Shown here: positions 1-64,000 of the stretch, piece by piece
Layout of the letters: the number at the start of each line of letters is the position of its first letter
Position numbering within the stretch: position 1 is the first letter of the stretch
Source: Cliona cf. orientalis
Lineage: Eukaryota > Porifera > Demospongiae > Clionaida > Clionaidae
Direction: 5' to 3'
Length of the DNA: 64,000 nucleotides
Assembly: GCA_963930775.1 (NCBI GenBank)
Contig: OZ005707.1
Span: 2,170,001-2,234,000, forward strand
Position numbers and translations under genes: made by a program
The notes under the pieces: generated by a model
What the model was told of the DNA's origin: nothing
Databases searched by the model: none
The model's input: only the letters and a program-made list of their open reading frames with translations

Positions 1-544
1 AGTAAAAATTATACATGCCTGCTTCCATAGCTTAACCGACAATTGAGGTGAGGCCTAAGCTACAAATTAACTCAACTCACACTAGGTATGATCAATAGGG
101 ATAGCAAGCACTGGCACACACTAATAACATTATTATTAGGTATAATATGCCTGTAGAGCTTCCGTTGAAGCATTATTTATAGCTACATGATGGCTTCGAC
201 ACTGACCTAACTCAATTTCTGTTGGATTGCTGCATTTGTCCCTAATTACGTACTAAATCAGCTACACAATATTGATGCACACATTGCATAGACTACGCAT
301 GTAAGCTGAACTAGCCGAGTGCATGCATGACTACAAATGAACTTGCCTGATCCCATTCCCTCAAGTACCGATGACTGATGCAGATATATGAAACGCTCCT
401 GCTAACATTTTTAAAGATGTTACCCCACCCCATGCGCCCATTGAGAACAGATAAGTATCCATGTCATTACAATCTCCCATACACCTAATGATGCAAGCCA
501 ATGGCAAGCACACAACCTCCTTCCAGTAGAACACACTGCAGGCA
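1..544. other. No gene recognised
   Basis: AT-rich sequence with short open frames only. I see no splice-bounded exon, RNA gene or recognisable repeat before the minisatellite that begins near 545. Confidence 0.5.
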
Positions 545-1060
545 AGCACATAATTGCCTGCCCGTAGAAAACACTGAATTCATACCACCACCTGCCCATA
601 AAACACACTACAGGCCCACAACTGCCTGCTCGTAGAACAACCGCAGGCACATAATCACCAGCCCGCAGAACACACCGCAGGCACACAACCGCCAGCCCGT
701 AGAATACTCATAGAAAACACTGCATCCACACCACCGCCTGCCCATAGAACACACTGCAGGCACACAACTGCCAGCCCGTAGAACATCCATAGAACACACT
801 GAGTTCGCATCACCGCCTGCCCATGAAACATACTACAGGCCCACAATCACCAGCCTGTAGAACACAACGCAGGCACACAACTGCCAGCCCTTAGAATACC
901 CATAGAACACACTGTATGCATACCACCGCACCTGCCCATAGAACACACTGCCGGCCCACACCACCGCCAGCCCATAGAATGGACTGCCAGCACACTGCCA
1001 ACATACAACCACCTGCCCGTAGAATACACTGCATACAACCACTGTGAAAACACAAGGTAA
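545..1060. repeat. Degenerate minisatellite
   Basis: A run of imperfect tandem units built from the words GCCTGCCCATAGAACACACT and GCAGGCACACAACCGCCAGC, each recurring roughly every 35-80 bases. The overlapping minus-strand open frames translate into a repetitive Cys/Val/Gly/Trp peptide and are artefacts of the repeat. A weaker, more diverged patch of the same words lies at about 1380-1570. Unit length is irregular. Confidence 0.8.
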
Positions 1061-2744
1061 GCTTGGCCTTCAATTGTGAAACCAATATGCGAACTATAAT
1101 AGCACTATGATTAGATCACTATCAATACTTGTATTATATGATCAGCTGATTTTTGGTCACGTGACTAGACACCTTGTAAGTTCTGAGTTTGATGAATCTG
1201 TGTCCGAGGTTTTAGGGACCTAAATGTATCTCTGTTGAGGTAGTACTACACTGTGAAATGTTTTTGACGTCTGCACATGGTCCATCGAGCTGAATGTGAG
1301 TGAATGGTACTCAATACAGGGTAGTATCCAACTCGCTGTATTCTCCTTACTCAGCGCTCCCATCATCTACAACATCCTGCAAGCATATAACTACCTGCCC
1401 GTATAGCATACTGTAAGCACACAAGTGCAGCCCACCACTGCAAACACACAACGGATTGCCCCTACAATCCAATGCAAGTTTACAACTGCTTTCCCATAGA
1501 ATACACTGTAAGCACACAACTTCCCCGGCTGCCACCAAGACATGACTGCCTAACACACAACCAGTGGGCAAATATCAAGACTGCCGTCGGCCCTTCCGTG
1601 GCTTATCATTCGAGAAACAATAGAAAAGATCCATTATAAAACACGTAGCTAGTTTGTCTATTGCAACAGATTCTGAACAGTCTATATAGACACCCTGTGA
1701 ACTTACCATAACGCTCAATTCGACCTATTATTACTATACTTGTTAAGGAGCTCCATTCCGTTGTTCATTCTTGAATTTGCACTGTGCCATGGCAAGACTA
1801 AAGGCAGTATAGTAAGCTCTATGCTACTACTACAACAGATGCAACCAGTCATAGTGTAAGACACAGGTCAGGTAGCTGTCTAATGCTCTGATAAAATTCT
1901 GGATATGCACACGCTACATAATTCGCCTGACCGTAAATTCTAAAGCATTAGCTATGACTGAGCAGCTATCACGGTTAGGAAGAATACACTAACTCGTACA
2001 TATATCTAGCTACCTACCTGCTAGTAGCGTACACACAACACTGACTGAATCAAGGATTGAACGACAGTTGCATACATACTGTACTGCATCACCACAACAT
2101 GTATGATACCACCGACAGCTGTTGGGCATAAATACATTACCCAACTAGAGCTCTCTAGAGCCCAGAACCCTCGGCGCGTTGCGTGGTGTTTGTTGCACAT
2201 ACAAGCTGGCAATGATAACTACATTGATCTCCTGCAGTGACCCTGAGTGCCCAGATCATGCTTCTCAAGCTCAAGTTGAGGGGTGTCGTACCAGTTTTGG
2301 AGGTGGAGTATGTCATCTCTGGTCTGGTGACTAGACTAAGCTGTATTCTGTGTAGGCTCGCTTTCAAGTTGTGCTCTTCTGGTGCCGCTATTTTTCACTA
2401 GCCTCATCATCTGCTGATTCTGATGCTATTACCGCTATTCTCTTGCTTTCTATAGGCTAGTGGAATAAACTGGAAGTCATACACATACACAGATTTCTGC
2501 CATGGAACAATATTTAGGACACTGCTTGCGGACCGGAGGCATGATTTATACACTTATTTGAAATCAAATCACAAAATAGCTACAATAACTCTGCACAGAA
2601 TATGTTGCATGTGAACTGGGTGGTAGAGAACCAAAGGTGCTATAGCCTTGTACCCTCCAAGGGCCTGGTGCAAGGCTACAAGCACATTCATATTAGTACC
2701 TTACCAGCTGCTTCAACTGAAAAACAGCTGGCCAGAGAGTGCAG
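1061..2744. other. No gene recognised
   Basis: Apart from the minisatellite outlier at about 1380-1570, I see no supported exon on either strand. The short minus-strand frames at 2021-2367 have no recognisable domain and no convincing splice context. Confidence 0.45.
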
Positions 2745-3130
2745 CACATGCACGATGTATACGGTAGCATGACTTGCGTGTAAATAGAGACAAGTGCATT
2801 GGGTGTGGCTTGCAGGAAAGTCAAGAAGCTATTTAAACTTTATGCTTCGCTGACTATTGGCCCAGGCAGGCAGTAGCTTTACAGGAGTTGTAGCTGGAAC
2901 TACTTAGTTGTATCTTGAAAGAAGTCTACTGTTGTTCATTCTGTCCATCAAAAAGCTGCTAAGGTGCGTGGAAGGATGGACTTATGGTGGAAGGTAGCGG
3001 TCCTGAGTAAAATGTCACCAGAACTGGAGAACGAAGCGTTCTCAGCGAAATCCATACAATACATGGCTTTGAAACGCCATAAGGAATCATATAACACCGA
3101 GGTTGAGACTCGCAAACGAGGTATGTAGCA
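2745..3130 (+). repeat. Dispersed repeat family 1, copy 1
   Basis: This stretch is a diverged copy of 5325-5700: both share a block starting TATACGGTAGCATGAC, then GGAAAGTCAAGAAGCT, and a long shared part around ATGGCTTTGAAACGCCATAA. A third, inverted copy lies at 52850-53110. The better-preserved copies end in a (CAGA)n run and an AACCCTCG..GCATGCG tail, suggesting a non-autonomous transposable element. I see no coding capacity. Confidence 0.75.
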
Positions 3131-3239
3131 GTTTATACAGAGTTAAGGTACCATTAAATTGCGTGGGCGTGAGGTGGGGGATATGACACCTAAACCACAT
3201 CAAAGTCATTAGTGAGGTGCATGCTTTGTAACCACGCCC

Positions 3240-3870
3240 TTTTAATTGCACAGGTCTCAGGGGTGTGGCTGCTAGAGCCGGAAGTGTTCATTTAATATCC
3301 TCCATGGACCGGAAGCCGAGCCGGAAGGGAGGGGCCAGGCCACGCCCAAAACAGCCCCACCCTGTTCCCCAAGGACCACCATTCTCAATCAAGTGCCTAC
3401 TAACCACCGGATGTCCACCGGAAGCCCACAATCAATCCCAATTAAAACACACAGCTTCCTCAAGGCCAAAACACACACAAACACTTGGAGGCCGTTCTGC
3501 CACACCGCCCACGCAAGAGCTCACCTCATTTCCTGTGTGGGCGGAGTAACAACACGTCATCGCAACCACATCCGCTTCAAACCATCGTCAGCTTCCGTCC
3601 AGCCGTACAGGCCCCTCGATCGCACCGCCGTACAGTGCCTCATTAACGGACATGGCCTCACCTTTGACCTCCTGCCACGCCCCCAAAGCCTCCTCGCGGG
3701 GTTCAAAGGTCACCACCGCTTCCGGGACACGCCCACCTATCGCCGAGGCCAAGTCCCAGGCGCCGATGTCCAAGCACTGGCCCGTGAAGCCACGCCCAAT
3801 CGGAAGCAATAAAACCTGCATTAACGCACACGCACACACTCCACACAGTGCCAGGAACACGCCCACATGC
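3240..3870. other. GC-rich island with ETS-like and CCACGCCC motifs; coding status unclear
   Basis: This 630-bp stretch is much more GC-rich than its flanks. It is dense in CCGGAAG/CTTCCGG words (ETS-type sites) and in CCACGCCC. Open frames of 94 and 139 residues (plus) and 92 residues (minus, with a hydrophobic start) overlap it, but they read each other's complement and resemble no family I know. It may be a CpG-type promoter, part of an element, or an exon. A poly-T run follows at about 3891-3910. Confidence 0.35.
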
Positions 3871-4149
3871 TTAATTAGGCCTATTTAGCTTTTTTTTTTT
3901 TTTTTTTTTTAAGTCGTTGCGGTTAATAGTTAAGAAAGAATGCTTTGATCTTGCTTTGATGTGGGCAATTACCGGCCTTTTCTTCAGGGGCCACTTCCGG
4001 TCGCTAATTACACGCGCATAATCATCCCTGGCCGATTCTGGACACGCCCACCTTCGACCAAAAGCACTCGTATGGCCTCTTCGGCCACGCCCCTTCACGA
4101 TTCGCTAATTGAATTAGCCATTCCTGACGCTCACGCCCACGCAATTAAA

Positions 4150-4905
4150 TGGTACCTTAACAGACAGACAGACAGACAGACCAAGGGGTAGTCACCGCTA
4201 TGTACCTTGTACTTCCATCTGCGACGGCGATCAAAATTTTTGATCGCCAAAATTTGCTCTTGATCGCTTGATCCTGCTTTGAAGCATCCCTTGATATCTT
4301 GATCGACCAAACTTTTACGCTTGATCATTGATCGAGCAAGTGACCACACCCATTGGTTACGCCCAGCATCGCACATGCAGCCATACTATAGAACCATCAA
4401 CAAGCCTGTAAACCACGCCTACTAATACGCGCACGTACTATAAATTAAGAACAGTAGCGATGAAGAGCTTGAGTTAGTAGCTAATCCTTGCTTTCAAGTA
4501 TCATGAACGTGACATTTGAAACATTTAGTAGAGCTATTGCATGCTATTGTGAACCTCTTTGGTTGCCAAGACATATACGTGACATTGCACGCTGTGTAAA
4601 GTGCTCAGCCCCCTTCTCGAGCGTGCATGAAAGGGGCTGGATTCAAGATGTCGAGACCATAGACAAAGTACAGTTGACATAATATGCTATAATTCGATGT
4701 GGTACCATTCTATACAAGGCGGTATGAAATTTCCGACTTTGATCGTATTTTTGGCCTAAATTCTATCTTGATCCTTTGATTGACGCTTGCCAGCGTTCTT
4801 GATCCTTTGATTTCGCTTTGATCGCCGTCGCAGATGGAAGTACAGGGCACACTTGCAGACACACACACAGAACGACTACAGTAACCCTCGCGCATGCGTT
4901 CAGAC
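4150..4905. mobile_element. Inverted-repeat element rich in TTGATC words
   Basis: A 26-bp arm at 4208-4233 (TGTACTTCCATCTGCGACGG..) is repeated in exact inverted orientation at 4819-4844. Between and beside the arms the word TTGATC recurs in varied contexts such as CTTGATCGCTTGATCC and TTTGATCGTATTT. The flanks carry a (CAGA)n run on the left and ACAGAACGACTAC..GTAACCCTCGCGCATGCG on the right, the same ends as dispersed family 1. The likely reading is a non-autonomous DNA element with family-1-like termini. There is no transposase. Confidence 0.65.
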
Positions 4906-4928
4906 ACGTGCTCTTTATAGAGTAGTAT

Positions 4929-5305
4929 CAGAGGAGGTAGGACACGCTTGACCTTTGGCTAATAGTTCACTAATTGAATCACTATTATAGGCTTTCGTGA
5001 AGATTTTAAGAGGATATCGTTGTGATTTTCGAACTCAGCGCTATTGATTTAGTGGGGGAGCCCCTCTTAGTTAGCACTGTAGAGCAATTTTTAGGTCTCT
5101 GGAATGTCAATTAGCCGCTCTGATTAGCATTCCAAGGACCTAAAAATTGCTCTACAGTGCTAACTAAGAGGGGCTCCCCCACTAAATCAATAGCGCTGAG
5201 TTCGAAAATCACAACGATATTCTCTAAAAACCTTCATAAAAGCCTATACTAGCGATTTAATTAGTGAACTATTAGCCAAAGGTCAAGCGTGTCCTACCTC
5301 CTCTG
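4929..5305. mobile_element. Long palindromic fold-back element with 9-bp target duplication
   Basis: Two arms of roughly 180 bp, starting CAGAGGAGGTAGGACACGC and ending with its exact complement, face each other around a short centre near 5110-5130. The arms are nearly identical over most of their length, for example CACTGTAGAGCAATTTTTAG. GAGTAGTAT lies immediately outside both ends (4920-4928 and 5306-5314), a perfect 9-bp direct repeat as expected of a target-site duplication. A 9-bp duplication with long terminal inverted repeats fits Mutator-like or Merlin-like elements, and the CAGAGG end is also hAT-like. There is no coding region. Confidence 0.85.
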
Positions 5306-5324
5306 GAGTAGTATAATATTATAG

Positions 5325-5760
5325 CAGTACGCATGCATGTATACGGTAGCATGACATTCGTGTAAATAGAAACGAGTTGCTTGCAGGCCAGGAAAGTCAA
5401 GAAGCTTGGCAGTTACACTAAATACTTCGAGACAGTAACTTTGCAGGAGTTATTATCATTTTCTATCTTGAAAGAAGTCCAGTGTTGTTCATTTTGTCCA
5501 TCGAAAAGCTGCAACGGTGCGTGGAAGGATGATCTATGGTGAAAGGTAGCGGCACGGTCCGGAACAAATGTCGCCAGAACTGGAGAACAGAGCGTTTTCA
5601 GCGAAATCCACACAATACATGGCTTTGAAACGCCATAAGGAATCATATAACACCGAACTTGAGACTCGCAAACGAAGTCTGAAGCAGTTAGAGAGTTAAC
5701 AGACAGACAGACAGACACACAGAACGACTACCGTAACCCTACCATGCGCCGAGGGTTAAT
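5325..5760 (+). repeat. Dispersed repeat family 1, copy 2
   Basis: This copy matches 2745-3130 with scattered substitutions and small indels. It continues into a (CAGA)n tract at about 5700-5715, then ACACAGAACGACTAC and CATGCGCCGAGGGTTA. The inverted third copy at 52850-53110 starts with the complement of this end, which fixes the element boundary at about 5755. Confidence 0.75.
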
Positions 5761-5884
5761 AATACACACCAACCGACTTGAACGCAACCACACACCAGCT
5801 CAGGGTCATCTCCGTGGTAACAGATCCAAATTATACGAAATAGGCTAAGTTCCACCCATCTACTCCACCCGCGGGCCACTTTTA

Positions 5885-7039
5885 TTGGCTGCTAGCAGTC
5901 GATTGGACAGTTTTATATCAAGCTGTGGGACTTGGAGACAGCATCAATGGAGGACCAGGTAAGAATAGTTAGTGATGTGAATCTTGTATTGTTGCTCTCC
6001 CTCTCTCTCCTTCAGTTGATGTTTGGACGCTAGCCTTCTCTTCAGACTCTCGTTTCCTAGCAACCGGCAGTCACAATGGGAAGATCAATCTGTTCAGTGT
6101 GGAGGAGGGAAAGAAAGAGAGTGCTTTCGACACTAGGGGAAATTCACCATGAGCATTGCTTATGTATGCACTAAATTGATGATTACCGGTATTATATCAA
6201 CCTTCCATCAATTTTTAACATTTATTTTTTCCTCAGAGTCCTGATGGTAAGCTGATAGCGTCTGGTGCTATCAATGGTATCATCAATCTGTTTGATCTCC
6301 AGTCTGGGAGGCTGCTGCACACACTTGAAGGTATATACACACAAACACATCTGCTGATAGTTATTTTACACCGACTCTGTCGATGTTGTTCTTCACCTAC
6401 TTCGCTAGGTCACGCCATGCCAGTGAGGTCTCTCTGTTTCTCTCCCGACTCATAGCTCTTGGTGACTGCGTCCGACAACAAGGAAATCAAGATCTATGAT
6501 GTGTGAGTGCTGTTATCATGCCCTCCTTGTGCTGCACTGAACTAACTTTCATCGCCCTCCCCCCCCCCCCCCCCCCCCAAAAATATTACAGCCAACATGC
6601 CAACCTTGCTGGTACTCTGTCTGGTCACAGCTCCTGGGTGCTCTCTGTTGCATTCTCTCCCGACAACCAACACTTTGCCACTGGGTGAGAGCCTAGCTGT
6701 AGTCTATAGCTGTACTGACTGTCATAAATACGTCATGACATGTGTGTTTGATTAGAGCCTTTTGCTTGAAAGTTTCCCTCTGTCCCCCTCTCCAGTTCTA
6801 GTGACAAGACTATGAAAGTGTGGGATGCCAGTATGAGAGAATGTAGCCACACATTCAAAGAACACTCTGATCAGGTGAGTAGCTACTTCCGTAAGTTAGT
6901 AATTATTATTCTCCTGGTGGCCTTCCCAACTCTCACTCTCTCCCCACAGGTCTGGTGTGTGGCATACAATGATACTGGAAATAAACTAGCATCAGTATCT
7001 GATGATAAATTATTACTAGTGTATAACTGTCCTCTCTGA
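5885..7039 (+). pseudogene. WDR61: WDR61/SKI8 WD40-repeat gene copy, 5'-truncated and broken
   Basis: Conceptual translation follows the C-terminal two thirds of WDR61 (SKI8), a WD40 scaffold of the SKI and PAF1 complexes. Diagnostic strings are [31 protein letters not shown] and [15 protein letters not shown]. Exons are about 5885-5958, 6016-6163, 6237-6330, 6409-6502, 6592-6684, 6796-6874 and 6950-7039, with GT/AG borders and final residues NCPL. The first WD repeats are absent. The LWDLE and GGPVDVW parts lie in different frames. A base is missing near 6140-6150 (expected ..RGNFTMSIAY). A CAG-type codon reads TAG at 6453-6455. Retained introns exclude retroposition, so this is a decayed genomic duplicate. 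Base-calling error is less likely with this many lesions. Confidence 0.85.
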
Positions 7040-7649
7040 ATAATATAATTATTATCACATGTTTGATGTCACAATCATGGGATAATGACATTGACTGAAC
7101 GCTACTAGCAGCATGCTACGTATGTACAATCGAGTGCCAGTTAGTACAGTGCGCATGCGCAGATGAAAGCAGCAGCTCCGCGCGCTTGAGCTCGAGAATG
7201 CATCTCCCAGGCAACCTCGTTTGTGCACACGGCACAACAATTCTGACCAATCGTGAGTCTTTTGAACTTGTAGGAGAGCGCATCTTTTATGCCCTCCAGG
7301 TTAGGACACGGACTATATAAGAAAATTGATCGTCTGAAAAATATTTTTCGTTGTAGCTATTATAGTATAATAATATTGTAACTATTAATGCTTCTATAGT
7401 TGATTTAATGATGTGATTACCACACACAAACAGTGGTATTCGTAAACAAACCACGTAGTATTATAATAATAGCCACACATAATAGTATCATAATAATTAT
7501 GATGTTGTAGCTATAGCTATAATAATAATTATTACTATTATTATACCTCGATCATCCTCCATAAAATAATGTACTAGCTACACTTGGTCATTCAAACTCA
7601 GTTTTAGGATATTATCTGCTGCACGCATGAGCTATAGAGTGGTCATGCA
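7040..7649. promoter_or_regulatory. Upstream region of locus A with an NRF1-type palindrome
   Basis: This is intergenic AT-rich DNA between the WDR61 copy and the start of locus A. TGCGCATGCGCA at 7150-7161 is a perfect match to the vertebrate NRF1 consensus YGCGCAYGCGCR. Parts of the segment before the start codon (for example GTAAACAAACCAC and AAACTCAGTTTTAGG) resemble the regions upstream of loci D and E, consistent with a duplicated promoter. No TATA box or transcription start is demonstrated. Confidence 0.4.
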
Positions 7650-10600
7650 ATGGAGCTGATATCGATAGTGATAGTCTGTTCAGTTGGTGAGTTATTATTT
7701 TATGTGTGTGTTCAATATGGACATCAACTATTGATACTCTATACCTTTGCATTAATTGTTACAGTATAAGAAATCCTCAAAATTAATGTGCTCTAATTAT
7801 AGTCATAATCATAATAACTTTCGTTAGTATAATATAATAATATCCTTAAATTTGTATCTCTGCCTCTAACAGTAAACACAGTGAGGGCAGCTACCTTACC
7901 TCCCGGGATCACTCTTGCAGGAGCCCGATGCTACTCAACACTGCTCTGTGATTCTAGTGCAGAGATTGGGTTTATGACAAACGTGGAGTGCTGTCTCCGC
8001 GAACCGCAGGGACTTGCCTATAATGTTCCAGGCAATGAAGAATGTGTCCCATGTGTATGTAAGTGAGAATCTAATATGCACAATTGAGTAGTACTAGTTT
8101 GTGCAGCAGTTCCGTAGAGCTATTGGTTCCAATTGAATTGTTTCAATAGTGTATGGCTGGATAAATGCTGGGAGTGTCCAACGAGTTCAAGAAGCAGGGC
8201 CTGGACAAGTGTTTGAAGTAGGGTACCTAAAAACTGGAACAGGGACACCGCCACAAATTGAATTGACTGTTGAAGATGTGGAAGGAACAGCAAGTATAAT
8301 AATATTATAATAATATGTAAAATAGCTGCCAACGGTACACGTAACACATAAGCTTATTTTATTTCTCGGTACTGTCACAGGGTTACTATAGTCATGCGAT
8401 TCAATTTTGCAGGAAGAGGGGCTGCATTTGATTATAGTGTTACTAACAACACGGTTTCTATTGCGCCAGGCAGTAACGATTTTGCCACTGTCACCGTTCG
8501 CGTCGATGGCATTGCTCTTGAACCAGATGAGATTTTTCAGCTGAGACTGGTCGCTAGTTCTCCACTGGTGGGAATATTCTGTTTGGATACACTGGAAATT
8601 ATCATCGAAGATGGAAATGGTATCTTATGTGTAATGATGCATTAATACTAGTTTGTGTCCAGGCTGCCAGTTTGATCTGGCAGACTTCAGTCTGCATTTG
8701 CCTCATCACTATATCCTTATCACTGCCAGCCCCATTTAATATTTCTATTCTCTTTCCTCTTTGTGCATGCTGTAAAGCAACAATAATAATAACTACGCAC
8801 TAATTACACACTAAATAGAAAATAAAATTGTTTTTTTCTGCTTAGTGTGTCCGCTTCTTGAGAAAAAAAAAATTTCACGGGGAGTTTGGGAGCACTAGGG
8901 GAGATAATTTTTACATGGACACGCAGAATGGGTCGAAACTAGAGATTTGACCTTTGAACTTACCCCATATTATGTTTGTATAGGAAGCCATGCATTTGCA
9001 TTTGCTGTTTCCCACCCACGCGCACATCAACGTTACGACCATTACCTACTTTGGTCAAAATTGATGTATAGGCTGCCTGCTTGCATTGTATGGCTCTACT
9101 ATGCATCCAGCTCAACTATGTGGTGGTTTTTGATAATTTTTTTCTGCTTAGTGTGTGGTCTCCTTGTAATAATAATAATAATAATACTATGTAGTAGAGC
9201 GAATTTTTTTTATTAACTGATGCGCATGCAGTTTGTGCATGTGCATCCCTGGCTGAGATGACAGGGACATGTACACTAATATTATTATCTCTTTTCACTC
9301 GTGCAGAGGTGAATATTCAACTGACTGAAGATGACTATCGTGGCACAGAAGCGGAGGGAAGCATTGGTATTGTGGTTAGCAAGGACGCTCGCATAGCATC
9401 CAATGTGAGCCTAATGGTGAGCCCTGTGGTGCTCTCGGAGGCAAGAAGGCTCGACAGGTTCCCAATGAATGTCGTACCTCCTGACGACAATGAAGGACGC
9501 TCGCCAGTTGATGCAGGTGAGAGAATGTACTGTGTACCTCAGTTTGCCAATTTAGCTATTATACAGTGTTTTATACATACTGGAGGTATTCTACCAATTG
9601 ACAATGTATGCTACATGTCACAATTTTAAATGGGCATGTGCTAGTGTAGGAAGTGTATTTTCTGTCGTTTGAACAAAGTGAATTAGACGGAAAATAAGCT
9701 CTCTAGCGCTAGGGCTCTGCATGCAGAATTGGGGGGGCGGGGCTTATGAGGGTGCATGTACATGTTGTGCATTCCTGAGTTGCTAGGTACAAGGATAGTG
9801 GCTATTTAAAGCAGGAATAGCGTGATGGTAGTCCTCTCTCAAGCAAGAACAGCAACTCTGCTACCTGGAAATTTCAAATTTCAAAATGGAAAATGCAAGT
9901 TGTCAAGTTATAATAATGTGGTATACGTAGACTATAGTGCATCCCTCACATGCTCCCTTTTCTATCCCTGCAAAGTCCCACCCCAGTTCAGGACCAGTGC
10001 AAACGACACGCCACCTAGGCAAGCTCCCAACCATGGAGGCTCCGGATGAAGATCAACATAGCTAGTCCTGGGATGCTATTTTAAGTTGGTTTTTTCCCCT
10101 CACAATTTTTCCTCACAGAGGTTTTTTAAGAGGGGTTTTTTTCCGTGGACACGTTGGCCACATGTCCTAAATAAATTATGTTTTAAGTTGGCCCATCCCA
10201 GTGTAGTTCTGTTACTGTACATGTGTATATCATGCTACGTATACCTGTTGAGCTATTGAGTTCTGTCAGTTTCTGTCAAAGCTGTTTGTGTGTCCTGTAT
10301 GTTGTGTGACGGACTCTGTGTGTTTTACGTTTCTCGCTGTTCATTGCCCCACAATTACCCAATTTATCCCAATTGAGAAATGTGTCCAATATCGCATGAT
10401 GCATGATGCATGCACACCTTTAGTGAGAGGATTTGTTTCTAGAAGATATTTCATGCATATGGTCTCCTTTCTCTTCTCCATGCAGATCTGAATGACTTTG
10501 ATGATACGGTTCTGACGATCACATTTCTAGCTGATGAAATCGCTCCAGTTAATGATATCCCACTCAGTATTCCAATCACCGATGATGCAACAAATGAAGC

Positions 10601-13600
10601 AAATGGGCAAGACTTTGTTGTGATACTCAACCTAACAGAATCCGTTAATCCTACTTCGATCAATTTGCCCAGGACCTCCTCACTCTGCCGAATAATCGAC
10701 AATGACCGTAAGTGAGAATCAATTCGGTTTGATCATCTATTCGCCTTTTATATGGCTGCTATGGTTTCTGAGAGGTGTGTGGGGGGGGGGGGGGGATGGT
10801 ATTTGTAGGAGTGGTGTGTAATGTCGTACAATACAATGACCTCAATTGCATTATATCATTTTCGTGCTGCAGCTATCATGATTGGTTTTGAGAGAGGAAT
10901 TAACAATTTTACTGAGCCAAGGTTTGATGAGGATGAATTTATTTATGTGGCAAAGGAAAACAACGTCATGTCTGAGCAGACGTTCAGGATTTCATTTCAG
11001 CGGACAGATTCAGTACCACAAGGCTCTGGCTTTGCAATAGCACAGGATGGACAAGACTACAGAGGAATATCTGTAGCATTTCAGCAAAGTTTTTTCCCAT
11101 TTCAGCAGCGCATCAGTATACCTTTCCAACTCTTGGCAGATACAGCACCTGAACCTACGGAAGCAGTTCAGCTTAGCCTCTCAACTCAGGACTCTCCCGC
11201 ATTTGATAGTGCCGATATGCTATTTACACGAACCTTTCTTGTGATTGAAGATGATGACAGTAAGATTAATCTAATATTGAATTTTGATATCGTAGCTACT
11301 ATCGTTATTAATTTTTATAGTTACTGTTCGAATTGGATTTGAGGAGACTGCTTATACTGTTAATGAAGAAGATGGCACCCAGGAAGTGTGTGTGCGAGTG
11401 TTTGTGCCAGATGATGAAGAGCCACTCGTCGCAGAGATCTCAGCAGTCATTGCTACTAGAGTTGGAACTGCTGGTATATCATAATTATTATCAGCTTCTA
11501 TTAATTTATGTACAAGAACTTCATTAAGTGTGTATAGTGTTGGTGCATGGTGCAAACAGTGACTTGTTGATGACTAGCGGCTACCACTTGATAATTATTA
11601 GATATACCCAGTACAAATGTACTTATGCTGGGGATTATTTGTAGACCGGTGCATAATAACACAATAGCATATAATATATATAATATACAATTCATACAAG
11701 AAAATAGTGGCCCATTGATGATCAATGCACATGTAGAGTCTCGTGTGTATTGATTATAGCAGTACCTTTTTATAGATGAGAGTGATTATACTCCTCTGAA
11801 CCCTAACTTCCTTGACGTGGTTCTAACGTTCAACGATGCAAACCGAAGGAGTTGCTTCAGTGTGTCGATCACCAATGATATTCTGGTTGAAGGATCAGAA
11901 CAGTTCTCCTTGGAGTTACTTGAGGACCCTTTTATGCCACCACCTATTCCAACTATGTTCAATGCTAGTTTGGCTACTGTCACCATCCTTGACCAAGATG
12001 GTAAGATTTAACCAACTTGTAGCATGTTTCAACTGACTGCTGTATACAGTAATTAAATTTTATTATTTCATGCAGAGGCCGTGATCGGGTTCCTTGAGAC
12101 CAACTATTTTGCTAGTGAATCGAGTGGGCTTGCCACTGTAGAGTTTGGATTGATATTCGGAGGAGTGCAGAGCAATGTTAATGTCCAACTAGGATTTAAT
12201 GAAGGAACTGCTCGAGGTATATTTTTAGCATTCATGTCAGCATTACCAATCGTTATAAAATTTGTGTGGTACAGATGTAGTCGACTTTGATAGCACTGGA
12301 GCAGTCTTCACATTCAATGCTTCCAGTGAGACGATGTATTCCTTCAATGTGTCGCTGGTGAATGATAACGTATATGAACTTATTGAGAACTTTAACCCTC
12401 AGTTGACCTTTGTTGAAGCCGCTAATCGAGTGACCATTGACCCTGGCTCTGCCCAAGTCCAGATCCTTGATGATGATAGTAAAATGTTTAATACTACTCC
12501 TGTATTTTTTGTGTCTATTTATAGTAACTGAGTAGGGATTCCCCTAGTATCTTAATATTTTCACTTTGCTTAATTTTCTCAACTATAGTTGTCACATTCG
12601 GTTTCACTCCTGATAGCTACTCAGATGTGGAGTCTGTTGGAAATGTGAGCCTTGGAGTCGGCTTTCTCAGTGGCAGCTTTGGAAGTGCACCAATTTCAGT
12701 ACAGCTCTTTCTTAATGCTGCCAGTGGTACTGCACAAGGTGAATAGCTCTATGCATGCAACATTCCCTTGATCATAATTATATATACTTAGCTATAAGGC
12801 CAGACCAATTTAATTTGTTGTTGCTCGGATATTGTGAGGTAAAAATTGGAGCGAGCGATCGAAAAAAAAAAAAAAAGAAGCAATTGATTGGGTGTGGTTA
12901 TAGACCACAATCTAATTAAGACAGACTAATGTGACTATCTAGGACCAGGAAATCAAGATAGAATACAAAAACCACTCTACTGTACATAAGCTCCACCCAA
13001 CTTAATTAAAATTTTTTTTTTTGTTTGCCCAAAAATTGGAGCGAGCGAATCCGTGCAACAACTTATTTAATTGGTCTGGCCTAATATTATTATGCATGAT
13101 GAATAAGTTGAGATGATAATGATATTCATAGCTATTGATCTCCCTCGCAGGCACTCCGGCAGCTGAGGCTGACTATGGATCTGTGATTGATCAACAGATC
13201 ACGTTCACTGAGTTCACTAGACTCCAACAGGTAGCAGTGGATATCGTTGACGACGATTTCACAGAGAACAGTGAAATGTTTGGAGCAACTCTGAGCAACG
13301 TTGTGGTGCTAGTCGATGGTGTGGAGCAAACTCTTGCTGCATCTGAGGCTAATAAGATAATAGTTCAACCTGACACTGCCAGTGTGGAAATATTGGATAA
13401 TGATGGTCAGTTTTATAGCAAATTAATGGTCAATCTGTACTCGTATGTGTAGCTGGGCTGTTGCAATTACCACAAGATGATGTGTGATCTAGGTTGTGTA
13501 CCATTGTATACCTGCAGAGAGTGTGATTGGATTCCGTCCAACAGAGTACAGTGCTTTTGAGAACCAAGGCGCTATCAATTTCACTATTGAGCTCGTTTCT

Positions 13601-15510
13601 GGTCAACTCAGAATAGACGTTCCTTTCAACTTCAGTACTGCAGATATTACAAGTCCAATGAACCGTGCTGAAGGTGAGAGAGAGAGAGAGAGAGAGGTTT
13701 CATAATATTATTCTTATTTCTTCTACAGCTGGTGCTGACTATACCCCGGTACCTGGCTTGGAGTTAGTGTTTAATGCCATGGTTACGGACGCATCAGTAT
13801 CAGTGAGTATTATTGACGATGGCGTCCTTGAGCTTGCCGAGCGGTTCAATTGTCTACTAACTTCTACCTCACTGCCGGCCAACGTGAGGCTGGATCCTGA
13901 TCTTGCAGTTGGCACCATACTGGAGGAGGGAGGTCAGTGAGTACAATGCAGCTACAAGCTCACACACACACACACACAAACTCTATTATAATATTATCCA
14001 CATCTATATAAGAAGCTTAAGCTTTGGTGAGGGAAGCTGTGATAAATTGCCTGCACGGCATAGATGTTTTAATACCTGATAGCATGTTTGCTGTCGACAA
14101 TGGTCATGTAAGCACAATAGATTCCTTATAGCACGCTTTAATTTGTTCTTGCTGGGATTGACCTTTGACATGTGCGATGCTTCAATGGTTATTGTATCTT
14201 GAGCTGTTGCAGCCATAACTAACTCTATTTCAATCACGGCCTCCCTGGCCTACACTACTACAGCTATTGTGATTGGCTGTATACTGCTGTGCAAACGCAC
14301 TGCGGATAATTAAATCCGTATATCCTTGTAAACTGTAGTATACTCCACATATCATCTTGTAGTCAAGTGAGTGTTGGCCAATAATTGGTCTAGGACAGCC
14401 CACCTGGGTACTACCCAGCTACAGTACTCACCAGTACTGGTGGGTTTCACAGTTTGTTTGAGTCAACCACTCAAATTTAATTATCCGCAGTGCGTTTGCA
14501 CAGTAGTATATGGAGTAGGATACTCTCCCTTCTCTTCCTATTATATACTCTTGATGTCGTCTATAGCGACCTATCAGCGAGTGAGTTTTATATTATTATT
14601 ATTGCTGACTGTGCACATTCTGGGGGATATTAAGGTTACTACTGTATAGTGTACTAGGTCTATCCATTGAATAGTCTATTTTTATGATTTCAGTTGAAGA
14701 TGCTGATTACTCTGTTCCTGCCGAGAGCTTATCGATTGGTCCATTCTCCCAGGCCAGTCGCAGAACCTGTGTCACTGTCAATATCAATGATGATGAGATT
14801 GTTGAGAATTTGGAATCGTTTTCAGCCATACTGGAGTCCGGTTCCAATACCCCAGACCAGCTGACTATCAGTCCTGGTACCACCACAGTCAACATTGAAG
14901 ACAATGATAGTATGTAGTGTAATTGTATAAATGTATGATTTATCTCTCTCCCCCTCCCTCTCTCCCTCCAGGGATTATAGTTGGTTGGGAGGAGACCAGC
15001 TATACTACGAACGAGGGTGATAATATGGTTGAACTCTGTGCAGTAATTTTATCACCAGCAATGCCAGCTTTAATCGATCGTGATCCATTCACTCTTACTC
15101 CAACCTGCCCTTCAGGCTCGGCCGGTAATTAAGAGGATAACCCTGTCATTATAGATATAATTAATCCACTATTAATTCTATTGAGCAGCATTGGGTGAGG
15201 ACTATAATGACTGTCCCTCAACAATTGGTCCGTTCAGCGGTGGCCAGCCTCGAGCTTGCATCAACGTTGGCATTATTGACAATCCAATTCCTGAGGAACC
15301 AGAGGACTTCACTGCTATTCTGTGGCCGTCCCCAGACCCTCTCATCTCACTAGACCCCAGCCGAAACGTGACTGTAGTTACTATTGTTGACAATGACGGT
15401 AAGATACATGTAGATATAATAGTGTATTTTAGTAAGTTAATTGCTCTGCCCCTGTAATGATTGAACTTAGCCTTGACCCCAATAAATGTATGATTTCTCT
15501 CTCTCACTCC

Positions 15511-15557
<47 letters not shown>

Positions 15558-17931
15558 GATTACGGTTGGTTGGGAGGAGACCAGCTATACTACCAACGAG
15601 GGTGATAATATGGTTGAACTCTGTGCAATAATTTTATCACCAGCTATAATCGATCGTGATCCATTCACTCTTACTCCAACCTGCCCTTTAGGCTCGGCCG
15701 GTAATTAAGAGGGTAACCCTGTCATTATAGATGTAATTATCCACTATTTATTGAGCAGCATTGAATGAGGACTATAATGACTGTCCCTCAACGATTGGTC
15801 CGTTCAGCGGTGGCCAGCCTCAAGCTTGCATCAACGTTGGCATTATTGATGATCCAATTCCTGAGGAACCAGAGGACTTCACTGCTATTCTGTGGCCGTC
15901 CCCAGACCCTCTCATCTCACTAGACCCCAGCCGAAACGTGACTGTAGTTACTATTGTTGACAATGACAGTAAGATAGATTCCTGGCTGCTACATTAATTT
16001 TGTTGTCATCATAGCGTATTGAATTTTAGTGAGTTAATTGCTCTGCCCCTGTAGTGATTGAACTTAGCCTTGACCCCAATAAATGTATGATTTCTCTCAG
16101 TTCTCCTTGGAGTTACTTGAGGACCCTTTTATGCCACCGCCTATTCCAACTACGTTCAATGCTAGTTTGGCTACTGTCACCATCCTTGACCAAGATGGTA
16201 CTAAGATTTTTTATTAACTTGTAGTACAATATTTACTGCTGTATACATGTATGATAATTTTGTTATTTCACGCAGAGGCTGTGATTGGATTCCTTGAGAC
16301 CAACTATTTGGCTAATGAATCGAATGGGCTTGCCACTGTAGAGTTTGGATTGATATCTGGACGAGTGCAGAGCAATGTCAATGTCCAACTAGGATTTAAT
16401 GAAGGAACTGCTCGAGGTATATTTTTAGCATTCATGTCAGCATTACCAATCGTTATAAAAATTTGTGTGGTACAGATGTAGTCGACTTTGATAGCACTGG
16501 AGCAGTCTTCACATTCAATGCTTCCAGTGAGATGATGTATTCCTTCAATGTGTCGCTGGTGAATGATAATGTATATGAATTTGTTGAGAACTTTAACGCT
16601 CAGTTGACCTTTGTTGAAGCTGCTGATCGAGTGACCATTGACCCTGGCTCTGCCCAAGTCCAGATCCTTGATGATGATAGTAAAATAAGTACTACTCCCG
16701 TATTTTTTATAGTAACTGAGTGGGATTCCCCTAGTATCTTAATTTTAAATGGAATAGTAATATATTCACTTTGCTTAATCTTTCTCAACTGTAGTTGTCA
16801 CATTCGGTTTTGCTCCTGATAGCTACTCAGATGTGGAGTTTGTTGGAAATGTGAGCCTTGGAGTCAGCTTTCTCAGTGGCAGCTTTGGAAGTGCACCAAT
16901 TTCAGTACAGCTCTTTCTTAATACTGCCAGTGGTACTGCACAAGGTGACTAGCTCTGTGCATGCAACATTAATATTCCCTTGATCATAATAATAATAATT
17001 ATGCATGATGCATAAGTTGAGATGATAATGATATTCATAGCTATTGATCTCCCTCACAGGAACTCCGGCAGCTGAGGCTGACTATGGGTCTGTGATTGAT
17101 CAACAGATCACGTTCACTGGGTTCATTAGACTCCAACAGGTAGCAGTGGATATCGTTGACGATGATTTTACAGAGAACAGTGAAGTGTTTGGAGCAACTC
17201 TGAGCAACGTTGTGGTGCTAGTCGACGGTGTGGAGCAAACTCTTGCTGCATCTGAGGCTAGTAGAATAATAGTTCAACCTGACACTGCCATTGTGGAAAT
17301 ATTGGACAATGATGGTCAGTTTTTATAGCAAAGTTATTAATGGTAAACCTGTACTAGTAAGCTTATGTGTAGCTGGGCTGTTGTAATTATCGCATTTCAG
17401 CGGCATATCAGTAAGCTTATACTTTTCCAACTACTGGCAGATACAGCACCTGAACCTACAGAAGGAGTTCAGATTAGCATTTCAACTCAGGACTCTCCTG
17501 CATTTGATAGTACCGATATTATGCTATTTACTCGAACCTTGAATTTTGATATCATAACTACTATCATTCATCTGGAGTCCACTAGCACTGCCATTCTTAA
17601 TGGCAAAATAATAGACTAAGTTAGGTCAATTACTATTATTATAAAATTCATTGTTTCCTTGCATACAGATAATACAGAGAATAACAGCTTTGCCACAGTG
17701 CTAGCAGTGGTACTAGTATGTATCCTAGTGCCCTTAATTTTGATAACGGCTACTATGGTAGTGATATGCCTCTTATTCAAGAAGGGGATGAACAGTTCAT
17801 TTCATCCGGTTCGTCGGCGCACCACTGCCCAACCCATTTGCTCTGTGATGAGGATACGGTGCTGGATTTGCTGCTCTCCTTGGATACCTCAAAAGCGAGC
17901 GGTCCTGACAGCATTTCTGCTAAAATGTTGA
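7650..17931 (+). CDS. Locus A: Calx-beta repeat type I membrane protein, tail replaced by LINE sequence
   Basis: Exons: 7650-7686 (signal peptide, MELISIVIVCSV), 7873-8058 (cysteine module), 8150-8293, 8413-8619, 9307-9516, 10486-10707, 10873-11259, 11321-11473, 11776-12000, 12076-12216, 12275-12478, 12589-12738, 13151-13405, 13518-13673, 13729-13932, 14694-14909, 14972-15124, 15189-15398, 15557-15700, 15759-15968, 16276-16416, 16476-16679, 16795-16944, 17060-17314 and 17669-17931. Every internal exon is a multiple of three and phase 1. Each Calx-beta domain is usually two exons: the first starts V/I-IGF and the second ends in TV-I-DDDG (about 12 domains). Exon 14694-14909 lacks its partner first half. 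The last exon gives LAVVLVCILVPLILI..VVICLLF and KKG, then runs into the LINE and stops at 17929-17931. Calx-beta domains bind calcium in known families. A surface adhesion or recognition role is inferred. Confidence 0.75.
7873..8058 (+). CDS. Cysteine-rich N-terminal module of locus A (exon 2)
   Basis: The pattern is C-x6-C, then ECC, GLAYNVPG and finally C-VPC (a CxxC end). It directly follows the signal-peptide exon. The same module, one phase-1 exon long, recurs at 25012-25170 (B), 32696-32857, 34770-34919, 39773-39943 (D) and 43249-43413 (E), where it reads CRASFNCAGGPGDDLGV..CC..AY..C-ACV. I cannot name a Pfam family for it. It is a family signature of this cluster. Confidence 0.7.
8796..9166. 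mobile_element. MITE-like element in a locus A intron
   Basis: It starts TTACACACTAAATAGAAAA and ends TTTTTTTCTGCTTAGTGTG, imperfect inverted repeats. The interior (GGGAGCACTAGGGGAGATAA, ATGCATCCAGCTCAACTATG) matches the units at 19.5-23.2 kb. It lies wholly inside the intron between 8619 and 9307 and has no open frame of its own. Confidence 0.7.
12798..13081. mobile_element. MITE with GGCCAGACCAATT terminal repeats, TAA target duplication
   Basis: The ends are GGCCAGACCAATTTAA and its complement TTAATTGGTCTGGCC, flanked on both sides by TAA (12795-12797 and 13082-13084). Subterminal AAAAATTGGAGCGAGCGA occurs twice. The paralogous intron at 16945-17059 lacks it, giving an empty-site comparison. 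A TAA duplication is of the PIF/Harbinger kind. Confidence 0.75.
14212..14510. repeat. Imperfect inverted repeat with a possible TM-coding exon
   Basis: GTGCAAACGCACTGCGGATAA near 14293-14315 is repeated inverted near 14478-14500, so the segment can fold back. After a possible acceptor (GAGCTGTTGCAG) near 14210, one frame reads TTTAIVIGCILLCKRTADN and then a stop. This looks like a short membrane anchor with basic stop-transfer residues. It could be an alternative last exon of locus A or chance coding within an element. No splice proof exists. Confidence 0.35.
14972..15968 (+). repeat. Tandem duplication of a two-exon Calx-beta unit
   Basis: Exon pair 14972-15124 plus 15189-15398 is repeated nearly identically as 15557-15700 plus 15759-15968, with the intervening introns and pyrimidine tracts also conserved. 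Both read WEETSYTTNEGDNMVELCA and PFSGGQP-ACINVGII. The second copy has lost three codons of the AMPALIDRD stretch. Lengths stay in frame, so the duplication adds one domain to the protein. Confidence 0.9.
16101..16197 (+). pseudogene. Truncated Calx-beta pseudo-exon
   Basis: This is the 3' part of a copy of exon 11776-12000 (LLEDPFMPPPIPT..). It has lost its 5' half and its reading-frame compatibility with phase-1 splicing. It marks the left breakpoint of the block duplication. Confidence 0.75.
16101..17314 (+). repeat. Duplicate of the 11.9-13.4 kb exon block
   Basis: 16101-17314 repeats 11905-13405 exon by exon and intron by intron (EAVIGFLETNY.., DVVDFDSTGAVF.., VVTFGF-PDSYSDVE.., TPAAEADYGSVIDQQITF). 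The 12.8-kb MITE is absent from this copy. The first exon is cut: 16101-16197 starts inside the older exon, is 97 nt (not a multiple of three) and would shift frame if spliced in, so it is probably skipped. The junction lies at about 16098, where sequence resembling the 15480 intron abuts the exon. Confidence 0.85.
17397..17600 (+). pseudogene. Decayed remnant of the 10.9-kb Calx-beta exon
   Basis: The sequence matches the second half of exon 10873-11259 (LADTAPEPTE..STQDSPAFDS). It lacks the 5' part and has lost the bases encoding the IEDDD end together with the splice donor. It sits between the last intact Calx-beta exon and the transmembrane exon and is presumably intronic now. Confidence 0.75.
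17669..17931 (+). CDS. Locus A transmembrane exon, read into LINE
   Basis: A phase-1 exon encoding a Ser/Asn-rich stalk, one long hydrophobic helix and a basic FKKG stop-transfer. At about 17789 the sequence changes from receptor to LINE. The open frame continues about 47 codons in a frame unrelated to the reverse transcriptase and stops at 17929-17931. The natural continuation (KGKKKEQPPEHIY..) is found at 23225. Confidence 0.8.
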
Positions 17932-19540
17932 AGAACACTGCTGTAAGTATTTACCAATCTGTAACCAAGATCTTCAATCAATCAATCTCCTCTGGCCAGG
18001 TACCCTCTGGATGGAAACGTTCGCTTGTTGTTCCTGTTCCTAAGACATCTGACGCTTTACAAAATCCAAATAATTACAGACCAATTTCACTCTTATCCAT
18101 CATAAGTAAGCTCTTAGAAAAGCACATCTATACCTTGATTGTTAACCATCTAACTGAGCACCAATTACTTTCCGACGCACAGTGGGGCTTCCTACCTGGG
18201 CGTTCGACAGTTTCAGCTCTCTTGTCAACTGTACACCAATGGTTTAAACTTTTGGAAGACGGCAAGGATGTGTGTGCAGTCTTTTTAGACTTTAGGAAAG
18301 CATTTGACTCTGTGCCTCATATTCCTCTTATTGAAAAGTTACAACGTATAGATTTGGATGAACAGTTAATATTATGGATTAAGAGCTATCTCTCACAGAG
18401 AATCCAAAGTGTTGCAGTAGACGGAGCAACATCAAGTCCTAGATCCGTGATATCCGGTGTACCACAGGGTTCTGTGTTAGGCCCTCTTTTATTCTTGATC
18501 TATATAGCTAAATGATATTAGCTACTACCATCTCTCTTTCACCACTTTCTCAGTGTGTTCTTTATGCAGATGATGTCCTACTTTATCGATTAATTGCTAG
18601 TCCACAGGACGCTAGAGCCATCCAACATGACATAGAAGAAGTAGAACAGTGGGCAAGTTCCAATTATCTAAAACTTAATGCCACCAAGTGCAAGTACATG
18701 ATAATATCGAGGAAACCCAGTGTGTCCTATACGTTCACCTTTTATTTGAATGGAGTTCCATTGGAAAGAGTTGAAATTTTTAAGTACCTTGGAGTTCTCT
18801 TGAGGAGCAACCTAAGCTGGTCAGACCATATAGCTATGGTTTGTTCAAAAGCTAGGAAACTGCTTGGTCTGCTGTATCGACAATTTTATAATCATGCTAC
18901 ACCCAGCACAATGAAGCAGCTGTATCTCTCACTCGTTAGGCCGCATCTAGAGTATGCAGCCCCTTTATGGGATCCTTACCTCCAAAAAGACGTTGATGCA
19001 TTGGAAGGGGTACAAAAGTTTGCCATGAAACTTATTACTCGCAAGTGGGACCAGGGCTATACACAGCTTATGCAAATGGTCGACTTACCATCTTTACAGC
19101 ATCGTCGATTGCATTTAAAATTACAGCACATGTTTCGTATTATTCATGGTCTGTGTGATTTCCCCTCGATCTTTCAAGAGACTACAAGTTATTGTGAGAG
19201 GCGTGCAAGATCACACCTGCTACATCAGCCATTTGCGAGAACAAATGCATTCTTTTATTCGTTTGTACCGAGTGGTGCAACTGCATGGAACCACCTCACT
19301 GATCAGCAAGTTACTGCGAGCAGCTTACAGGCTTTTAAAGGGCTACTGCACTAACTATTATTCACTTTATCATTATTTATACATGTACGTTCTTCATTTG
19401 TGTATACTGTATCCTATTTATATTATTATAATTATAACTTTTGTATCGTTATTTTATTTATGGGGTGTACACACGATTAGCTATTTTTTGTGTCAGCTAT
19501 TGTGCATCCTTTGCTATGCAAGAAGTATTATAGACAAATT
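17790..19540 (+). mobile_element. 5'-truncated non-LTR retrotransposon (LINE), reverse transcriptase remnant
   Basis: Two overlapping frames (to 18515, and 18512-19354) encode a reverse transcriptase split by a frameshift. Visible motifs are SKASGPDSIS, NNYRPISLLS, FLDFRKAFDSVPH, GVPQGSVLGPLLFLIYI and, after the break, LYADDVLLY (catalytic YADD). The C-terminus ends WNHLTDQQVTASSLQAFKG, usual for CR1/Jockey-type elements of marine invertebrates. No endonuclease domain is present, so the element is 5'-truncated. The frame break lies between LIYI and the YADD box, at about 18505-18515. It is inserted in receptor coding sequence in the same orientation as locus A. Confidence 0.9.
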
Positions 19541-20785
19541 ATACACTAAGTAGAAATTACACACTAAGTAGAAAAGAAAAAACTAAATTAATTCGTGGAG
19601 GAATTGGGAGCACTTGGGTATGTAATTTGTACATGGGCACGCAGAATGGGTCGAAAAACGAGATTTGACATGAGAAAATTTTGATTAACGCCTTAGAATT
19701 AAAGTTACGGCCCTTTAAAGTTTACCCATATGTTTGTATAGGGAAGCCATGTGTTTGCAATGTTTTGAGTCCCGGTGTGCGTTATTTAGAAAATCGCTAG
19801 TCCAGTACATGCATAGGCTACCATAGAGCTGGTATTGCATCCAGAGACTTGCTGAATGGATGAAGAATCAGCCACAACAGTAACTCTCCCGTTTTTGCTT
19901 AGAGGTAGGTGGGGTAATACAGCTATAGTTTTACATTATGTATGTGTGGATGTGTGGGAAAGTACATCTAGTTGAGAAACATAACTTTAATTGTTTTGTG
20001 CTTTTCCCCTAGCCTTGTGGGTGTGCTGTGGTGATCTTGAGTACTAGTACGAAGTAACGTGTTGCAGGGGCCACAGGTACTGAACCTCTTCCCCTAGACT
20101 TGTGTGTGTGTGTTTGCTGTGGTGATCTTGAGTACTAGTAGGAAGTAACATATTGTAGAGGCCACTGGTACTGAACCTCAACACTGATCATATACTCTGA
20201 GTTTTTAGGTTCTATTAGGAGCATAGACGGCCTTGCTTCCGATTGTATGGGCATCCAGCTCAACTATGTGGTGCCATGGTTTCTGGACAATCTTTTTACA
20301 GTAATACTCAGGATGACTATAATAATAATATTATACTGCAGCATTTGAATATTTTATTTCTAATTATGTGGCACTTTTATCTGCTTTGTGTGCATGGTAG
20401 CTCCTTAGATGATTTCCAACAAGCTCTAATTGCGCCACAGGCGCAGTTAGAGCAAGTGGAAATCATCTAAAGTACTAGGTATTGTTACTATGGTATACCA
20501 ATGCTAAATCGTACAGGCACTGTACATTGATTAAATTATTGTGGGCTAGGGTAGCTGTTTTGAACATGATTTGACTATGGAAGAATGGTTTTAGTGACAT
20601 TAGATGTTGTTACCATAGTAATATATACCAAATGTACATAAAGTATTGCAGTGTATGTATCTATAAGGTAAACGATCAATATAAAGTAAGCCTTTATAAG
20701 TGCATATTAATTTGTGTGAACCTATACAATGCAGGTACGTATACTTACGTGCCGCAGTTTTTTTTTTCTGCTTAGTGTGCATGGT
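19541..20785. repeat. 1.2-kb repeat unit 1 with CACACTAAGTAGAAAA end
   Basis: Opens with two tandem ACACTAAGTAGAAA words and contains AGCACTTGGGTATGTAATTT, CACGCAGAATGGGT, ATCCAGCTCAACTATGTGG and a perfect-looking hairpin near 20404-20471. It closes near TTTTTTTTCTGCTTAGTGTG. The next 2 kb is a second copy of this unit, enlarged by nested insertions. Confidence 0.75.
20404..20471. repeat. Hairpin inside repeat unit 1
   Basis: AGATGATTTCCAACAAGCTC is followed, after a GCGCC-AC-AGGCGC turn, by its near complement GAGCAAGTGGAAATCATCT, giving about 30-bp arms. The equivalent hairpin in unit 2 is at about 22440-22500 and carries several changes. Confidence 0.7.
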
Positions 20786-21406
20786 AACTTGTTACACACT
20801 AAGTAGAAAAAAAGATACAAAATTAATTCATGGAGGAATTGGGAACACTTGGGAACGTAATTTTTACATGGGCACGCAGAATGGGTAGAAAAACGAGATT
20901 TGACATGAGAAAATTTTGATTCATGTCTTAGAATTAAAGTTACGGACCTTTAAAGTTTACCCATATGTTTGTATAGGAAGCCATGTGTTTGCAATGTTTG
21001 GAATCCCGGTGTGCGTTATTTAGAAAATCGCTAGGCCAGTACATGCATAGGCTACCATGCAGCTGGTATTGTATCCAGAGGCTTGCTGAATGGATGAAGA
21101 ATCAGCCACAACAGGAGCTCTCCCGTTTTTGCTGAGGTAGGTGGCATACAGCTATAGTTTTACATTGTGCATGCATGGATGTGTGGGAAAGTACATCGAG
21201 TTGAGAAACATAACTTTGTGCTTTTCCCCTAGCCTTGTGTGTGTGCTGTGGTGATTTTGAGTACTAGTAGGAAGTAACGTATTGCAGCGGCCACTGGTAC
21301 TGAACCTCAACACTGATCATATACTGAGTTTTCTAGGCTCTATTTGGAACATAGACGGCCTTGTTTTCGATTGTATGGGCATCCAGCTCAACTATGTGGT
21401 GGTTTC

Positions 21407-21865
21407 CAGGGGCGTAGCTAGCATAGGGCTCAGCGGGCTCGAGCCCCCCCTTTGTCTTCCCATGGTGGGCTCAGTGAGTGGGCCCACTGTCTATGGATAT
21501 ACAATAGCTTGGCCTGACAAGCTGAAGCTGCATGACAAACTATATAAAGTTTGTAACTAAAATGATACAGAACACTAAGGATAAGTTTCTATACTTACTA
21601 TTTTAAGCTCGTTCAGACACATATATAGATATAGCTGCTAAGCGAGGCAGCTACCACTCCAAGATACAAGAGTTCGAAAGGTCAAACGATGGGCGTGGTC
21701 GACTGCAGCACTATTATTATACTGTATTATAATAACGAGCAATTAACCATGGTCATGTGACATAATTAGTGGGCGTGGTCAATCGCAAAATTTTTTCGCG
21801 CGCTTTGCGCGCACTTCTTTTTTATACTCAGCCCCCCCTTTCTAAAAATCCTGGCTACGCCCCTG
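21407..21865. mobile_element. Nested MITE with CAGGGGCGTAGCTAG ends
   Basis: The ends are CAGGGGCGTAGCTAG and CTGGCTACGCCCCTG, inverted with one or two mismatches. GTTTC is repeated directly outside both ends, and the uninterrupted form GTGGTTTCTGGACAA can be inferred from the sister unit. The CAGGGGCG terminus is hAT-like. There is no transposase. Confidence 0.7.
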
Positions 21866-21908
21866 GTTTCTGGACAATTATTTTTTACAGTAATACTCGG
21901 GATGACTA

Positions 21909-22347
21909 CCGTATGGCGGGTAATTTTCGTGGGGTGCTAATTTTCGTTATTTTCGTGGTTGACTTGGCAGTCACGAAAATTTCCACCCACGAAAATTAAT
22001 CCCTACGGTGTACTGGTAATATGAGTCCGTGACGATGGGCGTGGCCATAAACATCGTGGCAGCGAAGATAAACAGTCCTAGTGTTTGCAAGTGACAGTAG
22101 CCATTGTCATCCAGCTGATAGCGTCATAGACACTAATATTCTTCTATCTCATGCTATTTGTCCAAGTCTTTGTAGTAGTAACAAAGAAGATCGCGAGTGA
22201 GATCGAGCGCGTGTATCGATTACATCATCACTTTGCCGGGTGCCACGCCCCTGAACTGATTGCTGCCACGAAATTTAAAACCACGAAAATTAATTTTGGG
22301 GGCCTTTCCACGAAAATTAATACCCACGAAAATTACCCGCTATACGG
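21909..22347. mobile_element. Nested MITE with CCGTATGGCGGGTAATTTTC ends, TA target duplication
   Basis: It begins CCGTATGGCGGGTAATTTTC and ends with the near complement GAAAATTACCCGCTATACGG, with TA on both outer sides. Internally, CCACGAAAATTAA repeats in both orientations. A TA duplication fits the Tc1/mariner group. It is non-coding. Confidence 0.75.
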
Positions 22348-22800
22348 TATAACATTATACTGTAGCGTGTGAATATTATATACATGCATGTTTCTAATTA
22401 TGTGGCACTTTTTTCTGCTTAGTGTGCGTGGTAGCTCCTTAGATGATTTCCAACAAGCTCTAACTGCCGCAGGCGCAGTTAGAGCGGGTGGAAATGATCT
22501 GAGGTACTTGGTATTGTTACTATGGTATACCAATGCTAAATCGTACAGGCACTGTACACTGATTAAATTATTGTGGGCCAGGGAAGCTGTTTTGAACATG
22601 ACTTGACTATGGATGCTCTACTGAAGAATGGTTTTAGTGACATTAGATGTTGTAACCATAGTAATATATACCAAATGTACATAAAGTATAGCAGTGTATG
22701 AATCTGCATGGTAAATGATCAATATAAAGTAAGCCTAAGTGCATATTAATTTGTGCGAACCTATACAATGCAGGTACGTATACTTATGTGCCGCAGTTTT

Positions 22801-23224
22801 TTTTTTCTGCTTAGTGTGCACGGTAGCTTGAAAAAAAAGAATTTATATAATTAATTAATGTTTGGGGGGTTTGGGAGCACTTGGGGAGATAATTTTTACA
22901 TGGGTACGCAGAATGGGTCAAAACTAGAGGCTTGACGGCGGGGAATTTTGATTCACACCTTAGAATTAAAGTTACGGCCCTTTGAAGTCACCCCATATGT
23001 TTGTATAGGAAGCCATGCATTTGCAATGTTTTCCGCCCACGCGCTACGTGAGGGGCGGGGCTACGCGCGCACATCAACGTGACGACCATTACCCACTTTG
23101 GTCAAATTTGATGTATAGGCTGCCTGCTTGCATTGTATGGCTCTACTATGCATCCAGCTCAACTATGTGGTGGTTTACAGACAATTTTTTTTCTGCTTAG
23201 TGTTCTGGTCGCCTTGAAAAAAAA
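22801..23224. repeat. Short third unit of the TIR repeat
   Basis: It contains GGGAGCACTTGGGGAGATAA, ATGCATCCAGCTCAACTATG and the TTTTTTTCTGCTTAGTGT end. It finishes in an A-run that directly adjoins the receptor tail exon at 23225. Confidence 0.65.
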
Positions 23225-23417
23225 AAAGGGCAAAAAGAAGGAGCAACCACCAGAACATATCTACGATTCAGTCTCACTGCCACCAAGTGCTCTTCCCTCC
23301 CTCTCAGGGGCCACAAACCTTGATTATGATGAAGTTGCAACAACCAACTGCAGTGATACTCAGTTCGAGTTCACAAAAAATACTGCCTACGGCTCCTTTA
23401 AGCCACCAGCTGATTGA
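23225..23417 (+). pseudogene. Orphaned cytoplasmic-tail exon of locus A
   Basis: Starting GKKKEQPPEHIYDSVS, this continues the KKG of the transmembrane exon 5.4 kb upstream. The homologous exons at 38548 and 50665 hold TM and tail contiguously. Tyrosine motifs: EHIYDSVS, NLDYDEV and KNTAYGSF, with a TGA stop at 23415-23417. Without its membrane segment and without a clear splice acceptor (only CTGCTTAG of the repeat lies upstream), it is probably untranslated unless spliced to upstream exons. Confidence 0.75.
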
Positions 23418-24175
23418 AGTTTGTGACACAGTTACTCACTTAAAATCATGATTATTATAGCTAGTCTCTGAGTCTGATTTTAATAGTGCTAACTTAAGCT
23501 TATAAATAGAAAAAGATGGTTGTAGTAACTTTATATCATTTAGCATTAATGCATGGATGTACAAAATAGCATATTATGTAAATAGCTAATACTTGATGTA
23601 CACCCTAAAGAGTAATAGAACATAAGGCCACACAAACTAAATTCACTGTTAAGCGTCACCGCCCGCATGCTATTTTGAAGATCCAGCAAAATTTTCATTA
23701 TTCATTATTGATCACATGAACACTGCACAAAACCTTCAAATGTTCGACATATATGCACAGGACGTCCAAAGCGTTTGTTTCCCTTCTATAACGACACACT
23801 AACAAGTAGAAAACTCGCCTTAGACTCACTGTCCTCAACGGAATGCAACGAGTACGCATGACCTTTAACCTTAGCATTGCCCGTTAACGGTAAACCACGC
23901 CCCTTTAGTGAGGGGCGTGGCTCGCAATGATAAAGAAAATGGAAAATGAATAATGAATAATGACCGCTCGCCCGCATGGAAAATGGAAAAAGTGGTGACG
24001 ATAAACAGCGAATTTAGTTTGTGTGGCCTAATAAGAATAAAAAAATTATACAGATCTAGCTGACATTTAAAACTAACAATATTATGAGTCTAATTTATTG
24101 TAGTCTCACCAAATATTTCCATAGAGTAGAATCAGCTGATTGTCCATTGCCTTGTTCACTTTCACGCCCCGTCAT
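23418..24175. other. Intergenic region after locus A
   Basis: 3' flank of the old tail exon. GCTTATAAATAGAAAAAGATG near 23498 recurs near 51124 after locus E, showing that the duplicated block includes the 3' flank. GGGGCGTGG boxes lie near 23886-23932. I see no supported gene. Confidence 0.5.
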
Positions 24176-24187
24176 TGCGCATGCGCA
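24176..24187. promoter_or_regulatory. NRF1-type palindrome before the four-helix gene
   Basis: TGCGCATGCGCA lies 22 bp before the start codon of the four-helix membrane protein. The duplicate at 51243-51254 keeps it exactly. In vertebrates this is the NRF1 site of housekeeping promoters; its use here is inferred. Confidence 0.5.
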
Positions 24188-24208
24188 AACATTTACACAC
24201 GGAGAAAA

Positions 24209-24625
24209 ATGGTGACCATGGAAGCAGCTCTCTTGTGGGTCGGAGTGGCCTATTTTATCTGCATGGCCGCGGCGCACGTCACAGATTTCAAGGTTCCCAT
24301 TCTATTCGTCTACTTCGACGTACCATCGACGTTCTACCAGAACAAGATCATCTCCTTCACTTGCCTCACCTACGCCACTCTCTTCGCGTTCGCCGCCACA
24401 CACGGGAACACTGCCCCCGCAGCCATCTCTATGTTCACAACGGCACTCGGCCTCGCGCATGTCAACATGTCGGCAGCCCTTCGCACAGAGATGAAGAAAC
24501 GCGACAAAGACTCTAAGCTGAAGCCAGGTCTAGTCTGGTACAGGAGGGATACGCTGGCCTATTGGGCGCAGACCGTGGTGATCGCCGGATATGGGGCTGT
24601 CTTGGCAGCGCTCTACTACTACTGA
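24209..24625 (+). CDS. Small four-helix membrane protein, uncharacterised
   Basis: A single-exon frame of 138 residues starting MVTMEAALLWVGVAYF; the longer frame upstream crosses the promoter motif, so I place the start at 24209. Hydrophobic stretches sit at about residues 5-25, 50-68, 72-92 and 116-137. Short loops carry DVPSTFYQNK and RTEMKKRDKDSKLKPG-VWYRRD, and the end is LAALYYY. Four helices with a basic loop between helices 3 and 4 suggest a small endomembrane protein, but I do not recognise the family. Its GC-rich coding sequence contrasts with the AT-rich neighbours. A frameshifted duplicate lies at 51274-51668. Confidence 0.8.
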   Translation: MVTMEAALLWVGVAYFICMAAAHVTDFKVPILFVYFDVPSTFYQNKIISFTCLTYATLFAFAATHGNTAPAAISMFTTALGLAHVNMSAALRTEMKKRDKDSKLKPGLVWYRRDTLAYWAQTVVIAGYGAVLAALYYY

Positions 24626-24728
24626 ATATCTCCACACACAACTATATACATGATGCAAACTTTAAAATAGAAGCAATAGTCTATGTAGATTGAACCTCGA
24701 GTTATCTACACCCCTACCGCGCATAGTT

Positions 24729-24740
24729 TGCGCATGCGCA
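24729..24740. promoter_or_regulatory. NRF1-type palindrome before locus B
   Basis: TGCGCATGCGCA lies 126 bp before the locus B start codon. The surrounding segment (GTTTGCGCATGCGCAATGCT) is present three times in the window: here, at 51757-51768 (slightly changed flanks) and at 52190-52201. Confidence 0.45.
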
Positions 24741-24866
24741 ATGCTATAAACTTGCCAATAATCGTGGTTTATAGACATCGACGATTAGCTCCTCCTACAA
24801 AAATTAAATATGTGGCTAGGCCATCAGCTAGTCTTGCTTTGCTATTGGGCATCGTAAACGTGAAGC

Positions 24867-27800
24867 ATGATGCTGGCTCTACCGACATTACTGCTCACGC
24901 TGGCAACAGCATTAGCCATCGTTCACGGCCAGTCACCAGGTAAAATTACTCCATGGCCAAGCAGTCTAAATTATATGAAAATTGTATTCTTCCATCCATG
25001 GTTCTTAATAGCATGCTACTCGTCCCTGGATTGCCATGGTGACGTGCTAAACGTGGTGGTGCCAGAGAAGGCAGATGCTTCAGTGTTCTCGTCTGAGTGT
25101 TGTAGTGCAGCTGTGAGAGGGCTCTCCTACCAGAGCCAAGATGGAGGAGCTGGATGCCAAAACTGCTACAGTGAGCCGTTATAGACTATTAACCACCTGA
25201 TATGAGATTATGCATTGTCTCAGCTACTTTGGCTGAAGTATTTGATACAAAATCCATAATATGGAGGTCACTATTTAATTTTAGGCAAAATACCGAGGGT
25301 GATATTCCTATTTTTATTCACTTTACAGGTGATGCTAACTTTGAGAGCCGAGGAGATAAATTCTATCTCGGTCTGTTTGGCAATTTCCGACCAGCTGATC
25401 ATTTCCGTATTGGCAAAGTTCGATTATCAGTGAGTCCGACAAAGTCAGGCCGGAGCGGATTCACTTTGAACTTCCAGGGGAAAGACAACAAATATACTGC
25501 ACCCACGGAGATTGAGCTGAAGGCTGAAGATGTCAACCTGGACAGCGAAAAGACACGCGATCAAGCCATCATAGTCCGCTCCGAGGCTGGAGATCAGCTC
25601 TCCGTCGTGGCCTACGCTGAAGAATATTTCTCTTCTGATACTTTCAAAGTGATGCCGTGTGTGCGCCTGCCTGATAGTGGATATGAGTACTATGCTGTGT
25701 CTGTACCAAGAGCTCGACTGATGCTTACCGGTATATTCGCTCAAGGGGAAATCGAAGCTCCCCTTGAGGGAAAAAGTGCAATAGTTATCGTGACCACAGA
25801 GGACAATACGGAAATCTCCATCACTCTGACACAGGACATTGCAAACATTGATGCCAATGATATCATGGATCAGATAGGAGGTGCGGATACGCTCACGGCT
25901 GGAGAAACGTACACCTTCACCTTCCAAAGGAGGACGCAGACTCTCTACCTGTCCAGCAATGATGACTTGACAGGTTCACGAGTTGTCTCTAGTAAGCCCA
26001 TCGCCTTCATCAGCGGCCATGAGTGTGGAACTGTACCGTTCAATATCCATTACTGTGATCAGCTCGTTGAGCAGCTGCCTCCGACTTCAACTTGGGGCAA
26101 GAGATTCATCACTGCTCCCATTGCCGCAAGAACTGCAGTTGATATCTCCAAAGTGCTGGCCTCTCGAGATGGAACCATCTTTCAAAGCAGCTGCTTTTCA
26201 GACATTTTAACCCTCGATGCCGGAGAATTTAGTGAGTTCAATATTTCCTCATCTAGTTTCTGCTACTTTGAGTCCAATCAGCCCGTACTGGTGGTGCAAT
26301 TTTCTGTTGCTAGTAATCTTGATCAAGTACTGGCTGGTGATCCTTTCATGGTGATTATTCCTCCCATAGAGCAGTACCGAAACAGTTACAACATTAGCAT
26401 CTTCAATAGCTCCGTTGATGATCCTACCCAAGTTGGAACGAACTACATTAATATACTGATTCCAGCTGATAGTGCTAGTCCGGACGAAATTCGATTTGAT
26501 GGTCAATCTATCCCCACAGCCGTTCAGTTTACAGAGATATCTTGTATCTTAACTGAAGGGATTTGTGCATACGCTGCTCAAATGAACATCAGTAGCGTGT
26601 CTCACATTCTGACTACAGTAAATTCCAATGCTATGGTCAATGCGATTGTCTACTGGCTATCTCTTCGCGTTGGTAGTGGATACTTTGCTGGAATGACACA
26701 GAATCCTATTGCTTGTAAGTTAAAATATTAATAGAGCATACATGTCACATGACAGCTAGCAACATGTCCCACATGTAGTAGATTTTAAAGCTGGCAATGT
26801 TACATTTTTTTGCTTAGTGCCTTCCATATCTTTGGATCAGGAATCATACTCAGCTATGGAGAATGCAACGCTGAGTATCACCATTTTCCGGAGTGGTGAC
26901 CTGACCCTGCCTGTAACTGTCTACCTCACCACAGCTCCAATATCTGCCGACAATGCAGCTCTAGGTAAGTAAATTACAAAGGAAAAAAAATTAACTGAAG
27001 ATATGTATCAATTTTCATATTCACAGTTGGTGATGATTTCATTCCTGAGACCAGAGAACTCACTCTCAATCCCGGAGTCAATTTCTTGGATGTGTTCATA
27101 ACTTTTGTTGATGATGTATTTCCCGAGGGTCCTGAGCAGATTGAGGTGTTCCTCTCGGTAGCTCCTGGTGCTCTTGTTGTCTCTCCAGCATATGCCCCCG
27201 TCACTATTCTCAATGATGATCCACCCCTTCCTGGTATAATAATAAGCCTACTATTTAATGCTGTTACAGCTGCATGAGTCTACTCCCTGACTTTATTGAT
27301 GATGTAATTTTCCAGTAATGAATGTCAGTTTTGCCGTCACTGATATCACTGTATCGGAAGGAGAGGGTGTGGTCACTCTGATACTGGAGAAGACGGAGGG
27401 AGCCATTGGTCCTGTCTCTGTCAGGATCTTCACCACAGCTGGAACAGCTCTCGGTATCAGCAAAATTTTAATGATATCCTCGCAAACTAATGATTGATAT
27501 CTGTAATAGCGTACAAAATGAAATGCTTTCCAGAGCACTCCTAGCTTCATTTAGATGGATAATTCTCCTAAATCTAGTTAGAATCAAAGGGATATTAAAA
27601 ATTTTTTCATACAGACGGCCGAGATTTCTCTTCAGTTAATGATACTGTTGAGTTTGCAGTGGATGTGACTCAGATGGAGGTGATGATATTTATCACTGAT
27701 AATTCAGCTTTGGAGGATGTGGAGCAGTTCATTGTCGAAATTGAGCCAGTCCCAGGGGTTTTCCCCGTTGCTGTCATGGACAACATAGCAACCATCACAA

Positions 27801-30800
27801 TTACAGACAATGATGGTAGTCAATAAAATTTAGTGTCTACAGTGATGTAATGATTAAATTTCTCTCTCTCTCTCTCCTTCCCCTCTCTCAGTTGTCGTTC
27901 TTGGTTTTGAGAGAGATGACTACTTCACTGGTGAGCTATCAGAAGCCGGAGCGTTGGTGAGAGTGGAAGTGCTGTTTGGTCAACTGGAGCGAAGTGTGGC
28001 TGTTTGGATCAATAGCACTGAGGCCAGTATTGCAACTCCAAACCAAGGTGTGCATGTGTACCTGTACTATGTATAATACTACTTGTACCCATTGGGACCT
28101 TTCAATTTTTTGCACAGATTTTGTGGAGGTGTCTAGAGTGCTGACGTTTGATGCAGAGCGTACCACCGAGTTTGTTGGCATTGGAATCATCGACGACTTT
28201 GAGAGGGAGGTTGTGACTGAAACAATCGACCTTCAGCTATCGTTTGTTGAGGAGGAGAGGGGCAGTGGTTTACTCCTCCTCCCAAACCAAGCCACCGTCA
28301 ACATTCTAGATAATGATGGTGAGTACGAAAACACTCTTCTATCTTTGCACCTACGCTTTTGTTTGCACCAAACAACCCAGTAGTGCAATTGACCAGCACA
28401 GCTGTTGCTGTATAAACCAAGCTAGTGTACCATGCATACCTCTAGATGGCTTCAGATAGCATGACATGATGTCTGTGGTCATTGCTATTCCCTGCATGCA
28501 CACACACACACACACACACCACGCAGAGGTTGAAGTTGGCCTCGATCTGCTCCGTGGGACTGTTCTTGAGGGAGAAGGAGGAGCACGTGTCAACGTCACT
28601 GTTCTCCAAGGCTCTCTTGGAGGTGATAGTCTCTCTTTCATCGTCTCCACCATTAACGGGAGTGCTCAAGGTACGGCCATTAAACACTGTGACAGTGAGT
28701 GTGAGCAGTTTACCACGAGATCAGTCTTCTATCTGCACACAAAGATTAGCATACGCCTTTGATCGAGAAAATTATGATACAGCTAGGGTCCCGAATGCAC
28801 GGTCTCTTCAAAGGTTTGGAGACTTCTTTCAGCTTGGAAGGGTGTGTCCCCAAATTTGGCCGTTTCTTTGTAGTGTGCTACAAATTCTTCACCTAGCTAA
28901 GCAGCCATCTGTCACCTCTCCATTGTAAACAGCCACTCACACCATCTGGTCTTGGGCACCCTAGATCAACTGTCATAGTATTTGTGGCATCGTGACATGC
29001 GCCCTAGGGGGAGATTTACAAAGTCTATGTACACAAACAAGGCTGGGCCATCTGAGACACACCTATAAGTGGGTGACAGGGAGTCTGGCATGCTTTTAGC
29101 TTAAGAATTTTCAGTTCATAAATGTGGTCCAGCCAGTCTCACCAAAAGTGAGTAATTATGCTGTTTTTGCAGCCACCTTAGCATATGCACTGCATACCAA
29201 CTGCACTCAACCACACACTCCACAAAATTAGGCATGCAAACAAGGTATGTATGTCTTTCATGTTATCAACTAGGAAATTAGAATACCCACAATGTCATGT
29301 TAACAAAATTAATTTTTGCATTTCTCTGCAGGTGTCATTGACTATGAGCCGTTGGAAATGATGGTAACTTTGTCAGGTCAAAATCCCTTTGAGGAGCTGA
29401 TAATTCCCATCATGGATGACACAGAGTACGATGGTCCTGACGATGAGGAGTTCTTTGTTCAAGTTCGCCTGGCTCCGAATGGACAGAATTCTGAGAGGGT
29501 GAGGATCAGTGCTGATCTGGCAGAAGTCTCTGTCAACATCATTGACAATGATAGGAGACCAGGTATCACGTGGTATAATATAACTACCTCCAGGTCCAAT
29601 CCTTAAATCTTTCGATTCATCATCTGGCGCACATTTTGGCTAGCTATAGTGATTTGAGTTAATATTGTGGTGATATTGATTCGTATGAGATACTATTCTC
29701 TCCACAGTGGCGCGTATAGGGTTTGTATCAGGAGCATCCAGAACAGTTTCTGAAGACGCTGAAGAAGTGATACTTTTGATTGAGAGTGACGGATCGAATG
29801 TAGACCCAGTGAATGTATCGTACTCACTGAGTGGAAGTGGAACAGCACAAGGTTCAATGTCGCTAAAAATATTTTATGATGGCATATTTATCTCTCTCTC
29901 TCCTTTCTCTATTTCTGTCTCCCTTTTTCTCTCGCATATGTCCCCTTCTCTCTCCCTAGATGGCTCTGACTTTCTCCTAACTGGTGTGGGTGACCTCTTC
30001 TTTCCTCCTGGTGCTGTCATTAATTCTTTGACTGTTTCAATCCTTGATGATGAGTTATCTGAATCCCTCGAGTCTTTCTCCATCATTCTCTCACCTGGAG
30101 TAGACTCGTGACGTGGATATCACAACTGATCTAGCCACTGTCACCATTAACGACAACGATGGTTAGTCAGATACACCACTACTCTCAAACTACTAATACA
30201 TAATACGACCATACACCATCTGAAACGTTCAACTGAAAAATTCACCCCTTTAATCAGCTACCCATTAGCGTGGTATAGACTGTAAGACCATTAGCTAGAA
30301 ATTTTTCTGCATGCTTGATATTGTAGCTGTGATGATACAGTTCAGTATGACTAGCTACACTGTGAGTGAAGCAGCTGCCATAGCCAGAATAGCTGTTCAA
30401 ATATCCAGTGCTTCTGAACCAGTGACAGTGAACGTCAGCACAATGGATGCAACTGCCTTGGGTGAGAGCCTGCTGCCTTAACGACCCCGTACCTTACATA
30501 AATCACGTGATCTCCCTCTCTCATTCAGCTGGGATGGACTACATGCCTGTAGAGGAACAGCTGGTATTTCTTCCTGGTGACTTTGAGAAGACGATCAGCA
30601 TTAGTCTTATTGACGATGTTCTCGTAGAAGGTCAAGAATTGTTCTCTGTGTCTCTTCATTCTCCCATCAGTGGTTTAAGGGTGGAGCTACCAAATCCTAC
30701 TTCAAATGTTTTTATAATTGATGATGATAGAGGTGAGCCATAGAATAATATTATACAGTCTCTACGATTTGATACATATAATGGTTAATGTATGTCGCAT

Positions 30801-32581
30801 ATACATACGTCTGTTGGCTGGGCATTTGTCATAGCAAACTCAATGATCGTTCTTTAAAGATACATTCACCTAAATTCTACATATTACAGTTGACACTCCC
30901 CTTGAGCCTTCTCTCTCGCTCTCGAGTATCTCTGCTACATCAGCAAACCTTGAGTGGACGCAGAACCTAACTCAGCCCGTGGCAAGGTACTTTCTCAACT
31001 GGACCTACACTGGTCCTTGTGCTCCCCAGCCCCCACGATCAGAGGTCATCAGTGGAGCAGCTAGAAGTCTTTCCATCGCTAACCTGGAGGAGGGATGAAG
31101 CTACACATTTGGACTCACTGCTTTCAATGGAGAGGGAACTAGTCCTGAAAACAGTACCACAGGGCAAACACTACCGACTGGTATACTTTTAATTGTTGTA
31201 ATGCTGACATTAAGTTGAGAGTTGAGATAATGTCCATCATTCATTCTTAGCTCCAACTGGTGCTCCAAGAAATCTTCAAGCCACATCAGTCACAGAAACC
31301 AGCTTCTCCATTCAGTGGGATGAGATTGAGTGCCTGGAGCAAAATGGAGCTATCATTAGCTACTCCATATCGCTGAACAGCAATCCACCATCAACTGTAT
31401 CTTCTGACACTAGCGAGTTTACACTGACTGGTCTCTTTCCCCAAACTGCCTACACTGTCACTGTCTTTGGAACTAATGCACAGGGAGATGGACCAAGTCG
31501 CTCCATTACAGTACAGACCGCTGGACGTCTTCAAGGTGAATTAGCGCTACAGCACTCTCAATGTCATGCATGATAGCATAGGTTTGTCATATTGAAGCAG
31601 TATAGCTATAATAGATATGTTGTTTATTCTGATAGTGCCTGAAGTCAGTTGGATTGACCAGACAATCACTATTGGTGAGGGTGAGAGTGGCGAGGTCTGC
31701 TTTGTGAGCAACACTGGTTCAGCCCAAGACTACACTGTCATCATCGGTGCTCGTGGAAAGGATTCTAACCAAGCTACTCGTAAGCTTGAAACAGTTTAGA
31801 TGATTTACATCAAATTAATTTTTACATCTCTATTGAATACAATGTAGAGCTTGATTATGGGATAAATTTCCCTCTTGAAATCACCATCCCTTTGAAATCA
31901 CCATCCCTGCAATGTTATCTGGAGACACATTCTGCTTCAATTTGAGTGCAACTGATGATAGTATTCTTGAACCTACCGAACAATTTGAACTCTATTTTGA
32001 GAATCTTCCGACTGAATTTGCAACTGTTGGTGATCCTTCCACTCTCTGTATTACCATTGAGGACATGGATGGTAAGCTGAATCCTGTACATACAGTTATA
32101 TTAATGTCTATATGTACATGTAGCTATAATATTATGGATCATTTAAGTTTTCTATTTTGCTTGTAGAAATTGCTATTGGTTTTGTTGAGTCATCCTACAC
32201 CATTATTGAAAGTGGAGGGCAGCAGCAAGTATGTGCTGAGATCAAGTCTGGCAATCTGCAAATAACTGTTGAAGTTGAATTTAGTACTGCTGATGGAGAC
32301 GCCACTGGTAAGTTCTTATTCCTCCTTTCTTTACCGTGAAGACATTCGTCCATAGATCTAGCTTATCATTCATTGATATGCAGCGCCGAGTGACTACATT
32401 GCAACTACTGCCACGCTTACCTTCACCGCTACTCAGAGCCAGGGTTGTGTGAATGTCTCAATCATCCCTGATAGTATCACTGAGGGTAGCAAGACTTTCT
32501 CTGGAGTCCTTGCCACAAGAGTTCCACGAGTCTCTCTCAACCCAGCTACTACTGTAATCACTATCACTGATGATGAGATTG
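24867..32581 (+). CDS. Locus B: IgGFc-binding/Calx-beta/fibronectin III chimera, frame broken
   Basis: Exons: 24867-24939 (signal peptide, MMLALPTLLLTLATALAIVH), 25012-25170 (cysteine module), 25329-26714 (IgGFc-binding), then Calx-beta pairs 26818-26964/27027-27233, 27316-27453/27615-27815, 27892-28047/28118-28318, 28527-28670/29332-29562, 29708-29851/29960-30161, 30327-30461/30529-30732, FN3 exons 30890-31180 and 31251-31535, then pairs 31636-31779/31848-32071 and 32167-32307/32384-32581. All are phase 1. Lesions: exon 29960-30161 has one base too many (shift at about 30101-30110), TGA at 31096-31098, and a 17-bp tandem duplication at 31875-31908. A large matrix or surface adhesion protein is the likely ancestral role. 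Translation as given would end near 30112. It may have continued into 32696-34496. Confidence 0.7.
25329..26714 (+). CDS. IgGFc-binding domain exon of locus B
   Basis: One uninterrupted 1386-nt exon. Diagnostic strings of the IgGFc_binding family are SSKPIAFISGHECGTVP, YCDQLVEQLPPTSTWGKRF and, earlier, GDKFYLGLFGNF. In vertebrates the domain heads FCGBP; in invertebrates it occurs in many secreted adhesive proteins. Its join to the cysteine module (AACTGCTACA, then AGT GAT GCT) is at a phase-1 acceptor at 25329. An open frame also extends upstream through the intron from 25202, but it starts inside intronic DNA. Confidence 0.85.
30890..31535 (+). CDS. Two fibronectin III domains of locus B (first with TGA)
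   Basis: Exon 30890-31180: LSLSSISATSANLEWTQ, NLEEG-stop-SYTFGLTAFNGEG. Exon 31251-31535: APTGAPRNLQATSVTETSFS, LTGLFPQTAYTVTVFGTNAQ. Both have the FN3 tryptophan and the L..Y.V.V strand. TGA at 31096-31098 sits where FN3 domains have a residue such as Thr or Ser before Y-x-F. No selenocysteine context was seen. Confidence 0.8.
31875..31908 (+). repeat. Perfect 17-bp tandem duplication inside a Calx-beta exon
   Basis: TTGAAATCACCATCCCT occurs twice back to back (31875-31891, 31892-31908). The exon is 224 nt; without one copy it is 207 nt, the standard multiple of three, and the Calx-beta frame (..LEITIPAMLSGDTF..) is uninterrupted. It therefore acts as a frameshift. Confidence 0.9.
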
Positions 32582-32695
32582 GTAAGTGTATAGATTTTAG
32601 CTATGCAGATTTTACATCTTATATTATAGCTATAATCCTTTGAGTAATAATATTATTATCACGTGCCTGAATATAAAAATCTCTATTGAATTCAG

Positions 32696-34496
32696 ATACA
32701 ACTATGCCAGTAATGTGTAGAGCTAGTGTTAACTGTGCTGGTGGATCAGGTGATGATCTAGGTGTAATGACACTGGGAAAATGCTGTGCATGTGTGAACA
32801 ATGCAAGAGGTCTGGCCTACAATCCCATTGGCAGTGAGCGTTGTGTGGCTTGTGTTGGTGAGTTCTAGCATGTCTTCTTGGAAGCTTGGTGTAAAATTAA
32901 TTTTAATACTGAATCATTCTCATAATTCAGTTGTTGGATTTCTCAATGCCTCATTCTCTGGCCCGGAGCAGGGACCTGGTCACTTTGTGCCCGTGGGCTA
33001 CCTGAAAGGTGGAACAGTAGCTGGACAAAATTTGGTGTTCAATGTCGGAAATATTCCAGGCACTGCAAGTGAGAATAATTAATGGTACATCTGCTAATGA
33101 TTTGATGAAGCTTCAATTACAGGAGAAGGTTCCCAGTTTGATTATACAGTGAATACTGGAACAACGAGGGCTTTAGCTAATGGCCAAATTTCGATTGTGG
33201 TGTTCACCTTCCGTATGGATTCTATTGCTCAAGAACCCAACGAGACATTCACTCTTACACTGGATCCAGTTATTCAACCAAATCCAAGAGAGGGATTATT
33301 TTTTCAAAGTACCCTGCAAGTGACAATTGTGGATAGTGACGGTAAGAACTTAATAATAATAATATCACTAACTACAAGCTAGCGTTCGGTGGACAAATTA
33401 TTTATCCAAAACTGGTATTTGGAGAGAGATAGTTAGGCCTCCTCAGTGATCTGAAATAAAAGTATTCTCTTTCAACCATGCAGTTGTTAGTTTATCATTC
33501 AATGAAGATAGCTACCGAACTAATGAAGGTGACTCTGGTGGTGCTCTCTCCTCCTTACCTGTCTTAGTCCTCAAGAATGCTCGCATTGCTTCTCGAGTTG
33601 AACTAGCAGTTGTACCTTTAACAGTTGATGAAGCTAGAGTCACTTCTCTTCCCCTTCCTACGAATATCCCTATTGATAATCTGCAGTCTCCACCATTTGC
33701 AAGTATGAAAAAAATTATAATACTATAATATTATGGATGTCATAAAATGCTATCTATAGATTCAAATGACTACAATAGCAGTAGAATCACCGTTATTTTT
33801 GAGCCTGATGAGGATGGAGAGGTCAATGAAATGAGTGCTCCTATTTTTATTACTGATGATGCTATCAATGAAGCAACAGAACAAGTGTTTGTTGCAGAGC
33901 TGATACTCGTGAGCAGTTTAGACTCAGCCACAGTTGATCTCACTATACGACCATCAACTCTGTGCAGGATCATTGATAATGATTGTAAGTTAATATAAAC
34001 AATATTGGTATATCACATTATATTATTGATTCCACTATCATAATAATAGTGATCAGAATTGGATTTGAGCTGCCTGGCTACACATACACAGAGCCACAGT
34101 TTGATGAATTCGTAGATCAAAATTATGTGTCGCCAACTGGTCAACCTGAAAATGGACCTATCTTTTTGATCAAAGAAAACAATGTAACTTCAGAACAGAC
34201 TTTCCTAGTTGCTTTCCAAGTCACAGATTCAGCTCCTTCTGGCACTCAATCAGCTACGATTGATCAAGATTATCGTTTTGCAGGGGAAGGTAAACTGAAT
34301 TTTTTCCCCCAATCAACAGAGGATTCCTTTTCAATTTGAGTTACGTGCTGATACTCTCCCTGAAGGAACTGAAGCATTTCAGGCTAGTGTATCTCCTGAA
34401 GATACTCGACCTACTTTTGGTGGATTGGTGGAGCAATTTCCAAATCCTGAATTCTTGGCAACTGAAGTATTCATTGTCATTAAAGATGATGACTAG
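32696..34496 (+). pseudogene. Locus B 3' block: cysteine module plus Calx-beta exons without its own signal exon
   Basis: Exons 32696-32857 (CRASVNCAGGSGDDLGV..CC..GLAY..CVACV), 32931-33068, 33123-33341, 33484-33702, 33760-33984 and 34050-34496 correspond one to one with the 5' parts of loci D and E. There is no MELIS-type signal exon upstream, so it can be translated only as a continuation of locus B or is a headless duplicate. The last exon is shifted near 34305 (a T/C homopolymer, AATTTTTTCCCCC). It also ends GATGATGACTAG, where relatives have GATGATGACC followed by a GTAAG donor, so the splice donor is gone. Confidence 0.7.
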
Positions 34497-34769
34497 TTTA
34501 CAATAATATACTTGCAGTTTTTACCGTGTTGCATGCCAGGCTAACTTCTTATTTACACATTGCCATAATCATTAATTTTGTTGTTGATTGTCACTTCATC
34601 GTCTCCGTCATCTCCTATTTTGAGATTGTTTCACTTAAATAGATGTCCCAAAGTAGGCAATGGAATAATTGGAGAGTAATAAACAATGAAGAATTACATA
34701 TAATATTATGCTATTATTATGGTTCATGATGGATGCACTCTAAAATTATTATAGTGCATTGAATTACAG

Positions 34770-37700
34770 TTGAGCCTTCGTGTAGAGCTAGTGCTAACTG
34801 TGCTGGTGGATCAGGTGATAATCTAGGTGTGATAACACTGAGAGAATGCTGCATGGATATCGATAACTCAAGAGGTCTGGCCTATATCTCCAGTGATGGA
34901 AGTTGTACACCTTGCATTGGTAAGTAGCATAATAATAATATTATGATGATATCACTTTAGTGTATATGACATAATATTATTATAATAATAATATTGTTAT
35001 ACAGTTGTTGGATTCCTCAATGCCTCATTCTCTGGCCCGGAACAGGAACCTGGTCACTCTATGCCAGTGGGCTACCTGAAAGGTGGTACAATAACTGGAC
35101 AAAACTTGGTGTTTGATGTCAGAGATACACCAGGCACTGTAAGTGAGTTTACTACAAGGTGACTATCAATTCTTGTGATTAGTAGTATTAATTGTCCTAG
35201 GAGAAGGTTCCCAGTTTGTTTATACAGTAGGCACTTTGAGAGCGGGGGTTTCATCTAATGGTCAGATTTCGAACGTGATCGATGGTCACCTTCCGTGTGG
35301 ACGCTATTGCTCAAGAACCCAACGAGACATTCACACTTGTACTAGATCCAGTTGTTGCACCAACTCCAAGAGAGGGGTTGTTCTTTCAGGAAACCGTTCA
35401 AGTGACAATTGTGGACAGTGACCGTAAGGATGAATTACTTGATCAAATCACTCACAATGATGTAAATCAATTTTTGGGGCTGCCATACTGTGACATCTGA
35501 TAGCCGTAGCTGTAACAATTTTTCATATCTTTTCTCTTTCTATATAATGGTTGTTGAGGTCTCCTTCACTGAACCTGACTATCGAGCCAACGAGCCTGAC
35601 TAGCTCATCTAATCCTGCCACATTCCTACCTGTTTTAGTATCCAAGTCTACACGAATTGCTTCTCGAGTTGAACTAGTGGTTGTTCCTTTAACAGTTGAT
35701 GAAGCTATAGCCACATCTCTTCCCCTTCCTCCAAATATCCCTCAAAATGATCCTCAATCTCCACCATTTGCAAGTAAGAGAAATGTTGGGTACATAATTA
35801 TAATGATAATATCATAATTACAATTAGCTTTGGCTGACTTTAACAGCACTAACATCACCCTTGTCTTTGAGCCTGATGAGGATGGAGAGATCAATGAAAA
35901 GAGTGCTCCTATTTTCGTTACTGATGATGCTATCAATGAAGCAACAGAACAAGTGTTTGTTGCAGAGCTGATATTTGTGAGCAGTTTAGACCCTGCCACA
36001 GCTGATCTCTCTCTATGACCATCAACTCTGTGCAGGATCATTGATAATGATTGTAAGTTTGAATCAGAGTGTTATATTACTGCTATGAGACCAACCTATT
36101 ATATTGTATCTTTGATACTACTATATTATATTATAGCAATCAGGATTGGATTTAAGTTGCCTGGCTACACATACACAGAGACACAATTTGATGAATTCAT
36201 AGATGAGTTTTATGTGTCACCAACTGGTCAATCTGAAAATGGACCTATCTTTTTGATCAAAGAAGATAATGTAACTTCAGAACAGACTTTCCTAGATTCT
36301 TTCCAAGTCACAGATTCAGCTCCTTCTGGCACTCAGTCAGCTACAATTGATCAAGATTATCGTTTTGCAGGACCTCGTCAAATAAGTCAAACTGAAAATT
36401 TTTTCCCCTCCCAACAGAGGATTCCTTTTTCATTTGAGATACGTGCTGATACTTTCCCTGAAGGAACTGAAGCATTTCAGGCTAGTGTATCTCCCAAAGA
36501 TACTCGAGACATTGGTGGTGGGATAGTGGAGCAGTTTTCAACTTTCCTAAATCCTTTAACTTTGAGATCTGCAGTCTTCATTACCATTTTAGACAATGAT
36601 CGTAAGTTAATTATAAACACATTCAATTTCATTATAATATGTTGTTATTCATTTCTGTTTAGCCATAATCGTTGGATTTACTAACACAAGCTATGTGGTT
36701 GATGAAGATATTGGAACTCTGCAGGTTGATGTCCGAGTTCTCAATCCTCCTGATGATCAGCCTTTACCAGCTTCTGTAGATATTGTCATTCAATCAGTGT
36801 CTGGATCAGCAAGCAAGTTAACAGAGCCAGTGTATCTTAAAGTATCGATGTTGTATATTCATTAGCTGGAGGAAGAGACTATCAAGAGATTCGTGCAAAT
36901 TTCTTGGATACATTCCTGACCTTTGATGATGCAGTTCGTCAACATTCATTCCCTGTAACTATCATAAATGATCCATTATTTGAGCCTGATGTGGAAGACT
37001 TTGCATTAGAGCTGAGATTTGATCCATTTGCACTTGAAATACCTGCAAATGTGATACTCAATCCAAATGTTTCCACAGAGATCATAGTTTTGGTAAGAGC
37101 TGAAACAAATTATAATAATAATATTAGCTATTATCCCGTGCAGCTGTTGTGATTGGTTTCCTGAACACTTCCTACACTGTGAATGAGAATGATGGAGTAG
37201 CAAATATCCAGATTGGAGTGATCCGAGGCTCACTAGAGAGACCAATTAATGTGCAGTTCTCTCTTAATGCTATATCTGCTGCTGGTAAATTGCATGACAC
37301 TAGCTTAACTATGCATAATGATGACATTGTGTGTTCTTTACTTGTTCAGCTCCACCAGATTATACATCAGATTCTGTTCCTCAAGCTTTGGTTTTCTCTA
37401 ACTCCTCAAGAGTTCAAACTGTACTAGTACCAATTATGAATGACTTGATCTTTGAACTAAGTGAAGTGTTTACAGCATCACTTGCACTGGAGATTTCCAA
37501 TGATCATGTAAAGCTCGCTCCTGACTCAGTCTCTGTTACAATCACTGATGATGATGGTATTTAGCCTATAATAATAATAATACCATATTAACATAATTTA
37601 ATTGCATTGTATGTAGAGGTTGTGTTTGGGCTCAATGCTACGGAGTATGAGGTACATGAGGGTGATGGATCTGTCATGATTGAAGTGATCTTTATTCAAG

Positions 37701-38857
37701 GAATTCCTGGTGACTATCAGCCAGTAGTTCTCATATCAACACACAATGGGACAGCAACAGGTTAGAAGATCTTTTACAAACGAGGCAAAAATATTATGTT
37801 TGATAGTTTCCTGCAGAAGGGAGAGATTTTTCTGCCATAGTGTCTTCAAAGATTACTTTTACAGCTGTCAACCGAATTGAACAATTATCCATGACTATAA
37901 TTTCTACCAACTCCACTGAGAGCAGCGAGGAGTTCACCGTCTTACTGGATAGGGTCATGTTAGTACACTCAAACACCAGAGCCATGGTAAATGTTTCCGA
38001 TCAAGAAAGTGCTCGCCTCATACTGAGTCCTAGGATAGCAAATGTTACTATCTTAGATGATAATGGTAAGTTACAATAATCAAAGTCACTAATTTTTATG
38101 CAATACTGTAAACCTTAGTGGCAGTGATTGGCTTTCTGAACTCTAATCTTACTGTCCCCGGAGAGAAAAACACACTTAATTTCACTATTGGAGTTTTGCA
38201 GGGCTATCTAGACACAGTGGTGACTGTTTTGTTCACAACTGAAGCATCAAGCGCAAAAGGTAACTAGTATGATAGAGTATTCAGTTTTTTTAGAATAATT
38301 ATGTCCATTACAGCTGGTTCGGACTACATAGAAACCTCTGAAGTCCTCAGTTTCACCAGAGATTCTGTGCAGCATGTATCTGTTCACATCATTGATATCG
38401 ACAACTCTGAACATCCAAAGACATTTTTGGGGCTTTTGAGCAATGCTAGTGCTGATGGCATGGCGATCCCACCCAACATTCACCTGGAACCTACGAGAGC
38501 CACTGCCACCATCATCATCTAATGATAAAATAAATCTAGAGCATAACAGCCTTACCAGCACAGTGCCAGCAGTGGTGCTAGTATGCATCATTTTGCCTTC
38601 AATTTTGATAACGCCTATTGTGGTAGTGATATGCCTCCTATTCAAGAAGGGCAAAAAGAAGAAGCAGTTACCGGAACATGACTACGAGATACGTCTTACC
38701 TCCACCAAGTGCTCTTCCCTCCCTCTCGGAGGCCACTAACCTTGATTATGATGAAGTTAAGGCAACCGGTAATGCTCAGTTTGAGCTCACAAAAAATACA
38801 GCCTACAGTTCCTTCAAGCAACCATCAGTGGCTGAGACTACCCTAAGCACTGATTAA
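34770..38857 (+). pseudogene. Locus C: Calx-beta receptor pseudogene
   Basis: Order as in locus E, without a signal exon: cysteine module 34770-34919, then 35005-35142, 35201-35423, about 35550-35772, 35828-36052, 36137-36601, 36663-about 36812, 36866-37092, 37144-37284, 37350-37556, 37617-37760, 37817-38065, 38119-38259, 38314-38522 and TM/tail 38548-38857. Lesions: 4 extra bases near 35276; lost acceptor before 35550; TAG insertion near 35614; TGA at 36016-36018 (relatives have CGA); donor changed near 36815; 37092 end out of phase; TAA at 38520-38522; one extra base in the tail near 38685. Several intermediate exons are intact, so decay is recent relative to the duplication. Confidence 0.8.
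38548..38857 (+). pseudogene. Locus C transmembrane and tail exon, frameshifted
   Basis: TVPAVVLVCIILPSILITPI..VVICLLFKKGKKKKQLPEHDY is followed by one extra base. After it the second frame gives PPSALPSLSEATNLDYDEV and ELTKNTAYSSFKQP, ending TAA at 38855-38857. The match to locus A at nucleotide level is close, including KKGKKK, which confirms that A was split by insertion. Confidence 0.8.
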
Positions 38858-39299
38858 TCTCCAGCTGACTCATGAGCTGAAGCTTGTGATACACTGACAA
38901 AAATTCTAGTCTGTCTAATTGAACAACTAATTGAAGTCAGTTAATAAAATTAATTTTATTGTGAATAGACAATAATTTTTACTGCTTACAGCATGAGAGA
39001 CGTTGCCACTTAACTTGAATTGCCTCATGGATTACCTCATAATAATTACACAATAGGTTTTGTCATAATTGCCTAATAATCACAGAAAAGAATAATTGTT
39101 CCTATAATAATAGTCGTCTATATCAGTAGCTGGTCAACTAATCAAGGTTGTTTAGTTATTTCTCTACTTCTAAGACTGAAAATGTGGCATAATAATTTAT
39201 TATGCTAGAACAAATAAAAGGGCACTCAGAGAAGATTTACTTTACGCTAATTATATCATACTGTTGATATAATAAAGTTATGTTTATCACACACAAACA

Positions 39300-39635
39300 T
39301 GCTGGAATGATAATAATTTATTAATTATGGGAAGCTACTTGTAAACAACCCATCCAAATATGCACTATAGTCTTGCCACTATAATAATATTATTATTAAT
39401 CTCCATAAATATGCTATACTCAGCCCAGTTTTGTCCATGCACCAAATTTAGTGTTAATTAATACTGAACTGCAATACTTTTTCTTGGAACAAAGTCTCAG
39501 AACTTGAGTAGAAATCATATCCACACGAACTCTTTGTAAGCGAAGTTTCTTCTGATATTAAAACTGCTTCAACTATCAATAGTGGCTATTTTGCCACCCC
39601 ACTAGTCTCAACTAATGCCAAAGTTATGTTATGTA
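39300..39635 (+). promoter_or_regulatory. Upstream region of locus D, shared with locus E
   Basis: Segments such as CTTGTAAACAACC, CTCAGCCCAGTTTT and ACTGAACTGCAATA align in order with 42780-43100 before locus E, and more weakly with 7420-7640 before locus A. This supports duplication of whole genes with their promoters. No core promoter element stands out, and no NRF1-type palindrome is present here. Confidence 0.45.
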
Positions 39636-42612
39636 ATGGAGCTGATATCAACAATAGTGATAGTCTTTTCAGTAGGTGAGTTATATTAATAGAGTATCCA
39701 TGAGAGATCAGCTGCCCTTGAGTGCTACAAGTCTTAGTGCTTCATTGATTACATAATCTCTGCCAATTACAGTTGTTTCAGTGCGAGGTTGGGGACCAGT
39801 AGTGTGCAGAGCCAGTTTCAACTGTGCTGGTGGGCCAGGTGATGATCTAGGAGTGGCAGTGGATGGGGCAGGCTGCTGTCTGGTTATTTCAAATGCTATG
39901 GCCTATAGTTTCCAGGGCAGTGAGGACTGTATTGCTTGTGTTGGTGAGTTCTAGTAGGCCAGACCTTTTTGGATAATATTCCAGTGACTGTAATCTTTCT
40001 TTCTTCTCTTACATAAAAATTAATTCAGTTGTTGGATTCATCAACACCTCATTCTCTGGTCTGGAGCAGGAAACTGGTCACTCTGTGCCAGTGGGCTACC
40101 TGAAAGGTGGTACAATTGCTGTACAAAACTTGGTGTTCGATGTCAGAAGTACACCAGGCACCGCAAGTGAGTTCACTGTCTGTTCTGATTATTAAATTTT
40201 ATGAACAATCAATATAATATTGCAGGAGAGGGTTCCCAGTTTGATTATACAGTGAATACTTTGAGAGCGAGGGCTTTAGCTAATGGCCAAATTTCAAATG
40301 TGGTGCTGACCTTCCGTGTGGATTATATTGCTCAAGAACCTAACGAGACATTCACTCTTACACTGGATCCGCTTGTTGCACCAAATCCAAGAGAGGGATT
40401 ATTTTTCCGGAATTCTATTGAAGTGTCAATTAGAGACCGTGACAGTAAAGAGAATTATTATACAGATTGATGTCAGAGCTATACTACTTGTGCATTCAAA
40501 GTTATAGCTAGAGTTAATGTTTAGTATGAACACATGCATAATAATAATAATGTAATACTGGTAGAATGGTATTTCATGATTGTCCTCTTTTCTTAACAGA
40601 TGTTGAATTCACCTTTACTGAAGATGATTTTCGAGCCAATGAGCCTGACTCATCTAATCCTGCCACATTCCTACCTGTTTTGGTGTCCAAGTCTATACGA
40701 ATTGCTTCTCGAGTTGAACTAGTGGTTGTTCCTTTAACAGTTGATGAAGCTAGAGCCTCATCTCTTCCCCTTCCTCCAAATATCCCTGATGATGATCAGC
40801 GGTCTCCACCCTTTGCAAGTAAGAGAAGTACTGGGTGTATAATAAAGTGACCATAATAATATTATTATCATAACTATGATAACATTTAGACTTTGCTGAC
40901 TTTAATAACACTAACATCACCCTTGTCTTTGAGCCTGATGAGGATGCAGAGGTCATTGAAAAGAGTGTTCTTATTTTTGTTACTGATGATGCTATCAATG
41001 AAGCAATAGAACAAGTGTTTATTGCAGAGCTGATACTTGTGAGCAGTTCAGACTCTGCCATAGTTGATCTCACTAGAAGACCATCAACTCTGTGCAGGAT
41101 CGTTGATAACGATCGTAAGTTTAAATCAATACTGCTATGAGATCAACCTATCATATCATTGATACCACTATAGCAATCAGGATTGGATTTGAGCTGCCTG
41201 GCTACACATACACAGAGCCACAGTTTGATGAACTCATAGATCAAACTTATGTGTCACCAACTGGTCGACCTGAAAATGGACCTGTCTTTTTGCTCAAAGA
41301 AGATAATGTAATTTCAGAACAGACTTTTCTGGTTTCTTTCCAAGTCACAGATTCAGCTCATTTTGGCACTCAATCAGCTGCAGCTATTGATCAAGATTAT
41401 CGTTTTGCCGGACCTGGTCTAATAAGTGCAACTGAATTTTTTTCCCCTCCCAACAGAGAATTCCTTTTCCGTTTGAGTTGCGTGCTGATACTTTCCCTGA
41501 AGCAACTGAAGCATTTCAGGCTAATGTATCTCCAGAAAGTACTCGAGACATTGGTGGTGGGATAGTGGAGCAGTTTCCAACTTCCCTAAATCCTTCAATT
41601 TTGAGTTCTGAAATCTTCATTACCATTTTAGACAATGATCGTAAGTTATATTAAACTAATTGTAATATTTTTCATGTTATATACTATTCTTTCCTGTTTA
41701 GCTATTATTATTGGATTTACCAACACAAGCTACACTGTTAATGAAGATATTGGAACTCTGCAAGTTGATGTCCGAGTTCTCAATGTTCCTGATGAGCAAC
41801 CTCTACCATTTTCTGTAGAGCTTGTTATTCAGTCAGTGTCTGGATCAGCAAGTAAGTGAACAGAGCCAGTGTATCTCAAAATATTGATGTTGTATATTCA
41901 TTAGTTGGAGGAAGTGACTATCAAGAGATTATTGCACTAAACTTTGATGTATTCTTGACCTTCAATGATGCAAATCGTCAACGATCATTCAGTGTGACTA
42001 TCATAGATGATTCAGCTTTTGAGCTCAATGTTGAAGACTTCACATTAGAGCTGAGATTTGATCCATTTTCACTTGAGCCACCTTCAAATGTATTAATACT
42101 CTGTCCAAATATTTCAACCATTACAATCTTAGATGATGATGGTAAGATCGATATCTGAATAATTGTGTAGCTAATCATCAGCATTATCATTATAATACCC
42201 TATGCAGCTGTTGTGATTGGTTTCCTGAACACTTCCTACACTGTGAATGAGAATGATGGAGTAGCAGACATCCAGATTGGAGTGATCCGAGGCTCACTAG
42301 AGAGACCAGTGGCAGTCCGATTCTCAACTAATGCTGACTCTGCTTCTGGTAAATTGCATGAATTGAACATGTATACAAATTAAGTATGAAATTCTCCTCA
42401 TACAGATGGCAGTGACTACAGTGGCTTTGCTGGAATAGATTTTACATTTGATTCTGCCACCTTGACAGTCAATACTTCAGTTCCTCTCACAGATGATGCA
42501 ATATTTGAGCTGACTGAGCAGTTTGGTGCCAGCCTTGTTTTCCCTGGAGCTCCACCTCCCAGGGTAACCTTGGAACCAGACGCTGCACAAGTCACCATAC
42601 TGGATGATGATG
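39636..42612 (+). pseudogene. Locus D: 3'-truncated Calx-beta gene
   Basis: Exons 39636-39675 (signal peptide, MELISTIVIVFSV), 39773-39943 (cysteine module), 40029-40166, 40226-40444, 40600-40818, 40890-41114, 41174-41640, 41702-41851, 41905-42141, 42208-42348 and 42406-42612. All are phase 1 and multiples of three except 41174-41640 (467 nt), which has one T too few in a T run near 41440. No transmembrane or tail exon follows: after a GTCAGT donor the sequence becomes the upstream region of locus E. If the homopolymer is a sequencing error, the donor could splice to the E cysteine exon at 43249 (same phase) and make a D-E fusion. Otherwise it is a truncated paralogue. Confidence 0.7.
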
Positions 42613-43095
42613 GTCAGTGCTAGCTGAGAATATTATTGCATGTTTATAATCATTGTTTATGTTACAGTTACAACATCTTGATTGGGGTGCATACACAATG
42701 ATAAATTCAATAATTGCCGCTTAACATTACACATGCACAAACCTCAGGGCAGATTTGCTTATACTAACATAATGTCCTACTGCTGATGTAGCAGCGATAT
42801 GATTATCTACACAAACATAGTGGGCTCCTTGTAAACAACCTGTGCAGTGATTCAAGAATGGCAAAAGAAATAAACATGTGTAATTCCATAGATACACTCA
42901 GTCCAGTTTTTGTGTATCAAAATCAGTATTAAAACTGAACTGTAGCATTTTCTCTCAGGAACAAGATTTCAGGATTTGAGTGGGAATTGAACCCACATTC
43001 TCCAGAAGAGAAATTTCCTCTTCTGAGCATGAAACTATGTATAGGTGTCCACCAATTGATCTCAATTGATGCCAAATTTTACTGCATGGGTGCTT

Positions 43096-43182
43096 ATGCA
43101 ATGGAGCTGATGTCAACAATAGTGATATTCTGTTCAGTTGGTTAACAGAATATCACTATTATCGACATCAGCTCCATTGCAT
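43096..43182. repeat. Inverted duplication of the signal-peptide exon of locus E
   Basis: Left arm 43096-43134 (ATGCAATGGAGCTGATGTC..) and right arm 43144-43182 are inverted copies over 39 bp with two mismatches, separated by 9 bp (CAGTTGGTT). The left arm is the signal exon. The fold-back replaces the usual GTGAGT donor with GTTAAC. Such snap-back copies arise by template switching during replication or repair. Confidence 0.9.
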
Positions 43183-46100
43183 AGAGATCAAAGAGTGCTC
43201 CAAATCTTAGTGCACCACCAATTAACTACACACCTTTTAAATTTTTAGTTATGTCCATGCAAGGTCAGGTAGCATGTAGAGCCAGTTTCAATTGTGCTGG
43301 TGGGCCAGGTGATGATCTAGGAGTGGCAGTGGATGGGGCAGACTGCTGTCTGAGCAACCCAAGTACTATGGCCTATACTCCCCGGGCCAGTGATGACTGT
43401 TTTGCTTGTGTTGGTGAGTTCTTAGAATGCCATTCCCTCTAATTAGATGATTATTGTTTCATTCTCACAGTTGTTGGATTCCTCAATGCCTCATTCTCTG
43501 GAATGGAGCAGGGACCAGATCACTCTGTGCCAGTGGGCTATCTGAAAGGTGGTACAATAGCTGGACAAAACTTGGTGTTTGATATCAGAGATACACCAGG
43601 CACTGCAAGTGAGTTCACTGTACTATGATGCATTGAATTTTATGAATTGTCAATTGCAGGAGAGGGTTTCCAGTCTGATTATACAGTGAATAGTTCGAGA
43701 ACAAGGGCTTTAGCGAATGGCCAAGTTGCGACTGTTCTGCTAACCTTCCATATAGATTCTATTGCTCAAGAACCCAACGAGACATTCACTCTAACACTGG
43801 TTCCAGTTATTCAACCAAATCCAAGAGAGGGGTTGTTTTTCCAAGATTCCATTCAAGTGACAATCAGGGACAGTGACCGTAAAGAGAATACTATAAAATT
43901 TAATTACTTGTATTCATAGTTAGAGTTAAGATCTGGTTTAATTGGGAGTAAGAACACATGCATTTGATATTGATGTAATATTGGTAGAAATGGTATTCCA
44001 TGTCATCTCTTTCTTAACAGATGTTGAATTTGCCTTCACTGAAGACGATTTTCAAGCCAATGAACCTGACTCATCTAATCCCACCACATCCCTACCTGTT
44101 AAAGTGTCCAAGTCTGCACGAATTGCTTCTCGAGTTGAACTAGTGGTTGTTCCTTTAACAGTTCAGGACGCTAGAGCCTCATCTCTTCCCCTTCCTCCAA
44201 ATATCCCTGATGATGATCAGCGGTCTCCACCCTTTGCAAGTAAGAAAAACATCGGGTACATAATTATAGTGAGGACGAATAATTACTTCAATCTAGGTTT
44301 GGCTGACTTTAACAGCACTAACATCACCCTTGTCTTTGAGCCTGATAAAGATGGAGAGGTCAATCAAATGAGTGCTCCTATTTTTGTTACTGATGATGCT
44401 ATCAATGAAGCAACAGAACAAGTATTTGTTGCAGAGCTGATACTTGTGAGCAGTTTAGACTCAGCCACAGTTGATCTCACTATACGACCATCAGCTCTGT
44501 GCAGGATCATTGATAATGATCGTAAGTTTGAATATTATTATTATTATTATGTTATTGTATATTCTATGCACTATAGCAATCAGAATTGGATTTTTGCTAC
44601 CTAGCTACACATACATGGAGCCACAGTTTGATGAATTTATAGATGAGTTTTTTGTATCGCCAACTGGTCGACCTGAAAATGGACCTATCTTTTTGGCCAA
44701 AGAAAACAATGTAATTTCAGAACAGACTTTCCTAGTTTCTTTCCAAGTCACAGATTCAGCTCCTTCTGGCACTCAATCAGCTACGATTGATCAAGATTAT
44801 CGTTTTGCAGGGGAAGGTCAAACAAGTGCAACTGAATTTTTTTTCCCCAATCAACAGAGGATTCTTTTTCTATTTGAGTTACGTACAGACACTTTTCCTG
44901 AAGGAACTGAAGCATTTCAGGCTAGCGTAGCTTCCGAAGATACACGAGAATTTGTTGATGAGAATGGGATACTGAGGGTGGAAACTTTTCCAGCTTCCTT
45001 AAACCCTGAATCTTTGGCATCCGATATCTTTATTATGATCTTAGATGATGACCGTAAGCTGTAAATTCATAATAATAATATTATAATATTATTATCATCT
45101 TATCTTTCCTGTTTTATAGCTATTATCATTGGATTCACTGACACAAGCTACACTGTTGACGAAGGAATTGGAACTTTCCAAGTTGAGGTCCAAGTTTTCA
45201 GCCCTCCTGATGAGCAGCCTCTACAAGCTACTGTAGAGCTTGTCATTCAATCAGTGTCTGAATCAGCAAGTAAGTGAACAGAGCCAGTGTAACTCAAGTA
45301 TTGATGCTGAATATTCAAATTCACTAGTTGGAGGAAGTGACTATCGAGAGATTCGTGTAGATTTCTTTGATGTACTCCTAATCTTTGATAATGATAATCG
45401 CCAACATTCATTCGATGTGATTATTGAAGATGATTCATTGTTTGAGCGTGATGTTGAAGACTTCACATTAGAGCTGAGATTTGATCCATTTGCGTTTGAA
45501 CCACCTTCAAATGTAATACTCAGTCCAAATGTTTCCACAGTTGAAATCATAGATGATGATGGTAAGATTTGAATTACCTTTATTGTGTAACTACCATGAT
45601 CATCAGCATTATCATTATAATACCCTGTGCAGCTGTTGTGATTGGTTTCCTGAACACTTCCTACACTGTGAATGAGAATGATGGAATGGCAGACATCCAG
45701 ATTGGAGTGATCCGAGGCTCACTAGAGAGACCAGTGGCGGTCCGATTCTCAACTAATGCTAACTCTGCTTCTGGTAAATTGAACATGCACACAAGTTTAA
45801 CTGATAAGTATGAAAACTGCTTAAATTCTCCTCATACAGCTGCAGATGGCGGTGACTACAGTGGCTTTGCTGGAATAGATTTTACGTTTGATTCTATCAC
45901 CTTGACAGTTGATGCTTCAGTTCCCCTCATAGATGATACAGCATTTGAGCTGACTGAGCAGTTTGGTGCCAGCCTTGCTTTCCCTGGAGCTCCACCTCCC
46001 AGGGTAACCTTGGCACCAGACACTGCACAAGTCACCATACTGGATGATGATGGTCAGTGCTAGATGAAAATGTTACTGCTGGATTGATAATAATATGCAT

Positions 46101-49100
46101 CATGTACCCAAGTTGTTTTTTTTTTAGTTCTGACATTTGGATTTGCGCCAATTGAGTACTCTATAAGTGAAAATATAGGATCTCTAGACCTTGGTGTCTT
46201 CTTCGTAAGTGGCAATCCTGGACAGTTTGTGCCACATCTGAATGCGTCTGCTGCTGACAGATCTGCCACTGGTATATTATATTGAATTAGTTTACACGAT
46301 TGTAGTAATACTACTATGTGATGTAAATACCCTAACTCACAGGCAGTGGCAGTGGTGGTGAAGCAGACTACACTTCTGTCATGGACCAGACTATCTCTTT
46401 CACATCTGGTAATAGAATGCAGGATCTCACTGTTCAGATACTATCAGATGACTTCACTGAATTCAATGAGACTTTCATGGCTGTGTTATCATTGGTATTT
46501 CTTGCTGATACTGCTGGTGGAGCAGCTATTGAGCTAACAGATCAGGAGAGAGCTAGTCTGATTGTAAACCCAGATATGGCCATCGTTAACATCCTGGATG
46601 ATGATGGCAAGTGATTTCACTCATACGCTTTGTATTAGTTACAGTGATGTTTTTCTCAACAGAGGCTACTATTGGATTTGTGGGTACTAATCTGAGCATT
46701 TCTGAGAATGGAGGAGAGCTTGAGTTTGAGATTGCAGTTCTTGATGGAACTCTGCGTTTTGATGTGCTTGTTAACTTTGCTACTGATTATGGACCTGCCT
46801 TAGGTATAGAACACTGCATTCATTCGCGATTGCAACTTTTGCATTTAGAATCCACTTTATTTATCTGCAGCTGGGTTAGACTATGAAGCAACCTCCACAT
46901 CTCTAACTTTCAATGATCAATTGAGACAGTCTGTTTTTGTTCCTATCATCAATGACACTCTTTTTGAAGATCCTGAAAACTTCTTTGGGCGTCTAAGTGC
47001 TGGCGGTGTTCTTCCACCAAATGTTCGCTTGGCTCCTATTGAAGCTATTGCCACCATTATTGATGATGAAGGTGAGTTGAACAACAATGTATTAAACCAT
47101 GTTAGCATAATTTGTGAAATACAGGTATTATCATTGGGTTTGATTCTGTTAATTACAATGCAAGTGAACCTGATGGTGTTGTAACTATGAGAGTGAGGCT
47201 TTTGGAAGGAAGCATTAGTCCTGGAAAAAATATCCTAGTCTGGCTCACCACAGCTGATGGCTCAGCTCAGGGTAAGCTCCTGAGATAAGTGTTAATTAAT
47301 CAGTTCATTATCATCCACCTCCCCCAATATTGGCCCACAGCACCTTCGGATTATGCTGCCATTTCTCAAGTTCTGACCTTCTCGAGTTCCGTGAATCTTC
47401 AAACTGTAAATGTAAACATTGAAGACGATGATCTCCTGGAGACTGATGAAATGTTCAGTGCATTGCTTGCTCTAGAGAATCCTGATACTGATAGTCGCAT
47501 TCAACTTCAACCTGATTTAGTGGACATTATAATTCTTGATGAAGATGGTAAGTGTTTAACTATAATACTAACTACGATCAAGAATCTTCACATTAAGTGT
47601 CCTTGTTCATGCAAAAATGAGGTGGCATCTGTAGCTGCAGCAGAGTTTTCATTCAGAATCTCATACAGCAGTAGCTCTTCCTATGCTCCTAGGTCTTAGA
47701 TCAATCTACATAATTAAAGCTAGCAAGCTTAAGGTACTTTCAATTATTATTATTATGCTGCCACTTGCAACCACTAGCTAGTCTGCTGGCTCATGGACAA
47801 ATCAGGGTGCTAGCCTTCATTGCATGCTATCTCCCTGCAGTAACATTGATCGGATTCAACACTGACAGCATTTCTCTAACTTCTCCCGAGTCCAATGGAA
47901 CTGTGGCATTGGTTGTAAGTGTCTTCAACAATATGACAATAGGTGAAGGATACACTATTCAAGTCAGAATCACTACAGCTGATAACTCAGCTAATGGTAG
48001 CTATATGCTAATGTAAAATTTGATTTCACGTACTTGCCTGCAGCTCCAGTGGATTACATTCCCATTTCAGAAAATATAACTTTCTCTAGTTCTTCAACAA
48101 CTCAAACTGTGCATGTATCAATAGTAAATGATGCACTCTTAGAGACTGATGAAGTATTTACAGCCTCTCTTTCACTGGAGGATGAGACTGATCTTGGTCT
48201 TATTCAGCTCAACCCTACCTCTGCTTCTATCACTATTGTTGATGATGATGGTAATGAGTCATTAGTGCAATACCTTATGTGATCACAGTAGTACTATTCC
48301 ATCAGATGCTGTGATTGGTTTTATACCTCCTGCTTACTCTGTTGCTGAGGGAATTGATCAATTTGCCAACCTTACTGTTCAATTGGTCTCTGGCCAGCTT
48401 GGACGTGACGTGATAGTGAACTTTGACACACAGAGTGGATCTGCAATAGGTATTTCTTTTAAACATTAATTTTACATGATGGAGATTACTGCATCATAGT
48501 AATTTTAGATGGCTTAGATTATTTAGCCGTTCGAAGTCGGTCACTATCATTTGGTCCCAGTGTGAGCTCTCACATAGTCCACATTGGAATATTCGATGAT
48601 GTCAGATTTGAAGAGGATATTGAAAACTTCACTGCCACTCTCTCCACTGACAATATTATTCCAAGACTTCATCTTGATGTTCAATTGGCTACCGTGGACA
48701 TCACTGACAATGAGAGTGAGTCTGTAATATTTCACACACATGATTGATTATCAGCTCTTTGAGAGTGGGTCTATGTTCATATAATTTTATTCCAGTTGTC
48801 AGAATTGGATTTCAAAGTGCACGGTACAATGTGAGTGAAGCCAGTACTATAGCTACAGTCATTACTATAGAAGCTTCGGGAGGCTTACTAGAGAGAGAAA
48901 TAATTGTCACCCTCTCCACTAATGACTCAACTGCTACAGGTAGCTACCTATTTTCATCACTATTACACAGATCTGAAATGATTTTTCCCTATTTCAGCCG
49001 AAGAGGACTATGTGGGTCTCAGTTACCATCTGACGTTTGACTCCTCAAATACCGTCAGTGTTGTACCCCTGACAATTATTGACGATGAAGCTGATGAAAA

Positions 49101-51053
49101 CATGGAAGCCATGTCAGCTTCTCTCTCCTTCCCTGGTTTAGCAACAGAGAGAGTGTTACTGGAGCCAAATACTACTGTGGTTCAAATTCGATGGTGAGAA
49201 TGAAACACCATAGCTATCCATTTTCTGATATTATTAACTGGCTTTGACCTTCAATATCAGATGCTGATATTGGATTTATTTCCTCACACTTCACTGTGAG
49301 AGAAAGTGACAGTGAGGTCAACATCCAAGTGGGAGTGCTATCAGGCTTACTACAGAAGGAAGTAACGATAAAATTCTCTGTCGCTGAATTGAATGCTATT
49401 AGTAAGTCATACCTATTTCACAATATTATTATTATTTAATAAGGTTCTTTTTTATACAGCTGGAGAAGACTACCATGAGCCACTATCACTTAAACTAACT
49501 CTAGATTCCACTACAAGTGCTCAGATTAATATTCCAATCGTAAATGATGACATATTTGAATTAACTGAATCCTTTCTCGTGGATCTATCACTGATTGGAG
49601 GATCATCATCTCATAACTCCACTGGAGTTCTCATCTTAGATGATGATGGTACTGCATATGAATGTCAGATACACAATGTCCAATTTATTTTACTGTAGAG
49701 CTTGTGTTTGGATTCAGTCCTTCAAAGTATGAGATACATGAGGGTGATGGATCTGTCATAATTAAAGTGATCTTTTTTCAAGGAATTCCTGGCGACTATC
49801 AGCCTGTAGTTCTCATGTCAATACACAATGGGACAGCAACAGGTTAGAAGATTTTTACAGAATATAATAAAGTAAATGACTTCTTTACTTCAGAAGGTGA
49901 AGACTTTGGTGGCATAGCATCTTCAGAAGTCACTTTTACTGCTGGAAACCGTGTCAATAGTGTGACCATAACCATCATGCCCAATAAATCCACTGAGAGT
50001 GCTGAAGAGTTCACCATCACACTGGACAAGATCATCTTACTCAACAGACTGAATCTCTCAGAAGAAGAAAGAGCTCGCCTCGTACTGAACCCTGGAATAG
50101 CAGTTATCAAAATCATAGATGATGATGGTATGTTCAAAGAATGATATTGGCCATGATTTATTTTACAGATTAGTCTTAACACTCTGGCAGTGGCTGCGAT
50201 TGGTTTCTTCAACACTAATCTCACCATCTTTGAAGGAGGTGAAGTTAATTTCACCATTGGAGTTCTGCAGGGATATTTAGACACAATGGTGACCATTTTG
50301 TTTACAGCAGAAGCATCAAGCGCACAAGGTAACCAACCGACTAAAATTAATAATACAGTACAGCGCATAAAAATTTTATGTCCACTTTTAGCTGGCTTGG
50401 ACTATACTGAGACCTCTAAGCTACTTAATTTCACTGGAGACTCTATGCATGTGGTATCCATCCAAATCATTGATGATGGAAACCCTGAGCCTTCAGAGAC
50501 ATTCCTAGGCCAGTTAAGCAGTGCTGATGGAGTGATAATTCCACCAAATGTTCTTCTCCAACCCAATCGAGCCACTGCCACTATCATCAATGAAAATGGT
50601 ACGCTTATAGAACTATATAATAATATTATTATGTGTGACTCAAATAATTTATTATTCTGTACAGATCTCCCTACTGATTCTGCAGAGAATCGTAGCACCA
50701 TCGATATCACCGTGCTAATTGTGGGGCTGGTATCCACTTTAGTAATTTTTATCCTGCTTTAAGTTACAGTTTTTATAATAGTGGTGTGCTTTGTATTTAA
50801 GAAGAAGAGGAGAAAGAGCCTACATCTGCAAGAGCATATGTATGAGTCGGTCTCGCAGCCACCAGGCACACTTGTCACCTTCTCAGAACCATCAAAGCTC
50901 GACACTGACTCTTTGTATGACGAAGTCACGAAGACAAGTTCTTGTAGCACTGCCACTCAGTTTGAGCTGACAGATAATAAAGCTTATTGTAGTAGCTCCT
51001 CCAAGCTACCTGCAGAGGAGGATGAGGCAGCCCCAGGCACAGACCCAGAGTGA
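43101..51053 (+). CDS. Locus E: Calx-beta repeat receptor, most complete member, stop in TM
   Basis: Thirty exons: 43101-43137 (signal), 43249-43413 (cysteine), 43471-43608, 43660-43878, 44021-44239, 44297-44521, 44577-45053, 45120-45269, 45328-45561, 45633-45773, 45840-46052, 46128-46271, 46343-46606, 46663-46803, 46871-47071, 47125-47271, 47341-47547, 47841-47996, 48044-48250, 48306-48449, 48509-48715, 48796-48939, 48998-49193, 49261-49401, 49460-49648, 49699-49842, 49894-50127, 50191-50328, 50392-50598 and 50665-51053; about 1,900 residues and 14 Calx-beta units. 46606 uses a GC donor (GCAAGT). Problems: weak GTTAAC first donor; exon 48998-49193 is 196 nt and ends QIRW instead of I-DDDG, shifting phase; TAA at 50760-50762. 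Domain-like second halves end TITILDDDG or similar. It would be a surface or, as written, secreted or short-anchored receptor. Confidence 0.7.
50665..51053 (+). CDS. Locus E transmembrane and tail exon with in-frame TAA
   Basis: Frame: DLPTDSAENRSTIDITVLIV, GLVSTLVIFILL, TAA (50760-50762), VTVFIIVVCFVFKKKRRKS, then EHMYESVS, SLYDEVT, DNKAYCSS and an acidic end EEDEAAPGTDPE. The same frame continues across the stop, so only one codon separates an intact helix and tail. An intron explanation would need a 34-nt intron. The stop leaves a shortened hydrophobic C-terminus. Confidence 0.8.
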
Positions 51054-51242
51054 ACTCAAAAAGTTTGATATTAAATTTTAATTTAGACTTGTTTGTATTT
51101 ATAGCTATACTAGCACTAGCTTAAGCTTGTAAATAGAAAAACGATGATTGTAGTAGTCTAGTTTATTGTAGTCTCACCAAACACTTCCACAGAGTAGAAT
51201 TAGCTTTGCCTTGTTCACTATCAAAATTACCACGCCCTGCAT
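51054..51242. other. Locus E 3' flank, duplicated with locus A 3' flank
   Basis: TAGCTTAAGCTTGTAAATAG and TTTATTGTAGTCTCACCAAA correspond to 23490-23510 and 24095-24115. There is no gene here, but it proves that the receptor end and four-helix gene were copied together. Confidence 0.6.
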
Positions 51243-51273
51243 TGCGCATGCGCAAATATTTTACACACTGAGA

Positions 51274-51668
51274 AAGATGGTGGTGGGTCGGAGTGGCCTA
51301 TTTTCTTTGCATGGCCACGGCGCACGTCACAGATTTCAAGGTTCCCATTCTATTCGTCTACTTCGATGTGCCATCGACGTTCTACCAGAACAAGATCATC
51401 TTGCCTCACCTACGCCACTCTCTTCGCGTTCGCCGCCACGTACGGGAACACTGCCCCCGCAGCCATCTCTATGTTCACTACGGCACTCGGCCTCGCGCAC
51501 GTCAACATGTCGGCAGCCCTTCGCACAGAGATGAAGAAACGCGACAAAGACTCGGAGCTGAAGCCAGGTCTCGTCTGGTACAGGAGGGATACGCTGGCCT
51601 ACTGGGCGCAGACCGTGGTGATCGCCGGATATGCGGCTGTCCTGGCAGCGCTCTACTACTACTACTGA
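51274..51668 (+). pseudogene. Broken copy of the four-helix membrane protein gene
   Basis: Nucleotide identity to 24209-24625 is high, but about 21 bases encoding TMEAALL are missing near 51280. Eight bases (TCCTTCAC in the intact copy) are missing near 51400, which shifts the frame before helix 2. The downstream half (TLFAFAATYGNTAPAAISMF.. to LYYYY) remains open in its original frame. The NRF1-type motif upstream is kept. Confidence 0.85.
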
Positions 51669-51756
51669 ATATCTCCATCACAACTCCATGATGCAAATTT
51701 TAAAATAGATAATGTCTAGAATATTTACTTGAGGTATACCCCTACCGCGCACAATT

Positions 51757-51768
51757 TGCGCATGCGCA
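51757..51768. promoter_or_regulatory. NRF1-type palindrome, copy before the second locus B start
   Basis: TGCGCATGCGCA at the position equivalent to 24729-24740. A further copy of this local segment, with the same palindrome, lies at 52190-52201. Confidence 0.45.
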
Positions 51769-51898
51769 ATATAACTTGCGAAACATTAATTATTTTTGTG
51801 GTTTATTAGACGATTAGCTCCTCCTACAACAACAATTAAACATGTGGCTAGGCCATCAGCTGGTCTTGCTTTGCTATTGGGCATCGTAAACGTGAAGC

Positions 51899-52135
51899 AT
51901 GATGCTGGCTCTACCGACATTACTGCTCACGCTGGCAACAGCATTAGCCATCGTTCACGGCCAGTCACCAGGTAAAATTATTCCAAGTAGTCTAAATATG
52001 ATAATTGTCAGGATAGATATTATTCTTCCATCCATGGTTCTTCCTGCTATTAATAGCATGCTACTCGTCCCTGGATTGCCATGGTGACGTGCTAAACGTG
52101 GTGGTGCCGGAGAAGGCAGATGCTTCAGTGTTCCC
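51899..52135 (+). pseudogene. Truncated duplicate of the locus B 5' end
   Basis: Signal exon 51899-51971 is identical in protein to 24867-24939 (MMLALPTLLL..). The cysteine-module exon begins at about 52062 (CATGCTACTCGTCCCTGG), but homology stops abruptly at about 52135 (GATGCTTCAGTGTTC, then unrelated DNA). No IgGFc-binding sequence follows. Confidence 0.85.
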
Positions 52136-52849
52136 ATCAATAACAATGTATGCCCATGTATATTGAACCTTGAGCTACCATGCATAGTTTGCGCATGCGC
52201 AATGCTATAACTTACAAAAACATTTAACTGGTTCGTTCGTCCATAGTTCAACCTTTCACCTTGTCTGGAGGTCATGCCGAGTCAGTTGCTAGGGTATGGT
52301 ATAGAACTGCCTTGGGGCATTCGTATTGCATGCACATGTACTTTATGCTGTTGACGCTGTGCATGCCCACGGCAAATACATGCCACTGACTCCAGCAGCA
52401 GCCAAGCTAGGGCCACTGCAGCCGCCACGCCCCTTTTACATCCTCATCTTGCTTGGAGGGACCCAAATTGGGGGGATTCATCACCCCAATCCATCCAATC
52501 TGACTCGACAATGGTCACACTGAGAATCTCCTAACCAATGTCACTGGTACTTAAAATTCTCAGTGGACAAGTAGGGAGGGAGGGTGGGAGATGCTCCTTT
52601 TTCTCGTATACCATCCGTTGCTAAGTAGACTGTTCAGACTGCCGTTTGTATTTACCAACACTCCTTTTATACCCCTAAGTACCATAGCAACCTGCTAAAT
52701 TCCACCAATCACGTCGACCGATTACCATCACACCTATGATACCTTTGCTGGTGGCGCTGCGCTAGGCTAGCACGCCCCACCCCTTCACAACTAGCTCGGC
52801 CTGCCTCCCAGTTAACTTGGTTTAACTGCGTTAAACCTCATTTAACCCT
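52136..52849. other. No gene recognised; third copy of a promoter segment
   Basis: Beyond 52160-52230 (a copy of the GCGCATGCGC-containing upstream segment) I see no exon. Inverted words such as TGAGAATCTCCTAACCAATG and GTACTTAAAATTCTCAGTG near 52520-52565 suggest another decayed repeat. Confidence 0.4.
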
Positions 52850-53110
52850 CGGCGCATGCGCGAGGGTTACTGTAGTCGTTCTGTGTGTCTGTCTGTCTGT
52901 TACCACGCTACTTGAACTGCTACATACCTCGTTTGCGAGTCCAAATTGCGATGTTATAAGGTTCCTTATGGCATTCCAAACTCATGATTTGTGTGGATTT
53001 CGTAGAGAACGCTTTGTTCGCTAGTTTTGGAGTCATTTGCTGATTCCCTAGTAAGTTTCTTGACTTCTCCGGGTGTGTCGCGCTATATACGGCATAGGCC
53101 TAATAGTTAT
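52850..53110 (-). repeat. Dispersed repeat family 1, copy 3 (inverted)
   Basis: It starts CGGCGCATGCGCGAGGGTTA, then TGTCTGTCTGTCTGTTACCA, TACCTCGTTTGCGAGTC and TTATGGCATTCCAAA. It is the reverse complement of 5325-5755, and GCATGCGCGAGGGTTATGA near 53113 adds a second end. Confidence 0.75.
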
Positions 53111-54749
53111 ACGCATGCGCGAGGGTTATGAAGGCGGGGTCAGGGGACATATGGATGAGAGGTATTAAGTTGGCAAAAAACAGCAACTAGCAGCGTTGAG
53201 CTGGGTTGGCTGAGTGGACTAGGGTTGGTGCTGGTAGCGTGTCCAAAGAATTTCGAAAAGTTCTGAAAACTGGTACAAGGATGCTACAGGCATGAAGAGC
53301 AACCTTAGAGCAGCCGAACAATATGCATATTGCTGGGGATTTACTCCGTTTTCTACAACCTTTTGAAGTTACTCACTACTGTCTCTCTTTTTGCTCCTTG
53401 CATAGTACTACAGACATGGCACCATACAAACTATGGGCCACCAAGGGTCCCCAGAAAATCTACAATATCTCAGCTCTGGTTAGGAGTTCAATCGCGAAAC
53501 AAATTGCACCAGATAGCTCACAGAATGAGCTATCAATTGACCTCTTAACCATGTAAATTGGTTGCACAGAAGCGCCGCTAGCTTCATTTTTGTTTGTATT
53601 AAGTTTATATGGAGAAAGTGGTTTGGATGGGTATGCCATATTGCCTTGGCAAGTTGCAATGGTTTCATTTACGATTGTGTTACAAATACTGTTGGATAGT
53701 ACTTGCAAATAGCATGATAGTGGGACTTCAATGCTGCTTTAGGTTACTGCTGAACCTGGGGCCTCTATCTTTAGAGCCCAGCAGAGTGAGTTTCTTTCCA
53801 CAATACCAAGCTATAACTATTTCTGTATCACTAAATCTGAATGAAATTACCTAAAAAGTATATTCCACAAAAACGTAGGCCATCAACGACTTGCAATGAT
53901 GCATATTATTGAAATCAGCACTAGAAAAAACCTATATGTCACAGTAAGGACCACTAAAAGTTTTGGAGGTAATGAATACTCACAAACCTCGGCAGAAACA
54001 GCAGAAATAAGTGCCAGAAAAATTATGTATTGATGTTGCTTACCATCAAATCCAGAAAGTACAGCAAAAGAGCTGCCGATTGACATGCGAAGCATGGAAA
54101 ACGGTCGAGAATTGGCTTGTGGATATGAAAATTTGTAATGTCACTTTATGGTGCCGCGTTTAGATAGAGTTAACGTGTAAAAAACAAGCGACGCATTTTT
54201 GCGGGTTATAATTGTCCTTTGGACTCGCTAGTGCTGGTGGAGAGGTGGTCATGGGTTCGAATCCCGCTAATTTTTTTTTTTCTTCCACTTCGGCAAAAAT
54301 TTTCTAAGCTTTTTTGGTGGGCTAGTTTGCCGGTACTCAAAGCACTAAATTTTAGACACAACCTAATAATATTATACAATCATCTTTATAGCTACCTGCG
54401 TAGTATAATACTTATCATTACTATAAATCTGACAGCGCCGAGGGTTTAGCACCAATGGTGTTCATATTAACCGGTACGTGCTTCTAGCACATGAAAGTCA
54501 ACAAAACAAGAAATCATCAGATCCTTTCCTTCACTTGCAATTGCCATTGTTGTGTGATATACAATTGTTTTCATATTACAGATCAATAACACAATACTGC
54601 TATCCATAAATTAAATTTGAGTTCCGAAAAAACATGTTTAAGATTATTATAAGTCACGTATTTTTCATAACTTAGAGTAGATGATGCCAAGTATAGAAAG
54701 CAGTATTGTACTTATCGATCAATACTACAGAAACAATCACTATCATGTA
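53111..54749. other. tRNA-like SINE pieces; no protein gene recognised
   Basis: TGGCTGAGTGGAC near 53208 matches a pol III A box. GGTTCGAATCCCGC near 54247 matches a B box and is followed by T-runs and TTTTCTAAGC, as in the SINE at 58666. They are 1 kb apart, so they may be one element split by insertion or two fragments. The frames at 53323-53854 have no recognisable domain. Confidence 0.45.
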
Positions 54750-55140
54750 ACTAGAGCTCTATAGAGCACATACCCCGCGCGCTGCAGCGTTGATGTCAGA
54801 GCATATATCTGTGGTCAGAGAGCTCGCAGCCTGTTGACGACCTTTACCGACACATTGTGTCGGGTTGTGCGCATGAGCAGAGAGCACATGGTGGGTAGTG
54901 TACATATAGGCGTGGCCAAAAAAACGCAGTATTTGCAACGCTCGTGGGCCTTGCCAAACGATTCGAAGCATACTGAAGCCAGTTTTTCGGCGATATTTAC
55001 GGATACGTTGCATTTATGAGTCGCTCAGATGCCTAGATCTCCAGATCTGGCGATTTTTGTGCTAACGACAGACAGACAGACGACAGACAGACGACAGACA
55101 AAACCGATCACATTACCCCTTGCGCATGCGCGCGGGGTAA
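54750..55140. mobile_element. Terminal-repeat element family 2, copy 1
   Basis: It begins CTAGAGCTCTATAGAGCACA and TACCCCGCGCGC and ends CCCCTTGCGCATGCGCGCGG GGTA, giving inverted TACCCCGCGCGC termini. (CAGA)n-like tracts lie near 55070-55100. The copies at 57091 and 57431 share its order. It has no coding capacity. Confidence 0.75.
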
Positions 55141-55625
55141 CTATATTATGGTAGGTACATATACAAATTAAAGAATAATAATAATATTATTATGGTGATT
55201 TCTTATCATGCAGCATTAGCTAAATTTTGTTGATTCACATGTGACTAGAAGTGAGTGCAACTGAGACAACCCAGCCATGTTAAGTTAATATCACCCAATA
55301 GTTTGCAGTTACCACAGCAATATTATAATTATTTTCAACCCCATATTGAGGGATATATAGTTAGAGGTGATAGAGGGTCATAATGTGAAACAGTACCATC
55401 TTAAATTTAAGTCTGTCTTTGCAGCACGATTGTGATCATTCGCCCATGCCACCACACCCCTTGAAAGTCATTGGAAACAAAATTAATTCTTGAGGTCGGT
55501 TTCCAATTTTAGCGATCTAAAGACAGTAAATGCATGAAGCACTACTAACAAGATAATATTATTAAATCCAAGTATTATTATTAGTACAGGATACACGCCA
55601 ACAACTATAATTATTCAAGTTGGAG
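55141..55625. other. No gene recognised
   Basis: AT-rich spacer between a family 2 element and the minus-strand Ig locus. I see no exon or motif I can support. Confidence 0.4.
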
Positions 55626-56283
55626 TCATTTATCCATTACGAGTAATACATCCTTTAAAGCAGTTGGCAATGTTATTATCATCAAGGTACACATGGCATA
55701 TTTAGGGTTATAATCACACGAGCTGCGTGGTTTCTCCTCCTTCTCTCCACACACTGGATCATCTAGTGAAGAGATAGCAGTGGGGCAGCTGCTATCAACT
55801 CGTATGAAGTTTCCACCCACTTCAATCAGTGGTCCAGTGCTGACCCAGTCCTGAATGAAATTGACAATCTGGGTGCCGTTAAAGTTGTGCGTGCCAAGGA
55901 GAGAACTTCGATAGATCAAAAATTTGGCGGCAAGTCTTCACAAATGAATACGTCTTTGTTGAAGTTAGTGATGGGATAATGACATTTGCAATGATGCTTG
56001 ATAGCTGTAACAAGAGCGTCTTTGATAAAATCACTGTACAGCTTACGTTTATCAGAACTCAGAGTCTATATATGAATCAAGATATGAATGTAGAAGAAAA
56101 GGAATTTTATAAATCAGAGGCATATTATACATGTAGCTAGCTATACAGATAACGACTTACTTCACTGTACCACTGTTGACAGATGCCCACACTCTTCAGC
56201 CTCAACTGAAACACTCCATCAACTACAATTCATGGATGATTCCACATCAGGCAATTATTCTAATAGAGATATTAATATTTTAC

Positions 56284-56604
56284 CAATTGTGATGTTGGTA
56301 CTTGCGGATATTTCAGCCCCAAAATTTTCAAACCTCACTGTGCAGGTGTATTCACCAGAATCTGCTGAGTCAACAGAAGTTAGCGGACTACTTGATGATG
56401 TGTACAGTGTAAGAGATTCCATTTCAGGTCTGGTTGGTGAGGCCACAGCTGTTCCATCTGGCCCCTTCCACACTATCACCATGGACGTTGATAGTGGAGA
56501 GGTCACCACTGAGCTCATCTCCATAGTACAGGTCAAAGTAGGGGGATGTCCGTAAAATACATGGTTGGGTGAATCAGAATGAACACTCACGATAGGGTCA
56601 GGAA
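56284..56604 (-). CDS. Ig domain exon (best preserved)
   Basis: 321 nt, open, with an AG acceptor (TATATAG) before 56604 and a GTAAAA donor after 56284. Canonical Ig features: C in PTLTCTME, W in VIVWKGPDG and DSGEYTC, about 85 residues apart overall. Asn-x-Ser/Thr sites (STNIT) occur at the end. Confidence 0.75.
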
Positions 56605-56652
56605 CTATATAAACATAGATATCATTGACTCATTAAATATTAGTGAGCATAC

Positions 56653-56963
56653 CAATGTTCACACAGAGGGTTTGATTGGTGTTGATGGCATCACAACAGA
56701 ACTGTCCAGTTGGTGATTCAACGCCATTGGGTCGATTCAAGGATACCTCTCCATTAGCTCTTCTGGTTCTATAAAATGCTGTGGTTGAAGGAGTCCCTTG
56801 CACTAGTGCTCTGTTTGGTTGGTACCACTCCCCAAGTGCAGGGTACCCATGGCAGCAACGATGGCTGTCAGTGATGCACTGTAGAGCACCATTGGGATTG
56901 TCAGAAGAGTGACCAATGCTTTTGATATTAATGTTGCTGTTGTTAGTGCATGATGTGTAAACC
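56653..56963 (-). CDS. Sponge-type Ig-like exon with double cysteines
   Basis: Translation VYTSCTNNSNINIKSIG.. to ..QFCCDAINTNQTLCVNI has C-x(n)-LQC, RCC, a core W in GEWY and a terminal FCC/C pair. GTATGC donor after 56653. In my recollection this layout recurs in predicted sponge Ig receptors; I cannot verify that here. Confidence 0.6.
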
Positions 56964-57090
56964 TCTCAGTGCAAGATAAACACCTGAGGATCGGATTTAT
57001 GTAAGCGTGCAGCCGTGATTATCAAAACATTGTGAAAGCTATTTAAGATTAATAATTGTAAACATCTCACCAGTTGTGACTCTGACTGAA

Positions 57091-57430
57091 CTAGAGCTCT
57101 GTAGAGCACATACCCCGCGCGCTTTGCAATACTCTGCAATATTGCAACTTGGGCAAAGCTGTTTTATGACTTGACGACCCTTTTCAACACTGAGCTTGAG
57201 CATGCGCAGTTGCATCAGCATACTAAAAGAGTGGGTGTGGTCGACAAACCACAGGCATACAGAACAGAAAATGCACGATTTGTAGCACTAGTAAGCCTTT
57301 TTGAGCAATTCGAAGCGCGTACAAACCAGTTTTTCACCGATATCTATCGATTGGTTGTGCTTACAACACGCACAGACGCCTAGAACTCGAGATCTGGCGA
57401 TTTTCGTGCCGACGACAACAACAACTACAA
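57091..57430. mobile_element. Terminal-repeat element family 2, copy 2 (3' end missing)
   Basis: It starts CTAGAGCTCTGTAGAGCACA and shares GAGCATGCGCAGT, GTGGGTGTGGTCGA.AAACCAC and ATATCTATCGATTGGTTGTG with copy 3. It runs straight into copy 3 without its own GCGCGGGGTA end, so the two are in tandem. Confidence 0.75.
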
Positions 57431-57889
57431 CTAGAGCTCTGTAGAGCACATACCCCGCGCGCTCTGTAGCCACTGTAGCGTACTCTGCGGCAGAGCTGTT
57501 TTATGACCTGACGACCCTTTCCAATACAGAGCTTTGAGCATGCGCAGTCGCATCAGCATGCCCAAAGAGTGGGTGTGGTCGATAAACCACAGGCATGTTG
57601 AACCGAAAATGCACGATTTGTAGCACAAGTAAGCCGTTTTGAGCAATTCGAAGCCCGTACAAATCCGTTTTTCACCGATATCTATCGATTGGTTGTGCTT
57701 ACAGCACGCATAGACGCCTAGAACTCGAGATCTGGCGATTTTCGTGCCGACGACAACAACAACGACAACGACAACGACAACAACGACAGACGGACAAACC
57801 GATTGCTTTACCCCTTGCGCATGCGCGCGGGGTAACAACAACAGACATACAAACCGATTGCTTTACCCCTTGCGCATGCGCGCGGGGTA
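57431..57889. mobile_element. Terminal-repeat element family 2, copy 3, with duplicated end
   Basis: A full-length copy with a (CAACGA)n tract near 57750-57790. The terminal block CTTTACCCCTTGCGCATGCG occurs twice (about 57810-57836 and 57861-57889). The right end abuts the 3' edge of the Ig exon at 57890, replacing its expected donor. Confidence 0.75.
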
Positions 57890-58220
57890 ATGATGTGCAG
57901 TGCTGTTGTCACTGACGTATAGCTATAGCTAATATTAGATGGTAAACTGACAGTAGCTCCACAGAAATAGGTTCCAGAGTCACTCCTCCCAAATGAGTTA
58001 ATCACAGATATAGTGGTGTAATTAGTACTGCTTCCCATAACTGGCTGTGTAGTGCTAGGGATTGTGAACCCAGTTGGTCTAGTCAATACTGTGTTGACAG
58101 TCACTGGAACATCCATTGCTGGACTCAACTCCACAGCACAGGTCAGAGTAACATCAGATCCAAAAGGTGGTATGGGGTTGGGAATGCTACTTGATAGCGC
58201 TATTGAAGTAGGAGCTGGGA
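57890..58220 (-). CDS. Ig domain exon with element at its 3' edge
   Basis: Acceptor TTTGCAG before 58220. Translation has DVTLTCAVELSPAMDVPVTV and SDSGTYFCGATVS, the two Ig cysteines, with N-glycosylation sites. The exon reads ..TALHII and meets the family 2 element. The nearest GT downstream (GGGGTAAAG, inside the element) could serve as a donor. Confidence 0.65.
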
Positions 58221-58403
58221 CTGCAAATAATTATGACAGAAATGGCATATCAGACTATCTAGTATATCTTACCATATTTATAAGACTAAGTATACAAGTG
58301 ATACTATTACAATGGCCATGAGTAGTGTGTATCATGGCATACAGTATTGTTTGCCTATTAGATGCTCATGGTATCAAAATTTATTTATCTAAATTAAACC
58401 CAC

Positions 58404-58655
58404 CTTGAAGTGTAACATCTTGTGTATCCATTCCAGTGGTGATGCATGGACCAGCAGTAGCCTGACATGTATACTCAGACAGCCTGAGAGGAGAGAAGTT
58501 GAGAACTCTATTAGTTCCGACTTGAGTCTGAGTGCCATTGTTCTTAGTCCACTGGTAGGTTATGGAGGGATTTCCAGCATCAGCTCCAGTTACTGTTACA
58601 TCGCATGTGAGGTAGTAGCCACTTTCCCCCAATACTTTAGTTCCATTAGGCGGGA
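58404..58655 (-). CDS. Ig domain exon with SINE at its 5' edge
   Basis: Translation YYLTCDVTVTGADAG.., TYQWTKNNGTQ.., RLSEYTCQATAG, with a CAAG/GTGGG donor at 58404. The upstream edge (PPNGTKVLG) is cut by the SINE at about 58660, and no acceptor is visible. Confidence 0.65.
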
Positions 58656-58665
58656 AATAGCAGCG

Positions 58666-58790
58666 GCAACAGCGGTGGTGTAGTGGTTGGGGCTCTTGTG
58701 TGTGGAACAGAATGTAGCGGGTTCAAATCTCGCTTTATACTTTGTTTTTTTTTCACTTGTCGAAACTTTTTTTCTAAGTTATCGCGAGCC
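58666..58790 (+). mobile_element. tRNA-derived SINE
   Basis: A-box-like TGGTGTAGTGGTTGGGG and B-box GGGTTCAAATCTC with tRNA spacing, then TTTGTTTTTTTTTCACTTG and TTTTCTAAGTTATC. The 3' part resembles 54240-54320. The tRNA part would not fold into an intact tRNA, so it is a SINE rather than a tRNA gene. Confidence 0.7.
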
Positions 58791-59590
58791 ATTCCAGCAC
58801 GGAGCCAGTATAGCATGCTGCCACAAGGATACATTGATGTCCAGCCTGGCTAACGTTTAGCTGGTTCCAGCTAAAGCTTATCACCCTTTCTGAGGCAGAA
58901 TCCATCAATAGATCTATGTAACTGACATTGAAATCCACCTCTTCTATAATGAAATAAATAAGGTAGCAAGTGAACAATACATCTTTAACCGGTACTATCT
59001 TAACATGAAAAATATTCTGTGTATTGAATCATTAACTTTAGCTGCACATTTATAAATTTCTACCTATATAGCCACATGCAAATCTCACTGTGGCATAGCT
59101 ATAGAAATTATGGCTACGTAGCATCACCATCATACATTGATCTTTGCAACTGCAGTGGATGCGTTGACATTTTGTTGTGGCCATAGCTACAATAACTGTT
59201 TGATTAATTTATAAGTTTACCATTTGGAGTCTGAGTTTGAACCAATTTCAAATTAATTGAACTAGCGTTGATCATAGTTGGACTGCTATCATATTCGCAA
59301 ATGATGTTTTGTCCAATCATTTCTAAACCAACTATGACCGTGAGCCGTGAGGTGTAGGTTACATTCGCTGGGTCAACACTGAGCATCTGACCAATGACAG
59401 AGCCACTGTTGCAAGTTATGGAATTTGAAGCTCCAGATATTGTTACAGTAGTGAATCGGCTATGGAATAGGACAATACTATATTATCTGTATACTGTCAC
59501 ATTCACGAAAGAAATCTCCTTTCCATACTGTGCTTCCCGCTGAATTTTCTGACGTTGCTGAAACTGTACATTCCAGTACTATATATATTA

Positions 59591-59727
59591 GTTAGACACT
59601 GTTTAGGAGGTTTCTATGTGATTTAGAAGACTGAAGGACTCTATATAGAATCCCGAGCAAAGCGAGGGTTCTATGAGAGCCCTGAGGTCTTCTAAATCAC
59701 ATAGAAACCGACTAAACAGTGTCTAAC
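59591..59727. mobile_element. Short palindromic element
   Basis: GTTAGACACTGTTTAG..TTTCTATGTGATTTAGAAG is answered by CTTCTAAATCACATAGAAA..CTAAACAGTGTCTAAC. The arms are about 45 bp and the centre is AT/GC mixed. Fold-back MITE type. Confidence 0.8.
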
Positions 59728-59778
59728 AAGTTTAGATCGTATAGTTTTGTATTAATTGCTAAGAGCCAGAGGGCAAAA

Positions 59779-59842
59779 CTTGTAGGTGACTATGAAAATC
59801 TTGTAGGTGACTATGAGAAGCTTGTAGGTGACTATGAGATAT
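59779..59842 (+). repeat. 21-bp tandem repeat, three units
   Basis: CTTGTAGGTGACTATGAGAAG-type unit repeated three times with one or two changes. Confidence 0.85.
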
Positions 59843-60276
59843 ATAGATACCTGTCAGTAGCCAATCAAATTGCAGTATTTGTTACAGGTATGATCTAAAG
59901 TTCGCACAGAACAAGCACTGTCACTTGTAATGGTGAAACGTGACTCTTGAGCATCTGGCAGGTTCAACAACAATAACTTCTTTTACAGCACATTAATTTT
60001 TCTTACTAATAATCACCAATGAGTAGAATCTGATGCAGATGTATCAGCAATATCACAAGTGTGAATGAACTAGTAGAAGCCATTTAATAACATTCTTTAT
60101 TTCACTTAGCTAATTCCAGTAAATATAATAATCAATATAGCTACTACCCGGTATATAGCATTTGTACAGTAACGATATCTAACAACGATTATGTTGTGCA
60201 TCTCATCAAAATTTAATATTAAATTTTGTCCACAGATAATTCCCCAAATGCATACATGACGAGGCTGCGGGGGGCA
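59843..60276. other. No gene recognised
   Basis: Possible upstream remains of the Ig locus on the minus strand, but no frame or splice-bounded exon is convincing. Confidence 0.4.
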
Positions 60277-61224
60277 GCACCGGTGTCACATGAAAATAGG
60301 GACCCCCCAAATTAGGGACCCTGGGTCCCCATTTTCATAGAAAGACGGGGACCCAGGTCCCTATTTTGAATTCATAATAATATTTTAGGGACCCCTGGGT
60401 CCCCATTTTCATAGGATTTTGGGGATCCTCTTAATATGAAGATGGGGACCCCCAGTGCAATACAGTTGTAGGCATAAACATTAACTAGACAGCACATGAC
60501 TCAGCCTGCATGGTATCCATTAGCTATTAAATTTTGTAGTAGCTACAATTATACTATCACGCAAGCTATAGTCTGGTTGCCACTGAGACCGTGATTTCAT
60601 ATATCTTCCTTGTAATGAGATTGTCACAAAAAGGATATACTCATGCGGCCATGAAATACAAATACAATGTCATGAAGATCATATACCTATAGTTGTACGA
60701 TCTGACACCCAGACTAGCAAGCTCTAGGGTTGTGGTTACATGCTGTATCTGGCCATCATTCAGGGACTCCACAGCACTATCATTTGTTTCTAGCTATTAG
60801 CAGCTAAGCTGACTCTGCCAACAAGCAGTAGTTTAATACGCTACAGGCCAGAGTAGATTTATACACAAGAGATACCCAGGCACAGTCATAAAACACTGTA
60901 TCACTATATAAGCTTGAATGTCTGAAGAGTAGATTGGCTTTCAGCATAAAGCGCTGACGACCTTTACCAAAAGATCGCTAAATCGCTTCTAGCTTCCATC
61001 ATGTACAGACTTTTATACAAGTTAGGCTAGAGGCTAAGCCATATTTTTCTAGCCAGCCACTAACAATAATGAGCTCTGCTGATTCCAGTAAATTCATGGG
61101 AACCGCCGATTCTTCAAGTTCTACTATGAACATCGAACTAAACTGGGGGTCCTCATATTCACGGAAGGGTCCCCAAAATCCTAATGAAAGTGGGGATCCG
61201 GGGTCCCCAAAATTTTATGACACC
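60277..61224. mobile_element. Element with CACCGGTGTCA ends and GGGTCCCC arrays
   Basis: ACCGGTGTCACATGAAAATA near 60279 is answered inverted by ATTTTATGACACCGGT near 61209-61224. Both subterminal regions hold repeated GGGGACCC/GGGTCCCC and CCATTTTCATAG words. The interior has no recognisable coding region. Confidence 0.6.
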
Positions 61225-61288
61225 GGTACCAGCATGCAAAATTATGCAATCTGGCCAGTACTATAATACACTGCGGGTAATCACATCA

Positions 61289-61300
61289 TGCGCATGCGCA
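61289..61300. promoter_or_regulatory. NRF1-type palindrome before the 61.4-kb start
   Basis: TGCGCATGCGCA lies 129 bp before a plausible start codon, similar in distance to the motif before locus B. Confidence 0.45.
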
Positions 61301-61428
61301 ATTACAATTACGGAAGGCGCGATGTCTCGTTCCCAGACTGGCCACCGGGCCCAGAACTGGGAATGAGACTAAAAATTATGCGCGGGCGTAGCCTGCACAC
61401 GAAGTCGACAGCTAACCAACTGAACAAA

Positions 61429-61570
61429 ATGGTTGTACTGAAAGTAAGCCTATTCCTACAGCCGTATTACACTTAACTGTTCTCTTTTTCGTACAGGTGA
61501 CTCTCCAGGGTGTGATCTATGCCTGTTTGCTCATCGCGACATTGTCAATTCCCCCATCAAGGGCGGCAGG
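61429..61570 (+). CDS. Possible first exons of a secreted or membrane protein
   Basis: Exon 61429-61443 (MVVLK) with a GTAAGC donor joins exon 61498-61570 (acceptor TTTTCGTACAG, donor GTATGT). The joined peptide is VTLQGVIYACLLIATLS plus IPPSRAAG, a typical signal peptide, and it ends in phase 1 as the receptor genes here do. I found no later exon before the window ends, so the rest is unknown and the call is tentative. Confidence 0.45.
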
Positions 61571-61738
61571 TATGTCCGACAGCGGTCAATCCGGCATACT
61601 ATGTCTTTTGCGAAGCTCACAGTCCTAGCGTCTCGACTATTTTGCACCTATTAATGTCGACGTGTTTGTTGAGTGCGGTATGTGGGAGATATTCAGGTTG
61701 TTCCCTAGTTGTCATAATGGTTTGAGTTTATCAGTTTT

Positions 61739-63240
61739 GTTAACTTGCAGTTTTTCAATTTTATACTTTTGCAAACATGCAGTTTGTCAATCAAGCACTT
61801 TTGCAAACTTGCTGTTTATCAATTTGCATTCAGTACCCCGACGTGCAGTAAGATCTAGATAAACCATACCCAATATCGCAACCTTGATTACGGTGGTCCA
61901 AAAGGGCCATTCTATACCACAACATAGGTGGTGGAACCGACCGGGGGGGGGGGGGGGGGGGGGCATGGCCCCCCACTTATTCAAGGCTGACACACCCACT
62001 TTTGCCTTGTACTAAGCAGAATAATATAATGAACTTGTCAATTTTACCAGTCTGCCTTTCATCATTTCTGAGTCAAAAAACATGCTTAGCCTAGTTTCAT
62101 TGTTGCTCTCCTTTTTTTTGCCTGTTTTCCATAGTTGTTTCTTCATTTTCATGGACGCGTTATCGCTAATTAGTGGGCGTGACTTAAAATTTTGTGCGCA
62201 CACAAAGGCCTATGCTTCAAAATTGAATTTTGCTGCTTTTCAATCTTGTACTTTTGCAAACTTGTATTTTTTCAATCTTGCATTTTTGCAAGCATGCAGT
62301 TTGCCAGCAATGTACTCTTACAAACCTTTATTTTTGACAACCCAAACCCGATCAGCTAAGATAAAATGTATAGGAGATGCACATGCATTGTACAAACCTA
62401 CGGTGGCCCTGAAGCCAGAAGAGCCATCCATCTTATAATTTTTAAAAGTTGTATTTTGCAAAATTGGATTTTTGTACTTTTGCAAAGTTGTATTTTTTCA
62501 ATCTTGCACTTTTGAAAACATGCAGTTTGCCAAACTAAATCTAAGAACAGGTGAAAATTGTGACTGAGTGTATGCCATGATCATGAGATTCCTCACACAC
62601 GTACACACACAAGTTGGCTATAATATCAGTGATAACCTTATTGTGATGATATAAGCTCAAGGCTGCATCAACATTGAGGCCAACTTGCACTTGTCTTGTA
62701 TCAATAATTTGTAACATGCACTCACGCCTAACATGTACTAGCTACCCTCACATAAAGTGCAAAATTGACTAATGAAAAAGGGAAAATTGACAAGATGTTA
62801 CCTTGCACTAATATGAAGTTAACTAAATTCAAGTTTACATAAAGGTAATATTGTCAAAATGTACGTTTGCAAGTAATGTACATTCAATAAAATGCAACAT
62901 CAAGGCTGCGATGTTGGGTATGGTTTATGTCCTATAAATTAATAGATGTGACTATAATGGTGCTGCTATGACATTGTAGTGTGTGCCACGGTTATAATAT
63001 GATGTGCATCTCTTGTGCATACACATCATAGTTTTCACTAGAACTTACTGTATGTCCCTTACTGTTGGGGTACTGAATGCAAATTGATAAATAGCAAATT
63101 TGCAAAAGTGCCTGATTAATAAAATGCATGTTTGCAAAAGTGTAAAATTGAAAAACTGCAAGTTTACAAAATGTAACTTTGAAAAATTGCAAAGATGGAT
63201 GGCCCTTCTGGGCCACCGTAGTTTTGATTCAATCGCATTA
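61739..63240. repeat. Inverted repeat region of TTTTGCAAA words
   Basis: CTTTTGCAAACATGCAGTTT-like words repeat many times on the plus strand at 61739-62530 and as their complement (TTTGCAAAAGTG) at 62860-63190. Matching outer marks are AATTTGCATTCAGTACCCC at about 61820 against GGGGTACTGAATGCAAATT at about 63065, and CTACGGTGGCCC at about 62398 against GGGCCACCGTAG at about 63210. No gene is seen inside. Confidence 0.65.
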
Positions 63241-64000
63241 ATACTGGTTATTTTTGCACCCCTCAAAAAGCAAGCGTAGGGATGTACAGTAGATACGATT
63301 ATCTCTTGTTTGTGTACTTTTTGATCCTGCCATCTCTACTTCATTCTTCAATTTTATTCAATTGTTTTTATACTTGTTTCTGTTCTTTTTTATTGTACTT
63401 AGTGTAATTTATCAATGCAATCTTATGTCCAGTGTAATTAAGTGGAAGCTTAATGGGAGGTGTCAAAATTCGTAGCCATGCCCCTCATTAACTTGCGTTC
63501 ATATGCCTATAATAGTATTGTTTAGGCTGCCCATTTGACCCCACTTAGGGAGAAAACTGAGTTCATTGTTGGCAGCAGCTAGCTCAGTACCCGGCATAAT
63601 CAAATTTTTATGATCTGTACGTTACCACTCCTCGAGCCTTGTCGGAGCCTTCGTATGATCATAGTAGTATGATATCTATGATCGATCCAGCGGAGCACTA
63701 GCACTGTATGAGCTAGCGAATAGCTCACCTATGCCTAGCGCCTTACCGCTCCTCGAGCCTTGCACCTTCGTATCCATGATCGATCCAGCGCACCGCTGCA
63801 CGCCCTAGTAGCTAGCTCTAGCTTGCGATCAGAACTCGCGATCGATCGCCTAGGGCCAGGCGCTGTCACATGACTTCACCATGGCAACATATTCCGAGCA
63901 TGCGCATTATATCACAAAATGGCGTATGATCGGACACACCCAATCGTTAATGGCCGTACACACCCACTATTACTTAACTGTCGAGATACCGCCAAACTAG
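63241..64000. other. No gene recognised; short local duplication
   Basis: CTCCTCGAGCCTTG and ATGATCGATCCAGCG each occur twice at 63625-63800, a local duplication with GATCGATC-rich sequence. CATGCGCATTAT near 63898 is a partial NRF1-type word. I see no exon. Confidence 0.4.

Follow-up and report, generated by a model that had tools for sequence, protein, structure and literature searches.

Do sponges possess Calx-beta genes whose products could carry a contact signal across the cell membrane? Sponge aggregation factors are secreted, without a membrane anchor, and have extra domains specific to aggregation factors; work attributed to Grice and colleagues in 2017 reportedly found Calx-beta core proteins in them, for example in Amphimedon and Clathria. 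Calx-beta proteins are candidates in sponge cell and self recognition and are extracellular (PMC10815962), which leaves open how contact gets signalled into the cell. We analysed a window of 64,000 nucleotides from Cliona cf. orientalis (contig OZ005707.1, positions 2,170,001–2,234,000; positions below are those of the window unless stated), in which a sequence-only reading had proposed a tandem family of Calx-beta receptors, with loci A, C and E ending in a transmembrane helix and a tail with three conserved tyrosine motifs.

Calx-beta exons and limits of the cluster

The Calx-beta exons are real: the Pfam family PF03160 scored over cut-off in five of the ten window ORFs tried, with a sixth under cut-off, and a profile trained iteratively on the window's own sequence gave 47 matches on the plus strand at E<1e-3 versus 0 on the minus strand. 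The structure model of a single-exon Calx-like domain was poor (mean pLDDT 58) and had no significant PDB match, the best Calx-beta entry ranking fourth (E 0.31). The tandem duplication of the family is also real and the proposed limits hold, with locus A beginning at 7650 in a short hydrophobic start exon also seen in paralogues and the tail of locus E ending at 51053. Our self-made gene finder merged adjacent genes even under stricter settings and gave spurious tiny exons when retrained; from its output we therefore kept the phase-1 exons alone, after comparison with paralogues.

Structure of the window loci

All loci lie on the plus strand. Locus A opens with a short hydrophobic peptide and a phase-1 donor (7650..7689), and the same block recurs in D, E and paralogous starts. 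It is followed by a Cys-rich N-terminal module exon (7873..8058; C..C..CC..LAY..EEC..C), matched in the paralogue P240, and by an array of Calx-beta exons (8413..17314). The first half of the terminal exon (17669..17786) encodes the stalk and membrane helix and is severed after ..LLFKKG. Inserted repeats (17787..23220, ends approximate, no strand assigned) part it from the tail half including the stop (23217..23417; EHIYDSV, LDYDEV, KNTAYGS), the first A-run of which may belong to the insertion. The insertion of ∼5.4 kb is retrotransposon-like, with two frames matching reverse transcriptase and an A-rich 3′ end. The residues directly upstream of the tail are a dispersed repeat, with 24 of 34 genome matches restricted to that piece. 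Loss of the helix from locus A was considered and rejected, as the first half of the exon is present.

Locus B (25193..32581) contains an IgGFc_binding domain, Calx-beta units, one fn3 domain and further Calx-beta, and no tail of the A/C/E type was found in it; a figure legend on Halichondria panicea pattern recognition receptors, which does not describe tails or membrane anchoring, names IgGFc-binding and Calx-beta together, as in this locus (PMC8242945). The first part of locus C (32731..34496) consists of a Cys module and Calx-beta exons for which neither an own start exon nor a tail was found, and it may be the continuation of locus B. The second part (34796..38519) has a Cys module and a Calx-beta array, the last exon of which lacks a donor and reads into TAA TGA at 38520–38525. 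The helix and tail of locus C (38540..38857) are spread over two frames by a frameshift after EHDYE, at about 38690, such that EHDYE and YDEV lie in different frames. Locus D (39636..42612) comprises a start exon, a Cys module and Calx-beta units; no helix or tail was found between D and E.

Locus E (43101..50598) has a start exon with an altered donor, a Cys module and a Calx-beta array that is collinear with that of the paralogue P216 and carries an 8-nt deletion at about 49188. Its stalk and membrane helix (50665..50762) are closed by an in-frame TAA at 50760–50762, beyond which the tail frame continues (50763..51053) through EHMYESV, SLYDEV and DNKAYCS to TGA. Both lesions are missing from P216 and P240. 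A small intron splitting the helix was rejected: no frame-keeping donor/acceptor pair was found, and P216 and P240 are intronless there.

The three tails are real (23217–23414, 38674–38854 and 50763–51050) and follow arrays of Calx-beta exons. The motifs occur where they had been placed, namely EHxY[DE] at 23253, 38674 and 50832, YDEV at 23325, 38747 and 50916, and AYxS at 23385, 38801 and 50982. For A, C and E, readable genes closing with helix and tail were not confirmed, since all three are broken: A by the insertion between helix and tail, C by the missing final donor and the frameshift, and E by the deletion and the helix stop. These lesions are independent, and we think it rather probable that A, C, D and E yield no product and are simply pseudogenes, which is compatible with a receptor reading of the family as a whole. 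D and E could still give truncated secreted or tail-less membrane products, and the lesions are those of one assembled haplotype.

The family elsewhere in the genome

The tail was found at 11 places in the genome, six with an uninterrupted helix-and-tail terminal exon and five broken or truncated. P240 (C19:249282–240590), on the window's contig 1.9 Mb away, was the one copy of the 11 that was modelled whole. Its model has 24 exons joined exclusively in phase 1 through 23 introns (22 GT-AG and one GC-AG), with no stop across 1,582 codons. The predicted order is a signal-like start peptide (short for a signal peptide), the Cys module, 11 Calx-beta units, a hydrophobic helix and a tail of ∼80 residues, the final exon encoding both helix and tail. 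Calx-beta scored 467.7 bits and was the sole domain over cut-off in a Pfam scan, which would miss domains absent from Pfam. The existence in this genome of a duplicating membrane Calx-beta family with a tyrosine tail is supported, P240 being a member that reads through; the proposal that the three window copies are such receptors is not supported.

P216 lacks the usual start codon and the copies on C7 and C10 have apparent ectodomain lesions; together with the three broken window copies, this suggests that the family may be mostly dying. Loci at which Calx-beta exons, or Ig exons on C1, may be joined to the helix-and-tail exon lie at C19:240.5–249.3k, C19:216.5–224.2k, C19:2.0258–2.034M, C10:3.0126–3.0184M, C7:6.5366–6.5426M and C1:1.2420–1.2467M. 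Long Calx-beta arrays lie on the minus strand at C19:140–200k, where a scan of that strand found no helix-and-tail exon. On the C1 contig, and there only, the family's helix-and-tail exon follows Ig exons on the same strand and in the same phase, although the joint depends on a weak donor. The helix-and-tail exon is a phase-1 cassette that also stands behind Ig exons; therefore, unlike ectodomains may share one output.

No relatives of the tail were found in plasmids, GTDB genome contigs or viral contigs. The P240 tail had no significant PDB sequence match and no Pfam family over cut-off, the best being an SHP2-interacting adaptor family (14.8 bits versus a cut-off of 27.6). As a separate observation, animal-type alpha-catenin, vinculin, SH2 and Ig genes are present in the genome. 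The vinculin comparison did not single out PDB entry 6bfi, which we take to be sponge vinculin. Five cathepsin-like genes examined of 116 matches were all cathepsins, with no silicatein among them.

Tail motifs and constraint

Two sites are conserved in the tail: a juxtamembrane site 1, E-[HN]-x-Y-[DE]-S-[VI], and a distal site, F-x-[LVF]-x-x-N-x-A-Y. Tyrosine 1 is kept in all nine rows holding its column, and also in the other frame of locus C and in the truncated copy L018; the acidic residue at +1, S at +2 and V/I at +3 are retained in the same nine rows. The third motif of the sequence-only reading, AY-x-S, is more aptly described as N-x-A-Y: N and A stand in 10/10 tail rows and Y in 9/10, which places N at −3 to the tyrosine as in NPxY/NxxY signals. 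Of the three motifs described as conserved, the one that does not stand is YDEV (tyrosine 2), missing from three of ten rows. The ITIM consensus is [IVLS]-x-Y-x-x-[LVI], and an ITAM has two YxxL/I spaced 6–8 residues apart. Tyrosine 2 (SLYDEV, LDYDEV) fits the ITIM consensus; tyrosine 1, with H or N at −2, does not. At least 20 residues separate tyrosines 1 and 2, unlike the spacing of an ITAM.

The likeness of the window tails is not independent evidence, because the copies are duplicates. Tyrosine 1 and N-x-A-Y are nevertheless retained beyond chance among copies whose dS approaches or exceeds 1. The tails are under purifying selection, with dN/dS of 0.28–0.72 in 15 pairs among the six intact helix-and-tail exons (the tail of locus C being excluded). 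The ectodomain dN/dS is 0.53 between E and P216, the sole clean one-to-one comparison, in which the first P216 stretch (a 30-residue Cys-exon piece) is probably in the wrong frame and adds eight of 341 non-synonymous changes; five further comparisons, which mix in non-corresponding units, gave 0.42–0.50. Gene-wide diversifying selection is therefore not seen.

N-x-A-Y occurs at 19 of 1,356 tyrosines, 17 of them in receptor-like tails, counted over ORFs of at least 100 aa in the window and in fetched loci of at least 5 kb, many of them chosen because of their tails. In one neighbouring receptor-like gene, which came to light through its position and not through likeness, four of seven tail tyrosines carry the motif. 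The Calx-beta family has one N-x-A-Y per tail and other receptor-like families have two to six, and the recurrence of the motif across unrelated receptor-like tails suggests a common reader protein.

Comparison with known receptors

CED-1/Draper/MEGF10 receptors are single-pass proteins with an EGF-like ectodomain and a tail that pairs NPxY (PTB) and YxxL (SH2) sites. The Cliona tail likewise has paired tyrosine sites, with N-x-A-Y in place of N-P-x-Y, a likeness of motif. NxxY sites are also described in integrin beta tails, read by Dok1 PTB when phosphorylated (PMC4479986), and in the inhibitory receptor CD200R, where the proline is not conserved (PMC8007030); the ectodomains and tails of both are unrelated to the Calx-beta family. 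Hydractinia Alr1/Alr2 also resemble the family as clustered single-pass receptors, with intact genes among many likely pseudogenes (PMC11067881) and with tail tyrosine motifs (PMC12065747). Botryllus FcoR are type I receptors with tail ITIM, hemITAM or bare Y-x-x-I/L/V sites and Ig/sushi ectodomains (PMC12065747), whereas here N-x-A-Y is best kept and ITAM spacing is absent. In contrast to the Ig-type ectodomains of Alr and FcoR, the window family has Calx-beta, with Ig on the C1 contig only.

Like the family, aggregation factors have extracellular Calx-beta arrays and clustered duplicating genes, with a reported link to allorecognition (PMC10815962). Here, the array follows a Cys-rich module and leads into a membrane helix with a conserved tyrosine-bearing tail; the helix and tail of the P240 model set it apart from proteins secreted without an anchor. 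The tail was not found described in the available portions of the literature on Calx-beta in sponges, and a search joining Calx-beta, transmembrane, SH2 and sponge found none; we do not claim that the family is unpublished.

Proposed function and alternatives

On balance we favour, with moderate confidence that extends jointly to the working outlined here, the view that the window belongs to a tandem array, in part dead, of genes encoding very large type I single-pass receptors. The products are likely to be recognition or phagocytic receptors signalling via YxxΦ (SH2/AP2) and N-x-A-Y (PTB). At its putative surface location, the Calx-beta rod would touch a ligand or another cell, and receptor clustering would lead to tail phosphorylation by Src-type kinases. 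Site 1 would then recruit SH2 proteins (or AP2) and the N-x-A-Y site PTB proteins, the predicted docking partners, with signalling or engulfment as the output, as in receptors combining YxxΦ with NxxY. The abundance of SH2 domains in the genome (103 matches) suits this reading; the small number of PTB matches and the loss of tyrosine 2 from some copies speak against it. The presence of this signalling-type tail behind a quite different outer part makes the family a candidate recognition system.

The same two sites match the two classical tyrosine-based uptake signals, and an unlikely but serious alternative is an uptake or sorting receptor, in which AP2 would recognise YxxΦ, and Dab/ARH-like PTB adaptors N-x-A-Y, with no need for phosphorylation, and the rod would serve in scavenging or in the capture of food or symbionts rather than in signalling. 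YDEV, the most SH2-ligand-like site, is the non-conserved one, and NPxY motifs are described as chiefly mediating trafficking (PMC8007030). Against uptake, the residues kept at +1, +2 and +3 of site 1 exceed the needs of AP2, and the genome gave six PID-type PTB matches versus 103 SH2 matches in a six-frame search without introns that undercounts both.

It is quite unlikely that the cluster is an allorecognition determinant, i.e. a self/non-self locus like Hydractinia Alr or Botryllus fuhc, whose products would combine a polymorphic ectodomain with a tyrosine tail. Clustered intact and broken copies with common tails, a membrane anchor and tyrosine motifs would suit such a locus, and published accounts report a comparable layout for Alr (PMC11067881), ITIM/hemITAM in FcoR tails (PMC12065747) and, in a review, a role of Calx-beta aggregation factors linked to allorecognition in Amphimedon (PMC10815962). 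The ectodomain dN/dS, though, is below 1, and any fast-duplicating family would show broken copies in a single reference haplotype. Least probable is that the products are secreted matrix proteins of the aggregation-factor kind with the helix-and-tail exon a relic being lost, which would accommodate the damaged tails, loci B and D, for which no tail was found, and the minus-strand arrays of C19, but not six open and constrained tails, the read-through of P240 and a tail exon that persists behind a different ectodomain on the C1 contig.

In a further reading, the helix-and-tail exon may be a phase-1 cassette shuffled onto Calx-beta rods and Ig stacks, with a lineage-specific N-x-A-Y code as a shared phospho-/PTB-read output; we regard this as tentative and rather improbable. 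If true, it would represent an undescribed recognition-receptor class in an early-branching animal, one that might supply the membrane partner still missing from Calx-beta aggregation-type recognition. The membrane-anchored Calx-beta family, together with the same tail behind Ig exons, provides named genes in which the signalling of contact into the sponge cell can be tested.

Calx-beta loci of the window

The genome searched comprised 216.8 Mb in 149 contigs. The Calx-beta units that a sequence-only reading had placed in the window (on contig OZ005707.1, here C19) are genuine, and the three tails that it assigned to tandem loci A, C and E are all present where it placed them (23217–23414, 38674–38854 and 50763–51050). 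A unit is encoded by two exons in most cases, and where models were checked at the level of single exons, the introns are in phase 1. Locus B contains an IgGFc_binding domain and an fn3 domain; in locus D a start exon and Calx-beta units were seen, and no helix or tail was found. The gene combining IgGFc_binding, Calx-beta and fn3 domains (25005–34513) has a near copy ∼2 Mb away at C19:214629–204596, with 86–92% DNA identity. A small hydrophobic-protein gene is duplicated beside the receptor 3′ ends, inside duplicated blocks; its first copy (24140–24625) gave no Pfam match and its second (51272–51691) is apparently frameshifted. Downstream of the cluster, an Ig-domain gene (56258–58230) lies on the minus strand, opposite to the cluster.

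As readable receptors, the window's own tail copies did not hold up: none of the three is intact in the assembled haplotype, since A, C and E each carry lesions. The terminal exon of A reads ..ENNSFATVLAVVLVCILVPLILITATMVVICLLFKKG at 17669–17786, where the match ends. Its tail half starts up again at ∼23220, preceded by an A-rich stretch, and the halves are separated by two frames matching reverse transcriptase, along with other repeats. The last Calx-beta exon of C reads into TAA TGA (38520–38525) at the point where its paralogues carry a splice donor; in the tail of C, a single additional base following EHDYE moves YDEV to a different frame. Locus E has an altered donor in its start exon, an 8-nt deletion at ∼49188 that, by comparison with the paralogue P216, leaves its exon ending out of phase, and a TAA (50760–50762) that ends its helix; neither the deletion nor the TAA is found in P216 or in a second paralogue, P240.

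Paralogues elsewhere in the genome

With the E tail as query, 11 places were matched at E values no higher than 1 (locus C at only 0.135), and an extra truncated helix exon lies at C1:1194477. In six of the 11, one terminal exon, entered at a phase-1 acceptor, encodes helix and tail without interruption: P216 (C19:216500), P240 (C19:240593), P2025 (C19:2025821) and single copies at C7:6536584, C10:3018109 and C1:1246384. The remainder are A, C, E, P233 (C19:233280; open frame, ending at NTAS) and P2095 (C19:2095422; diverging past the first tyrosine). P240 (C19:249282–240590) reads through whole, its model having 24 exons, 23 introns (20 of them 45–132 bases; 22 GT-AG and one GC-AG) and 1,582 residues with no stop. 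Pfam reports Calx-beta (467.7 bits, nine stretches; 11 units by exon count) and nothing else above cut-off. A GC-AG intron occupies the same place in E (∼46608), P240 (C19:243393) and P216 (C19:220926). P216 matches E in all 28 ectodomain stretches tried and lacks the usual start codon; the C7 and C10 copies appear to carry ectodomain lesions.

No Calx-beta exon was found near the C1:1246384 tail exon in the 10 kb fetched. Upstream on the same strand, within the locus C1:1241998–1246671 that also takes in the tail exon, are Ig exons, an Ig family scoring above cut-off in three of five tried and two being weak. The last ends in phase 1 at C1:1245738, ∼560 bases before the tail exon. Its donor is weak, so from the sequence we rate its joining to the helix and tail exon of the Calx-beta family as likely only.

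The Calx-beta repertoire is very large (165 matches from 150 scored of 973 candidates). An array at C19:144–196k contains tandem Calx-beta exons by the dozen, with even spacing around 157–166k, and a scan of its strand found no helix and tail exon. Two cathepsin-L-like gene arrays were also seen (C16:190–198k and C16:4848–4863k), every gene being one open frame.

The 25 best blocks common to the window and C19:140–260k show 76–93% DNA identity. Between E and P216, dN is 0.092 and dS 0.173 in the ectodomain (ratio 0.53), and 0.054 and 0.105 in the tail (ratio 0.52). Sums of rounded per-exon counts give 197 non-synonymous changes in 704 codons for membrane-distal exons 2–11 versus 137 in 1,000 codons for proximal exons 12–28. 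Other ectodomain pairs gave ratios of 0.42–0.50, with non-corresponding units mixed in; A versus P216 was saturated.

Tail motifs

Three conserved tail motifs had been proposed. In a ten-row alignment the first tyrosine is kept in all nine rows holding that column; the proposed AY-x-S motif is better read as N-x-A-Y, which keeps its N and A in all ten rows and its Y in nine. YD[EK]V, however, is present in only seven of ten, being missing from the C7 and C1 copies and P2025. For several pairs dS approaches or exceeds 1 (P240–P2025, 1.04; P240–C10, 1.09), and the keeping of the motifs therefore represents retention against much neutral change. When the six intact exons were compared in all 15 pairings, helix included, dN/dS was 0.28–0.72, comparisons with C being excluded for a wrong reading frame; P233–A, a near pair outside these six, gives 0.84, as expected if both copies are decaying.

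N-x-A-Y also occurs in a second receptor-like gene directly upstream of P2025 (L037, C19:2035488–2037900). This gene combines similarly patterned Cys modules with a stalk rich in S/T/P and a helix, and four of its seven tail tyrosines are in the motif. Its helix and tail are in different frames; a copy at C7:424.9k has both in one. The L037 tail as query gave 29 matches (E up to 0.1), mostly at C7:261–454k and C19:2.10M. The family clustered at C7:261–454k has Cys modules and a mucin-like stalk, and the L037-type tails read hold at least four N-x-A-Y plus other tyrosine motifs. The six places fetched among the seven weakest matches (C12:7.69M, C1:3.47M twice, C7:543k, C1:7.19M and C15:6.89M) have two to five N-x-A-Y each, which is not independent evidence of enrichment because the query was itself rich in the motif. 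The tail at C1:3474751–3475450 consists of repeated TKDNVAYSRS-like units. Among ORFs of at least 100 residues in the window and in fetched loci of at least 5 kb, several of them fetched for their tails, N-x-A-Y accounts for 19 of 1,356 tyrosines, 17 within such tails.

Possible function

The genome contains 103 matches to SH2 domains and six to PID-type PTB domains; alpha-catenin, vinculin and Ig genes are also present, and together these genes mark the source as an animal. The short introns, the size of the Calx-beta repertoire and the IgGFc/Calx-beta domains are compatible with a sponge. Engulfment receptors are known whose tails pair YxxΦ with NxxY. NxxY sites of integrin tails, once phosphorylated, bind the Dok1 PTB domain (PMC4479986), and in CD200R the NPxY tyrosine is conserved and the proline is not (PMC8007030). 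IgGFc and Calx-beta domains are named for a sponge (PMC8242945), and two Calx-beta genes are listed whose expression was reduced when a sponge received microbial molecules (PMC6208332).

The main rival to the function that we favor is a receptor purely of uptake. The family may alternatively serve allorecognition, as its layout resembles those of Alr in Hydractinia and fuhc in Botryllus (PMC11067881, PMC12065747). Given the SH2 and PTB domains and the integrin, CD200R and engulfment-receptor precedents, we favor a recognition or phagocytic receptor whose tail would offer two docking sites.
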